This document shows positions 1-64,000 of a DNA stretch of 64,000 nucleotides, in pieces. The translations under genes were made by a program, and so were the position numbers. The stretch spans positions 1 through 64,000 of the forward strand of contig NW_026570334.1 of the NCBI RefSeq assembly GCF_019649055.1. The letters are read 5' to 3'. Source of the DNA: Paramacrobiotus metropolitanus (Eukaryota; Tardigrada; Eutardigrada; Parachela; Macrobiotidae). Below the pieces are notes generated by a model, which saw only the letters and a list, made by a program, of their open reading frames with translations, had not been told where the DNA came from and ran no database searches. Position 1 is the first letter of the stretch; the number at the start of each line of letters is the position of its first letter.

Positions 1-1091
1 GAAAGATCAACGATCTCGACCTACTCCGAGCGAGATGCCACAAACTGATCACACAGATCGTTTTGGCGGACAAAATCGTCGACTCGGCGGAAGGATCCTC
101 GAAACTCTGAGACATATAGCTCGAACGGAGAAATGGGAACGAGACATGGCCGATGCCAACAAGGGCATCGCCACCTTTAACGAAATCGACCGGCTCAACG
201 CCATATTGAAGCGAGCTGATTTACCGTGTCAAATGCGAACGGCAAATCGCCATACTTACTGGCATGTTGGAACGCTCAACCGCAGCCGTCTTCGAAATCA
301 AGGAGCTTGACGAGGCGCACAAAGCGCTCGAAAGCACAAAAGACCTGGCCGATGTTCAGACCGCACTGGTCGAGTCGGAACAGGCAAGCAGAACGTTCAC
401 CAGCAACTCAACCAGGCCAACGAAGAGGCCGAAGTCTATCGAAACGAAGTCGATAGGTATGTGGTGGAACTCAAGAAGGCCGATAACGAGATCGACCGTC
501 TAACGCAACGAACCGACGAACTCGAGTCGGAAATGGAACTTCTCCTTGTTAGAACGGGACGTCGATTCATCGATGCGAACGCTCAGGACATGGGCTTTCT
601 AACCAAAGGACAGCCGATGTCGACCTGGTGGAAGCAAACGCTCAGCTAGCCGACCAGGTTCACGGACTGAACCAAGTCCTCAAGGAGGAACAGAAAATCG
701 AGCTCAACTGGAGTACAACCTGAACGAGCTCGAAAGGTAAACGAGGCGCAACACAGCCGCATCGTTTACAGAGCTCAGTCGAACTATACGACTTCGGCGA
801 ACAAGCCGCCCGCAATCTCACAGAGATGATGCGGCAAATGGATGAGATGGACACGGAAACACGGTGTCTGAGGGAGGAGAAGAAACACCTGGAACAAAGC
901 CAGGTCGAACTTCCCCCATACCGGGAACAAAGCCGGGTTGAACCTCCCTCATACCGAACATCCATGGCACAGGATCAACAGCCGTCACGAACAATCAGTG
1001 ACATCCTGTGGGGAATTAGTCCGACCCAGGAGATGGCGAGAAGGAGAACAACACCTCCTACTTCGTCGGAGTCGTAACGACCGACCCAAGC
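1..1091 (+). pseudogene. gag N-terminal coiled-coil region of the giant Ty3/gypsy element (frames broken)
   Basis: The window opens inside coding sequence. Open stretches in different frames (about 35-310, 264-503, 461-649, 826-1077) are rich in Glu, Lys, Leu, Arg and Gln with heptad-like spacing, for example a run of ELKKADNEIDRL type near 461-520, so a coiled coil is likely. No single frame spans the region, so this copy has several small indels. The position directly before the capsid-like ORF makes it the N-terminal part of Gag or a pre-Gag protein, which is an inference from order. The true start, PBS and 5' LTR are left of the window. Base and word use (many CCGAC and GTCGG words) matches the rest of the element. 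Confidence 0.5.
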
Positions 1092-2456
1092 GTGGGAACA
1101 ATCCCACAACCACCAACAGTTCCGGCTGCTCCGGAACCGGAACACAATACGTCGACCGCGGCACCGCGGGTGCCAACGTCGAACGTGGCGACAACGACGT
1201 CTGCCGGTGCATATACCAGCACCTCGTACGCGCCGGTACCTAACGCGAGAGGAGATCGGACAACAGATGCCGAACGTCTCCCAGTCCCGTCACTGAGACC
1301 GGGTATAGAAGCATATCGCCCACCAAGGACGAACTCCAATCCGAACTTCCTCCGCCAGAACCCGCCGTTCGACCCTGAACGAGCAAGGGCTCGGTCATTC
1401 AACACGACCGACCAGCGGCAGGACGGACAGAACGGAGAGGATAGCTCCGACCAACAAGGTCGGGTGCCCCCACACCGACTAATACAAGGTCGGATGCCGG
1501 TTCAGGGGACACAGCCCAACCGGTACGGAAGACTCTACGAACCAACCGAGTGGATTCTATCCGCAGGCGCCGAGACAAAATCGAGCGCCCCCTCCACAAC
1601 AGCATGGAGGACAGCCACAACGGCCTCGTCACGAAGACCAGGCCCAGGCTCGGTATCCGCAACAGAACGAATACGACAGCTACGACGAAGAAGCCTATCA
1701 ACAGGGGGCATACGAAGACCAACAAGGTCACGTACCATATGCCAACCGCCACCCGCCCCGGCTGCACAACAAGCTGCGCCGGTGGCATACCCGATTCCCC
1801 GGCACAGGACCCGGCACATTGCCTTGGTACGAGCAATGTCTCACGGACGTCAGCAACCCTTACCGCCGTTCGACGGAGACCACCAAACTTCTGGTGGCAA
1901 ACAGATCCGAAGCCTGTATCGTCAAGCCCAACAATGGTATGAAGACGATCAGACTTTCATGTCCGACTTGGTAGCCCGACTAGAAGGCCAAGCGGAAGAA
2001 TGGCACACCCTCGAAGCCGCCGGAGAACCACTCGGTGGATGGCCAGTCAACATGGCTGACCAAATTCGAGCAACGATTTGCGGACAAGAACAAAGTGAAC
2101 ATGATATCCAGATTAACAAACGGATATTTCGTTTCGGCGAAGAAACGCCGGAACAGTACTACGACGCAATGATGTTCATGAAGTCCCAAGTCCCCACGAT
2201 TACCGATCAAATAATAATGTACCATCTCAAGGAGAATATCCACGAACCCAAACTACGGGAAGCCCTGGAAATCAGTATGCCAGCGACACCAATCGAGTTC
2301 CGCGACTACTTACGGAGCTTCGTCAATGGCAAGGAAATGTACGAGGTGCGCAGACAACGCGATGGCGACTACGCCAGAGTCGGGCAGCAACACCTGCACC
2401 TGTCCCGACTCCACCTCCGGCGATACCGCAACAGACCGGATATCAGCCGCATATGA
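1092..2456 (+). CDS. gag: gag: capsid-like region of Ty3/gypsy element
   Basis: A 454-codon frame. The first two thirds are Pro/Thr/Arg-rich and disordered. From about residue 258 a folded, helical region begins with a PPFDGD-type motif (1864-1881), followed by a WHTLEA segment and a long helical part ending near YEVRRQRDGDYA. This fits the capsid domain of Ty3-type Gag, where an 'F.G' motif opens a helical N-terminal lobe. Assembly of virus-like particles is the known role of the family. The last 30 or so residues look like out-of-frame translation: a Pro/Gln/Thr-rich stretch typical of Gag linkers continues in another frame near 2380-2480, so a one-base break sits near 2370-2390. The first ATG is probably not the natural start, because related sequence extends upstream. 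Confidence 0.65.
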   Translation: MGTIPQPPTVPAAPEPEHNTSTAAPRVPTSNVATTTSAGAYTSTSYAPVPNARGDRTTDAERLPVPSLRPGIEAYRPPRTNSNPNFLRQNPPFDPERARARSFNTTDQRQDGQNGEDSSDQQGRVPPHRLIQGRMPVQGTQPNRYGRLYEPTEWILSAGAETKSSAPSTTAWRTATTASSRRPGPGSVSATERIRQLRRRSLSTGGIRRPTRSRTICQPPPAPAAQQAAPVAYPIPRHRTRHIALVRAMSHGRQQPLPPFDGDHQTSGGKQIRSLYRQAQQWYEDDQTFMSDLVARLEGQAEEWHTLEAAGEPLGGWPVNMADQIRATICGQEQSEHDIQINKRIFRFGEETPEQYYDAMMFMKSQVPTITDQIIMYHLKENIHEPKLREALEISMPATPIEFRDYLRSFVNGKEMYEVRRQRDGDYARVGQQHLHLSRLHLRRYRNRPDISRI

Positions 2457-3545
2457 TGCCGGGATACCAAACTCCAACGGCACAGTACGGACAGGTCCGG
2501 CGCCGACGCCACCGGTGCAACAAGCACCAGTCCAGCAACAGACTTGGGCGAGCGCGGCGGCAGCAAACCTGAATCCCCGGCACCTGGAATTGGAACCCCC
2601 GTTAACAACTACGGAGGCCCAGGTTATGGCTCGGGTGGTAACCAAAACAACACAGGTTTTGGTTACGGACAGAACGAACCAGGGATACTCCGCATACGGC
2701 CCACCTCCCACAGGGATATGGCGGCGGAGGTTTTGGTCGCGGAAAGGACGTGGCGGCGGAAAACGCGGTCGCGGCAACTTTCCTAACCGCGGCGGAGGCG
2801 GCAACCAACAAGGGAACCGACCTCCCCAGGCACAACAAAGTGCTCGGCAATACACGACCTACGTGGATCGGATGGAACAACTGTTCCTCAATGGTCGTTA
2901 GCGGACAGCTTTACTTGCAACTTCTGCAAGTTCAGCAATCACGACCAAGCACGATGTGCGTTCATCGGCACTCGGGTACAGGACAACCCGAATCGCCGTT
3001 GGTTCGAGGATTGGCATACGCGATACCAGACGGGAGGACCGTTGGGATCGGCCAACCCGAACTACGCACTGGTCGTGCCGCCCCATAACGCCAACAAGGT
3101 GGAGGCTCGGGCGGCGCCGGTAACGAAACCGGCAGACCGGCCCAGGAAATGGGTCGGTGGCAACCGCAGGAATAGCGGTGGAGGTCAACAAGGATCTCCG
3201 GAACGGCGGCAGCAGTTACCGCCACATCAGCCTTTCGGCTTGGCGTCGCCCAACAACGGGCCAGCTCGGAGTAACTCCCGGGAAGCGCCCAAGGTCGATG
3301 AGCTCCGGTGACTCATTCGACCTCCAACATCCGACCGAACCACCGGACAAGGATAATGCGACAATCGCTAAATTACGGACAGGAATTGAACTTTCACGAC
3401 GATCGAGGAAGGCTATCAACAGGTAGCAACCATCCTCCAACTACTCGGACTGAACGAAAACAGTTCCGAGGAGGATTTCGCAAAAGCGATATCGACCTCC
3501 ACAAAGGAGGCGGAAACGGCTCGGAAGTTAGCCGCTCAGCTCGGC
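2457..3545 (+). pseudogene. gag nucleocapsid region with CCHC zinc knuckle (several frame changes)
   Basis: Plausible protein continues by switching frames: Pro/Gln-rich linker (about 2380-2560), Gly/Asn-rich segment (2580-2690), Arg/Gly-rich segment (2730-2900), then a retroviral-type zinc knuckle. The knuckle is coded at 2916-2957 with spacing C-x2-C-x4-H-x4-C (first Cys codon 2916-2918, last 2955-2957). CCHC knuckles bind RNA or single-stranded DNA in Gag nucleocapsids. The frame then carries on to 3311, and after further changes (near 3311 and 3400) into the next ORF. At least four one-base breaks in about 1 kb show decay or assembly error. The DNA coding the knuckle forms a perfect 7-bp hairpin (2913-2919 with 2925-2931). 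Confidence 0.6.
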
Positions 3546-4439
3546 GTGTACGCCAACAATGGCACCGTCGAAGCTTGGCCCGGGATGCAACAGGCACTCG
3601 AGGCAACCGACCCAGCGCATCAACTTGGCGCTGGAACGTCGGAGGTTGGAACGCAGGAATTGCCCGACCCAAGCAGCGCAAACAATGCGACTGCGCCGTC
3701 CGTCACACAAAGTGACGTAGTACGGCCCGGCCACGGAAGTTGGACCGGATTGCCGGTGAGGACAAACTCAACCGAGCAGCCCAGACGAGGCCCAAGACGT
3801 GGAGGACCGGGACGCCAATCCACGCACCGGGGCAACAGAAACTTCCCCAATGTATCATCCGGACGCGCAACGGATAGATACGCTGCAACAATGGCAGCAA
3901 TCGACCTTACCGAAGAACCGGAAGGATTCGAGCAATGGGAAACCGTCCCATTGGAAGCACAGGTACCCGTTTACTCTCGGCCGGGAGAAGCGGACCTCTT
4001 CCAGTCAAAGGAACAGCCGACCAGAACGGTAGCTGGTTCTCGAACATTCCTCAACCTCGACTACATGTGGTCGACATTGAGGCCAACAGAAGTCTCAATG
4101 GAGGAACGGATATTGTCACAGGCACAACGGTTCGGATCCGCCGAAATACCGGAGGACGGAGTAGCTAACCGACCCGAGGTAATAGAAGTGGTCGAAGTCG
4201 GAGTCGAATCTACACAAGGTTCAACTCAACAGTCAGCCGACCACGGACCGGTGTCGTTAATCCCCATCAAACCAACGGTGCGGGAAGTTACCTTTGAGAA
4301 GGGAACACACAAGAAACCGAAGACAGTTCGAGCTTGGACACACGAAATCCAAGTCGGATCCACGCCCACACTGGCGATGTTGGATACCGGGCGGAAACCT
4401 CGCTCATCGAACAACGGTTTTGCGAGAGGAACGGCTTAA
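3546..4439 (+). CDS. gag-pro junction: Gag C-terminal part and start of retropepsin
   Basis: The frame is open upstream to about 3420, so the start at 3546 is arbitrary. Most of the 297 codons are low-complexity linker. Near the end comes TPTLAMLDTG, the catalytic DTG triad of a retropepsin-type aspartic protease (DTG codons about 4384-4392). Directly after the triad the frame no longer gives protease-like sequence; the expected continuation lies in the +1 frame, so a one-base loss sits in or next to the G run at 4390-4392. Retropepsins cut the Gag-Pol polyprotein. This copy could not make an intact one without frame correction. Confidence 0.6.
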   Translation: MYANNGTVEAWPGMQQALEATDPAHQLGAGTSEVGTQELPDPSSANNATAPSVTQSDVVRPGHGSWTGLPVRTNSTEQPRRGPRRGGPGRQSTHRGNRNFPNVSSGRATDRYAATMAAIDLTEEPEGFEQWETVPLEAQVPVYSRPGEADLFQSKEQPTRTVAGSRTFLNLDYMWSTLRPTEVSMEERILSQAQRFGSAEIPEDGVANRPEVIEVVEVGVESTQGSTQQSADHGPVSLIPIKPTVREVTFEKGTHKKPKTVRAWTHEIQVGSTPTLAMLDTGRKPRSSNNGFARGTA

Positions 4440-6606
4440 CGATCAACCTCTCGGACACTACACCAAAATACTCGGTGTAGGCGGACAAGTCGCCTTCGTA
4501 GTGTCTCATTGCTGTACGGCACCTGTAACAATGCAGGGCTTTACCAGCCATCACACTTTTCACGTCCAGCCGACCGAAGCGGACATCCCAGTGCTACTCG
4601 AATGCGACTACCTGCATTCGAAATTCACCTTCATTCTGACGCCGATTCCTATTCCGGAACAACCAGAAGGAACGAAGGTAGTGCAGTCTATCCCGATACC
4701 AGAGGCATCGGACACGATAGGAAACGAAGTTCGGATTAGTCGGCTTGATCACCCGACGAACTCCACACGTAACATCTGCCGCGATTGCCGGGATACGAAC
4801 CGTACTCTGCTGGAGAAACTAGCACTCCATAATGTGATAGAGCACTATCAGAGACGGATACGCGACGGTACATTACGACCGGCCAGGACTGTACTGAAGT
4901 CTATCCCGATACCAGAGGCATCCGCCGACGCGGATGCCATGAACCGAGAGGAGGTACGACAAAAGTACCGAACTTGGTTCTCGGGAGTTCGACACTTTCT
5001 CGACCAACGGACGTCGGAGATAGTGACCACTCTGCAACAGAACGGAGCGGTAACCCCCGACCAGATACTGGACGCACAACAAACGTGTGAACCGGTAATC
5101 GCCCTCATGAACGACATAGAGGACGAAGCATGGGAATGGGAAGACGAACGAATTCCGATCCATCGACAGTACATGGAGTATGCACTTCCTATACCACCCC
5201 CGCTGGAGATGCCTTGCCAAGAACTAGGCTCCCAACTTTTCGCCTACATGCAGCGAGTAAGGTTGCACGGAGAATCGTCAACGACTGCATTCTGGCAACG
5301 GTGCGGCGAGGACACCGCCATAACGCGGCAAGTTCCTAGACCGTTACCACCACTTGAGCCGCACACTCCAACCAATGTGAAGTTTGCGAGTAGCCCGGCG
5401 AAGCCTCAAGGAAACGTAGTCCCGGAGGAAACCGATCAACCTTATCGGTGTGCTATCTGTCAAGACAATATTGACGAGGTAGTACGAGCAATAAAAGCTC
5501 ATCACGACCTGACTTGGTCGGATGACAGACCGTCGTCACCGTCGCCTCCGCAACAGGAACGGAAGGTAGATCGCTTTCGGAAGCCCCAACAGACGAGGAT
5601 CCGATGGCTGAGCAACATAGGCTCGCAGCCAGCCGACCTTGAGAATCAGGACGGAGCAAGTCGACCTACCCAACCGACGGATAAAGTCGACCAACCAGAA
5701 CCGACCACAAAGGTCAGATTCGAAAACATGTCAGAAGTCGACCCCGAAAACGGATCGGAAGTCGAATTCGAAGATTATCAGTCGGACGACTCGGACATAC
5801 AGAGTACGAGCGATTCGGCGGACACGGACTCCGATAACCGACCTTCGGAAGAATCCGAAGAAGACGACGAAGAATTCGATCTGTCAGTCCGACACTGTAA
5901 GACGGATAAACCGAGCATAAACGACTCGGATGATTCGTCATCGGAGGACGAAGAACCGACCTTCGACATCCGGCTAACTACAGCATTGCGGTCTATAGTT
6001 CACACAGAATTTATAGACGAGCAACCGGAACAAACCGAACAGCCCAAGCCGGTCGACTCCGAACAACAGGAGGAACTCGACCAACTTAAGGCTTTGTGGG
6101 AATTCGGAGGAGGTAAACCGGAACAAGACGATTTCCGACCTCCAACAATCGTCATTCAGCAATTGTCAACCGAACAACCGACCTTGGCTAACTTGACCGA
6201 CCAACAGAAGTCGGAGCATTTCAACACATGGAAGGCACGAGTCGCCAAAGTCAAGACGATTGACGAGCTGGACCTGGACAACAAATGCCCAGAAGTCCAC
6301 CACTTGAAGTTGGATCCTTACGTAGAGACGAAAGCGTTAGACCGACAAGTTGTCTTTAACAGCGAACGAGTCTCTCTTCCACCATGGTCAACATGTTCGA
6401 TCAAGGTACGGACGGCCAAACCAATGGACCCGAGAAGACGAATTTACTTCTCTACCCTACAACGGGTAGTCCGACCTATTCGGCCAATCGAAGCCAAGAT
6501 CGACATCCGACCCCAAGTCGACACGGCCTGGATAAACATCCAGAATACGACTCACCAAACGAAGGTGTTGAAGAAAGGCGTACGACTTGGCCATGCAATA
6601 TGCTGA
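4390..6606 (+). CDS. pro-pol linker: protease remainder, acidic low-complexity region, pre-RT region
   Basis: One long frame that continues the protease immediately after the DTG triad and runs to a TGA at 6604-6606. The first 80 or so codons finish the protease-like fold (hydrophobic ILGVGGQVAF-type strand; LLECDYL near 4597). A short peptide beginning SIPIPEAS is encoded twice, about 4687-4711 and 4900-4923, a small internal duplication. A Cys pair (CAICQDN, about 5449) and a strongly acidic Asp/Glu/Ser stretch (about 5780-5960) follow. The last part (FNSERVSLPPWSTCSIKV, near 6358) is a beta-rich domain often found just before Ty3 RTs. The frame hands over to the RT frame by a one-base shift near 6600. 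Confidence 0.55.
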   Translation, partial: GGNLAHRTTVLREERLNDQPLGHYTKILGVGGQVAFVVSHCCTAPVTMQGFTSHHTFHVQPTEADIPVLLECDYLHSKFTFILTPIPIPEQPEGTKVVQSIPIPEASDTIGNEVRISRLDHPTNSTRNICRDCRDTNRTLLEKLALHNVIEHYQRRIRDGTLRPARTVLKSIPIPEASADADAMNREEVRQKYRTWFSGVRHFLDQRTSEIVTTLQQNGAVTPDQILDAQQTCEPVIALMNDIEDEAWEWEDERIPIHRQYMEYALPIPPPLEMPCQELGSQLFAYMQRVRLHGESSTTAFWQRCGEDTAITRQVPRPLPPLEPHTPTNVKFASSPAKPQGNVVPEETDQPYRCAICQDNIDEVVRAIKAHHDLTWSDDRPSSPSPPQQERKVDRFRKPQQTRIRWLSNIGSQPADLENQDGASRPTQPTDKVDQPEPTTKVRFENMSEVDPENGSEVEFEDYQSDDSDIQSTSDSADTDSDNRPSEESEEDDEEFDLSVRHCKTDKPSINDSDDSSSEDEEPTFDIRLTTALRSIVHTEFIDEQPEQTEQPKPVDSEQQEELDQLKALWEFGGGKPEQDDFRPPTIVIQQLSTEQPTLANLTDQQKSEHFNTWKARVAKVKTIDELDLDNKCPEVHHLKLDPYVETKALDRQVVFNSERVSLPPWSTCSIKVRTAKPMDPRRRIYFSTLQRVVRPIRPIEAKIDIRPQVDTAWINIQNTTHQTKVLKKGVRLGHAIC

Positions 6607-7945
6607 TGTCTATGAACCAGAAATCAACAATGAATTCGTCGAATGGGAACTCCCACACAAAGTGGCGAAGACATGGCCCCCTACTCGGGAAGTAAAGCCA
6701 AAACCCCAGTTCGAAGTTTTCGAGGCAACAGGAGTTCGATTCCAACGGAAGGTCAAACTCATACCTCGTGCCGTAACCATGGTAGAAGTCGTCCTGGACG
6801 TACCGGTATCCACGGACCAGAAACTGATGTACCTAGGAGAGTCCGACCCCAAACGAGACGGAGTCGAATTCATGGACGGCGTAACCAAGCATGACGGGAA
6901 ACGATTCACCGTCATGGTGGCAAACCACACTCATCGGGAAGTCACCTTACGTAAAGGTGCACCGATGGGTCGAGCCGAAGCATTCACGATGATGACGGAC
7001 GACCAGAAGGTCGAAGAGGCACGAGTCAATACGGCAGAGGTAGAAAAGGAAGACGCGGAATCCCAGGAGGAGCGACGGAGAATCATCGACTCCATGAACT
7101 TCGGTAAAAACCTAACCGACGAGCAACTAGCTAAATTGAAGGCAGTTGCATGGGATTACCGGACTGTATTTCCGACCTCGAAGAAACCTTACGGAGACGT
7201 CAAAGGGGTAACACATACCATTGATGTCCAAGGTGCACAGCCGATTAAGATGAACCCCACCAGGACAAGCTGGAAGGGACGTGAATTTATCCAAAAACAC
7301 GTGCAAGAGATGCTCGACCAAGGAGTCATCGAACCATCATCGGCTGCATGGAGCTTCCCCGTCGTCTTAGCCGCGAAACGGAACGGAGACGGCACGGTAG
7401 GAACACGCTTCTGCATCAACTACATAAAGTTGAACGCCGTGACGAAAAAGAATAACTACCCACTACCGAACCCGGACGAGCTACTAGACCGATGCGCCGG
7501 AATGGAGTATTACGGCAAGGTAGACTGTCAGTCCGGTTTTTGGCAAATTCCTATGGACGAACAATCCAAAGACTACACGACCTTCGTAACACCCGAAGGC
7601 ATGTGGCGATTTAACCGTATGCCGTTTGGAGTCTGCAACGGACCAGCAACTTTCCAAATGCATATGGATAAAATTACGGCATCAGCCCGGAAGAAAGGTG
7701 TGTTCGCCTACATTGACGACATCATCTTCTTCGGTAAAACTTTCGAAGACTTCCTGGAGGCTTTCCGAGCAACTCTCGAATGCCTCCGCGATGCTGGATT
7801 TACGGTCAAACCCTCCAAATGTGAGATCGGAACGGACAGACTGCTGTTCCTCGGACACGTCCTCAGCAAAGACGGAGTCCAGACCGATGACGAGAAAGAC
7901 TCAGAAAGTGGCCTGTATTGCAGAACAAAGCTGCCCGAGAACTGA
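6587..7945 (+). CDS. pol: pol: reverse transcriptase (Ty3/gypsy type)
   Basis: RNA-directed DNA polymerase that copies the element RNA. From about residue 180 the standard Ty3 RT blocks appear in order: THTIDVQ, a REFIQKHVQEMLDQGVIEPS-type segment, TRFCINYIKLNAVT, YPLPNPDELLD, the catalytic block YYGKVDCQSGFWQIPM (first Asp), PFGVCNGPATFQ, and YIDD (bases 7709-7720, catalytic Asp pair), then FLGHVLS. The family motifs look intact. The frame leaves RT-like sequence near 7900 and continues one frame over (next entry). The N-terminal 180 residues belong to the pre-RT linker. Closest known group: Metaviridae (Ty3/gypsy); the clade cannot be set by eye. Confidence 0.92.
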   Translation: MAMQYADVYEPEINNEFVEWELPHKVAKTWPPTREVKPKPQFEVFEATGVRFQRKVKLIPRAVTMVEVVLDVPVSTDQKLMYLGESDPKRDGVEFMDGVTKHDGKRFTVMVANHTHREVTLRKGAPMGRAEAFTMMTDDQKVEEARVNTAEVEKEDAESQEERRRIIDSMNFGKNLTDEQLAKLKAVAWDYRTVFPTSKKPYGDVKGVTHTIDVQGAQPIKMNPTRTSWKGREFIQKHVQEMLDQGVIEPSSAAWSFPVVLAAKRNGDGTVGTRFCINYIKLNAVTKKNNYPLPNPDELLDRCAGMEYYGKVDCQSGFWQIPMDEQSKDYTTFVTPEGMWRFNRMPFGVCNGPATFQMHMDKITASARKKGVFAYIDDIIFFGKTFEDFLEAFRATLECLRDAGFTVKPSKCEIGTDRLLFLGHVLSKDGVQTDDEKDSESGLYCRTKLPEN

Positions 7946-9386
7946 ACGGCAACTCAGGTCGTTCCTCGGACTGGCCAACTATTATCGAAAATTCATCCGA
8001 GGATACGCTCAGAAGACGTCGAAAATGTACGAGCTCCTCCGGAAGGATAAGAACATCAAGCTCGATTGGACGGAAGCCCACACGGCTGAGTTCAACGACA
8101 TTAAGAAGGCGCTAACAGAAGCACCTGTACTGGCGAAGTTCGACCCGACCAAGAAGACCGTCATTGAATGTGACGCAAGCGGAGCCGGACTAGGCGCGGT
8201 GATCTCACAAGACGATCATCCAATCGCCTACGCCAGTAGAGTCCTACGAGGACCGGAACTCAACTATGGAGTTACCGAATGGGAATGTTTGGCCGTGGTA
8301 TGGGCTGTGCAGAAATTCAAGCACTTCATCGACCACGGACCATTCACCGCAGAGCCCGGCACGAGCAGGAAAAGTGCTGCTCGACTCGCTCGTTTTCATT
8401 TGCCTAAACTTTCCGCTCGTTCAGCTCGCTCGCGGCCGAACCGCCGCTGCTCGGCTCGCTCGCTCAATTTTACTTTGTTGTCGCTCGCTCGACTCGCTCG
8501 TACTTATTTTTGCAAATCGGCTCGCTCGTCGGAGATAATTTAACGTTTCAAGTTTTTTTGCAAATTATTTACGTATTCCAAAATTTAAGTCAACAAAAAG
8601 CAAAAACTTTGTCAAAAGCAAAAACTTTGTCAAAAAGGATATCTAAAATAACTTCTCTTCCACATTGGCTGTTCATTTTTTATAACCGTTTTTTCGCTGG
8701 GGGATTCCCGTTTTATTGTGTATTTTGAAATGCAATAAAATGTCTGGTCGACCATAGCTCGGTTCAATAATGTCTTTGTTGCTTACGGATTATCGTTACC
8801 TGGTCCCGAGACTCCGACTCCCAGTAAACTAGTTCGCGCGAAGCGTCAAAGGTGACGGTGATTTACGACCCTATTCAAGGTCATTTACGCAGGAATCGCA
8901 ACGCGTCAGTTCGCGCCAGCCTGTAAGCTCGTGATCGCTCGCACCCGCGATCCCGCTCAAGCTCGCTCGCATATTTTTTTCTTGTTGCTCGGCTCGTTCA
9001 CAACGTTTACAAAACAGCGCCTGCTCGCTCGAAGTGTTCGCGAGCTCCGAGCGCTCGCGAGCCGAGCCGAGCTGCTCGGCTCGTGCCGGGCTCTAAATTT
9101 CACCGTAAGAACGGATCACCGAGCACTGCAGAACCTGCTCCGATGCGAGTCGAACCGACCTGGCATCAATCCTCGACTAACAAGATGGGCACTGGCTTTA
9201 CAAGGACGGGACATAACCATCGAGTATAAGCCAGGTGTATTCTGTGACAATGCAGACGCCCTGTCGAGATGGCCACTTGAACGTAGTGAGGACAAAGATC
9301 CACACGAAGAGTTGGACCAGTCCCCAACTTTGAGGACTTTAAGGACGAAGTTAAGGTCTGTACAGTACGGACTCTTAGACGTCTGA
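7900..9386 (+). pseudogene. pol: pol: RT connection and RNase H, split by a hAT-like insertion
   Basis: The RT connection block LRSFLGLANYYRKFI (about 7951) follows a frame change near 7900. The RNase H domain then shows IECDASGAGLGAVIS (first catalytic Asp, about 8170) and TEWECLAVVWAV (Glu, about 8290), up to DHGPFT at 8349. There a 749-bp transposon is inserted. The domain resumes at 9106 with VRTDHRALQ (Asp) and ends with FCDNADALSR (Asp, about 9250). All four acidic residues of the D-E-D-D set exist, but the insertion brings stop codons, so this copy is dead for RNase H. Insert plus target duplication is 756 bp, a multiple of three, so both halves are in the same frame. A further frame change near 9320 leads into integrase. 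Confidence 0.85.
8350..9098 (+). mobile_element. 749-bp non-autonomous hAT-like element (MITE) inside RNase H
   Basis: The termini are inverted repeats: AGAGCCCGGCACGAGC at 8351-8366 and its exact complement at 9079-9094. The element begins CAGAG, as hAT termini often do. It is flanked by a direct 7-bp duplication TTCACCG (8343-8349 and 9099-9105), or 8 bp with one mismatch (ATTCACCG/TTTCACCG), fitting the 8-bp duplications of hAT. Removing the insert and one copy of the duplication leaves the reading frame of RNase H unbroken. The first and last 150-200 bp are packed with GCTCG or CGAGC words, like the subterminal repeats bound by hAT transposases. The core is AT-rich and holds a short direct repeat (AAAAGCAAAAACTTTGTC twice, near 8598-8633). 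No transposase is encoded. The right end carries extra bases (AAA) before the duplication, so the exact boundary is uncertain by a few bases. Confidence 0.88.
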
Positions 9387-11635
9387 AGGCGAACGCCTCC
9401 AAGAAGAAGAACAGGGATAAGGAAAACCCACCGAAAATCCCCCTTCCACCGGTTCTCCCCGGATGCAAAGTCATAACCGACTGGGATGACTTGAGTACCA
9501 CAGAGGTCCGAGTCATAAACATCCCAGCACCGGAGACATCGGAACCGACCATTCGGACCGTCAACACGGCGGAGGATGACGGGTTGGAAGTCGAAGAGAC
9601 ACTCCCACCTCCACCAGAACCGAACATGGAACTTCGGAAAGCGCAGTTGCGAGACCCGCAGCTACGCAAAATCATCGACGAACTGGAAAACCCAGAGAAA
9701 CTCGACCACAAGTCGAAACATCTGGAACACTACCAGATGGCGCAAGGAGTGTTGTACAGACTGAAAACGATCAACACAAAGTTGGAACGTTGCTTCGTCG
9801 TACCACTCTTTATGCGGAATCAAATTATCCGATCGCTCCACGACGGAAAAACCGGAAACCATTTCGGACGGGAGAAAACGATCGAGGCACTGAAGTTACG
9901 TTACTTTTGGACTCGCATGAATAGCGACGCCATTGCCTATATTGAGAAATGCCGACAGTGCATTATGACAAACAAGCAACGATGTCCACCACCGGGTAAA
10001 CTCCAAAAGACGGAAGTTGGTGAAGCTTGGTATCGCATATACGCGGACTTCAAAGGTCCTCTTCCTCGGACGGAGACGAAGGGATACCAGTATATCGCAG
10101 TGGTAACCGACCAGCTGACGAAGTTCACCGTAGCCCGGGCAACGAAGACGAACACCGCGAGAGAATTCGAGAGGTTCTTCGTTAAGGACGTTCTACTGAA
10201 ATACGGAATGCCGACCTTCATCCACTCGGACAGAGGGACTCACTTCACGGCGAAGACGTTCGCTAAGGTCGCACGGATCTTCGGCATCCAACACACACTT
10301 GGAACTGCCCATCATCCGGAAGGACAAGGACAAGTCGAACGGCAAATGCAGACAATATGGGATGGGATAAGGAAGTTCTGCGATGTAAAAGACGGACACC
10401 GATGGCACAGAGCCTTGGATTACGTCGTCTGCGGAATGAACCGAGCCGTCCATGCCGCGACCAAGTTCTCACCGTTCTATATGTTGTATGGTCGAGAAAT
10501 GACCATGCCACAGGACGTAGTGGCCGGAACGAATACACCAGAAACCTTTACGGATAAGGAACAATACATCCGACGGATCAAGGAACGACTTCAGCGCTCG
10601 CATGAGATTGCCCGCATCAACATTGATGAGGCATTCGAACGAAATGCCGAGCACTACAATAAGAAGAAGTCGAATCCGACCTTCAAACCGAGGGATAAGG
10701 TAACGGTGGAATTTCCGACCAAGGACCCAACCCGGAAGGAACGCTACGATGGAGTCTGGATGGTCATCAAATACGTTGGCCCCAACAATTTACTCCTCCG
10801 ATGCGAAGACGGACGTGAAGATACGGTAGCCGTCGACCGAGTTAAACATTGCCGAGTCGAGACAAGTCGACCAGCAACTCGGTCAACAGGCCCGGTAGCC
10901 GACCCGACAAAGGGGAAAGCTACTCGGAGGCCGAAGAACAAACCGGAAGAAACCGTCGAGAAACCTTCGGATCCGACTAATGACGCGGATAAAACCGAAC
11001 CGACGGTAAAGAAGAAACGAGGTCGACCTCGGAAGAAACCACCGACCGACTTCGAGACACCTGCACTGAAAGAACTCCAGAAGCAGGATGTGATAGCTGC
11101 TGAACCAGCACCGACCTTGGACGAAACTGAGAACAAAGCTCAACCGACCACGGAGAAACCGAAGAAGTCGGAAGACAAGTCGGAAACGCCAGTCCAGCCA
11201 GCCAACCGACCTACAGAAGAACCGAAGCCGGCGACAAAGCCAGCTCGGAAGAAGAGGACGGTTAAAGAAACCAACTCGTCGGCACCGACCACAGAGGTCG
11301 CCGTAGCCGACTTGGCAGTCCAACCGACCAAGCCTAAGAGGAAGTACACGAAGCGGAAGGTTGACCCACCGAATACATCGGCGCCGACCACGGAAGTCGA
11401 AGCAGCCGACCAGGCAGTCGAACCGACTAAGCCGAAACGGAAGTATGGGACAGCTAAGAAACCGAAGCTGACAGCACAACAGATGCTGGAGGAAACTGAA
11501 GTCGCTGAAGATGAAGCCCATAAAGAAATCCTCGAACGAATAACCGAAGGACGGGCAGACTCGGAAAAACCAGTCAAAACAGCAAAACCCAAGACACCTA
11601 AAACAGCAGTCACAACAGCACAGACTCAGTTATAG
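9323..11635 (+). CDS. pol: pol: integrase with long basic C-terminal tail
   Basis: DDE integrase that inserts the element cDNA. The frame is already open from about 9323 (no ATG; it is part of the polyprotein). The zinc-binding HHCC domain spans about 9838-9965 (LHDGKTGNHFGREK ... CRQC). The catalytic core has ADFKG (first Asp, about 10046), HSDRG (second Asp, about 10226) and GQVERQ (Glu, about 10336), with exactly 35 residues between second Asp and Glu. After the core come about 250 residues rich in Lys, Pro and Thr, including an AT-hook-like GRPRKKP (about 11011) and a 30-residue tandem repeat (SAPTTEV ... KPKRKY, coded about 11278-11367 and 11368-11455). The frame ends with TAG at 11633-11635. 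Confidence 0.92.
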   Translation, partial: PNFEDFKDEVKVCTVRTLRRLKANASKKKNRDKENPPKIPLPPVLPGCKVITDWDDLSTTEVRVINIPAPETSEPTIRTVNTAEDDGLEVEETLPPPPEPNMELRKAQLRDPQLRKIIDELENPEKLDHKSKHLEHYQMAQGVLYRLKTINTKLERCFVVPLFMRNQIIRSLHDGKTGNHFGREKTIEALKLRYFWTRMNSDAIAYIEKCRQCIMTNKQRCPPPGKLQKTEVGEAWYRIYADFKGPLPRTETKGYQYIAVVTDQLTKFTVARATKTNTAREFERFFVKDVLLKYGMPTFIHSDRGTHFTAKTFAKVARIFGIQHTLGTAHHPEGQGQVERQMQTIWDGIRKFCDVKDGHRWHRALDYVVCGMNRAVHAATKFSPFYMLYGREMTMPQDVVAGTNTPETFTDKEQYIRRIKERLQRSHEIARINIDEAFERNAEHYNKKKSNPTFKPRDKVTVEFPTKDPTRKERYDGVWMVIKYVGPNNLLLRCEDGREDTVAVDRVKHCRVETSRPATRSTGPVADPTKGKATRRPKNKPEETVEKPSDPTNDADKTEPTVKKKRGRPRKKPPTDFETPALKELQKQDVIAAEPAPTLDETENKAQPTTEKPKKSEDKSETPVQPANRPTEEPKPATKPARKKRTVKETNSSAPTTEVAVADLAVQPTKPKRKYTKRKVDPPNTSAPTTEVEAADQAVEPTKPKRKYGTAKKPKLTAQQMLEETEVAEDEAHKEILERITEGRADSEKPVKTAKPKTPKTAVTTAQTQL

Positions 11636-11811
11636 GGCCATAGGTGTAGAACTTAGAATAAGTTTTAGGTAGCTTAACAGTAGCTAGGTATAGATGGACC
11701 TTTGGTGTCGAAATGGAATCTCTTCAGTTGACCGGAACATCTTCAGTTGAATGTACGGGAGTTGGTAGAATTCTAACGCGCCGTATTTCCTCTCCTTGAC
11801 AGCAAGCAACA
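11630..11811 (+). promoter_or_regulatory. leader of ORF A: TTATAGGG motif and splice-acceptor-like TTGACAG
   Basis: TTATAGGG (11630-11637) followed by GGTGTAGAACTTAGAATA-like sequence recurs, slightly shortened, at 21638-21658 before ORF C. A pyrimidine-rich run then ends in CTCTCCTTGACAG (11790-11802), which looks like a 3' splice site. In the frame of ORF A, TGA precedes CAG directly, and the codons after CAG (CAA GCA ACA) run into the ATG at 11812. This is the same layout as at 21692 and 27008. Reading it as a splice acceptor for a subgenomic mRNA is an inference. Confidence 0.5.
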
Positions 11812-14800
11812 ATGTCAGGTCGTCGCCGACACGACCCACCTTCCAGCGGATCGAACAGCGGACGCAGCGGTCACGGATCGAACCGATCACAGCCTTACCC
11901 GACTCATCGCTCGACATCGCGATCGGATAATTCGCGGTCGGCCACACAGACGCCATTACCGCAGGTAGACAATCCTCAAGCTAACGTAACAGCTAATGTG
12001 TTAGCAGGTCTTACGGTCGGGCCCCAACGTGGAGCGATACCGCCGCAAATTCTACCACCAAACACAGCAGTCGATAACACAGGCTGTCTGTGGAACATCG
12101 GAACTGGAACGAGTCAGACGACTCCGACAACGGCAGCAGGCCCACATGGCCAAATGCCACCTTATCAGTGGTCGGTACCGACTACAATAGTCGGACCGAC
12201 TAGCGCGGCATCAACAATGATGACCGGAGCAACTTATACGGTACCCACAATGGTACCAGGGATGGCAAATGTGCCTGTTTCGTTTTATCCGACACCGACA
12301 ATGGTGTCTGGTATGACTAACACGGCAGGTCCGATCTATACGACGCCCACATTGGCGCCGAATAGTTTCGCATACCCACCACCGATGCGATTCGTAGCAG
12401 TTCCGCCTACGCCCGGAATGCCACACTCACCTATGACGATCGCAACGATGAGTATGGTCAGCCCGGATGGCACAATCTCGCCACCAAGGCCAGTATTGCT
12501 TACGCCGCCGATCTCGCCGACCCATCTTAGGCCACCCGGACAACAGAGCCTCTGGATGGACCCAAATGCGACGACCCACTTAAGGAACCGGCTGAACCAA
12601 CACAGAAGTCAGGTCGGAGGACAGAGCCAACAAGCGCCTGTCTCGACGACGGCCACACAGGTCGTAACGTCGATGCCTCCACCTTTTGCGGTTGTCCAGG
12701 AAATCAACACCAACGGCAGAACCGCGGAGGAACTGCGTCAACAAGCAAAATTGGCTCGTGCTCACATAGACACGATCAGCCAAGCGCTTACGCAGACCTC
12801 ACAGATGGATCCGAGCCACACTCCGTACAGAACGAAGTTGTTGGCTGAATTGTCGTACTACGAGAACCGTCTGAATGATGCAAACCTAAAGCTTCATGCC
12901 GAAGAAAAGGAAACCCTCCGAATCTGCCAACAAGCGGTAGCTCGGCATGTTGGCCAGAGACTGGGAGACCCTGACCCAGGGCCCCCGGCGATAACCACAC
13001 AGGTTGTCACGCCGACGTCTCAACCAACCCCGTCGACTTCGGCAGGCCGACAAACGCCTGGCCGAACACCTTCACTGGAGATCGGAAAACTACGTCTCCG
13101 GAGGGAGGAGGCCATGAAAAAGGCCGTGAAACTAAGAGTGTCATGGACACGCCTTCCCCAGAATATGGATAATTACACGGCTGAATTCGGCAGAATACGC
13201 CGACAGGAAGATCAACAAGTCGACATCGCAGCCGACTTGGAGAGGCAGATACGAGCACAAGAACAAAACTTGCGCTCGTCGGGAATATCAGCACCGACCA
13301 CACAGGCGGTGATTGATGAAGAAATCCGACTAGCCCGGCTGGACGCTCTAGCGCAAAAACGCAGCGAATACCTTCATGAAATAAATGAAGTAAAGAAGCG
13401 CCTAGCTACGCTCGATCCAACCAAAGAATATTACCGCTCAGCCGTCCAATCTAACTCCGAACTAATCGGATATTGGACTAAGAGGCTGACGGAAAAGGAG
13501 AATGAAATCCGATCTCTCCAGCCGACGACGACTCAACCAGTAGTCGTCCCGACCGGAACCCAACCATCACCGTTAATGACGCTTAGCTCTGATCCGCTGA
13601 TCCAAGTTCCGACCTTCCAGCCGAACCCGATACAGCAGGTCCCACAAGGGCCACCCGTCGAATCGCTCCCAACACTGCAGGAGCTGCGGGATTTCTTACG
13701 AATGGCTACTATAGTCACAGGTCGGATGGACACGGTATTAGAAGATACACAGGCAGGGACTACCGAGGCAATGAACCTCGATAGCCACAGGAGAGCCATC
13801 CGCGACTTCATGTCAGGACTTCGGTCTTACTTAACGACCGGAATGCCGACAAACCTGGAATTGCTAACTGCAATCCGGAATAGGATACGGAATGCTCAGA
13901 ACCGCGCTAACCTGTATCCACAGCTGGCCCAGAATCTGGACGCAGCCGAACGTCGGTCAGAAAATGTACAAATGCCCACATTGGCAGAGGTACAGGCCGC
14001 TATCCGAACGGGAGATAGGATCCTCGACGAAGTGAGGATGACGCAAGGCGGAGATTTGGTCGCCGTAACCAATAGAGCAGGGTTAGTAAACGACCTTTAC
14101 CGAAGTTTACGGATCGCCCGCAGACTCACCGAACAGGACGGCGGCATAACCACAAATGATCAGGCCGTTCGACTAAACATGCATTACCGGAGGATTCGAC
14201 AGATAATCCAGAGCCAGACAGGAGGAGCCGAACAACAGGTTCCCCAGCCCCGGTACCATGCGATGGCATTTCAGATCGGACAGGATGACCAGACGACAGA
14301 AGTCTGGAAAACCATCCTCGACGGCAAAGAAGCTCTCCAAGGAATCTACGGACGCATAGCTGATGGAATCCGAGATTCCACCGAATTCGATCCGGTTCGG
14401 AAAATTAACGATCTCATAGCCCACATAGGGCTAACTGAAGATCTTACTCGGTACGGTTTGCCAACCACAGAGGTGGACAAACACCGACTCCGAACAGTTA
14501 TGGATCAGGTGAAGACGGCTATCTCGGCGGAGAAACTTCCGTCCTTACTGACGGATAACGCCCAACCGACGACGTTACTACCGGGAGCCGTCGTGACTTC
14601 ACCGATATCATCACCTCCGCCACCGACCACACAGGCCGGAACGGCGAAACCTTCACCACCCAATAGGGCAGTCCTCTATGGCGGAATCGCTATACAGGAG
14701 GCGGAAGACATCCTTAAACGAATCCAGCAACGTGCCGAAAGAGGACTCGAGCCGAACGTGCAGAGGATAACTTCCGAGTTCGCCACTCACATACAACTTG

Positions 14801-16776
14801 TGAGGAACCTGATACAACCAGGCACGGTCGAACCGGGAGTTCATTTTCAACTCGTAATGAACGGCATTAATCAACTGCGGGAATACAGCCGAAGCCAACG
14901 CCGACCAGAGTCACGGGGTCAACACCGACCACCGGACTCCGACACGGAAACCTCGGACGCATTACCGTCGACCTCATCGGCGGCGGAGATGCACTCGGCA
15001 ATGCGGAAAAGCCGCAGAGAGAAGGTGTCCTCCATAATTACCGACGGATGGGACTTACTGGAAGACCTCCAGCGAACGTTCGTACAAAATACGCCAACGG
15101 ACGACGAAACTCTGAGAGTGGCACGGCAGAAGATGAACGACTTGACAGCCTACCTGAAGAAGGCAGACGATCTTATCCGCAAGGAGGAACCGACTGAGGT
15201 CGACGAACGACAACTCAGGTCGGTAGTTGAGCGGATCACAGAGATCCTCAACGCGGAACCCGAGTACACTCGGATCGCCACGCCGTCTCCACCTCGCCGA
15301 GCACCACCGACTACGACAGCGGTGATGACTCTAGTCGGTACGACCCCAATGGAAAACCTACCCGGCAACCTGGACATAATTACCCAAGCTGGACAGGATT
15401 TGGCCGACATCTTTTACCACCGACTTAGCGGAACCCTAACGGAACAAGAGGAAACCGACCTCACCCGGATCGACCGAGCACTACGACTCGAGTTGGATTG
15501 GGCCGATACTCTAGGCTCATGGGGAATCCCACCGCCAGGCCCGAACCGGGACCGGCTAATTGAAGCACTTCAGTCGGTGATTGATCACGTCAAACAGTAC
15601 TTGGCAAACCCGAACAAAGCGGGAGCGCCAGTACAAGGCCGCGGGAAAACACCCTCGCCAGTCCCATCACCCGGACTTGACGTCGAACTACCATTCGCCG
15701 AGGCAACCGAACAAAAGGAAGTCAATATCGGCGAAGTCGAGGACCAGTACCGAGAGGCGGTCGACGTCATGGAGAAGCTCGGAAAACAACTCCGGGAACT
15801 CGATCCGAATAACGCCATGGAGAAACAAATGCGCGACGCCTTGGACCAGCAGTACAGCATCTGCTCAGGGCGGGTCGAAGACTTGTGGAAGATCTTAGAG
15901 GCTAACCCACAAAGGGTTCAGCCGACTTCCACTCAGCCGCAGCCGACTGCTTCGCAACAACCGCTCGAGCCCACATTGGCAGAAAAGCGTGAAGCCCTTA
16001 ACGACAAATTGGCTCGTACACAAAGGATTGCCGAAAGCTTGCAACGCCAAGTTGATAACATGGACGGAACAGATCCGACCATCCGCAACATCCGGACGGC
16101 AATTGAAGACCAAATTAGAGTCTCTCATATGCACATTCAGGACGTGCAAACCGACCTCGAAATTTTACGGCGAAAGAAACTCGAGGAACAACGGAAAGCG
16201 GCACAACGCGCATCCGGCTCGCAACAGCCGAACACCTCGAGTCAGCCGACTTCGACAACAGTTCGGATTCAATCCCAGCCGACCTCAACAGCAGGCCTGG
16301 CCCAACCGAAACCGATGGAAATGGCCGACCGGCCCATGTCTCCGGCCACGGAAGCCCGAATCATGGAAGCCATACCGGACACGGATGAACTGCCGAGTAC
16401 GGTCGCGCCACATATAGTCAAAATATTGGCTAGAGTAGCGGAACTCATCACAGAGATGAGAGCCCGCAGAAACTTTTGTGAAGACAACAGCCAAGAAGCG
16501 AATGACTTGGATCGAGACATCATGGCGTGGGGAAACAATGCCCGGTTCATACGACGACTATGTCATCCGGACGCCCCACAGACGACCAGGACTCGACAAC
16601 ACCTAATCCGAACGACCTCATGGTTGGAAACAAGGGTGAACGAATACGAGGAAGAGAAGGAACGGGACAAAGAACAGGAATCGACCAACTTGGCAACAAA
16701 CGCCATGACTGAAGGTCGACCGTCTCGGATCACAAAGATCCAGTCGGCTCGGAAACCGAGTTTCGATTCTGTCTGA
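11812..16776 (+). CDS. ORF A: large helical-repeat protein of the retroelement, function unknown
   Basis: Start ATG lies 10 bases after a splice-acceptor-like site. 1654 codons; not recognised. Residues 1 to about 250 are Thr/Pro/Met-rich and disordered. The rest is mostly alpha-helical with diverged internal repeats. One type is a helical hairpin marked by an (L/M)DP or MDG turn and a following Arg/Tyr-rich helix, at residues near 330, 533, 1328 and 1416. Another type of about 70-90 residues (LRDFLRMA..., WKTILDGKEAL..., ITDGWDLLEDL..., ITQAGQDLADI...) occurs through 620-1270. PTTQ/PTTE linkers separate them. There is no signal peptide or transmembrane segment, so it does not look like an Env. 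Its location after integrase in the same orientation, and the same base use, show it belongs to the element. A structural or nucleoprotein role is possible but unproven. The TGA at 16774-16776 is probably a mutation (next entry). Confidence 0.8.
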   Translation: MSGRRRHDPPSSGSNSGRSGHGSNRSQPYPTHRSTSRSDNSRSATQTPLPQVDNPQANVTANVLAGLTVGPQRGAIPPQILPPNTAVDNTGCLWNIGTGTSQTTPTTAAGPHGQMPPYQWSVPTTIVGPTSAASTMMTGATYTVPTMVPGMANVPVSFYPTPTMVSGMTNTAGPIYTTPTLAPNSFAYPPPMRFVAVPPTPGMPHSPMTIATMSMVSPDGTISPPRPVLLTPPISPTHLRPPGQQSLWMDPNATTHLRNRLNQHRSQVGGQSQQAPVSTTATQVVTSMPPPFAVVQEINTNGRTAEELRQQAKLARAHIDTISQALTQTSQMDPSHTPYRTKLLAELSYYENRLNDANLKLHAEEKETLRICQQAVARHVGQRLGDPDPGPPAITTQVVTPTSQPTPSTSAGRQTPGRTPSLEIGKLRLRREEAMKKAVKLRVSWTRLPQNMDNYTAEFGRIRRQEDQQVDIAADLERQIRAQEQNLRSSGISAPTTQAVIDEEIRLARLDALAQKRSEYLHEINEVKKRLATLDPTKEYYRSAVQSNSELIGYWTKRLTEKENEIRSLQPTTTQPVVVPTGTQPSPLMTLSSDPLIQVPTFQPNPIQQVPQGPPVESLPTLQELRDFLRMATIVTGRMDTVLEDTQAGTTEAMNLDSHRRAIRDFMSGLRSYLTTGMPTNLELLTAIRNRIRNAQNRANLYPQLAQNLDAAERRSENVQMPTLAEVQAAIRTGDRILDEVRMTQGGDLVAVTNRAGLVNDLYRSLRIARRLTEQDGGITTNDQAVRLNMHYRRIRQIIQSQTGGAEQQVPQPRYHAMAFQIGQDDQTTEVWKTILDGKEALQGIYGRIADGIRDSTEFDPVRKINDLIAHIGLTEDLTRYGLPTTEVDKHRLRTVMDQVKTAISAEKLPSLLTDNAQPTTLLPGAVVTSPISSPPPPTTQAGTAKPSPPNRAVLYGGIAIQEAEDILKRIQQRAERGLEPNVQRITSEFATHIQLVRNLIQPGTVEPGVHFQLVMNGINQLREYSRSQRRPESRGQHRPPDSDTETSDALPSTSSAAEMHSAMRKSRREKVSSIITDGWDLLEDLQRTFVQNTPTDDETLRVARQKMNDLTAYLKKADDLIRKEEPTEVDERQLRSVVERITEILNAEPEYTRIATPSPPRRAPPTTTAVMTLVGTTPMENLPGNLDIITQAGQDLADIFYHRLSGTLTEQEETDLTRIDRALRLELDWADTLGSWGIPPPGPNRDRLIEALQSVIDHVKQYLANPNKAGAPVQGRGKTPSPVPSPGLDVELPFAEATEQKEVNIGEVEDQYREAVDVMEKLGKQLRELDPNNAMEKQMRDALDQQYSICSGRVEDLWKILEANPQRVQPTSTQPQPTASQQPLEPTLAEKREALNDKLARTQRIAESLQRQVDNMDGTDPTIRNIRTAIEDQIRVSHMHIQDVQTDLEILRRKKLEEQRKAAQRASGSQQPNTSSQPTSTTVRIQSQPTSTAGLAQPKPMEMADRPMSPATEARIMEAIPDTDELPSTVAPHIVKILARVAELITEMRARRNFCEDNSQEANDLDRDIMAWGNNARFIRRLCHPDAPQTTRTRQHLIRTTSWLETRVNEYEEEKERDKEQESTNLATNAMTEGRPSRITKIQSARKPSFDSV

Positions 16777-17409
16777 CTCCCACCCCCAGCCCCGCCAGCC
16801 AAACCCGACCTTGAATGGGTAAAAGCAGTTAACACACAGTTACTGCGAGCGGACGCTGTCATCGTCGAACTTCGAAAGATGATGGATGAAACCGACCAAC
16901 GGAGTCCGCAATACTGTCACATCGATATCAATCTCGGACACTTGGAGAATAATGCCAAGGAAGCCCGATTTATCCTCCGACCAACAACAGTGTGGTCGGT
17001 AAAGAACCAGGAACGGTTGCAAACTTTAACGGCCATGATTCAGTCCTTTGTAGACGACTTCTACAAGCGGAAGGAAGCGGAAGCGCAACGTAAGCCGAAG
17101 AGGCCGCCCTCCGCTAAAAAGCCTAAGGTACAACCTGTCAAACCGACACAGGTAGTCCCACCGGCGAGTCACCAAGACGAACCGATGGACGAAGTACCGG
17201 TACCAGGACTCGAAGGCGAAGACGAGCCGATGGACACGTCGGAGGAAGCCGCAGCGACGGAAGCTAGCCGACCTCAGCCCTCGAACGACCGACAACGTTA
17301 CCTGGGCTCTCACAAAGAGAACCGCAGAGTGAACGAACACCTGACGGTCGACTCGTCCTCCAACCTGGCGGATCAAACTCACCGAAATTCGCTAGGAAGC
17401 CGAAACTGA
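16777..17409 (+). CDS. ORF A continued beyond a single in-frame TGA
   Basis: The same frame as ORF A stays open for another 210 codons after the isolated TGA at 16774-16776, with matching composition: a Pro-rich hinge, a helical part (LEWVKAVNTQLLRADAVIVEL, 16812 on), then FYKRKEAEAQRKPKRPPSAKKPK and an acidic tail. The TGA sits in GTCTGACTC. The words CCGACT and CCGACC are among the most frequent in this element, so a C-to-T change of a CGA codon at a CpG is the simple explanation. Programmed readthrough cannot be excluded. Likely products continue into ORF B by a frame change near 17385. Confidence 0.6.
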   Translation, partial: LPPPAPPAKPDLEWVKAVNTQLLRADAVIVELRKMMDETDQRSPQYCHIDINLGHLENNAKEARFILRPTTVWSVKNQERLQTLTAMIQSFVDDFYKRKEAEAQRKPKRPPSAKKPKVQPVKPTQVVPPASHQDEPMDEVPVPGLEGEDEPMDTSEEAAATEASRPQPSNDRQRYLGSHKENRRVNEHLTVDSSSNLADQTHRNSLGSRN

Positions 17410-18173
17410 CGGACAACATTGAAGAGCACGGTCCACGCAGGCGTCTCTTCCCGTCAAAGTCGCCATCACCAGTCAGGACCAAGGAACGACTCTTGGAAAT
17501 CCTGAAGGCGACTCCGTCTTCCCTACCACCGGCTGAAGAGAAGCCGAGCCCGTCACGGAAAGTGATGGGAGCGAAGGCCTTATTTACTCCCGGCATCCAC
17601 AAGAAGTTGGTCGGCCAAGCTAAAACATTAGATCTCCAACGGATACTCTACGAAGCACAACTTCAAGGAGGTATCCGAGATCGGACCATGACCGAAGAGC
17701 AACAGACTCAAACGGCCCAGAAGATCCACGCCACAATCCAGGACAGAGACAAAGTCTTGAGACGGTTGGTGACATTGAGATGCGGAAAGCAGGAGTTACG
17801 ACAACTCCCGCTGGATCCGACTATGATCCAAACAATTCAACGGCTCCGCAACCCTAGCATCAACCCAGGCGCTTACACGCTGGAAATCCAACCTCGGCCC
17901 GGAGAAGAGGTTACCGAGAAGATTCCGATAACAATGTCGGATAGTAGTGAAGATGAGGAGAATGCGGACAACGCCGACTCCGACGACTCCATTCAACAGA
18001 AGGCAGCGGCACCACCGAAGGGATCCACGCCGAAACGAGGCAGATCGCCGGTAAAACAAATTTCGCCGACCCGATCAGCATCCCAGCCGACTAAGCTGCC
18101 AAGTCAACCGACCACGGAGAAACCACTCAGGTTCACACCTCGGAACACCCCGACCAAACCGAAGAAAACCTAA
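17385..18173 (+). CDS. ORF B, first part: basic helical and Ser/Pro-rich segment, unknown function
   Basis: The frame here gives sensible protein from about 17385 (KFARKPKLTDNIEEHG), overlapping the last codons of ORF A in another frame, so A and B may once have been one polyprotein. The section holds a helical region (GIHKKLVGQAKTLDLQRILYEAQ, about 17595) and an acidic then Arg/Ser-rich stretch (SDSSEDEENADNADSDDS; KRGRSPVKQ). It ends at a TAA (18171-18173). The next ATG is 6 bases on, in the same frame, so either reinitiation occurs or the TAA is a lesion. No known domain seen. Confidence 0.55.
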   Translation, partial: KFARKPKLTDNIEEHGPRRRLFPSKSPSPVRTKERLLEILKATPSSLPPAEEKPSPSRKVMGAKALFTPGIHKKLVGQAKTLDLQRILYEAQLQGGIRDRTMTEEQQTQTAQKIHATIQDRDKVLRRLVTLRCGKQELRQLPLDPTMIQTIQRLRNPSINPGAYTLEIQPRPGEEVTEKIPITMSDSSEDEENADNADSDDSIQQKAAAPPKGSTPKRGRSPVKQISPTRSASQPTKLPSQPTTEKPLRFTPRNTPTKPKKT

Positions 18174-18179
18174 GACGCG

Positions 18180-20972
18180 ATGGACACAACATCCCCTTCG
18201 GAAGCGCGAGTCGAAACAACGGTCGAAACGTCACCACAAAGGGACGAACCGACCTCGGTACACTCCGGCCCACGTCTAACAATTGACGAGTCTCGAACAA
18301 ACGAGTCGGTAAAGGAGTCGGTAAACATACCGACCAAACGGAGCACGGCTAAAGAGAAACCACCTCAGGACTCGTCGCGCGAATTCCATGACGACCCAGC
18401 CTTACAACATGTGAAGGACCTGACAAGGTCGGAACAGGATGCCTGCATCGACATGGCATATCCGGAGGATAGGGAACTCTGGCACTCGTTGCGAATCCGA
18501 CGTGCCAGTATAGTTGGAAACACCACGGAAGCTCGGCGCGATCACGACCGACTTACCGAGAAGATGGCCGACGTTATGAAACGTATGGGAGAACATTACC
18601 GAGCGGAAAAGAGTCGACCTAAAGCCCTACAAGCGGCTACGCCGACTCGACATAAAGTCACCGCTCCGGAACCCAAGTCGACCAAGAAGACGGCACAGCA
18701 ATCCGTCAAGATGAAAGTCCCTCCTCCAACCAGACAACCTTCCGTCCAGATCGACGATGATCGCGACACTCGGGTCATCAACTCGGCCAACTCCGCGAAA
18801 TCCCACAAGGATAAACGGAAGGCCAAGAAGGAAGCAGCGAAACAATCCTCTAAGTCGCAACCGACGGAAACCCAGAAGAAACCAGTAAAGCCGGAGGCCA
18901 AAGAGACGACCAAACCGAAGTCGGACTCTACGGTAAAGACGCCGAAGCCTAATCCGGCCAAGCGGCATAAGTCATCCGATGACCTGGATATTTCGGATGC
19001 CGGCCCACAAAGGACCGAGCAGAAGGAGAAAGCTCAACAACCGCACGACAAGGAAGCGGTGGAGCGTAAATTCAAAGAAGTCATGGAACGAACCGGCACA
19101 AAGCCGGCTAAGACTTCAGGAGGTCGGCTACGGAATCCACCAAAACCGCCGACTCCGACCCAACAACCCCAGCCCTCTACATCCAAGCAACAGTCTGACG
19201 TCGAATCCGATCACATCTCGGACATTGAAGAACAAGACTCAATCTCCGACCATGGGGAAGGTGACCCCTATGAAGGATTTAAAGGCGACCTGAAAGAAAT
19301 GTTCGACCATGGAGCGGACACTGATGAATCACAGTGGCCGGCCCCAGACGATGTACGTGAACGCCTTCCGGACGAACAGCCGGATGACCCGGTCGATACA
19401 TTAATCCGTACCGTCCGAGTACACGTCGAGGTCGTAAGGAGCATCGAAAACGCCAGGAAAAACGGCGTGGACATCTACCAGTCCTTGGTCCGAGACCTGT
19501 CCAACAACATCCAAGTCGGAGGCGAAACCGGAAAATGGTTGGCGCATCAACTCATGATGCAGATTGTCGCCTGGACTTTGGATTTCGGATTAGCAGTAAC
19601 CGTTCACCGACAATGGGGACGGATGGCCGAACTGCTTCCACCGGACCTCATCAAGGCACTCAAAAGTGCAGCCGCCAGGAATGCGGACGATACACCGACT
19701 AGAATTGCACGGTGTATCGGATACAGCAGGAATCCCCGCGGATCAACGTTGGTCCAAATTGCCCGTGTATATAACGTGATGTACATGGACAAGAAGGGGA
19801 ACATCGACGAAATCATCACGGACAGGATAAGCGACCGGATTACGTCTTTGGTCGAACAACATACCCTCCAGACGACCAATGCGGAACGAGATGTACCGGT
19901 ACGGTATACCGTGCCTAACTTCATCCCGGAACAACATCGGCGTGAGTTTAACCTCCGGATGTCTTACGCCAACACGGACAAGCCCCCGGCTGGCACGGAA
20001 CCTATTGAAGAATACAGCGACTCCAACGAACAACCGTCGGAGGATGCAGCTGCCTTGCTGCATATAGCTCGTACGGCTGGACAGTCGTCACAAAGACGAG
20101 TCCAAGTCTTACCCCGACCCCGAGCACCGTTCGAACCGACAACATATGTCGGTACGGCAGCAGCTCCAGGGGGACGAGCAAGTCTGGCAAAACCGACCAG
20201 GAGCGCGAAAGGACGGTTCATTCTGAGGGACGTACAGTCACTCCCGCCGTCTTCGCCCATGGAAATTTCACCGGAACCGGAAGACTTGACCCAACGGAAG
20301 GTAAAGTCAAAGTCGACCAAGACGAAGCCGACTAAGCCGGCCAAGAAAAAGGAACCGAAGTCATCGGAACCGATCTCGTCATCCGAGGAGGAAACCGAAG
20401 ATGACGATGACGACGACGATTTCCAAACACCTGGAAATGGATCGCCGAAAGACGATGACGATGACGATGAAAATGGAAGACCACCACCACCATCAGGTTC
20501 AGCACCTCAACAGCAGGCCGAACCGGAGATACCGGACAAACAACCGGACGAGAAGGACAGCGGCGACAAAGCCGACGAGTCCAAAGACAATGGAGACGAT
20601 GGCGTAGTATATATCCCTCGTCAGTACGGTAAACGGATACCGATAACCCCTGACACTGACGAGCGGCCACTTCTCTCCGAATGGAATGAAGACACCATGG
20701 AAGTGTTGCCGGACGACATCCCGTCGTTGACCAACGTCCGCGTAAAGTACACGGGCATCAAATCGGCCTCAAAACCGAAGCCGAGCGTCTCGGAATACGA
20801 CGCGGGATGGATGTACACATTCGCCGCCCTGAAGGCCTTGGCTACACGTGGACCGAAATTCGCCACACCAAGAATCGCCTTCAAACTCCTCCAACATTGG
20901 AAGGTAGACGAGACGGGCGACTGGCGACAACTCAGCCAGAATAACGTACGACATTACTGCGACCTGGGATAA
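18180..20972 (+). CDS. ORF B, main part: highly charged protein with one ordered helical domain, unknown function
   Basis: 930 codons from ATG 18180, in the same frame as the preceding part. Residues 1-400 are Lys/Pro/Thr-rich and disordered. Residues about 400-620 look folded and helical (RVHVEVVRSIENARKNGVDI, WLAHQLMMQIVAWTLDFGLA, RTARNADDTPTRIARCIGYS-like run), with a mix of hydrophobics absent elsewhere. After that come Asp/Glu runs (about 20400-20475) and a final ordered piece ending WRQLSQNNVRHYCDLG. The stop TAA (20970-20972) is again isolated: the same frame continues for 170 codons. No Env features (no signal peptide, no transmembrane helix) are visible. Not recognised as any named family. 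Confidence 0.75.
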   Translation: MDTTSPSEARVETTVETSPQRDEPTSVHSGPRLTIDESRTNESVKESVNIPTKRSTAKEKPPQDSSREFHDDPALQHVKDLTRSEQDACIDMAYPEDRELWHSLRIRRASIVGNTTEARRDHDRLTEKMADVMKRMGEHYRAEKSRPKALQAATPTRHKVTAPEPKSTKKTAQQSVKMKVPPPTRQPSVQIDDDRDTRVINSANSAKSHKDKRKAKKEAAKQSSKSQPTETQKKPVKPEAKETTKPKSDSTVKTPKPNPAKRHKSSDDLDISDAGPQRTEQKEKAQQPHDKEAVERKFKEVMERTGTKPAKTSGGRLRNPPKPPTPTQQPQPSTSKQQSDVESDHISDIEEQDSISDHGEGDPYEGFKGDLKEMFDHGADTDESQWPAPDDVRERLPDEQPDDPVDTLIRTVRVHVEVVRSIENARKNGVDIYQSLVRDLSNNIQVGGETGKWLAHQLMMQIVAWTLDFGLAVTVHRQWGRMAELLPPDLIKALKSAAARNADDTPTRIARCIGYSRNPRGSTLVQIARVYNVMYMDKKGNIDEIITDRISDRITSLVEQHTLQTTNAERDVPVRYTVPNFIPEQHRREFNLRMSYANTDKPPAGTEPIEEYSDSNEQPSEDAAALLHIARTAGQSSQRRVQVLPRPRAPFEPTTYVGTAAAPGGRASLAKPTRSAKGRFILRDVQSLPPSSPMEISPEPEDLTQRKVKSKSTKTKPTKPAKKKEPKSSEPISSSEEETEDDDDDDDFQTPGNGSPKDDDDDDENGRPPPPSGSAPQQQAEPEIPDKQPDEKDSGDKADESKDNGDDGVVYIPRQYGKRIPITPDTDERPLLSEWNEDTMEVLPDDIPSLTNVRVKYTGIKSASKPKPSVSEYDAGWMYTFAALKALATRGPKFATPRIAFKLLQHWKVDETGDWRQLSQNNVRHYCDLG

Positions 20973-21482
20973 CATGCCGGGAAGATAATACGTACGTACA
21001 CCAGCACAAAGCGGATATACTACGAGTTCCCACCGGCTAAAAAGGACCCGGCCCCTTCAACATATGAAGGATGGGCACACGCCATCGAAGCGTGTATGGA
21101 AATGTCCTGGCATCCCGACGAACTTACTCGTGGAGAAATACTCCACCAACTTACAGCACGGTTCGAGTTCGAATGGACAGCAGTAGAACCGCAGTTGGTC
21201 GACCCTAAATACAAAGCCAAACCGGACGTAATCGCCGGACGCAAGAAGTATTCCCTGGAAGACGAATTGGAATTCGTCTTATCAAAGGCACTCTATCAAC
21301 AAAGATTTGCCACGAACACCGATAAAGTCCAGGGCGGCCAACGATTTATCGCATTAAACCCATCAACTCACCGGCACGGACACTTACCGAAGGAACGATC
21401 CACCTCGGCACAACCGACCGAGTTGGCTGACTCGCACCAAGCAAGTCGGCCGGAATCGTCAGAAGCACCGACACGGGAGTGA
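20973..21482 (+). CDS. ORF B continued beyond a single TAA
   Basis: In the same frame as the 930-codon part, open from directly after the TAA to TGA at 21480-21482. It has an ordered start (YYEFPPAKKDPA, about 21018; EGWAHAIEACMEMSWHPDELTRGEILHQL) and a polar tail (HRHGHLPKERSTSAQPTELADSHQA). The aromatic and hydrophobic content matches the end of the preceding part, so the two probably form one domain. This is the third isolated stop in otherwise open sequence between 11.8 and 21.5 kb. Confidence 0.55.
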   Translation, partial: HAGKIIRTYTSTKRIYYEFPPAKKDPAPSTYEGWAHAIEACMEMSWHPDELTRGEILHQLTARFEFEWTAVEPQLVDPKYKAKPDVIAGRKKYSLEDELEFVLSKALYQQRFATNTDKVQGGQRFIALNPSTHRHGHLPKERSTSAQPTELADSHQASRPESSEAPTRE

Positions 21483-21698
21483 GGGAACGCAGAACGCGTC
21501 GGAGGAGAGGCATAACCGACCTTCCTCCAGTGACACCACATAGGCGTCATCGACCAACAGAAGTCGACTTACCTCATTAGACGACCACAAAGGCGTCTTG
21601 GACCAGTTCGAGAACCGACCTGGCCCGACCGTAGTAATTATAGGGTGTAACTTATAGGATGGAACCGAGAAACGGTTTGCTTACTTCTCTTTTGACAG
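21483..21698 (+). promoter_or_regulatory. ORF B-C spacer: hairpins, TTATAGGG motif and acceptor-like TTGACAG
   Basis: Non-coding, 216 bases. It holds three of the element's small hairpins in a row: stems 21531-21537/21543-21549 (loop ACATA, one A-C mismatch), 21550-21554/21563-21567 (loop CAACAGAA) and 21579-21586/21592-21598 (loop ACAAA, bulged A at 21584). TTATAGGG with GTGTAACTTATA follows at 21638-21656, as upstream of ORF A. CTTCTCTTTTGACAG ends at 21698 and looks like a 3' splice site. Confidence 0.5.
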
Positions 21699-23885
21699 AC
21701 TCGTACGGAAGCTTATACGGTGGACTGCCAACAGTGCGGGGATAACGCGACGAGGGACAACAACAGATTGCCCTGCGCGCAATGCATCGTTTCCTTCACC
21801 AACGAACGAGTTACCGGCACCGGACCGCAACACCGAGCTCAGGCGGCGGCACTTTACATTAATGTTGTCGCTGGCAACTTGAGCGCATATCGGTACCTGG
21901 CCGGCAGAGAATACCTCGTTAACCAATTAGAGTCACACGAACAGGATAACTTGGCCACCATCCAGCGACAACGAATGCGCGACCCGAGATGGGAAGGAAC
22001 CCGACCACCAGTCTTAACGGATAGACTGTGGGAGTATCGTCAGATGCAGGATCTGCACCGTCAACTAGACGATCAGAAGAAGGTCAAGGAGGTCGATAAA
22101 CGGATCGCCACAATGCGAGTCCATCCACCACCGACCGACTACGAACCGGAAATAAAGATTCGGGTACCGGCACCCACACAGGGTCGCCCGGAAACCGAGC
22201 AGCTGATGCACACTATACGCGATGTCTTCGTCGGAGACCCAAACCGACCAATGACTAGTGCATCGGTGACGATGATGATGAACATGCCGGACGGAACCCA
22301 ACAGTCGGTTACCTTTACGCCGGCAACTCAAGAACAGTCGATGGCAATCCCACATAGGGCAACGCCAGTAGTCACACAGGCTCGTCCAACTGTTTCCCAT
22401 CAGATCCCCCAACACGGAACCTATGAAACTCGGAATCAACCGGCAACTCAACAGCAGCAACGCCGACCGAGTAAAAACTTAGCGGGACACGACCTCCGAC
22501 ACAGGATTGGTCCTGTTGATCTTCGAGACAGAATCGAAGGCCAACGTGCAGTCATTCGACAAGTCGGAAAAGAGCCGACCAGACCTCCACCAGGAAAACG
22601 GACTGGATCCGGAGAAACGGGAATCGGACTTACGGTAGACTTAACAAATAAGTCGAAACGTAACTTTGTCCCACCCGAACAGCAGCCGGAAGCCCATCAG
22701 GCGGAACCGGCGGCTGAAGTCCCAGCTGAACTGGCAGCTCAACCGGAACAAATGGACGTCGAAGTAGCCGACCAGATGGCGCAACTACCACAAGTAGAAG
22801 TGCCGATCCGAGAAGACCTTCGTTACGATCGCGCTCGACAACAAGGAATCGAGGTCGTCATGCTACATCCCACCGAACGGACAAACCACATTATGAACGT
22901 CATGAATTACGAGGAACGGAATCGACCACAGGTTTGGCGCATGGTAGAAAACCTTCGTCAATTCCTCGTCCGATCTGGATACCAGACGCTACTGGAACAA
23001 CATCGGTGGCAACCTGACTTCAACATGAATGCGCACACAGCACAGAATGTTGAACATCCGTACACCAGATCGAATGCGTTACCGTCGATGACCGACCCGG
23101 TCCTGCTGAATGTACCACTTTACAGTCCGGACGGAACGCGTGCGAGCCAACTAGGAGCTCGGGAATACCCCCATGACGAGATGGAAAGTATTGCCCAGTT
23201 CGTCATCACGGACGCCCACCCAGCCTTTGTAATAACCGCGGCTCGGGCAGCACTGGACTTAACCCAGTACCTCCCAGAAGGGGAAGTCGATATGGCCCAG
23301 GACGGAGTCACAGCATTCCTGCGATTCATCTTCGCAGCTCGGCTCGGCAATTACTTTTGCCATTACACCCTGTACGGCCTATACCAGAACGAGATGATAC
23401 CAGCGGCTGTGGAGACCCTCGTAGCCCAACTTGGCACACCAATGAGAAGTGTTATCCTCGCCATCTGGATGCGCGACTTGCTGTACACCCACGAACGGTA
23501 TGCGACAAAGTATGCCTTTCGTGAGGATCACACAGATCCCAGCGACGACGCGACCAGATTTATCAGCTGGTATCGACAAAAGAAGACTTTACCCAGCGGA
23601 TTTAACTCATCGCCCTACGAACCTTGGATGTCGGACGACATAGCACCCGGCGCACGACCGTATGCGCTGCGGCTCCGCAAACAAGCGGCCAGGGAATCGA
23701 GGAAAGGCAGGGCGGATCGCCCCGGCCAAGAAACGGATGAGACTGACGAGATGTCTCAACGGAGTGGCCCGGCGACTTGTAAACCCAGGGACCCGACTAT
23801 CCGGCCACATAACCGACCTGGTCCGGACGATGACGAAGAAGACTACTTCGGCGGCGACAAACCCGTCGAAGTTCCACTCAGTTAA
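21699..23885 (+). CDS. ORF C: zinc-finger-like N-terminus and helical protein, unknown function
   Basis: The frame opens exactly at the base after TTGACAG (21692-21698), and an in-frame TGA lies just before CAG. There is no ATG near the start: the first conserved-looking residues (DCQQCGDN ... LPCAQC, two CxxC pairs 12 residues apart, possibly a zinc finger) precede any ATG. This fits translation from an mRNA spliced to an upstream leader that supplies the ATG. About 728 codons. The middle (residues about 150-370) is Pro/Gln/Glu-rich. The C-terminal third is ordered: WRMVENLRQFLVRSGYQTLL, a hydrophobic FITDAHPAFVITAARAALDL stretch, FAARLGNYFCHYTLYGLYQNE, then SVILAIWMRDLLYTHERYA. It ends TAA at 23883-23885. 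It has some Gag-like flavour (helical domain plus possible zinc binding), but I see no proven homology. Confidence 0.7.
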   Translation, partial: TRTEAYTVDCQQCGDNATRDNNRLPCAQCIVSFTNERVTGTGPQHRAQAAALYINVVAGNLSAYRYLAGREYLVNQLESHEQDNLATIQRQRMRDPRWEGTRPPVLTDRLWEYRQMQDLHRQLDDQKKVKEVDKRIATMRVHPPPTDYEPEIKIRVPAPTQGRPETEQLMHTIRDVFVGDPNRPMTSASVTMMMNMPDGTQQSVTFTPATQEQSMAIPHRATPVVTQARPTVSHQIPQHGTYETRNQPATQQQQRRPSKNLAGHDLRHRIGPVDLRDRIEGQRAVIRQVGKEPTRPPPGKRTGSGETGIGLTVDLTNKSKRNFVPPEQQPEAHQAEPAAEVPAELAAQPEQMDVEVADQMAQLPQVEVPIREDLRYDRARQQGIEVVMLHPTERTNHIMNVMNYEERNRPQVWRMVENLRQFLVRSGYQTLLEQHRWQPDFNMNAHTAQNVEHPYTRSNALPSMTDPVLLNVPLYSPDGTRASQLGAREYPHDEMESIAQFVITDAHPAFVITAARAALDLTQYLPEGEVDMAQDGVTAFLRFIFAARLGNYFCHYTLYGLYQNEMIPAAVETLVAQLGTPMRSVILAIWMRDLLYTHERYATKYAFREDHTDPSDDATRFISWYRQKKTLPSGFNSSPYEPWMSDDIAPGARPYALRLRKQAARESRKGRADRPGQETDETDEMSQRSGPATCKPRDPTIRPHNRPGPDDDEEDYFGGDKPVEVPLS

Positions 23886-26800
23886 GATCGAGTTCCCACA
23901 TTGGAACTCGATCCCCCACTTGGAACAGACTAAGGGGACTTAACGCCGAGAAACGGCACGGTCGAGAACCGACCCGACTGAGAACCAGTCTAACGGATAA
24001 ATTGCATCGTCGAGAAACGACCCCGGAATGGACATTTTTCTTTAGTTTTTTTCCAGAAACCGACCAAACCATGTATACAGCGGAAGTCAACGATGACTTT
24101 GCCAGAATGCTGACTACACAAGTCAGCCGGATTCTTCGGTTTTGACCCGGATATGAGTGGTTAGACCTGACAAGACGGCTTTTTCCACCGTTCCGGTACG
24201 TCTTCCGAGGAATCCCCTGGACAGAACTGAGCAAACCGACCTCAGTTCCCCAGCATGGCATGAACAGATCGTGAACCACATCTGCTAACATAGCAGATCG
24301 ACAACCACGTTCTGCGACCATCGGAGCCAACAGAAGCCCCAATCCGCGTTACATGGAGCCGACCGATAGTTACATGGTACAGATCACACCATTAACCACG
24401 ACCGGCTATGAAGATTACTCCGGCCAACCGACTCCGGAGCATAGACCGAGAGGATTGCGCTAACGTGGCGCTGAATACGTCGCTGCGTGTTCACCGCCAT
24501 GTTTGCCGAGCACACGTGGCCAACTTCGGAACCGGGTAGCCGAGCAGCCTTCACCAGTGTAAAAGCGGACATCCCTCGGCCGAGTTGCCAACAGCGCAAG
24601 AAAAACTCGGATTCGACTATATGTACTTGAGTCGACCACAAAGGTCAACTTTGCACCTCACCCATAACTTGGAGACATAACGGATATCGTGGCACTAACC
24701 GACCACAAAGGTTGGTTGTGTAAGCCGATCACCGAGATCGGTTTTGGAAAACTCGGAACGAATTGTTCAGAGAGTTAAAATCGGAACCGCAACGACGCAG
24801 ATCGCCGAACCACGACTCGCTACCTCAGCCGATCACACAGATCGACTAAGTATATGGTAGCTGACTAACGAGAAATCGACATTACGGCCGACCACACAGG
24901 TCGCCCATAACGGCCAACAGAAGTCGATCATGAAGAATGGACGGAAGCTAGCAGTAGTTATGTGGTAACGTAACCGGATTCTCCGTTTGAACCCAGATCT
25001 ACAGGAACTCAACTAGGAACTTGTACCTGGAGTCCAACCGCAGTCTCCCCCGGACGATATCGGGTAAACCAGCCAATTCACCGGTGACCACGACTACGCG
25101 CGTCTCGAACGTGCTGCCATTACCTGAAGAGGAACAGCGACGGTGATTTGGCCACCACACCAACGACTCCGCCGCGACCTGCTTCCCCATGTCTTCAATG
25201 GAACATCCTAGGCAGACCGAGTTAGAATACTCGGCCGGCACCCCCTTGATGAACCTCCGTGGGCGAAGAACTCTTGCCCGCAACAGAAACGGCCAAGAGT
25301 CCTTCGTTCGCGGCAAAGAAAAATTTCCCCGTGGACGTGAGTTGTCTACCCCCAACAGAAGCGGCTAGGCGTCTCAGGTTCGCGACAGAACAGAACGGAA
25401 GAATCGGATCTGACGACCTCAGGGACTTGCATGCGCATCAAGTTTAAACCAAAGAGCTTGGCTTGTCAACCGGGGCCACAAAGACCCTTAGCGTTGTGAG
25501 CCAGCGTGATTGCATGATGAAGCGCCAGTCACTCGGCCAACAGACGCCAAGGAAACTTTTACCTCGCAGGACTCGGCGACCCAGAGGCAAGTCACTCGGA
25601 TAAACCAGCCAACAGTAGCTGGGATCCGACCCAGAGTTCATGTCAGGAATCACAGAAGGAACGGAGTTGGGCTGCCGAACATCCTTCTGCCAGTCAAAAC
25701 TGACCGAAGGATGTCCGAACAACGGAGACCCGGTCAACTGTAGCCGTAGGCACAGAACTTGTAAGTCGGAAATCGACCTCCCAGCCGAAGAAATTTATCT
25801 CTTCGACGGACGAACACACAGTTCATCCGCTTCGAAGAAGTCGGAAATCAGCCGACCTTGGGATTCCGACATGGATAACCGATCTCGAACGGAAGTTGGA
25901 AGTCATCAGATGGAGGTCGGAAGTATACGACAACAGGTCGGAAAATCCATCGGAAGTAGAAAATCGACCTCTTAGCCGAAGAATTTTGCTTTTTCGACGG
26001 ATGAACACACAGTTCATCCGACTCGAAGTAGTCGGAAATTAGCCGACCTCAAATGAAGGTCGGAAGTGACCGAACAGAAGTCGGAAGGACGCGACAACAA
26101 GTCGGCAAAGCCATTTGGAAGTCGAGAACTGACCTCCTAACGGAGAAACTTAGCCTTCGGACGGATGAACACACAGTTCATCCGACCTTCCGAAGCCGAC
26201 TATAACCGACCACAAGTCGGAAGTCGGAAACCCAGTCAACATGACCGAAGACGGTTGATCACTGTTTGTGGTGGATGAATTCGACCTGAAGGCACTTGTT
26301 TAGCCCCACATGGGCATAGTATTGCAGGTTAACCCTAGTCGACCACCGACGGAAAGGATGACCGACCTCGACAGAAGGTCGGATAACAACGGAATATACC
26401 GGATGGAAGTCGACTGGACACTTCCATCGAACAAACCCATGATTCCCGATCGGACCTTCGAGCCAGTTCGACTCGGATTTCCTCAAACCAGGCTCGTGGT
26501 AGCAGATTAAACGGTTGTAACCGACCACTTTTAAACGGAACTGCTGTACATGACGACCACAAAGGCCGCATGACTTACATACAGCTTTTTCCGACCTGAA
26601 CTTTAAGAATTCGGAACATAGCCGAATTCCCTTTAGCCGCCGATCGACTTATCGGTAGGCCGACCTCGGTCAAACTGACCTCGATCCTATTCCCCACTCA
26701 GAGAGGATGCCTCGGCATTTGCAACCGCAACAGTGCCTCTCTACCCCGAACGGATGGATACGAGTCGGAAGTAAGTGTTTAACCGTGCTTACCCGACTTC

Positions 26801-27006
26801 GGAGAATGTAACCGGTTACGACGGGTAACCCGGGAACCGATGCCCCGGACCCAACTTTACCGGATGAAAGTGGACAGGAGACCCCCGTGGAGACTCAACT
26901 GCCCCGTGGACGTCATCCTAGTCGGAATAGGACCCCCGGACAGATTTTTGCATTTTTTTTAGCATTTTTCCTAACAAACGGAATTGTATTTTTCTAGTTC
27001 GATCTC
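23886..27006 (+). other. 3' non-coding region of the giant element
   Basis: About 3.1 kb without a convincing frame, lying between ORF C and the last acceptor-like site. Its words (GTCGG, CCGAC) match the coding part, so it is part of the element. It is dense in hairpins of the dispersed family (24280-24298, 24630-24650, 24697-24717, 24722-24744, 24830-24844, 24889-24903, 25605-25622, 25807-25829, 25998-26020, 26162-26184, 26549-26572). The block 25760-26225 is a diverged triple repeat. From about 26930 base composition shifts to T-rich. Such long non-coding 3' regions before the LTR are known in some giant gypsy elements of other groups; their role is unknown. Confidence 0.6.
25760..26225 (+). 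repeat. three diverged tandem units, each with a long conserved hairpin
   Basis: Three units of roughly 165-190 bp share GTCGGAAATCGACCTC-type starts, then an AT-rich patch, then a hairpin with loop ACACA, then a GTCGGAAnT/GCCGACC-type end. Hairpin cores: 25807-25829 (one C-A mismatch), 25998-26020 (9 bp perfect) and 26162-26184 (9 bp perfect). An outer stem is present in all three and changes on both sides together: CTTCGA/TCGAAG in unit 1, TTCGA/TCGAA in unit 2, CTTCGG/CCGAAG in unit 3 (26155-26160 with 26190-26195). That paired A-T to G-C change supports selection for base pairing. Confidence 0.75.
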
Positions 27007-27578
27007 TTTGACAGATCTGTTTTGTACCCCTTTTGCTCACTGGAATTGTGATTAAACTCTATTTACTTTCTTTCGCGCTGCATAAACTTTCATTACACAT
27101 TTCTTTTTTTTACATTGTTCTCCGCTGCCAACAGACGCAAGAAGCCAAGCCAACAGAAGCATCACCGGTCCAACGAAACGCCCGAGCGGCTTCCGGATTT
27201 CCCGGCCGTGAGTGGTTTCCACTCATGGGTTCGGAAGTGAAGAAGGGACGGTCGACCAGACACCGGACTCCCACTGCTAGAGGACGCGTACCGGCGACCC
27301 CACATGGGTCCGACCGGAGAGTTGTGCGGTACTGGTGCGGTACCGAGTCGGAGCATCCTTCGCGGGAGCTCGGATTCCCGCCCAGAGGCATGTCAGAGGC
27401 GTACGACTGCGCCTGGTGCGTACGGTCCACACAGGACGTACTTGCACCATTGCTTGCCGTTACCACCTCTCTCGCTGTACGTACGTGTGCTGCTGCACTG
27501 CACTCATCCGCTGAAGCGGATATACGCAGCGCATACACTGAGCCACACTTGCTCTCTCGTTCCTCTCTCGCAGTATGA
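27007..27578 (+). CDS. ORF D (doubtful): frame opening after a third TTGACAG, hydrophobic N-terminus
   Basis: TCTCTTTGACAG ends at 27014. As before ORF A and C, an in-frame TGA precedes CAG and the next codon starts an open frame, here of about 187 codons ending at the TGA 27576-27578. The first 35 residues are strongly hydrophobic (FVPLLLTGIVIKLYLLSFAL and on), like a signal anchor or transmembrane helix. The rest is Arg/Ser/Thr-rich with a few Cys, without a known domain. No ATG starts it; a leader would have to supply one. It may overlap the 3' LTR. It could be chance, since the frame depends on T-rich sequence. Confidence 0.3.
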
Positions 27579-27960
27579 CTCAGCGTTCATACGCTCGCGT
27601 TGGATAGAGTCCAGTCTGCGCATCATCACACAGCTGATGGCACACAGCACGTGTTTGCCGCCAGTTGCTTCTTTACACGCCTTGAAGACGCTCAAGAACC
27701 TTCCTAGCACACACTTGCTATTTAGCCATCACTGCTATGTTCTTGCTTTCCTGCTATTACGCAGCATTGTTCCCCCTTTATTTGTCAATAAAGCATCACT
27801 CGTGATCTCCTCGTGCTCATCTGTTACAATATTAATGTCTCGCACAGGAAATTCTCGTGCTGATCTTCTGGCGCAATGGCGGGAGATGAAAACGCTAGAG
27901 TCGCTATAGACAGCAGAAAGGTCAACAACAAACGATTTTTGGGCAGAGAGTAGGTTTGGG
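27579..27960 (+). terminator. probable 3' LTR portion and poly(A) signal of the giant element
   Basis: The AATAAA at 27787-27792 is followed by T/G-rich sequence, as expected of an R-U5 region. The sequence style changes between about 27100 and 27900 to CpG-containing, Ser/Leu-codon-like DNA, then abruptly to AT-rich flank after about 27960. Without the 5' LTR in the window the LTR borders cannot be fixed; a TG...CA end pair and target duplication were not found by eye. Confidence 0.35.
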
Positions 27961-30900
27961 TGCATTTTCCAAGGAAAGAGTTCAGTTCGGTTGGAAAGTA
28001 TTGTTAAGGATTATCTCATTGCCCCAAATAATATTTAAAAATTTTGGCCGGTCACGGTTATTAACTGAATCCGAAAAGCAGGACCTCTCGATTTGAAAAC
28101 CCGTTAATTTTGCGCTTAAGTTCTGCACAAGGCGGAGCTAATCTCAGTTCTTTAAGAGATTTGATGGAATGCGAGGGCTCATGTTTTAGGAAAATTTTGT
28201 TTAAAACTTTTTCTCCAGTTCGCACCTCTCGCACTTTTTGGTGCGAAAGAAAAAAGCACAAAATTTGATTTCGCACTTCAAGCGTGCTTCTAACAGTACA
28301 CGTCACACAGCAATTTACTCAGCTGAAACCCAGCAATTTTTAATTTTGAAGTAAAAAAAATGCTAACTTCTACTATAATGCCATGTGAAGGTTGAGGGCT
28401 CCATCTATTTTACGAACGAATTACTGGAAATTGACAGGTTTGTAAAATACTGTTTTAACTTGACTTTTTATGTAGCTCTGATATGCCTTTGGCTGTTGAC
28501 ATCATTTCACGTCTATTTAACCCGTTCCACACTATGCGTGTTAGACCGACATGGTGGAGGACTTCTTCTCTCTTATTCGTAACTATGGTCATAGGTTGAT
28601 TTTAATGGTTTTGTTTCCAAGAACAGATGTTAAACTACAGTTTGCAATGTATAACCGTTAACTCCCTCAGTCCGTAAGTTCCAGGGAGTGGCCAAACATG
28701 GTCAAAACTGACCAAACGGAGTTCTCTGAGGTCCTGCTTCCCTTTACAGCCAACTCCACATCAGATAATTCCCAGGAAAATTATGAAAGAAGTAATTGCT
28801 AAGCTCTATACAAAATTGAAGCATAGTTCAGAGAAAAAACGTTCAGTGGTCTGTGCTGGTCAATTGAAAATACCATGTCGGTTTTGACACGGTTGGACAC
28901 GGTACTAAATAATTATTATTCTTCAGAAATTCATATCAATTGACAGAAGCATCGTAGACGGTACAATAAACAATCAAAAGAAAGCCCATAAATTGTTGTA
29001 TTAACTGACCGGACCATAATGTTCAGCGAAGTGACCACTGGTCAGCACAGACCGGAAACCCGAAAAATGTAATTTTTGACTAAACGCCATTAAAATAAAT
29101 GTAAAAAAATGCAAAACAGTTTTGTAATGACTGCCCTCGGTATCTTCGAAATGGCTATGACCCGTACTATCTACAATATAACCGCATAAACGACTGAACG
29201 TCGGATCGGAATAGTTGCGTGAACGGCTGCTTCGGCTACATTGGCTGTACTGTGCGTTTGCTTGTGTGCGGAGTGCTATTATTGGCAACATGCCTCGTCC
29301 TTCGAGCTGGCTACTCCATTGTTCATCGAACAATTCGTATATTCTTTGCAAATTTTATCTTAACTAAACTGTAGCAAGGACTGAGAAGTCCTGTAAAAGT
29401 TATTTATCTCGCGTTAATACTCGGCTAGTGACGCTTGTGCCCTTGCATCAAGCACACATTTTGACCTTCCGGTCCATGGGCGCCCATATTACGGCATGCC
29501 TTGTAACTTGTAGAAATCAATCTGTGCGACGCTGAGAATATAACGCAGATTTGAAGTGACTTAGAAGTCTTGTCTTCTTTTCTCAATACCGAAATTTGTT
29601 GTTTTGTACCTGTGCTGACGCAAGTATATATAACAGGCTTGGCAGAACTTTACTGACCTTGATGTGCTAAATTCCCGTATTTCTCAACAACTGGCCACTT
29701 GTAGAACAATTTGAAGAATTGATCACCGGTATATTAACGATGGTGATCATATTCCGGAACCAGCCCGGCTCTTTATCTCTGCTGTCCGGTTCAGTTGTAT
29801 AGCCGGATATAGCATTGCTTCCACTGCACATGTTACTCAAACTATGATCCACATTAGGGTCGACGACCAGTTGTCCCAAACATAAGCAGAAGTGACCAAC
29901 TGTTGCGAAATATCCAACTACCACTTATGGAATGGTGCATTTTAATGATTTTTCGTTTTTAAATTTTTCTTGACCACTGGTCATCCCAATGGCCATCACA
30001 ATGCAGTTGTCGTAAAGTACTCATTGAGATCTTTCGTTTGAGCTATTGACATATTCTATGCGATTTTTTTATCAGTTGTTATAAACGGCAACGGATAACA
30101 TGTCGGCCCAACATGGTTACCATGCGTGTTAGGCCGACATGGTCATCTCCTGCTTGACCTATGGTCGCTAAAATTTCAAAAAAATTATTTTTTTCTTAAT
30201 TGAATTTTTCTGTCCCAGATTGCCAATTTTCAAAACTGTAGTGCTATCCCTTCTAGTACCCGGTTTCCCTGGGTTAACTGGAAAAACAGACGCCGGCTAA
30301 ACCAAGATTTAAGGCTTACACGACAAATTTCTTGAATTTGTCAATTGCTCCACGGTGTACGACTTACGAGACCAAAGGCAGTGCATGCGAGAAACGTGCC
30401 GCGCACACGCAGACTTTGGGCTGCACCAGCCGTGGTTAGTTCGATTCCGATGAAAAAGGACGGTTTTTCAGTTTTTTGAAATCGTACCTCTTTCTCGATA
30501 CATCTGTCAGTCCAGTTTAAATCGAGAAACATTCACAACTTTAAACTGGCAAGATCAGCTTACAACACACAGTTTAGAGTTTGAATCAGAAAATCATGCT
30601 TAAAAATTGACTACTCTGCAGGGAACCATAGAGAATTGTAGAAATGGCCGCCCAGAAAATCGTAAACATAGTTCCCCTGCACATTTCGAGGGCCTTTTTG
30701 AAAAAAATGTTAAACTTCACAGACTTAAAATAAACACCCCTTATAGGGTTGCCATTGCGCCACCATGAGGCATTGGCAAGGCCGCAAGGGTACATACGGT
30801 ATCATTAGCAAGGGTCAAGGACCATTAATTCACGAAATCAGCCAAAGTTGGCAAAGGCCCCGAGGTTGTTGGGGAACCAGGGGATGACAAAGGTCAGGGT

Positions 30901-32033
30901 GTGGCGGTTTCCATAGCGCATCAGGATACTCTGGAGTCTGGATGCTGGAGCTGCCGCGTTTGTGCGTCCTGACGAACATTATATGACGCCTGGGTTGGCA
31001 CTGTGAATCGGAAGAACTTCTGCTCGTACCGAAACTGATGCTGTAGTTTCGGATATCCTAAAGGAAAAGTGCATAGTGTCACGGGTATGACTGGTTGAAG
31101 TATATTTCACAGTTAATCATAGATACTTCTACAGATAATTATGAATTATGTATATATTGGAATAATCGAAGAGAGTGAACATACACAAACGTTTCCAAAA
31201 CTATTGCTCCCAGTACCAATATCTTTTACCGGGTTCTGGAGCTCGCGAAAGATTACGCTGCTTGGATCAAATGAAATCCGTAAAAACAGGTTTTATAAGG
31301 AAGGGATATGAAGATATCGTGTCTTTTAGGCCCGGGACCAAGGTCTAGATTTTCTTGTACGAAAAATTTTTATTCGAAAAATGTATGAGATGCCACATCG
31401 AGAACGAACTTACTCGCACAATAACGTGTATGGGAAAACTGTCAATCGACATCCTTTCTAAACATACACCTGCCGGCACGAAAGCAGCACGGATACCTTT
31501 CGATGAGAAAAGGTATGTTTCGCCACCGTCGAACATAGTCGAACGCGCAGCGTAGGGTGATTACGGTAATGTTCTCCAGCGCTTCTCAGCAAAGGCTAAG
31601 TAAAACGCAGGAAAAGCAACCAGTAAATGACCACATCTGTTTTGCAGACGTAAGGTCCTTAGCGAATAAGACGCATACATAATACGAATTTTTGTCTAAA
31701 TGGTGTATTTTATTTATTACGGTTAACTGAATTGCGTATACATATCCAAATGCCGCAATGGCAAATCCGCTGTCTTGTCGAATTACACTAACCGTCACGT
31801 GATCCCTTATATATAGGTACTAATATGCTTGCAAATAAGCCGGTCATAGAGAAGCTCCAGAAAATTGCAAATACTGGTGTCGAATCTGTCGATTGTAATT
31901 ACTAAAATACGTGGCGATGTATGACACATATTCCCCGATAGAAGTTGTTCGTCTACCAAGTGACATACTATGATAGGTATTACAAAACAATTGTTCACAG
32001 AAAAATTTCACAACAACTTCAGAAACAATCACA
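27961..32033. other. gene-poor intergenic DNA
   Basis: AT-rich sequence with only short accidental frames. It contains two copies of a conserved arm (ATGCGTGTTAGRCCGACATGGT, about 28527-28548 and 30122-30143), two copies of the 13-bp near-palindrome TGACCACTGGTCA (29032-29044 and 29972-29984), and the 43-bp inverted repeat at 30099-30141. These suggest old non-autonomous transposon remnants. The part just left of 32034 is probably the 3' UTR of the non-LTR element on the minus strand. No RNA gene was recognised. Confidence 0.5.
30099..30141. repeat. 43-bp inverted repeat (hairpin), probable transposon remnant
   Basis: CATGTCGGCC (30099-30108) pairs with GGCCGACATG (30132-30141). After one mismatch the pairing goes on with ACA(A)-type bases to about 30115/30125, around the inner near-palindrome CATGGTTACCATG. 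The right arm recurs about 1.6 kb to the left (28527-28548), so it is a repeated unit and not a unique structure. Confidence 0.6.
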
Positions 32034-33782
32034 TTAAGCATCAATCGACAGAGGCGGCCTAATCACAGAGAAAATTTGATCTAAATTTGCCCCAATCGGC
32101 GCTGTCCCCAAGATCGATGCCGCATTTCCTCGTTGAATTTCGATGCTAATCCGCTGGCGAAGATATTCTGTGGCTCGTTTTTCGCCGGTTTCCTGTCGTA
32201 TCATCTGTCCGAATTCCGTTATCGTGCGGGCAGCATCCGGTCCCGGCGGTCCGAGCGTTTCAAAACCAAGAGCGCGAAACACGTAGTCCTGGCCGATATC
32301 ACGATATTTTTCGATCTTGCCCTGCTCGGCCTGTGCTGCTGCTGCTCCTGCTCGTGCGGATGTCGCAATAATATGCGATATGGCCATTGTGTTGACGCAA
32401 GTAGCGTCCCATGCCAGCATTCGTCCTCTCTCCCAAGGTGTTAAGGTAACACCGTCTGGCCGCTTACTGTCTGTTGGAAAGATGCCTTGCGGTTCCAGTT
32501 CGCTTTCGAAACCAGCAGATGCGAGGCTGCGCTTCACAATGGCGTTCAGACATTTATGTGTAGGGATTCGTCCGCGGCTTTTCTTGCAGCTTAGGCCATG
32601 GTAGCCTCGAGCATCCGCCCACTCACCGCAAACACAGCGGTGTGGGGTAATGACCGGTGCCCCCAGACGCAATCCAACGGCGATTCTTACCGCGGAGTCC
32701 GTAAGAAGGTTGCCAAGTGAGGCAACTGGAAGCGCTCCCAACCATGCCCCATTTTCTTTCGTGCTCACACCTCGCAGCCTCGCCTGCTCGGAGATGTCAC
32801 TCCCGGCTGCCGTTCGTAGTCGATCAGCGGTGTCGTGGATTATGGGATCGTCCCAAACTTTCTGGACTGGTCGCGCGTCCGAGGGTGGGAGGTCGTGTTG
32901 GGTTGTTTGGAGCCATTCTGCAATAGCATCACGACAGTAGACGTCCGGTACGAATTCAGTAATTTCCGATGTTAGTAGAGCTACCGAGTAAGCTGAGGCC
33001 AGAAAGGCCGGGAGGGCAAGCTTTTCGACGCTTCGAATTCCGAGACCGCCATCTACAATCGGAAGCGATGCCTGCGACCACATGTCATCAGTGATGTTGA
33101 CGTTGGTAATAGAGGTGAGACTTTGGCGTATCATATCATCAAACTTGCTTAATAACATCCTTTGTTGATAGCATCGGCTTGCGCGCAACTTGTAGCTCAG
33201 CCTTACCGTGCCCATGCTGCATCTCAGCAGATACAGGGCCTGATGGGCCGGTATTAGATTTAGGCGCTCCGTCAACCGAGCGATTAGCTCCGTAGCACTG
33301 ACGAGTGCGCCCGCAACCGCATCATCGTGAAGTGGTGCACCGAGGTAATGCAGATCCTTCAGCTGGGGACACTGCAGGTCTGGATACGCATGGGGAAATG
33401 CGTCATACACAGTTTGGCGTTCTTCTTCTGAGCCTCCGATCACCATCAGCTCGCATTTCGCTATATTGAGCGCTAGCCCGCGTTCTCGAAGCGCTTCCTG
33501 AAGGGAGCAGAGGTCGTCGAACACATCCTCAGGGTCTCCGCCAAGCGCATCATCATCCAGAAAGCTCTCTTTCAACTTTGACTTAAGGCGTTTGTGTGGT
33601 CCGATAGTTGCGAGGCAGTACAGTAGTGGGCCGAGGGGGTCACCCTGCTGGATGCCCGCCTGTGAAGAGATACTGTACTTGCCGTGTAACAGTATCGATG
33701 GTTCACCATAACACTGCCACACAAACTTGTAGTACTCCGGCATGAATTCTTCGGCAGATTTCAGTATGTAGTTTCGGTCATA
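32034..33782 (-). mobile_element. 5'-truncated non-LTR retrotransposon: RT C-terminal part and restriction-like endonuclease
   Basis: An open minus-strand frame (569 codons from the first ATG at 33743; frame open up to 33782). It starts at RNYILKSAEEF, i.e. just after RT block A, so the first catalytic Asp is lost. It keeps GIQQGDPLGPLLYCL (block B), the FLDDD form of the catalytic (F/Y)xDD box, and the thumb. The C-terminal part has a CCHC-like cluster (CVCG ... HGLSC, about 32590-32635), then KRPDGVTLTPWERGRMLAWDATC, matching the PD-(D/E)xK-style endonuclease of R2/NeSL/CRE-type elements, and an RGNAASILGT end. Truncation at the 5' end is typical of target-primed reverse transcription. The frame ends at TAA 32034-32036. 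Clade assignment is tentative. Confidence 0.82.
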
Positions 33783-34076
33783 TTATTGACATTATGACAC
33801 ATATTATTATGACACATATTATTCTTATAAACTTATGACCTCCTTATGACTCTACTAGCTTTATAACCGTGCACGGCGCGGAGTAAATTATAAAGTACTG
33901 CATCGTGCTGCATAAAAGTAGGCATTCCCGCAAACTTAACCGCCGTACCGCAGAGCAGCCTATTAAAATGATCCATTAACTACTGCATATTGGAAAACTT
34001 GGTTTAGGAAAAACTTAAATTATTTTTGTTCTGTGTCACAGATTTCTTTTTTTCCAGGATTTGTTACCTTTCAATT

Positions 34077-34082
34077 TTTATT
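34077..34082 (-). terminator. poly(A) signal of the DOMON gene
   Basis: AATAAA on the minus strand, about 90 bases after the stop codon of the DOMON gene (34171-34173). The distance fits a short 3' UTR. A second gene in this orientation is not seen nearby, so the assignment is reasonable. Confidence 0.55.
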
Positions 34083-34170
34083 GTACCGTGACTGTACATT
34101 TTCTTCGGTATAAATTAACAGAGATTGTTTTAAGAAAGAAACCAGAAGAACATTGTATTGTGCTCCAAAA

Positions 34171-37100
34171 TCAGGGCGCGGGTGTGGGTGTCGTGGGCGT
34201 GTTCCCGGTTAACTGGCCAATGAGACTCCATATCTGCTCCAACGCATTCATCACTGACGTCACCGTGTCCGACAACTTTTGGCTCTTGGGCAGGGCCACA
34301 CCGTCCGGACTCCAGGATAACGGGAACCCGAAGAGATTCCCGGAGATGTTATTCCCCTGGGTCATCACCGACAGGAGGTTATTGGCCGGCTCGCTGCTGC
34401 CGTCTGTCGGGGAGCCAGAAGGTCCCGGGGTCATCGCGCTCCCGTGGCTGGAGGCCGCCAGCGTATGACCGGACGTCCCGTCGGGGTTCCCCTGATTCCG
34501 GGACGTCGTGCCGTGATTGCCCATCATCGGCGGGTGGTTGTTGTTGATGGGCGGGACGGGGTTAGGACGCAGCGCGTTGAAGACATTGCGGCGGGGGGTG
34601 GAGGGGAGGGTTTGGGGAAGGAAGGGCTCGTCGGTGATGGGTTCGTCGGTAATGTCGGGGTGGGATGTGTCCAGGCTGTCCGTGGTGGCCTCGGCGTCGT
34701 AGGGGGCGTCCGCCGAGGGCGTGGTATCCATTTCGGGGTGCGGGGCGGGGTTGCGAGGGTTCTGCAGGGCTTTAGCACTGTCGTGGTTGACGGAGATGGC
34801 CGGGAGGGGATGCGCGTGGGAGTCGGCTTGGGGTTCGTTGTGCGAGGAGGGTGTGGCGAAGGAGGATAGGGCAGCGGTGTTGATCGGTCCAGCTGAAATG
34901 ACGGTGACACTTGTTTACATTTTCTGTCTTCAAAATTCATATAGAAATTGTGCTAAAAATTTACTCTGGTTAAGCGCTGGTTTTCATAATCTGACACTCA
35001 TAAAATTGCACCATAAATTGCATGAGCAAGCGGTATACATACGGCCGCGTGCAGAGACACGGATGTATCTGTAAACTGCCGGAAAAACTATGTTTGTAAA
35101 TTGTAATGTACGAATCGGTATTTTTTAAGACGAGAGGTACTCAACATATGGTTAAATTACGTAAAACTGAACAGATAAAGGTTAACATTCGTCATGACCG
35201 GTTAGCTATACTGAGCAAAGGGCAATACAAACATGTGGCAACAGTCTTAAAACAATGTTTAATTTGTTGCAGTCGAAGTTGTAAATTTAATCTGTAACTA
35301 CTACGCGCCTCCACCTGCACCAGATGTGAAATATGGTAGTTCAGTGGCAACGCCTAGAGGCTAGAACAATAACTTAATTTGAAAATTAATCGCTCCGGCT
35401 GCTTAAAAGATACACCTGATTTCGATTAATTCAGCGTTTGTTAATTTTTTCTTATAATAAATGTGTAACAAATTAGTTTCATTTTAAGCTTGCTTTGCGT
35501 GCAAATGGAATAATATGGGGCAAATAAATAAATTTTACGATCAGTAATATTATAGTTATGCTGATTAAAAAGTAATTCTGTGTCTATGTTACAAGAATTC
35601 GGACTTAATACAGCAGTGTGTACACTGTACAATAGTGTTGTTGACATACCGTCAATGTAAGAAGCTTCAAATTTAACAAAAAATCTTTACGTTTAAAATT
35701 CTAACTAAGCTTTACACAACGTATGCTATGTGGTAGATTAAGTACCTATATGACGAGTTTTTATCATTATTGTAGACGCATAGTTATTGTATTGCAGATC
35801 TACATTGTTGTTATAAATGCCCATTATACAAAAGTACATGCAGAACGAAAGATGGGCAGTACAAAACTAATAGTGTAACTGGAGAATGACAAGTAACCAT
35901 TCTCCCTAGCGTAATGTTTATATTCTGGTACTCTTCCAGAGAAACTGCTTACAAAGCCGTTAAACGCATTTACATGCCATTCTGAAGTTACACAATGGCT
36001 AATGTCAATATTGGTGAGAAACAGAATACTGTGTACACTATACAGTAACCATATCTTCTGTGCCAGTACGAGCAGCGTTACGCAGCACATGCTGTTGTCG
36101 CTGCTGCTGGTGACACTTACGCGTCATCTGCGTGAATCCCGCGAACATCCGTGTGCCGCGTGATGAGTGCATCTTAATCTCGCCGGTACGCCGATCCGGT
36201 GGCGTATCGCCGATGGAATACACCAGATGGAAGTTGTCCTGTGAAAAAAAAATCAAGAGATTCTTCGTGAATGTGTTGGTAAGGAAATCGCGCTGATAAT
36301 GTCGTACGGTGAAAGGATAGTCGCTGGGATCAGGGGATACCAGTTTGCGCATGGCGCGGATAACAGTGTGTGTTCCGTTCTGTTTCCCGGCGAGTAACGC
36401 CCAGTTCTGCTGTTTGTCCAACGTTAGGTTAACCGTCATCGTGTTCTGGTCGGCCACGATAAAGCGATCCTGAAACGGTCAAGGGTTAACAACATATTCT
36501 GTTCCGCAAATTCCTTCTGCTCGAGTTTCGCGGTTGTAAACAACCCAGGAAATTGCAATTACCCAGTGCTTTACTGCTTGGCTAATGCGAATTATAGCGA
36601 TTGCTGCGAAGGCTAAAAATTACATCTAAAAATTAATTTCAATTGACTGATTAATACGGTAACACATATGTACAATATATTTATTGTAATATTCTACAAA
36701 GAGCAATAGAAAAAAGGATTAACGCATGCAGCTGGTCAAATGCCAATACTTATAGCCTATAGGTGTGTAATCAAAAAAATTCAATGCTGTGCTCGATATA
36801 CACTGTTTTGGCTAGACTGAACACGAATATTCAGTCATGGCTGTCTGACTTTGGAAAAAGTTAGCAGCAGTATGTAACTTTTGTGTGCAACAAAACATGG
36901 AGCGGCTTCGTGGCGATTATCGTATGCAAATGCTCATGTTGTGCAATGCACACACCGTCTCTGCCTGCACAATATTGCCGAGGAGAGATATGGTAGTGCA
37001 GTGGCGCCGAATGGCGAAATTACACGCTTATGAAAATTTGGCACACTATTCCTTACGACTTTGACGGCTTATAATTAATTTTCGCTAGTATCAGCGTTGA

Positions 37101-37570
37101 TGATTTTTTTTCCATTAATCTTTTAGCAGTAAATTAATCTTCATTTCAAGCGTAGTGTTTAAAAGTATAACAGGCACAAGGCACACCACGGATTGCCTCG
37201 CTTGTCAGCCGATTTTTAGATTTTGCGTAACATGCTTAATCACGTTAGAGCTGATAGCGATTAACCGCGATAAGATCTACGGCTTTAACGGATATACTCG
37301 TACCTGCGCGTAAACCGTGCCGCTGGCGTCCACCCAGGCAAAGAGGATATCCGATTTGTCCATACGGCCGTCGGGTGAGCGGCCAATGGCCAGCCAGCCG
37401 CGCGTCATCCCCTCCAGCTCAATGGCCACATCCGTCGCGTTGGCCCGCCAGCGCAGCACCAGCAACCCGGCATCCGGCCGGCCCAGCAGCACCATCTGGT
37501 GCGGCAGTAACTCCTGCCCGTGGATTAATCCAATCCCCGCTAAACAAATCAACACCATCCATATTCCCAT
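34171..37570 (-). CDS. secreted DOMON-domain protein related to DBH/MOXD, without copper monooxygenase domains
   Basis: Four exons join in frame: 37304-37570, 36308-36469, 36121-36238, 34171-34892 (1269 bases, 422 residues), all with GT-AG introns (834, 69, 68 and 1228 bases apart; donors such as GTAAGT at 36120). Residues 1-18 are a signal peptide (MGIWMVLICLAGIGLIHG). Residues about 25-180 are a DOMON domain like that of dopamine/tyramine beta-hydroxylase and MOXD: GWLAIGRSPDGRMDKSDILFAWVD, then TLDKQQNWALL, MRKLVSPDPSDYPF and FHLVYSIGD. In those enzymes two Cu2-monooxygenase domains follow. Here exon 4 instead codes about 240 residues of Pro/Ser/Thr/Asn-rich tail ending with a short helix (SDTVTSVMNALEQIWSLIG). 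The 3' exon joins in the right phase and has its own poly(A) signal, so a DOMON-only secreted protein is likely. DOMON domains bind haem or sugar in some proteins; the ligand here is unknown. Confidence 0.72.
34893..36120 (-). other. intron 3 of the DOMON gene
   Basis: AT-rich, 1228 bases, with donor GTAAGT at its 5' end (minus strand 36120) and a CATTTCAG acceptor (34893-34900). I searched it for Cu2-monooxygenase exons (His-rich HHM and HxH motifs) and saw none. Confidence 0.55.
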
Positions 37571-39605
37571 GATAGCTGATTAAACCGTGTACGTGTACGA
37601 TAGAGAAAAGAATATAGAAGCAATTAGAAAAAAACAGCGGCATTAAACCGTACCCGGGGTCCCAGACGGGTAAGGCGCTTATCTAAATACGCGGCGACGA
37701 CGGTGGTGTATTGTCCGTTGTGCTGAGTGGACGTGTTTGTATTAGCGTTTTTCCATCACCATCAACAGGTAAGCTGAGAAAGTGGAGATGCGTCGCGGTG
37801 AGTCATTATAATTTATTTACAGTTACCGCTGCGGATTGGTGGATTGGAGCGGTCTGCGCTGGCAGATCGGATGTGTACCGATCGGATCATATCAAAGCGA
37901 TAACACTGCGTATGTGTGTTTTTATCGCGGTGTCGGTGATGCAATATATACCGGGACAGATTAATCCGACACTCGACGTGCACACAAACAGTCGTGCCAT
38001 CCTTCCGGTACACGAGTATACAGTACTATACACGCAACACATAGATGCTCTATAAAGCGTGAGAAACGATGGAGAAAATCTCGCGCGACTGATCAGCTTT
38101 GGGTGATGGCGGATTTAAGCTGTTGACAGGACAGCTTTGATCAAGTTTATGCGACACTTAAAGTAGCAGTTTAATTAATTTTAACAAGCATTTCAAATGT
38201 CAGCCAAAAACCACGCGCACGGCATGAGTTGGCAGTTACTTGAAAACCACGGAGATTTCGAGGTTTTCTATTCAAAGTTTTTGACAATTTTCCGTGACCT
38301 CGCAAATGTTTTTTATATTATGACAAATAGAACTTACCAGTTTTTATTTCATTATGATAATTAATAATATTAATAATCATCAACAATTCATTCATAATTT
38401 ATATCATTTCTGTCACGTGTTTCATTTTAGCCAGCTCGTCATAAATCGAAGCATAACCTTATTGTCTGGAATGCCGAAAATCGGCAGGTTCGAGTTCTAC
38501 GACATTTTTTGCCACTTTGAAAACGCGATTTTCTACAAAACACGTTGACAGTTTAGAGTGTCTAGCTGCGCGCTCGTTCTTAGTAAAATAATGAAATGAA
38601 AAAATAGGTATCCCTATATTAACGCTTATTAACGATTTCTTACGTTGCGAAGTACATAGGTTTATTTTGAGTCACCAGAATAATTCGGATTGCAGGTAAT
38701 TTTAATACATTTTTGTTAGCGTTGTGACAATTTCCGCTGACGCCGGAATACAAACACGGAAATCACGTGGATCACAGACACCTTTACGAGTAATCAAAAA
38801 GGTCAAAAGATAGAGCTGCCTAAATTAACAGAAACACCGTAATTAACACGTTACAACACCGCGTCGACACAACGAAACCGAGAACATCGAAAGGACGGCT
38901 GATGCAGCCAACAGAAATGTCAAAGCAGTACACTACCACAGACAACATGTTCGACAAAAACAAAATAATACCCGTACGCCACTAAACCAACCGAAAAAAA
39001 ACAAACACAAATGTTGTGTTACAATACGCAACCACCGGACTTGAGAAAGGTCACTCTCCCAAGTCAATAATTAATAAAATTCGCTCACCGAGGAAATAAA
39101 GAATAAACTCTTGAAAAATATCTGTATCAAAAAAATGTCCTTGGTTACTTCCTTGACAAAAATGCCGGTCGGGGGGTGTGTCCGAGCGCGCCTACCTCCC
39201 GGTGGGCGGGGGACAGCGGGGTGTCCCCGGTTGAGTTGAGGGAGAGATATACAAATCTGGGTATAATTATCAATAACATAATTATAGGAACATCACCGAA
39301 TCATGGCTGGCTGCCATGGCCTGTATCAGAGAGGGTTTTGGCAAACGAACAGAAAAAAAAACACAACGAAGTAACACATCGTCCACGTGAGAGACACACC
39401 AGGGTTCGCCGAAGAAAAGATCCGTCGCTTTGAAAATTTGTATCAAAAAAACAGTACAGTGACAAGGAGAGCTGCTGCGCCGTCCGCCCGTTGGGGGGCT
39501 GCGGTGTGAGTTCAGTGTATGTGAAAGACGAGAAGCGAGTCACTGCCGTCCCGACCGCCCGGTGCGGTGGTCGGGGGACTAGAGGATCCCGCGGGGTGCT
39601 TCGGG
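37571..39605. other. intergenic: DOMON gene promoter and DGK 3' flank
   Basis: About 2 kb between the DOMON start codon and the DGK stop codon, both genes reading leftwards. A GC-rich patch with CCCGGTGGGCGGGGG-type sequence (39170-39240) and another at 39480-39600 lie next to the DGK stop and may be 3' UTR. The rest is AT-rich. A minus-strand AATAAA (in TTTATT near 38660) could end the DGK mRNA, but this is weak. Confidence 0.4.
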
Positions 39606-42600
39606 TCATCGTTTGACCGGGAGATGCTCCGAGGAGGCTTTACTGGATGGGACGGGGATGGAGATGACGGTGGTGGCCGGGGCGGCGGTGTCCAGGGCCG
39701 GGGCGGCCATCAGAGCGGTGGATTTGTCGCGGGATTTGAAGATGTTGAGGAAACTCATCTTGCTGCTGGGTGGCGGCCCGATCAGCATGGGAACTTGGTT
39801 CTTATGCGTTATATTAATCTGTAAGGAAAGCAAAGAAGTTATTTTTAGTATACTCACTAACACCATAAAGTATTTAAAAACCTAATTAATTACATGTTGA
39901 TCAGAGTACTTAATAAAAAGTTAAAAGTAGCGGACGTACTGTGCAAGGTGGCTGCATCCAAGGTTCCCCATCAATCTGCATAGGAAAGCGTTTCCTTGTC
40001 CTGCAAAAATAAATTGCAGTGAAATAAACTTCTTTAAGAATATACTGTATGCGATACATTGCTTAATTTAAGTGATTTTGCTATCGAAATGTAGATGTAC
40101 AGTAGTAGAACAAAATTTAATTGGTAAAATAAACGATTGCTGTACCTGATGACCACCGAGGAACACTGCGACAATCGCCGCCCGGAGGAACGCAGACCAG
40201 CGCGCACCTGCCCGGCATGCATGGCGCTCTCCATGCCCACAACTTCGATCATCTTATCCCCGATATCTGCAAGCAAAAGGTCACCGTTAAAATAATGCCG
40301 GTAATACGTGAGCTTAATGGAGATGCCTATGGATACTGCAGGTGTATGATAATACGAGTATGTAATTTAAACATACAGTAGTTCTCGTATTATGTACGAG
40401 TATGCAGTTGTACACAGTATCTATACACACCTTGAATGGCAAAATGGAGATCCATGGAGGAAAGACTTAACGATGAGCCCTGCTCATTAACGCCCAGCTT
40501 CCCTTTGCGGTTGGCCATGGGGGATTTCTTGAGGGATTTCTTAACGGGCGTATTCTCGCCCCATAAATTCGAGCCACCGTGGATGGAGGGAATGTTGAGG
40601 AGTGCGATGCCTTCGAGCGGCGGCCCATTGGCCAGATCCAGAGCCACACCATCGCACTGCAAATGTCGGTCGCTTTTATACGCTTCTACTAATACCTAAT
40701 ACTTAATACATAATATGCGAAACAACAACATTCTAAAAACGATTGCTCAGCTCTGCATCGCTAGCCTAAGTACTTTCTTCAACAGAATATTTTAAATAAA
40801 ATTTATATTAAACGAATAGTTAAATGTATCTACACGATTCTACAGTTGCTCTGTTTGTTTAGCTTTAGCAAAAAAATGGTTGGTTATGGGCAGAGTAGTC
40901 TGAATTGAGTTACGGTACATTGCTATACCGCCTTGTCGATTGTGCTACGTTAGCCGGTCACAGCCTTTCCCACCTTATCAACAACCGGTATCATGGCCAA
41001 AACGGCCAATCGCTTACCAAGTGGTTGTGTGATAATGAATTTCTGGTCAGCTGCTGCTTCTCTCGAAGCATTTCCGTCGAGGAAATGTAGCGACCCTAGT
41101 CTCAGACCTTCCCGAAGGCGAGTAGATCAAAATATGATCCGTTTTAGCCTTCGCCGACAAGCATTGCTCTTAACCAATACGTAAAATACCGCTGCACCTT
41201 ATATAGCACTGTCACTGCCATTTTATAGAAACTATGTTATTTTAAAAAAGGCGTACAACGTTCCAACGACCGTTGATAGAATTTCGTATGTTCATCTTCA
41301 TAGCAATCTGTACGGAATATTGGTACGTATTATCAAATCACCGTTTTTACCATAATATCGATATCCTCATGGAGATGCTTGCAGGTGGCGCTGAAGGTCT
41401 CCGACGTGCCGAACTCAAAATACCACAGCTTATTCTTCATCCGGCTGTTAAACCGCTCCGGATGTTTCTCCCGCATCATGTGGAAGCGGTGGGCAATAGA
41501 GGCGTCCACCCCAATGGAGAAATAATTGTTGATGATGTTATAGGGTATGGGGTCTCCGGGTTCCTCATCCGTGCTGTCACTCGGCGGGCTGAACTCAATA
41601 TGCCAGCGATCCATGGCCACCACGTTGCTCTTCTCAATCTTATGCAGGATCTTCAATAAACTCTCCCCCTCGTACCCACCACCCCACCGCAGACACCGCG
41701 CCAGATCATTGCCGGTCCCCAACGGGAGGACCGCCAGCGGGGGTTTGTAGTTCAGGTGGAGTTTGTCGATGGCGTCTAATAGCCAGCCGACGGTACCGTC
41801 GCCTCCGCAGCAGAGCACCCGGAAGTTGGGGACGTCCCGGAAGAACTGAAGGCCGGCAGTGGGGCCGCCGCGACCCAGGTCGTACACTTGGCGGGGATTG
41901 AGCAGGTACTGGAATTTGCGCAGGATCCGTTCGCCCTGTTTCCCGCCGGATTTCCGGTTGACAAAGACCAGCAGGGGGTGGGTGCCGGGCAGGGGGCTGA
42001 TCTGGAAGGAGGTCGGGGCGCCGGTTGAGCCGTTGTGAGCGGAAGTTTCGTTGTGGGATGCTGCAAAACCCCATACCGTTAATTAAGGCTGCCGCTAACT
42101 TATTTTTAATATTGCTGTTTACATTTATATTTATTGTATGCTCATCTGATGTCTCATTTTTATGTTCTATATTTTCTAAAATTACATCATTTATATTTTT
42201 TTATTTAAATCTGTTTTGTATAATTATTCCTGACTTATTATTTCTGGTATTTGTTAATGAGTCGAGCATTTATAATTATGCAACCCGATTTATTTTCTAT
42301 TTTTAAGCTGCATATATAGATAATTACAAAGTATTTACGAAATAAAAAAAATCGTGCACGAATTCTTTCGCAGAACGATCGAGATCTTCAAGCAGCTGTA
42401 ATCTTACGAACGGTAGTGTACATACTCTGTACATATTGTACATAGCAATTTAGTGAATTTACATAGCCATTTAGTACATAGCAATTTCTATGCTTTCTAA
42501 GTTCGGTATTTCTCCGCCAAGAAATCCGTGATAATAATAATACGGTCGCGGTCATTGACTACGCTAATAACAGCCCTAATGTCTTTCGCAATGACGACAG

Positions 42601-45600
42601 ACATGGCGGTAATGAGGGGCTTATCGTTTATCATGGGAGAAAAATATCCGGGATGAACGGTCCACACTGCCAAACCTTTGACCGGTTTACTATCCGGTAC
42701 AAACACGCGACACAGACCTAGATCGCTCCTGTTGTCAGCGTGTTGACTCAAAGTCAACACTGATAACGTTTGCCTCAAACCTGATTAAGCATTCTGCAAC
42801 CGCATGGATCGAGTACTTAGTAGCTACCTGGTCGGCTGCCCCATGTCGCCAAGCGGCGTATCCTGTACGTGAATTCCATCAGCATGCGTCGATGTACGCG
42901 TATAAGTTACCCCTCGTACAGAAAAACAGATAATTGGACAATACAACAAGACAGGCGGATTTCCGTTGAGAAAATATGTGGATAAAGTGCAGCGTATTAA
43001 GAGGTCACGCGCGAAGTTAATAAAATATTTTCTACACAGTCACGAGTCAAAATAAACATCGGTGTTTTCCGTGCGGCGGAGAATTTGGGGGGTGGTGTTT
43101 ACCGCGGTATTACAATGCTGTCGTTGGTGTAAGAATTATTATTTCGGAGAATGTTTTAGTGCTTATTATGGCGCTGCGGCCGGTGCGAGCGAAACAGAGT
43201 CAAAACGCTGATTATAGTGGGGAGAGTGCTCGTTATAAAAAAATTTATCAACGAGATTTTGCACCGGTGAATGAAGAAGGTTTTGGTGTGCGTTGTGAAC
43301 ATGTCGGCCTGGAGCTGTTTTTTGAACGACAACGTAAACAGCGTCGCCGGCAGCGCAAATTCTCTTTCACAACTCGCGCGCGCGAAATCTCGCCCAAACG
43401 AAGCAAAATACAAGAAATATATCCATCCAGCTGATTTTACAAGAAATTTTAGAATTTTCTTATGATGTTTATTTTACACGGTGCATCGTAAAAAAAACCG
43501 AAATAGTGCTCAAATAAAATTGTAAATTGAATTGTGAAAATTCTGCCGAATTACTAAACTTTAATTTGCAGTTTCCTGAATTTCTACGAGTATTTTCATA
43601 AAATGTCTCGAAATTTAACAACGTTTTTTTATAAAGTTCAGTTTTTAAAAAAAAAGATTTCTATTTATTTTTTCAATATACTACAAAAACTCCATATTAA
43701 ATTTTTATAAGGCGTTCTCCAAAGATGACTGATAAAAAATAGAATAAAATCCATAAAATAAAAACGTATAAGTTCGCATAAAGACGACGCTTGTTGGAGC
43801 GTATACATATTTAATTCAGCAGCGACTGCGAATGGCCACTGCTGCGGGAGACATGCTTTGAATACCGGAAGGGAATTAGCTGTCAATTATCATGTTGTGA
43901 AATGCAATCCTTCTGACAGACCGTTGGCTAATTGGCTGTCGCGGTTGATCAAGATCGAACGCGCCGGGACTGATTTGTATGGCGTTATTTGCGTACCACA
44001 CGCAGTGCGGCAGTGATTAGTTGCGTGCGGAAGTTGATGCACTTTTCTCTCGCGCTGCGGTACATCTTAAACATGTCGCAGTTGCAACTGATCTGCCGCC
44101 CGGCGACGCAACAAACATCTCACATAACGCGCCCGTATAAACTAATTGCATAACGTGTAAATAACCGGGGAAATTATACTATAATCAGCATAATCTTACA
44201 TAAGGTTGCGGGTGCGTTATTGCGCTGTAAACAGTAATTATCGGCACCGGATACATGCGTACGTGTAGCCGATAAAACGACGCATTCAGACAAGAAAGTA
44301 CTTATTACGGCGGTTGACGCTTCACTATATCTGCTAATTCTAAATCTAACCAGCCACAGAAATTAAAACTCCGATTCAATAACGCAATGAAAACACGAAA
44401 AAATGCACTGGTTAAAAAATTTTAAACAGAACCTAGAAGCCAAGCCTAGAAATAAATTATAAAAACTAGTTAGAATTAATTAAATTATTTAGAAATAAAA
44501 TTGGAACAAACCGGAAGCTGTTTCACGTGTGCGCACAATTTGCCGGTAAATTATTAAATCCTAAATTCTTCTCAAAACGTTGTTGAATAATGCTTTATAT
44601 AACGGCACATAATAAAAACACAAAATTTCATAATTATTCACTGTACTGTAAATGTTGTTATTCAGTATTGCATTCTGTTCGATCTTACGAATTACGATTA
44701 AAGCCCGCCTGCTGTTACTTGACAAATTGCAGTCACTGCACTACGATCTCACACAACCTACACAATAACTTAGTGTGAAGTTCGGTGAAATTAACCGGGT
44801 AAATTTTCCCATTCCCACTTTCAACACTTAACTTTAAATCCTTAAGGATTATAAAAAACAGAAAAATATTTGGAAATAATTTTAAAACATAGCTAAAAAT
44901 ACTTTTGATATTTTATGACTTGAAAAATATTTTAGCGCGCTCACCTTGAGATCCGTGCGTTGAGCCGGTGTGCACTCCTCCCGCGCCGCCACTCCCGTGC
45001 AGCAGCACCGAATCCGAGCGGACCGAGTGCAATTTCTTATCCTTAATGGGCGCGGGCGGGACCGAGCGCTGCCGCTCCAGCACCGCCGGACAGATGGCCA
45101 CCGGCGGCAGCACATGATCATACAGATTGCCCAGATCGCACTCCGTCTTGTAGTGTGCCGCGCACTTATTATGCAGGGTGATCTGGCACCAGCGACAGTG
45201 CAGTCCGGTGATGCCGTTGTAGGTCTTGACGTTCTTGCGACAGCGGGCACACTTGTCCGGACAATTGCCCTCCACCCAGTGGTGCAGCATCTCGTTGGCC
45301 ATCTTCTTGCTCTTGACGTAGGTGGAGATGCAGTTGGTGGGGGCCCGTGCGGCGCAGCGCTCGTGGACGGTGTACTTGCAGAATGTACAGCACAGTCCCT
45401 GCTTGCCTAATCCCACCAGCATCGTCAGGCACAGATTGCAGTAGGCGGGTTTGCTAAAGTGCTTCAGCCGCCACCCATGCACACCGTCCTCCTTCACATT
45501 CTGCAAAAATAAACGACATGCTAGCCATCCACTTTTCTGTACTATACTACGGAACGGGCGTTTCGACTACAGTTTTTTAACCCAATCCGCGAAATTTATT

Positions 45601-48600
45601 GAAATTGCAGATCTAATAGCGACATAGTACAGTATTTCCCTGTAGCTTATAATGCAATACCCTGAGCTCGTACAGGGAAACAATATGCTATTAGGATTTA
45701 TCTTACAAAACGCTTTGCACGTCAAAGCGCGCTAATTTTGGTCACATTAAAACCAAACACATAATTCCCTGTATAGTTTAATACGATTGCACGCAGATCA
45801 TACAGGAAATCGTCAATGTTGTCTGGGTTTAATTTGAAAAATGCTCTGCGTGTTAAAACGCGCGCGCATGACAGAGTTTTTCTGTGACGCCTCCCCGTCC
45901 GGTCGCCAGATTTTTACAGGGAACTTTTCGAAGCAGCATTAATTTCCCCGTGTGGCACATGTGTGGCGGGTTGAAGGTCAAGGTTTGCTAACGTAATCAG
46001 GCTGTCAGAGTGGCGGACGCATGTGCCTGTGTGATGTGGCTTTTAGCTGCAAATGTCGCTGGGCATTTACATAAGTGAGTGGATGGGCGGGGCACGCGCC
46101 GTGATGTGACGTGCGTGGAGTGGCGACGGCGGCACAGAAATGCTAAAATGTTTCTGAATAAACTGGTGGAGCAGGTGGAAGATTTCCGAAACCAATTACT
46201 ACACAGGACGGCGCATGTTTCTGTCGCACTCTGTGTGTGTGTGTCATAATGTGTCAACATTGGAGAATTCGCCAAGGTAGCCCGGAAAAAACGCGCTGGC
46301 GTGTGCAAATTACGCTGTCACGGGAAAAACGTGAAACCTGATTTGCGCGCGCGAGTAAGTTCTGATCGAATCGGCGCGTATACGGCGAAGTGCGCGAGGG
46401 TGCTGGGAAACATGATCCCCGGACCAAAATATAAACGGATATAGTGGTGGGAAATGGCAGGCTGGATTATGGGTAAAAATAGACAGGGAGACCAATATTT
46501 GTTGATGCGATAATTTATCCGGATGGAAACCTTTCTCCACACTTCCGGGCGGTTGGCAAAAGTGTTGAACTTAAACTGGCTTACCAAATATATTGAGAAA
46601 AAAAACGGTCATTTATTTCCGAAAACAAGTAATGCTGTCTCTTTATCCAATTCTCAATACAGTCCACAACACAAGGAAATTGTAATTAGAAACAGAAATT
46701 TTATCATCTTTTTAGTTGCTTTTAATACCCATTTATTATCAATTTATTATTTTATTCATTTGTTGTCTATTTATCAAACTGATTTATTTTTATTGGTATC
46801 TTTTTTTAATTTTTATTACATTCTATTTATTTTCCAGACTCTCAATAATTTACCACTACAGACATACATATTTAAAATCGATAGCAATTCAAAAATTCAA
46901 AATTAAAAGGATTTACCGATGTTGAATATAAATTAATCGCAATCAATGAAAAATCACGGAATTATTTAGTTTCTAGGCGGTTTGGTTTGACATTGAAAAT
47001 TAGTAAATTATTGCCAAACGGTTATAAAATTAAATTTATAGACAAATTCGATATTGCACAGTGTGCGTGCACTGCCAGCAGAAATAAAAAAAATATAGTA
47101 ATTTAAGTCCTCGCAATTTACAGTAATTATCTGTACAGAAGCAGGAACAATACGAGAAAATCGGACGAAGAACTATTAGGAGGAATTTTTAAACACTAAA
47201 AATAATTTTGTTTCCGGTACATACTTCGCGCGGACCGTCCTCGACATCAACATCAGCATCATGCAGAATGTACGCCGGTAAATTCTGATTACTGGACGTA
47301 CTGGAGGCGCGTGCACTGCAGCACAGCGAATTCCCCATATTTAATATTCCCCTCGCGCGTTGTCAACAATTCTTTGGTAGTAAAAATGTGCTTTTCTGAA
47401 TGAAGTCCGCACCGACAAAAATCACCCCAACCTCACCAAAAAGCTGACGAACGTCCGCGTCACACACGCGAACAGAAAAATATTTCTCTGTGGTAAAGAC
47501 CAGTCAGCGCGCGGTGGCCGGCCACTCCAACGCGCCTTGTGTAGATGACAAACCGGTTTTCGCGAATTATTAATCAAGAGAATTTTGTGCGTATTTGCAA
47601 AGAAAATCAGCTGGTACTGATTGTACCGATACGTACATATATATAAACCTGGATTTTTCACTGTCAAACGCGAATGCACGGTTAATGACGGCTATTTGCA
47701 CTGATGGGACGGTATTATAGGTACTCTTGTACAGATGGGTATTTTCGTCAGGTGGTCGGGGTGTTTAACTTATCTGTATTGACGCTGATTAGATATTATT
47801 TATGGCCTAGTTAAATGCGTTATCTATTCATTGTTAAAACACACTGGAGACTGTTCTTCATGCGCGTAATTTTGATCAATGCCAGAGCCAGTTATTGTAC
47901 GTAAATCGATTGAAAAAATCATTAAAAGATAATCGCAATAATGAATGCTGGCGTATAATATCGACAGTGACTTATGTCAGCGCGTAATTACGAATACTGA
48001 GCGCAGTACAAAAACATTGACGTCAATTTTTAAAAAAAACAAAATAATATGCTTTTTTAAAAAAATATTTAATTGATTTTCTCGCAGAACAAAACCTTGA
48101 AAAATGATAAATCCGGAAAAGTAAACATTAAAAATTTAAAAATATTAAGTACAGTATATACTATATAAAATACATAAATATCATATATGCATGACAAATA
48201 TATAATAAATTATTTATTATTTATTTTTAACGTTCGAAAAAAGAGTGATAAAAACTGCAATGCACGATTATAAATTCTAATAACAATTAAAAATTCTAGC
48301 AAATATTAAAAAACCTTTCTGTATTTTTCGTCAGTTGCTTAAGATGACGTCTCAAAAATTTGTTAAATAAACATACCTTTTTGCGCATAATGGCAACCAT
48401 AAATGCGAATGTGTAGTCCGACATGCATAAAAAAATTAGAAATGTTCTGATGCTTAAACTTCCACAACGCTTAAAAATTTACTAAAAAAACTCGCGCAGA
48501 AACCGGACTGAACCGGATACAGAAGGAATTACTGCGCGCGTGGATAATAAAGATTAGCCGGGTATTTATAAAAAAACCCGCCCGGCATACAGAGATCCAC

Positions 48601-51600
48601 CCTGCGGCCACTCTACAGCGTAAAGCCTTCCGATAAAATCACTCTCTTGTGTTTTTCCGGCGTCACCGACTTTTTGGAAGTCGCACGACTGCTTCGTAAA
48701 ATTTGCCGGCTAAATGACGCCGGCGACGCGAATATTAGTCTACCGCTTAAAACCGCACAGTGTATAATTTTCTGCTACATGTGCGTTACGAGGAAATATT
48801 CATGCTTTCCAGGTGGTTGGCGAATTTCTTCGAGTACCCAGTCTGCCTCGATTACTGCGGACAATTACCGGGTTTCATAATGTGCCGTATTGGTTTATTT
48901 TCTGTAGAATATCGTGCATGGTGTATTGTTTATGTTGTACTTGGGAAAAATGTCCGCCAATTCATGCCGGCTGGATGACTGACGTTACCGCCGCGTTACG
49001 ACATGCCGGTTTGCGTACATCCCCGACCGCCGTGACGTCCAGCCGCGATTACCCAGCGCGCTGACTGGCAGCCGTGGATATTTTTCTAAGATGCTCCGCT
49101 TTTATCGGGCTCGTCAATATCAATACAGGGAATTCCTTGTTTTGAAATATTGCCCCACATTTACTATTAATTTTGAATTATATTACATATAACAAAAAAT
49201 CTAATAAAATTAAATTTAATAATAATTTATTAATAATAAATTTTATTAATAATAAATTATTACATTTTTCTAAGATGAACTGCTTTCATGATCGGGCTCT
49301 TTAATATCAATATAGGAAATTCCTATTCGAAATATTGCTCTAGACTTGTCATTAACTTTTATCGAACATGCAAGTGATGCAACAGTAATAAAAAGGTATT
49401 TGGAAATGCTAAAGTATGTTACAAATAGAATATCAAAAATATATGCATACAAAATGCTTTGTTTACCCAGTATACGTGTATACGTGTACGTATACGTGTA
49501 CATAATCTAATAATTAATAGTACGTACGTGTTGTATAGTACATTGTAGTTTATACTCGTACTGTATATACTTTGTTGTAAATTTTAATCTTTATTTGACT
49601 GTATACATATTAAAGTAATGGTTTTGAGAGGAATCTGCTTTGATTGCGTTGACCCACATACGCGAACCACAGGAAATTCTTGTTTGTATATAATTTTTAG
49701 CCTAATGCTGCTATAATACGATCGTAATAATAGTAAATAATACGTTGCAAAACAGTGTTTTCCGGTTCTCCTTACCGTGTCCAGTCCGAGCAACACCAGG
49801 AGCGGAATGGTCGTCAGGCCGCCGCGTTTCCATTCATCCAGCGAGACCGACCCATCCCCATCGTAGTCGATTTCCACCATCATTTCTTTCAGAATCTGAA
49901 ATAATATTACAATATATCCATCGATGTAGCTGAACGTAATACTAAGTACTAATAGAGCAAACGGTCAATTTCGTCCTACCGGTCGTAATTCGGTGACGTC
50001 CCAGCCCAGGTATTCGGCGACGGTCATCATCTGGTTGACGATGCATTCCAGCTCGTGATTGTCCAGTACACCGTTGCCGTCGCTGTCGTACAGGCGGAAC
50101 ATGAACTCCAGTTTGTCTTCCGGTCGTCCGCCTTCCAGCAGCGACAGGTAGCACACGATATCTTTTAGTGAGACCTGAAATACAATTGTTCAACTAATTA
50201 ACTCCGGAAAACAAAGCGTATTCAAATCAGAATATTATGAACATTCGACCGGCAATGCAAAATTCAAAATTAATAAAGAATAATTCGACCGGCCCAAAAA
50301 AATTGTTAAATTATATTCTGGTGACTGGTATGTATGTAAATCAAAAATAGGCAAAATTGCCTACAGTATATTACTTGATTCGTATAATAAAAAAAACATA
50401 CACGCAGAAAACTACATAAAACATATAATATACTGTACATATGTACAAGTAAATCGTATACATATATATAGATATACGTATAAAAGACACATTCTGAACA
50501 GCTTATGTATACGTATAAAATTTAAACATAAAATAAATATAATAAAATAATAAAAATAAAATATATACGTACATAATTATAAAAGACGTACATAAAATAA
50601 TATAGTTACAAAAAACAACATGTACAAAATATAAAACAAATGTACCGTTCACATACGTACATGCATTCTTACGTACATGTTGTGAAAAAATAATAAAAAA
50701 TTACGGTACAGATAAACATTTACTGCAATAAATACGAACGACTCCCGAAAGCAACGAATTAGTGCGCCTAAATACAAAAAAGCATACTTCGCCTCGACCG
50801 GAAACCGCTACCATTCTGGTCAACAATCCTGTATGTATCCGGTCCAAAAATAAAATCTCTGAATAAATCTACTATATAAAAGTTATATATAGCATACAGA
50901 AAATTTTAATGGAAAAAGAGAGAATAAATTTTCACAACAACATCCTTGAAAAGCGCGTATAGCGCTTGGGTTGAATCAGCACTTGGGCACGTCTGCCACG
51001 GTCCGACAAGCACTCGTTGTCACCCACCGTTCCCCGTTAAAATACACCGGTACTGTATATATCGATACACTCGCGGTGTCTAACAATAGTTGCTACTTTT
51101 AGACTTGCCGGCTGATTAATATAATTTTCGGAATAACACGGGGATGACAACCGGTATTTTCTTACTGCGCCTGTGCAAATAATCATGCGTCCTCCCGTTT
51201 CGACCACTCCATTAAGCGCCCGTTTACATAAAACGTTTTACGAACCACTTATCGGCCAGTTTGCCCGGCGATTGTAGCGTTGTAGTCGCACTGGAGAATT
51301 TGCGCTAATTTGTTGACAGATAGAAAGCGATATATACGGCGCATATGCTAGTTACGAAATTATTTCTCATGGACTGTACCAGCGGGACGGGGCGGTGAGT
51401 GGCCACCGGAAGTGGATAGGAAAACACTGATATAGTCATCGCGCGTTTTTGCTGGCGTGTGATTTTGATCGGGTTGTATCGCTGATCAAACGTGTTGCAT
51501 GTGATTCATCACATGACCCATCACCGTGGGCGATTAATAGATAAGATTTTAATTTTTTGTTAATCGTTTTCTGATTCTTTAGTAACGGATACCTGCTTGT

Positions 51601-54600
51601 TTAATTCATGCACTGGTTTAGAAAATATTTTAAAAAATTTCCCGGATTTGAAAATGCCGAATGCTGATTTAAAACGTTCGTAAGAAGGAATATTTTTTTC
51701 AAATTTAGTATTTAGTAAATGAATACTGATTCTAATTTTAAAATAGTAATTCCTTTATACATTTTATTTTTCTACAGTATTTTTAATCAAAGTCAATTTA
51801 TAACCGTTGTTAATGTTATGAATCACTAGCTAGAAAAAGCGACAGAAGAAGTTTTATACGAAATTACGAATGCATTGCTAATTTAATATTATTATTTTTA
51901 ACTATGTTTTAATTTTTAAAGCATGTATAACAAAATATTAAATTAGCAACTAAATATATTTTTTCCCACTGTACCTTGACGGAATGTATATCGATCGTCT
52001 GCTGGAAGCTGGAGATGGACAGCCGACTGCCTTGTACGGCATGGGATTTGAAGAGGAGCCCCGTTATGGACTGGCGGACTTGACTCAGCCGGGGATGCTC
52101 CAGCATCAGTTTATCGTGGTCCAGACCTTTACAATACGAGTATCTAATTAGCAGACATGTAACAAACATATTTTAACGCGTCCAGGGTGACAAAATGTCC
52201 CGTAAACCGACTGCAAAGCGCTGCAAAGGTTTTACGCAATAAAGCCCGGTTGACCTTTAACGCTCAACCTTTAACATGATTACCTGACCTTTTGACGTCA
52301 ATACGTCAGAGGTCAGCGGATGTGGTGTTAACTTACAAATGATTTTTTTTATTAAAGAGACAATGACACAGAAAATGATCATTAAATAAAACTTATACAG
52401 TAATCCATTCGGTACTACAGTATATAGTACCTGTACAGCATTGGATTGATTGCATTGGAAAACAATTCAACGCAAAAAATATAACGCAAACCTTTTACAG
52501 AAATGCAAGTTATCGGCATTCCAATTTTAATGAAACTGCTTTCAGCGGTATTACAGTGTCATTTGTTAGAACAAAATACTATTGAAATATCCGTTTTAAA
52601 TCCGTATTACTATAGAAAACTTCCTCTTTCATAATCGTAATTTTTATTATTTTTTTGTTAGGGTTTTTTGTGTTTTGATCTGTTCAAAGTTTTTTATTTA
52701 TAATCTTAAGTCATTCTGTTCAATGATTATTTTTCATTTATATTTTATTTCATCTGCTTGTAGATGTTGATTTATGTATATATATCTTCACATATTCAAT
52801 ATTCTCAGTCGTTACTTTTATTTGTTTTAATTTATGCAAGCTGTGTATCTGTATTAGTTCCTTAGAAGTTTATCACTGCAGATACTGTACATTAATTTTC
52901 GTAAAAGCAGTCTTTATTAGTGTCTGTACAGTTACAGCAGGTATCAACTAAAGGTCAACACATACTGTTCTGTCGTGAGCCGGTCTTCTTATTGAGCGGA
53001 TGCGCATTCCTCGTCGGACTCTGCGCACCGGACGTCCGACTATCCGCCTCGTTCTCCGGCAGGGTAATCGTCACCGAGGGATGCGACCCGACACTGCCCG
53101 CCCGGATCCGCGCATCATCCGAGGCGCTCTGCACCGAGCCCCGGTGGAAGTTGCTCTGCAGTCGCTCCGCCAACCCGTGCATCTTACTGGCCAGATCGTG
53201 CCACTTCCCGCTGCCTCCCGCACTAGTCCCGGCGGCCTCCTCCTGCCCCGGGGACTGCACGGAGATGGAGCCCTGCGAGGAGCGCTGGGCGGAGTTGGCG
53301 CCGCCGCTGGAGCCAGCGGGCAGGGAGTAGGCTTCCTTGATGAGCTTCTGTTCGGGGGTGATGGAGAGGGATTTTGGTTTGATGAAGGGGAAGGTGTAGG
53401 AGGGGGTCTGTAGGCTACTCTGGGAGGGGAGTACCGGCATGGGCCGCCGGACGAAGGAGAGGAAGAGGTGCCGGCATAGCTCCTCTGGGACCTCAATGTC
53501 CAGGTAGGTGTTCATGAACAGCTGGAAGCCGTCGTAGTCGATGGTCTGTTAAGTGCCGGCACGTGAAATATATATGATTTGACTCGTAGCGCATAGATAG
53601 TTTAAAAACGAGGAAGTGGAATTTTATTTATTTTGCAGGTTTCGGTAAATTTGTAGTGGAAACGCTTTTGCCACGCGAATTTCGGCACGAAATTTATATT
53701 TATTCGAAACATTACAGCTTTCAAAAAAAAGTTGTACCCCGATAAAATGTTAAACCAGTTCACAGAGTACAGCAAAAACAGTAAATTTATTTTTAAGTAA
53801 AAAGGTTGTAAATGCAGCTGTCATTTGAGTTTCTGAAGAATGCGTGCTAGAACAGTGTAATGTTTCTTATATACCAACGTGAAGCAGAAGCGTTTCTAAT
53901 GAAAATACATACGTATATCGAAAGTAGCTTTTTCAACAGCATTTTTTGGCCTTTTCGGCTGACCAGTGCATAGTCGAATAATATGTATCAAGGTTCTTTT
54001 GCAAACATTTTCGGTTTTGTCCGACTTGTGCTTACAGCGTACAGTAAACCTTCGCTGATTGAATGCTATACAGTAATCGCGCATACACCGGCCCATGCGG
54101 TCATGTTTACCATGCACACTCTTCCGGCCAAGTAGCATATAATCACCATGACATTCACGTGCAAAAGGTCAACCGCATTCCGTTTCAGGCCTGCTGATAG
54201 ACAGACGTCAGCGGATACGGCGAAATTGCCATTGGTTGGCGTGATTGAATTACGTGTTTTCCTCATTTTCGGGTTTAATGTACAAATCTTGACGGTCATG
54301 ATGCCAGTGTAATATACATGGAATTCAATAACACGCTCAACGTAGGTACGAAAATATCATTATTCATTTTAATTATGCCTCGATTCCTGATTAATCCTTA
54401 GGTTTGTATCCTGTGCTTAGAAAAGGTCATCATGGCATACTTAACAAGAATCTGAGCGAGCCCGGCGAACATTTTGCAACAAATTATGAGGTGACCGGCG
54501 GTGCCATTGAGTTGTAGCTCGTACACAAGACTCTGGTTCTCTGCAAGTTATAAACTCCACTCTATAAGTCAAAAGAATCGATAGGTCACGCTTTTGCGGT

Positions 54601-56948
54601 ATGTATTAGTACTGAAAATCAAATTCTATCAAGTTTTTGCCTCTTTGCTCTACGCGCAGTCTCGGTTCTCGTTGTAGGTTTGCCTGTACCGTATATACCA
54701 GGTTGCATCCCACCGGTTCTTACTCTAGAAGTCTAAGGAATCGATAGGTCACGTTTTCACGGCCTGTATTCGTACTGAAAATCAAAATCAAGCAAGCTTC
54801 TGCCCTTTTGCTCTATCCGAAGTGTTCAGCACAGTTCTGTATATGCCAGATTGAAACTTGAATCCAACCGAACCTCGCTCAGATTCTTGTGTTTAACAGC
54901 ACAGTAACGTGGTGTCATATGATATGAGATTGTATATTGTCTTAACTCTTAGAGAAAACCGATTGCTGTTGGAACGGAAACACAAACACACACCACGTAG
55001 CACAAGAAAACGGGGAAAAGAACGAAGCCATACATACGATCTCATTGAGGAAGTCGATGGTGTCAGTGATGGGGATACTGCTGTGGGACGGTGTACGGGC
55101 GTATCGTGAGGGTGCTGTTGACAGTGTAGCAGCATGCGTCTCACTGTCAGCCGCCTCGCAGCCGCCAGTCACAGTACTGCAGCTCATATCATGCTCATCC
55201 GTATGCAGGCCATTTATCACATTCTCCTTCAGCACCGGAAGTAGTGAGCCGCTGGCCAGAGGATCAAGGCGCTAGAAAATACACATGACAAGGCGCGCGA
55301 GAAGAGAGAATTAGGCACAACAACACACAAACCCCAGTCAACACATTCAACACACTGTCATATCACATTAACAACCATTATTCACCCATAACCGAAAAGA
55401 AAATTAACGGGGGGAAACGGCAGAGAGTGCAAACAAGCCAAGAGTTATAGATATCGGCTGATTGATCGGGCATTAGTGGGGGCACACAAGCGCAGGGTTT
55501 TTTTCTGTGATAGATATCGCGACGATTTATCCAGTCAATCAGCCATAGATCAAGCCATAATCACTCTCAATACTAACGTTAATAACCCAGGCAATCATCA
55601 CAGCGCATAAGTGCAAGGATTCGTTTTTTTACAAGGGGGTGGTGTGCAGCGTGCAGTGGGGGATTTATTTAACGCAAAATCCACAGGCTGACCAATCATT
55701 CCGCGGCTTTACGTACGCGCGTGCCCATGTATATCCGGGTGCTGACCAATCACCCAGCGTGATGACGTACAAAGATATCCGGCTGCTTGACCACTCATTA
55801 GGCACGGTATTGTATTGGCCCAATGAGACTCTTAATGAAGAGTGTGTGGTGTGTGATTAAGTGCGTATTGGACGTAAATGGTGCAGGTGCTCTTCACATC
55901 AGGTGATTTCACGGATATTTGACATTTATCAAATTATGATAACACACACCGACCACCACAGCGGGGCTTACCTCATCGACGTTCTTGTATTTGGCAAGGA
56001 CGCCGTTTTCGTTGAATTCCTCTAGAACATCTTTGAGCTTTTTGGGGGAGTCTGCGGAGAATAACGGTTACTGGATTCATCAGTACATATTTCATTAAAC
56101 GCATTAAACTGGCTGAAATTAGGTAATGTTTGCGGGAAATTACGCCGGTGTTTATGAGGAATTCGATGCAGCAGAATATAACTGATATTGTATAAAAATA
56201 GACACCATCGGAATTGGTCTTCCCCGTGCAGTTTCGTGATTGGTAATGACTATGCTGGCTCTGTTATCATGTTATTCAAATAATAATTTTGATACGCGAC
56301 AAAATCAAATTTGCTTTTCAATTAAATTGTACCAGTTATTAATGCTTATAATTTTGAAAACGAACAAGACATAGACAACTTTGTATCGTTTATGTAACAA
56401 AATCACACATAATATTATTGCTACAGTAATAAAATAAAACTGACGCGGCCGGGTTTTCTTTTTTATTCGATTGATCTGATAGATTATACGAGTATTTCAG
56501 TTGGCGAATTTAATTTGCAAGACGTTATCAAGAAGCAAATGTACATCTATATCTGTGTACTGTAATACGAGTTTTTTACCGATCGATATCTGCAGAATTC
56601 TAACAAACAATCAGTTTTCAAACGAAAAATATTGCTTGAAACTAAAATACGTAAAACGACGCCACTGCCAGTTGCAAAAGATAGTTTCGAAGCTGGCTTC
56701 ACTTACATGATTGATACTCTTGGAGCTGTTGAAACTCGGCCTGGAAGAAAATGTTAATGTAGTTCTGTGCACAAACACGGTGGGCAATAATTTACCGGCG
56801 AGAGTTTCTGCCAGCGCAGCGAGCCGAGCGCCGACGAGGACTGGGCGCTGACGGCAGTGGCGGAGGTGGGCGTCACCGAGCCGCCGGTCTCCGGGACGAG
56901 GGCGGGCGCGCCGGATGTCGGTGTGGTGAGAGATTTGCGGCTCTTCAT
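39606..56948 (-). CDS. Dgk: type I diacylglycerol kinase (EF-hand, C1, catalytic domains)
   Basis: It phosphorylates diacylglycerol to phosphatidic acid at membranes in a Ca2+-regulated way. Thirteen exons in consistent phase: 56796-56948, 56707-56740, 55972-56051, 52966-53545, 51975-52126, 49980-50174, 49776-49895, 44945-45500, 41351-42060, 40431-40656, 40146-40266, 39940-40000, 39606-39818 (3201 bases, 1066 residues). The N-terminal DGK module is split ([13 protein letters not shown] and [16 protein letters not shown]) by a Ser/Pro/Gln-rich insert of about 150 residues in exon 4. EF-hand loops: residues 363-374 ([12 protein letters not shown]) and 408-419 ([12 protein letters not shown]). 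Two C1 zinc domains: about 446-495 and 511-559. Catalytic domain from about 651: GGDGT at 709-713 and PLGTGND at 736-742. The accessory domain includes [17 protein letters not shown] and GGSNLWG, ending near 976. The closest relatives are animal DGK alpha/beta/gamma and arthropod Dgk. The start is the first ATG in frame; a GTT-repeat 5' UTR precedes it. Confidence 0.95.
45636..45880. repeat. diverged tandem duplication (about 135-bp period) in a DGK intron
   Basis: Unit 1 (about 45636-45740) and unit 2 (about 45772-45875) share, in order, TTCCCTGTA, TACAGGGAAA or TACAGGAAAT, and a GCTTTGCACGTCAAAGCGCGC versus CTCTGCGTGTTAAAACGCGCGC block. Each unit also holds an inverted pair TTCCCTGT/ACAGG(G/A)AA around 40 bases apart. 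Confidence 0.6.
49084..49370. repeat. diverged direct duplication (about 183-bp period) in a DGK intron
   Basis: Copies begin TTTCTAAGATG at 49084 and 49267 and continue with TCGGGCTC, AATATCAATA(C/T)AGG(G/A)AATTCCT and GAAATATTGC. Between them is an AT-only stretch with repeated TTATTAATAATAAAT. It looks like an old transposon pair or local duplication. Confidence 0.65.
49470..50660. repeat. TACGTA/TATACG-rich low-complexity stretches
   Basis: Alternating purine-pyrimidine runs such as GTATACGTGTATACGTGTAC (49476-49502), and many TACATA/TACGTA words at 50440-50660, outside exons 6 and 7. This is ordinary low-complexity DNA that could adopt non-B structure; no gene seen in it. Confidence 0.5.
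54444..54890. mobile_element. 447-bp MITE-like element with 17-bp inverted ends, in a DGK intron
   Basis: ACAAGAATCTGAGCGAG at 54444-54460 is matched exactly by its complement at 54874-54890. Inside, a segment of about 150 bp is duplicated (AATCGATAGGTCACG at about 54576 and 54747, each followed by GTACTGAAAATCAAA and a TTTTGCTCT or CTTTGCTCT). There is no coding capacity. A target duplication is unclear: TTAAC lies left, and TTTAAC two bases to the right. Confidence 0.7.
55038..55271 (-). other. possible cassette exon of the DGK gene (78 codons)
   Basis: Between DGK exons 3 and 4 lies a 234-base open stretch with an acceptor (TTTTCTAG) and a good donor (GTATGT). Its length is a multiple of three, and both neighbours join at phase 0, so including or skipping it keeps the frame. 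The peptide is Ser/Thr/His-rich ([17 protein letters not shown] ... [14 protein letters not shown]) and has no counterpart in the vertebrate DGK sequence I know, where the flanking exons adjoin directly. It starts about 150 bases from a MITE. It could be chance; transcript data would decide. Confidence 0.4.
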
Positions 56949-57354
56949 AGCAGCAGGGGGATGCGAAGGGCAGCGCACAACGACAACAACAACAACATCG
57001 CACGGAACCAACACCCTCGCCGGTTACGTCCCGCATATGGACTTTGCGCGTATCCCGCGACTGCTATCCAATGAATGGCTGCAAAAGCGGGAATTGTCCA
57101 GTCCTTCCGCGTTTCAAAAATTGATTAATAAGTTCACCGGTTATTAAGAAACATAAGAAAACATAAGAAAACTGTGCGTAACAAGCACTTTGATGTTTTT
57201 ACTTATACGCAAATTCGTATCGTGAAAATGTCCGGAATGAGAAAAACGTCAAATTAAGCGCTAAACTGCAGTATCACAGTTTTTTACTGTACCCTGCACG
57301 TCGCTACGTCCGCCAGCGGATGTCCATATCCGGGATCAGTTGGCATAAATCCCC

Positions 57355-57366
57355 CATAAATATATA
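57355..57366 (-). promoter_or_regulatory. TATA-like sequence upstream of DGK
   Basis: TATATATTTATG on the minus strand, about 410 bases before the DGK start codon. The surrounding DNA (56.8-58.9 kb) is richer in GC and CpG than the flanks, as expected of a promoter region. No clear initiator motif was found 25-35 bases downstream, so the assignment is tentative. Confidence 0.3.
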
Positions 57367-59446
57367 TCCGTCTCCCAGTCGCTCTCTGCAACGGCCAGCA
57401 CAGATTATAACCATCTACGCACGTTTACCGGAAAATCTACTCAGCCGGCGGGAAATCGCTGGGGTTGTCTAATTAATTCCGATAACGAACACAAGACTAC
57501 TTCACCATACACACTATACGTTTATAGGAAGAATGCTGGCGCACGCGAACGGCTGGCGGGGAAAAAACTCGAGTGGGAGCTGTTTGCCGATAAATATTAC
57601 TCTATAGCTCAATCCGCCGGTATTGTGCGCGCCGGCTCCACGTGTCGGGCGTGCGCGCTATGTCCCCGAAACGCCGAAAGAGACAATCAGCCGGCACACA
57701 GAGAACGAGAGAGAGAAAGAGAAGAAACGCGGCATTCACACACACAGCGCACGAGAGAGCGATTTCGGCCGACCGTGTGACGTCGGGTGGGCCGGGTCGG
57801 ACGTCACCCAACCCGGGGAGCCGACGCCCAAGTTTTTTACTGTCACGCTGCTCACGTTACACACTGTCACACATGCACGCGCGCTCCCCCAAGACAATAT
57901 AATATTATCTATAGAAAATCCTGCAACACGATCCTCACACACAGTTTTCCGGGAATTTCCCCGTTTTAGGATTTTCTGGTCTTTCGCATGGAGACCCCGT
58001 GAGCGCCGGGAACAGAAACTAAAAAGCGTTTTTCTCTCGTGCATAACTCACGCTCGGTTACCGACGCAAAATTCCGGATGATTAAGACAGGCAAAAATAA
58101 CCACAGAATGCTATTGACATTGCCAGTCACCCACGCGTCGCGCCGCACACTTATACACACCGGTACCGGCACGACTTGGCAGCACCGTGAGCCAACGACC
58201 CTTCCCACGGATTAATCTCTGACGCGGAGAATATCTCCGCGCTCTGGCATTTTCTCGAATATATTTATACCACCCCGGCAATTACAATCCACAGCGCGTA
58301 TAAATATCCCAACAGGACATTGCTGCGATCCCGGAGAATAATTACGCGTATTTGAATAAACACCAACCTGGGAAAATGTCACATACCGGCAACCGTTGAT
58401 ATTACACAATTACACATGATCGATGCATAATACAATTAACAGTTCCGGCAAAACACGCGCGCGTCGCGGAAACACCGCATACAGCGGCAATTATGCCGGA
58501 AAGGTCATGCAGCTATTGTTCCAACGGTGCAGCGGGTGACGCGCGGCCGTGTAAATATAGAGCGCGGGCCTGGATGGGCGCACGTGACCGCGTGTATCGA
58601 CTGTATGTGCCGGTTGATTAGGACAGCAAGTTGGTCTAATGAAAACCTAAGCAGAAAAATTTCCCAATAATCAGTAAACACTTGGTCTCCCTCCCGCACA
58701 CACAGGCTATGCATTATCCGGCTGACGTCAGTCCGCATCTCCCGGCGGACGCGGGCATCACGTGTGCTGCCGCAACGGGAAATTGCGACAAGTGCCGGAG
58801 CGTGCAGCTATCCCTGGTTGAGATAGTGCAGCGCGCGATTGACGAAAGCGTAGCCTATACACTAATAATGCGCCATAACCAATATGATGCATAATTCAGT
58901 AGCCATTAGCCAGCCGTTGGACCGGGACTGCTATCGACCTGTCAAGGGCTACCCGGGTCCGGGGTTAAACTGCTAATCAAGCGTACTGTCCCCGATCGTC
59001 TTCGTTACGCGGCGCGCGCGCACACGGCGGCGGAAATGAAAAGCCCGGTTGGAAAGGTCAGGGTATTTTACAGGTTTCCCGTGCGAAACAGTTTAATATA
59101 ATCGCCGCGAGCCAGTGATATATCAGACCCGGGCGAAAAACACTTAGGGGATAATCATTTTTCTACGAGGTTTCTCTCTGCGCGTCAGGGTTGCTCGTAT
59201 GTGTTTTATCCTAAAGCGGGTACTTCTCCCGGTCGGTCTGATCCGTTAAAAGCGGATTAATGACGAATTGAGATGGGGAAGAGAGAGAGCGAGCGATGGG
59301 AGAATAGCACGGAGCGTGCGCGCTCTTAAGAAGGCACCGATCAAGTGACAAACAGAGACAGGGTACTTAAAATCAAATGCTTTTTACCCGGTAAAAATGA
59401 CCAACCCCGCGGAGAATAGAATGTAGGAATACAAAAATAAACGCTT

Positions 59447-60115
59447 CATTTTAATGCATTTGGCGCAAACAAGCGCTTTTCTGTTCGAACCCAGTAAAGG
59501 CTATTTATACGCAATGGACGTGATCTTTTGCGAACTTCGTTAATTTTATTATTCATTTTGTCAAACGCGAACCGACTGGTCGATTTGCTTTTTTCCATTC
59601 CAACCTTATGTAGTTACCTCACGATGTACAGTTCGACATTTTTCGTATTCCGAACATTTAAACATTTTCTTAGTATGGAATCGCGTATCGGGACACTGGA
59701 AATGCGTACGGTATTCTCCGCGTAGTCCACATGACAGAAACTTTTTCGGAAATCGATTCCATGGTAATTTGTGTTTTTATATCAGTTTATACACGAGATT
59801 AATAAAGAATTAAATATCCAATTTTCTCAGGTGGAACAGTGCTTAGAATGGCGTGTTTCTGGTGTCCGGTACGCGACACGATATTGTCAAAGTTTCCGGA
59901 AGGCGAAAAACGTATACTTCTGTACTATACGAATGTATAGTTCTATGCAAATAATACAATATTCGCGTATACACCGTGGTACGAAAAAGTTAGACGTCTC
60001 TTTTTAATGTATATTGCACAAACAGGCACTTCTCTGTTCGTGCTGGCAATTTATGCGCATCGGATGCGTTTGTACGAGTACGAATGCGTTTGCATCGTAT
60101 AAATTTTATTATAAA
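59447..60115. repeat. two diverged copies of a roughly 120-bp sequence
   Basis: TTTTAATGCATTTGGCGCAA...AAGCGCTTTTCTGTTCG (from 59450) resembles TTTTTAATGTATATTGCACAA...AGGCACTTCTCTGTTCG (from 60001). Each is followed by a TATTTATACGCA or AATTTATGCGCA word and by AATTTTATTAT. Their nature is unknown. Confidence 0.5.
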
Positions 60116-62188
60116 ATTTCTGAGCCTTGTCCGATTCCTGTTTTGTATCCCTTCATGTACGTCGCCTAACGGACGAACTTAACCAAGACTACACCAACCA
60201 TTTGCCAACAGTAATGAGCCGTGTACGGGACACGCCGTGGCGTCTCTTAGTGCCGCTCCACAGCACAACTATTAAACCTCCACCAATTCTTTCTCAGACG
60301 TGACCGGCTCAATAGCCGTTCGGGACTCCACAACAGGACTGAATACGGGCATAAACCCTCCTCGTCCACGTTTAATTTGCGCAAGGCAACACACTTGCCG
60401 GTACTTCAACCGCGCGCTTCGTCAGCACCCGGCTTTGTACTATCCCCACCACACGGGCAGACAAAAGCCGGGTCGTTGGTTTAGCCTTAACACTTATAGC
60501 GCTGTGGCAAAGGGGGATTTAATTAAGAGCGCAATTTGCCGGTGATTTGTTTCTCTTCACACACTCGCGCGCGCAAAGACGCACACACACAGCTCGTCAA
60601 GAATTAATTAGCCGCGGCCGCGTGACGTCAGCGCGACGGGGGGCGCGCATGTGGGGCCCATAAAACCCGCGTTGCCGCGGGTGTAATTATTGCGCGATCC
60701 CCGGAAAATATGCTAAATACGCTGGATGTTAATGGAGCGTGTATTGCGTAACGCCGCGTAATGGCACCACGGCGGCCGTAATATCGGGGATCCTGCGCAC
60801 CGTAAATGGTCCGCGCTGGAATAATGGCCGCGCCGTTTCCTTCAGCGCGCGCGGCCATGTGTGCGGCCTACATCGCAGGATCATTAAAAAAACGGCCTTT
60901 TTTACATGTTTTCCTCCTCTTCCCGTTCCCTTTTTATGGCCGCGCATCAAACAGCACGAGAGCGCGTTCGATAATGAGAAACGGCAGAGTGTCCTAAATT
61001 TACCCAACTACCAATTTCCTCATTACACATCGCGCGCTGCACGAGACAGTGCGCATGTCGCTGCAATCGATGCGCGGATCCATAAAGCCCATTTGCCGTT
61101 TTTGTCCGTTTATGGAGTTTTTCGGGGGAGACACACGGGCCATCTCCATATATCGGTGGTATGAATTGCGTCATTTGTAGTGCATACACACGCAAGTGGC
61201 GGTTTGTCAGGGAATTGCGTTTAAGTCGGGAACAACGAGGCCGCGTTTGACATGCTGCACAGCGTTACTGGAACGCGCCAATTCCCCAGACTACGGGACT
61301 TTTCAGGCGCTTGTACGTTTGTACTTTGTACCATACCTTAATTATTCGCTTGTTGGTGTCGCTGTGTGCGTCGTGCATGCCGAAAAGGCTTAATTTATTT
61401 CTATAGTAACACATAAAGCTCCTTAAACTGCAATATTTGAAACAAAACGCTAAACCGCTTAAAAATCCGTCAAGATAGGGAAATCAGCGGAATCGATGGG
61501 CTTCGAGTAGTATCGATTTCCGGCCGTGATTTTCTTTTTACAGATACAATTCCCCGCTGTGTTCTGATTTATGGAGATTTGTTGCCGTTTTCTACAACAG
61601 TTTACATGTTTTTAAAAAAAGAAAATAAATTAGCAGGTGAGTGTGTGAAAGTAAGCGGTGATACAACGTACGACAATTTTTGCACGAGTATTTCGTTTCT
61701 GATTGGTCCGCACTGCACACGGCTGTACCACAAAGCACAACCGCTTTTTGTCATTTGCTCAGAACGGAACTTTTAAATCAGAGCTTAATTTAGAGTTTAG
61801 AAAAACGTAGCGTACAATTTCATGCATGCAACTGCCACCGTGAGAGGTCGAGCTAGGATACAATGTAAAAACTGGAAATCGAGCAGTTGATCCGCAGATC
61901 AAAAATTTAATAACAACGTCCTCAAACGCTCATAAATCTCTAGCACTGGTTTGAACAGAGAATTGCTGTTTTGCGTTAAACCGTTAAAACGAGGCATCTT
62001 TGTCAGTCCTACAATGTACAAGCGAATTTCTTCTATCGATAGGAAACGCAGACGTGCACGCCGGGAAAACAGTACACACTGGCGGAGTCCAGTGTCCCGG
62101 TGGCAATCAAAGGGATGATCCAGCTGTCGATTCATATCGGTTGCAGTGGCAGCCGGGCGTGCTGCATTATGTATAGCTCCATCGGCTA

Positions 62189-62239
62189 TAAATGCAACGC
62201 GCCACCGATATATATATCCAGCACACAATATAGTCAGTC
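62189..62239 (+). promoter_or_regulatory. core promoter-like TATA plus TCAGTC initiator, no gene assigned
   Basis: ATATATATAT at 62208-62217 is followed by TCAGTC at 62234-62239; the initiator A is about 27 bases after the TATA start, the spacing used in arthropod promoters. A second TATAAA lies at 62188-62193. No long frame follows. The first ATG (62355) opens only about 37 codons, so the transcript might be non-coding or its exons may lie beyond the window. Confidence 0.35.
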
Positions 62240-62559
62240 TAAACTCTAAACCCGATCGGCTATATGTTTTTTCCTCTCTGGCCGCTCTCTCCTCTTTCAC
62301 AGCTCCAGCCTAATGAGCTGATTTCCGCGCTGATCGGCGACATTTTTCACTGGGATGGCACAACGTGTACGATACCGCCCGCGAGGAGAAAATGACGCCA
62401 AGGCTTTTTTTTGTGTCAAAGCTGTATATGTTTCTGTATATAGCCGTAACGTTCTATGTGCGAGTTAACCGTGTGGAAACATACCAATAATTTCTCGTCC
62501 CTTTTGTCAATCGTTCCCTCAAAATCGCCCAACCAATCAATATATCGGCGCATCAATAT

Positions 62560-62780
62560 TTTAAACTCGGGTAAAACTTGCCGCGCTTGTCCGAAAATAA
62601 ACCGACAGATTTTTAGAAAAAATATTTTTCAATAGAAAAAACATTTTTGTAAGGAAAGAAACTTTTTCTTATAAGAACTTTTTTAAATTGTCACGGCACT
62701 ATTTTAAACTCGGTAAAAACTTGCCGCGTTTGCTGAAAAATAAATCTGCGGTGTTTTTAGAAAATTATTTTCTAGTAAAT
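62560..62780. repeat. tandem duplication (about 140-bp period)
   Basis: ATTTTAAACTCGGGTAAAAC then TTGCCGCGCTTG (from about 62559) recurs as ATTTTAAACTCGGTAAAAAC then TTGCCGCGTTTG (from about 62701). Each is followed by GAAAATAAA or GAAAAATAAA, a TTTTTAGAAAA word and T-rich sequence. Confidence 0.65.
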
Positions 62781-62860
62781 AAATTTTTTTTGTCGAAAAA
62801 ATATTGTTTCTACAAAATATTTTTTTGAAATTATTGCGGTTTAAATTGGACGTTTATAGG

Positions 62861-63049
62861 ATGCGGCGGATGCGGATGTGTATGCTACTCTTGTGGCTGG
62901 TGTGTTATTATGGCTTTTCACTCTGGGCGCAATTTCGCGTCCTTCCTTGCCGCGGTGCACTCACTCTTTGCATAATGGCTGTGAGACTGCTGTCAAGAAA
63001 ATCGTGCATAAACAAACAGTCTTTTCAATGCAAACACTGTCGAAATTAA
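62861..63049 (+). CDS. possible small secreted Cys-containing peptide (62 codons)
   Basis: ATG at 62861 opens 62 codons to TAA at 63047-63049. Residues 6-22 are hydrophobic (CMLLLWLVCYYGFSLWA), like a signal peptide. The remaining 40 residues hold five Cys, the last three in SC...QCKHC near the end. A second frame (62878-63312) overlaps it and also has a hydrophobic start, so chance is likely. It lies about 620 bases after the promoter-like site at 62208. No family recognised. Confidence 0.18.
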   Translation: MRRMRMCMLLLWLVCYYGFSLWAQFRVLPCRGALTLCIMAVRLLSRKSCINKQSFQCKHCRN

Positions 63050-63312
63050 GCAAACTCCAGCCTTACACGCTGGAGAGTGGAGAGTGTGTGTTGAAATGCA
63101 ACACAACGCTATTCCTCGTTTTGTGTGCGTTGCAATGCCGGTCATTGCTGAGCGCGTTTTCCCAGCGGTCCTTGACAGAATCGCCTCCTAATGTTCCCTA
63201 CAAAGCTTCGTACGGAACCGGAGTGTTGCATGAAAAATTGGGAGAACGGTTTCAGCAAACCGATTTTTTTATACACACAATATTTTATTTTGAGACAGAA
63301 ACATTTAATTAA

Positions 63313-64000
63313 AAAGAGACCAAGTGTTGGTTTTTTTAGTTAAAAAATGGTAAAAATACGAGAGAATAAGTATGGCGAGCGAATTGTTTTGTACCACAGA
63401 CGATTAATTTAAGATATTAAAAAATTTTTATTTCTTTAGAAAAACAATGGTTGTTGAAAAGATTATTAGCATTGCTTATCAAGCGTAATATTGCATCTGT
63501 TAGCGCGCAAGTTAGCTGCATGCAATGCCACCATACTACAATTTGTTGATAATTTAATTCCATCCTTAATATGTTTTTATACACCGAAAAAAATCGGGAC
63601 TTGCATGTAAAACAAATTCTCTGTATATGTACGAAAAAAACTGGCAAACGATTTCCAAAATATTTTGGAAGATGCCGCTAAAATTGCAATTATTGTTTAT
63701 CGTCAGTTTGGTAAGCAAAAACCGTTTATGAAATTAAAAATTTGAAAAAACACGAGGACCAAATAACATAACCAGGAAACGGCCAAAAGGCGCCGCCCAC
63801 TAAACTGCAATCCCATGGAAATCGCCGGCGCGAACGGGCTGCGAAATCCCCTGGTAGAATCGAGGGGAAAATTGCATGAGATTTATGTCGGCGTATAGAT
63901 ACGATATATCTGTATGTACCGATATGCAGCGGCGTTTGTACAGGAGGATGGGAACTGTACATGGGGGAATTAAGTCGCATGACAAAGGTCATGCGCACTA
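63313..64000. other. window end, AT-rich DNA without recognised features
   Basis: Short frames only on both strands. No exon-like splice pattern, repeat or RNA gene was seen by eye. Confidence 0.4.

Follow-up and report, generated by a model that had tools for sequence, protein, structure and literature searches.

Dispersed ACANA-loop hairpins in a giant Ty3/gypsy-type retrotransposon of the tardigrade Paramacrobiotus metropolitanus: a strand-specific array with a putative role in RNA packaging

The carrier element and its coding parts

The window (the whole stretch of 64,000 nucleotides that was analysed) comes from the tardigrade Paramacrobiotus metropolitanus and begins inside an element about 27-31 kb long that, on its sequence, is an LTR retrotransposon of the Ty3/gypsy type, with reverse transcriptase, RNase H and integrase (profile matches) following each other on a single strand in the order of that group. 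The sequence-only reading had placed the hairpins in an interval, 47..26572, that proved too short, since the element runs to about 27828 and, on the 5' side, extends past the contig start (window base 1); this 5' continuation is present in copies L040 and L041. The features of the element are:

1..27828, +, 3' nine tenths, approximately, of the giant Ty3/gypsy-type LTR retrotransposon (RT, RNase H, H2C2 and integrase-core matches; copies genome-wide)
1848..2390, +, putative Gag capsid-like region (sole match P0066, same species, 31%, among 8000 candidates scored)
2916..2957, +, single CCHC zinc knuckle (C-X2-C-X4-H-X4-C), possible nucleocapsid (pattern match; without Pfam match)
6572..7942, +, reverse transcriptase (PF00078, 9e-28)
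7590..9383, +, RNase H, split into two pieces in the window copy (PF17919/PF17917; C-terminal piece in 8862-9383)
9491..11632, +, integrase, H2C2 and rve (profile matches; relatives found)
11812..16776, +, accessory ORF A, 1654 aa, without known domain
18180..20972, +, accessory ORF C, 930 aa (among 7999 candidates scored, two matches only, both conspecific)
21720..23885, +, accessory ORF E, 721 aa, without known domain
27660..27828, +, 3' LTR, right-hand part (169 nt, recurring about 2.5-2.6 kb upstream of the equivalent of window base 1 in other copies)

The LTR, of which only this right-hand part was delimited, is probably short. Its 169 nt recur upstream of the equivalent of window base 1 (e.g., C65:28429-28595 and C3:2499023-2499193) and are found at both ends of other copies, the second of these places being matched by C3:2469454-2469624, while the 5' LTR of the window copy lies beyond the contig start. 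When 27000-27840 was searched as a whole, no pair at two-LTR spacing was seen by eye among the 40 places scored of 469 candidates. The Pfam search of the large accessory ORFs gave nothing above the cut-off, and the same holds for 1848..2390, whose predicted model is all-helical and of low confidence (pLDDT 47); the identification of this region as Gag, from sequence and model, is weak.

The hairpin array and the controls against chance

A hairpin was counted when at least three pairs lie beyond the C-G pair that closes the loop, G-T pairs being accepted, as well as one bulge of 1-2 nt or one 1x1 mismatch. The following 45 sites in the window pass this pairing rule:

42..63, +, ACANA hairpin
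311..330, +, ACANA hairpin
815..830, +, ACANA hairpin, 3' bulge; predicted pairing 0.02
3496..3510, +, ACANA hairpin
3701..3717, +, ACANA hairpin
5703..5715, +, ACANA hairpin
5991..6018, +, ACANA hairpin, 11 pairs with bulge
6653..6665, +, ACANA hairpin; predicted pairing 0.02
9771..9785, +, ACANA hairpin
10399..10418, +, ACANA hairpin, 5' bulge
11286..11300, +, ACANA hairpin
11940..11954, +, ACANA hairpin; predicted pairing 0.04
12649..12665, +, ACANA hairpin; G-T becomes A-T in copies
12756..12775, +, ACANA hairpin, 5' bulge
12990..13008, +, ACANA hairpin
13292..13311, +, ACANA hairpin, bulged A two pairs below loop
14417..14433, +, ACANA hairpin
14461..14476, +, ACANA hairpin; N position variable among copies
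14623..14639, +, ACANA hairpin; stem perfect in several copies
15226..15252, +, ACANA hairpin; covarying pairs
15904..15918, +, ACANA hairpin; one covarying pair
16444..16460, +, ACANA hairpin
16727..16741, +, ACANA hairpin
16825..16846, +, ACANA hairpin, between ORFs
17308..17320, +, ACANA hairpin
18229..18246, +, ACANA hairpin, bulged A
19001..19017, +, ACANA hairpin, 1x1 mismatch
19093..19107, +, ACANA hairpin; pattern with 41 genome-wide matches against 0 for the control
20085..20099, +, ACANA hairpin
21530..21550, +, ACANA hairpin
21579..21598, +, ACANA hairpin, bulged A
22168..22186, +, ACANA hairpin
22370..22382, +, ACANA hairpin; predicted pairing 0.02
23525..23539, +, ACANA hairpin
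24629..24651, +, ACANA hairpin, non-coding; predicted pairing 0.22
24696..24718, +, ACANA hairpin, non-coding
24830..24844, +, ACANA hairpin, non-coding
24886..24905, +, ACANA hairpin, non-coding
25472..25488, +, ACANA hairpin; N is A, C or G among copies; predicted pairing 0.42
25807..25829, +, ACANA hairpin in tandem repeat
25998..26020, +, ACANA hairpin in tandem repeat
26162..26184, +, ACANA hairpin in tandem repeat
27420..27441, +, ACANA hairpin near 3' end
27621..27639, +, ACANA hairpin, 3' end; predicted pairing 0.0
27637..27652, +, ACANA hairpin, 3' end, overlapping the preceding one; predicted pairing 0.0

All 18 hairpins named by the sequence-only reading were found, at most three bases from the starts it gave, and the array it described is real, but its number was too low: CACANAG occurs 48 times on the + strand of 47-26572 (once on the - strand), and 26 of these 48 sites have at least three perfect pairs outside the C-G. 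Exact Watson-Crick stems of at least two, three and four pairs beyond the C-G were observed 32, 26 and 15 times in 1-26600, against means of 0.73, 0.21 and 0.04 (maxima 5, 3 and 1) in 300 dinucleotide shuffles, in which the bare word itself had a mean of 11.9 and a maximum of 23. In 1000 synonymous-codon shuffles of seven ORFs the means were 0.82, 0.24 and 0.09 (maxima 5, 3 and 3), against 19, 14 and 9 observed, so that neither of the two shuffles reproduces the number of hairpins; the 29 words in these ORFs use all three codon phases (16/7/6). ACANA was singled out by an unbiased loop scan, and the shuffle excess of ACANA hairpins is confined to the + strand. The pairing rule is passed at 45 of the 51 sites in 1-27840, against 377 of 1869 other C.....G heptamers. 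The predicted probability of the closing pair exceeds 0.5 at 41 of the 51, with a mean of 0.79 (0.08 with shuffled flanks); 37 of the 45 rule-passing hairpins are among these, the other eight fall below 0.5, and four sites outside the 45 exceed it.

The motif is somewhat wider than the constant C-ACANA-G loop that had been claimed: loops of the form NACANAN (7 nt) whose flanking bases differ likewise bear stems. NACANAN loops with at least three perfect pairs occur at 1.35-2.94 per kb in every section, coding and non-coding, with random, not periodic, spacing (CV 1.06), and bare CACANAG is less dense from gag to RNase H (5 in about 8.5 kb). The fourth loop base over the 51 sites is C in 20, A in 20, G in 7 and T in 4. 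In two other copies, the 1.5 kb upstream of the contig start hold nine more CACANAG each, eight of them with stems as judged by eye. CTNTGTG, the complement of the loop word, occurs once on the + strand of 47-26572 and no such loop appears among the top words listed by the loop scan, which makes loop-loop kissing within the RNA unlikely.

Conservation among copies

Each of 20 other copies carries 15-22 CACANAG on the + strand (L028, a short piece, has 7) and 0-2 on the - strand, and 320 of their 381 words pair; the core is 98.6% identical against 89.7% for the flanks. The hairpin word CGACCACANAGGTCG has 552 matches genome-wide, against one for the control. The free loop base of the middle part is 97.9% identical across copies, differing at only 3 of 18 sites, and in the non-coding part, compared by eye in seven copies, 4 of 12 sites differ in this base, whereas the six core positions show three changes. 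The covariation of stems for which the sequence-only reading had called is present but modest: both-sided changes were seen in 23 cells of 7 of the 88 pairs, against 0-8 cells when the partners were slid, yet 11 of the 23 come from one pair at 14628, and a pair is broken in 58 of 1665 cells. Sites 16019 and 21005, which are poorly kept in copies, look like background, although for 21005 the pairing predicted in the window copy is 0.99.

Selection on the ACANA hairpins is well supported. The array is strand-specific, kept across copies and does not arise from composition or codon use, and the proposal that it is an RNA structure, not a protein sequence, that was selected is borne out by the shuffles, the strand bias, the use of three phases, the non-coding sites, the conservation and the modest covariation.

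Possible readers of the array

METTL16-type hairpins carry UACAGARAA, with G after ACA, and this class was rejected, the fourth loop base being G in 7 of 51 sites only. The loop bound by RBMY is reportedly C(A/U)CAA, which corresponds to a minor loop type of the element (CCACAAG, with stems at 4 of 6). The packaging signals of small RNA viruses are likewise many dispersed stem-loops with a short shared loop and different stems, as in human parechovirus genomes (76-96 dispersed GxU loops, PMC5431903) and in hepatitis B (RGAG motif, PMC7612645). The element shares two traits with such signals, shared-loop stem-loops beyond chance and their conservation among relatives of the same element; it differs in its much stricter loop (C-ACANA-G), in its RNA of nearly 30 kb and in being an LTR retrotransposon, with a coat-protein contact that is putative. 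The MS2-type motif includes a 5' bulged A (PMC6281560), and a similar bulge, two pairs below the loop on the 5' side, is found in a minority of sites here (13299, 14466, 18235 and 21586, 4 of 44 classified); with this rarity and a five-base instead of a four-base loop, the MS2-type operator was rejected as a model. Among LTR retrotransposons, the packaging sequences of yeast Ty3 are described as imprecisely defined, UTR and POL sequences both mattering (PMC4974528, PMC11381356), and in Ty1 a 5' pseudoknot aids Gag recognition (PMC8396678); the available parts of these accounts describe no repeated constant-loop hairpins for either. The Burro elements of planarians are also gypsy-type, with an internal region that can reach 25 kb and with sizeable additional coding regions (PMC6431247), whereas the tardigrade LTR is probably short and its accessory ORFs are separate; the available text on Burro mentions no hairpin array.

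The array could instead be read by an RNA-binding protein of the host, of the RRM or NHL type, both of which can recognise hairpin loops; the element would then have accumulated sites that bring it nuclear export, stability, localisation or translation control. Such a reader would also account for dozens of equivalent sites, and proteins that read loop and shape while leaving the stem sequence largely free, as proposed here, exist in the LIN41 NHL protein (PMC5908797) and in RRM stem-loop complexes including RBMY (PMC4661536). The LIN41 response element itself was rejected as a match, since it has a three-base loop with a U-A closing pair, a five-base control being unbound (PMC5908797), and the tardigrade loop is five-base and C-G closed. 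Against a host reader, a sister family in the same genome (integrase 58-70% identical) has no CACANAG on the + strand in the one 6.5-kb stretch compared, which makes a general host reader less likely and favours an element-encoded, family-specific one. Moreover, among the CGACCACANAGGTCG matches listed (the first 100 of 552, C1 to early C15), by eye none lies less than 30 kb from 10 P0004-type places, from 2 places with a 78% integrase or from 4 of 5 P0003-type places on C1-C14, several of the listed matches having no family label. Matches do follow the fifth P0003-type place, C10:439332, at distances of 12 and 22 kb; they may be part of a window-type copy whose end is at C10:472526. A host reader is judged unlikely, and much the same weight is given to an element-encoded reader with a task other than packaging, i.e., an accessory ORF product that coats the RNA for unspliced export, protection from silencing or decay, or assembly bodies. 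The large accessory ORFs without a Pfam match above the cut-off and the unusual export and stability problems of an RNA of nearly 30 kb speak for this second possibility, as does yeast Ty3, in which UTR and POL sequences affect retrosome localisation as well as packaging (PMC4974528, PMC11381356), but no export or decay factor was recognised.

That the hairpins are an unselected by-product of base-composition bias, coding repeats or tandem duplication is very improbable. On the + strand the element is T-poor (0.17); it abounds in words such as CCGACC, tandem duplication accounts for the three hairpins at 25807-26184, and hairpins without ACA in the loop also exceed shuffles (142 vs. 94; 253 vs. 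161 in the rest of the window); however, the shuffles fail to reproduce the stems, the excess centres on one loop word with differing stem sequences, no such loop word stands on the + strand of the sister stretch, whose GC is similar (0.55 in L042), and conservation is absent at two CACANAG words that lack a clear stem. Pairing of the loops with an external RNA, such as an anticodon or a small RNA with UGU, is the most improbable explanation: ACA could in principle pair with a UGU-containing loop, but a free fourth and a fixed fifth base between sites would fit protein contact better than a helix.

The reading that we favour, at slightly better than even chances, is that an element-encoded protein, with Gag as the first candidate, binds the hairpins as sites scattered along the genomic RNA, for packaging or condensation. 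The genomic RNA would bear a genome-length array (45 hairpins in the window and about eight in the upstream 1.5 kb) with the shared loop ACANA, usually C-G closed, and freely variable stems; a protein made by the element, most likely Gag/nucleocapsid or else an accessory ORF product, would grip each loop, and dozens of bound sites would lead to the selection and condensation of its own very long RNA into particles, with other RNAs excluded. Known zinc-knuckle nucleocapsids usually recognise unpaired G, and ACANA has no G, which somewhat disfavours Gag/nucleocapsid as the reader; the unfolding of the hairpins each time that the ORFs are translated also counts against this reading. It is possible, though doubtful, that each giant retrotransposon family has its own loop word, the array being a family-specific address by which Gag or a partner packages its own RNA only, with ACANA here and perhaps a CAANTA/CAATA-type loop in the sister family, where the sequence is only suggestive.

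In RNA viruses, dispersed packaging signals are hard to judge, one reason being the looseness of their motifs. The tardigrade motif is strict enough to be visible in the raw sequence, coding and non-coding, and dozens of natural copies serve as its replicates, with sister families as controls. Should a Gag-like protein be the reader of the array, multi-site RNA recognition would be extended to LTR retrotransposons, self/non-self sorting among co-resident elements would become directly testable, and ACANA would provide a new short RNA-protein tag.

Hairpins around a constant loop and their controls

In the giant Ty3/gypsy-type element of the window, the word CACANAG, which can form the C-ACANA-G loop of hairpins with short stems of varying sequence (hereafter ACANA hairpins), occurs 48 times on the plus strand and once on the minus strand between 47 and 26572. 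The sequence-only reading had taken these hairpins to be more numerous than chance would give, and shuffles preserving dinucleotides or synonymous codons do fall far short of the observed counts, above all for stems, which rules out chance or base composition (dinucleotide shuffles) and codon use (synonymous-codon shuffles) as causes. When all loop words from 3 to 10 bases long were scanned, with one position left free in those of 5-9 bases, ACANA/CACANAG reached p about 1e-31, and the remaining very-low-p words among the best eight per class have letters in common with it; the best word in 27001-64000, again among the best eight per class and with the pairing rate taken from the element, was TNAAA (p 4e-8). 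Under a relaxed rule permitting one bulge of 1-2 nt or one mismatch, 45 of the 51 sites in 1-27840 form three or more pairs outside the C-G, and 40 form four or more; for other C.....G heptamers the figures are 377 and 188 of 1869. Bulges lie on the 5' side in 12 cases and on the 3' side in 5, a weak preference. Folding of 77-nt windows gave a closing-pair probability above 0.5 at 41 of the 51 sites, those at or below 0.5 being 819, 6656, 11943, 16019, 22351, 22373, 24637, 25477, 27627 and 27641.

C-ACANA-G describes the motif slightly too narrowly. Among seven-base NACANAN loops, 52 of 218 on the plus strand are closed by three or more perfect pairs (mean 3.4 and maximum 9 in 100 shuffles), as is 1 of 31 on the minus strand. 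By the same measure, stems are found at AACANAG (7 of 17 places on plus, 0 of 3 on minus), AACANAT (5 of 15, 0 of 4), GACANAA (5 of 16, 0 of 1), CCACANTG (6 of 8, 0 of 1) and CCACAAG (4 of 6, 0 of 1). Counting hairpins with stems of 5 bp or more, there are 222 with any loop vs 107 in 60 shuffles, and 80 vs 13 whose loop contains ACA. The excess of those without ACA (142 vs 94) is similar to that seen in the window outside the element (253 vs 161) and is left out of the present claim. Strand-specific words rich in A and C go beyond the hairpin loop, CAACAG occurring 46 times on plus vs once on minus in 1-26600, and AACCGA 73 vs 4 times.

All sections, gag and the 3' non-coding end included, contain NACANAN hairpins, at densities of 1.35-2.94 per kb; the bare word CACANAG is less frequent in the stretch reaching from gag through RNase H, with 5 in about 8.5 kb. 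Spacing is irregular, with a coefficient of variation (1.06) that rules out an even arrangement. The 1.5 kb upstream, represented by the genomic stretches L040 and L041, adds nine occurrences of CACANAG, among them an overlapping pair; eight of the nine show stems by eye. Three tandem units of about 165-190 bp lie at 25759-26186. Every unit carries CACACAG in a hairpin of 8-9 bp, and the 25-mer at 25996 has 32 exact matches genome-wide.

Conservation and covariation among copies

Copies were searched for with 11800-14800, the best 40 of 140 candidates being scored, and at least 41 of 56 rows, window included, exceed 980 nt at 73-100% identity. Twenty middle-part copies selected from these long matches contain 15-22 CACANAG words each on plus, except for L028, a short piece with 7, and 0-2 on minus, and 320 of the 381 words pair. 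In the per-site alignments, where as in the 3' alignments some indel-shifted rows were left as they fell, most sites are kept and stem changes are largely compatible. For conservation and pair counts the sites 16019 and 21005 were left out, keeping 18 of 20. The core is 98.6% identical (2044 cells) vs 89.7% for the flanks (40421 cells); the free position is also 97.9% identical, differing at 3 of 18 sites. At 16019 and 21005, both taken as background, identity over the six core positions is 68-81% for four and 100% for two.

Covariation in the stems, which the sequence-only reading had proposed as a check, is modest: both-sided changes affect 7 of 88 pairs at the 18 sites, in 23 cells vs 0-8 when partners are slid by 1-3 positions, 11 of the 23 coming from one pair at 14628. 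A further 30 cells carry one-sided changes that still pair, and 58 of 1665 cells break a pair. Across seven copies of the non-coding 3' part (L005 was dropped as the same copy as L004), inspection by eye showed the free base differing at 4 of 12 sites (24834, 25477, 25815, 26558) and core changes at three, 24704, 24834 and 25815, one row at 24637 being shifted. Older copies carry extra hairpins, some in stretches that failed to align to the window, and 17 of 23 unaligned words pair. In three of these older copies (L032, after reverse complementation, L033 and L035), about 570 extra nt with ACANA hairpins seem to lie near locus position 3600-3950, a stretch missing from the window's subfamily.

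The element, its neighbours and its sister family

The window covers bases 1-64000 of contig C114, in an assembly of 169.8 Mb. Pfam matches to reverse transcriptase, RNase H, H2C2 and rve integrase, in this order on the plus strand, place the element among Ty3/gypsy-type LTR retrotransposons, and two Paramacrobiotus metropolitanus proteins (P0001, P0002) match the protein of ORF 18180-20969. The large ORFs 3' of the integrase gave no Pfam match above cut-off, and Rfam no family within the element at gathering score. Among solved structures, ORF A (11812-16776, plus) has no relative at E up to 1 and the Gag-like region (1848-2390, plus) no convincing one (best E 0.074), the structure model of the latter being too poor for use. 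The non-coding 3' part terminates near 27828, and its last 169 nt recur ~2.5-2.6 kb upstream of the equivalent of window base 1 in other copies, so that this piece is part of an LTR, probably a short one, and the window copy is without its 5' end. End pieces of this type form, by eye, six pairs spaced 27-31 kb (e.g., C3:2469454-2499193). The copy also looks damaged, because its RNase H is split. These features and the neighbours of the element are:

7590-9383, plus strand, RNase H in two pieces with a gap of roughly 0.75 kb
27660-27828, plus strand, 169-nt end piece of the element
28515-30280, dispersed repeat shortly downstream of the element, with 97% copies on contigs C162 (both orientations), C7 and C132
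32034-33743, minus strand, fragment in a GC-rich island, weakly matching reverse transcriptase (score under the Pfam cut-off), probably another retroelement remnant
40883-41174, minus strand, nuclear RNase P RNA (Rfam RF00009, 134 bits), near diacylglycerol kinase exons that lie on this strand too

The exact word CGACCACANAGGTCG has 552 matches genome-wide vs 1 for its reversed control, and CCGGCACANAGCCGG has 41 vs 0. Of the 552 places, the first 100 (from C1 into the early part of C15) were checked by eye, several of them with no family assigned. None lies within 30 kb of the ten places of another family (P0004 type), of either of the 78% integrases found on C5 and C6, or of four of the five places of the sister giant family (P0003 type); near the fifth P0003-type place, C10:439332, the matches at distances of 12 and 22 kb may be part of an adjacent window-type copy. 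The integrase of this sister family is 58% identical over the protein and up to 70% in the core, and 6.5 kb of it contain CACANAG 0 times on plus and once on minus, with ~12 expected at the density of the window (51 in 27.84 kb). This stretch (L042, G000:C4:180236-184735, and L043, C4:184736-186735), which lacks ACANA hairpins, has others whose loops read CAATAA, CAATA or CAANTA, plus three with ACAAGGC loops, one on a 7-bp stem. Repeated units account for part of the raw CAANTA signal (p 9e-8), which drops out after their crude removal (756 nt); words such as ACAAGGC then come first, its p of 1.3e-5 being equalled by the lowest of 60 shuffles. A second loop word in the sister family is possible, as a lead only.

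A putative reader of the array

The array lies on one strand, in all codon phases and also in the non-coding part, and is therefore a feature of the RNA, its structure and not the protein sequence, as the sequence-only reading had proposed. Selection acting on the identity of the loop and on the pairing of the stem maintains it. Kissing between loops of the RNA was rejected because the complement of the loop is rare on plus and absent from the best-listed loop words, and m6A-type and METTL16-type motifs because a C precedes the A and the fourth base is free between sites.

The simplest cause is one trans-acting reader. Among the papers listed on retrotransposons of tardigrades or of Paramacrobiotus and on packaging by dispersed signals in retroelements, most of them covered by title and abstract opening, no title reports such an array, and the portions consulted of papers on Ty1 (PMC8396678) and Ty3 (PMC4974528, PMC11381356) describe none. 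As far as the comparison goes, the array is confined to one family, which argues for a reader encoded by the element itself. Gag would be its natural first candidate, since packaging needs binding at multiple sites along the genomic RNA, the same logic that appears, in the portions consulted, for parechovirus (PMC5431903) and MS2 (PMC6281560).
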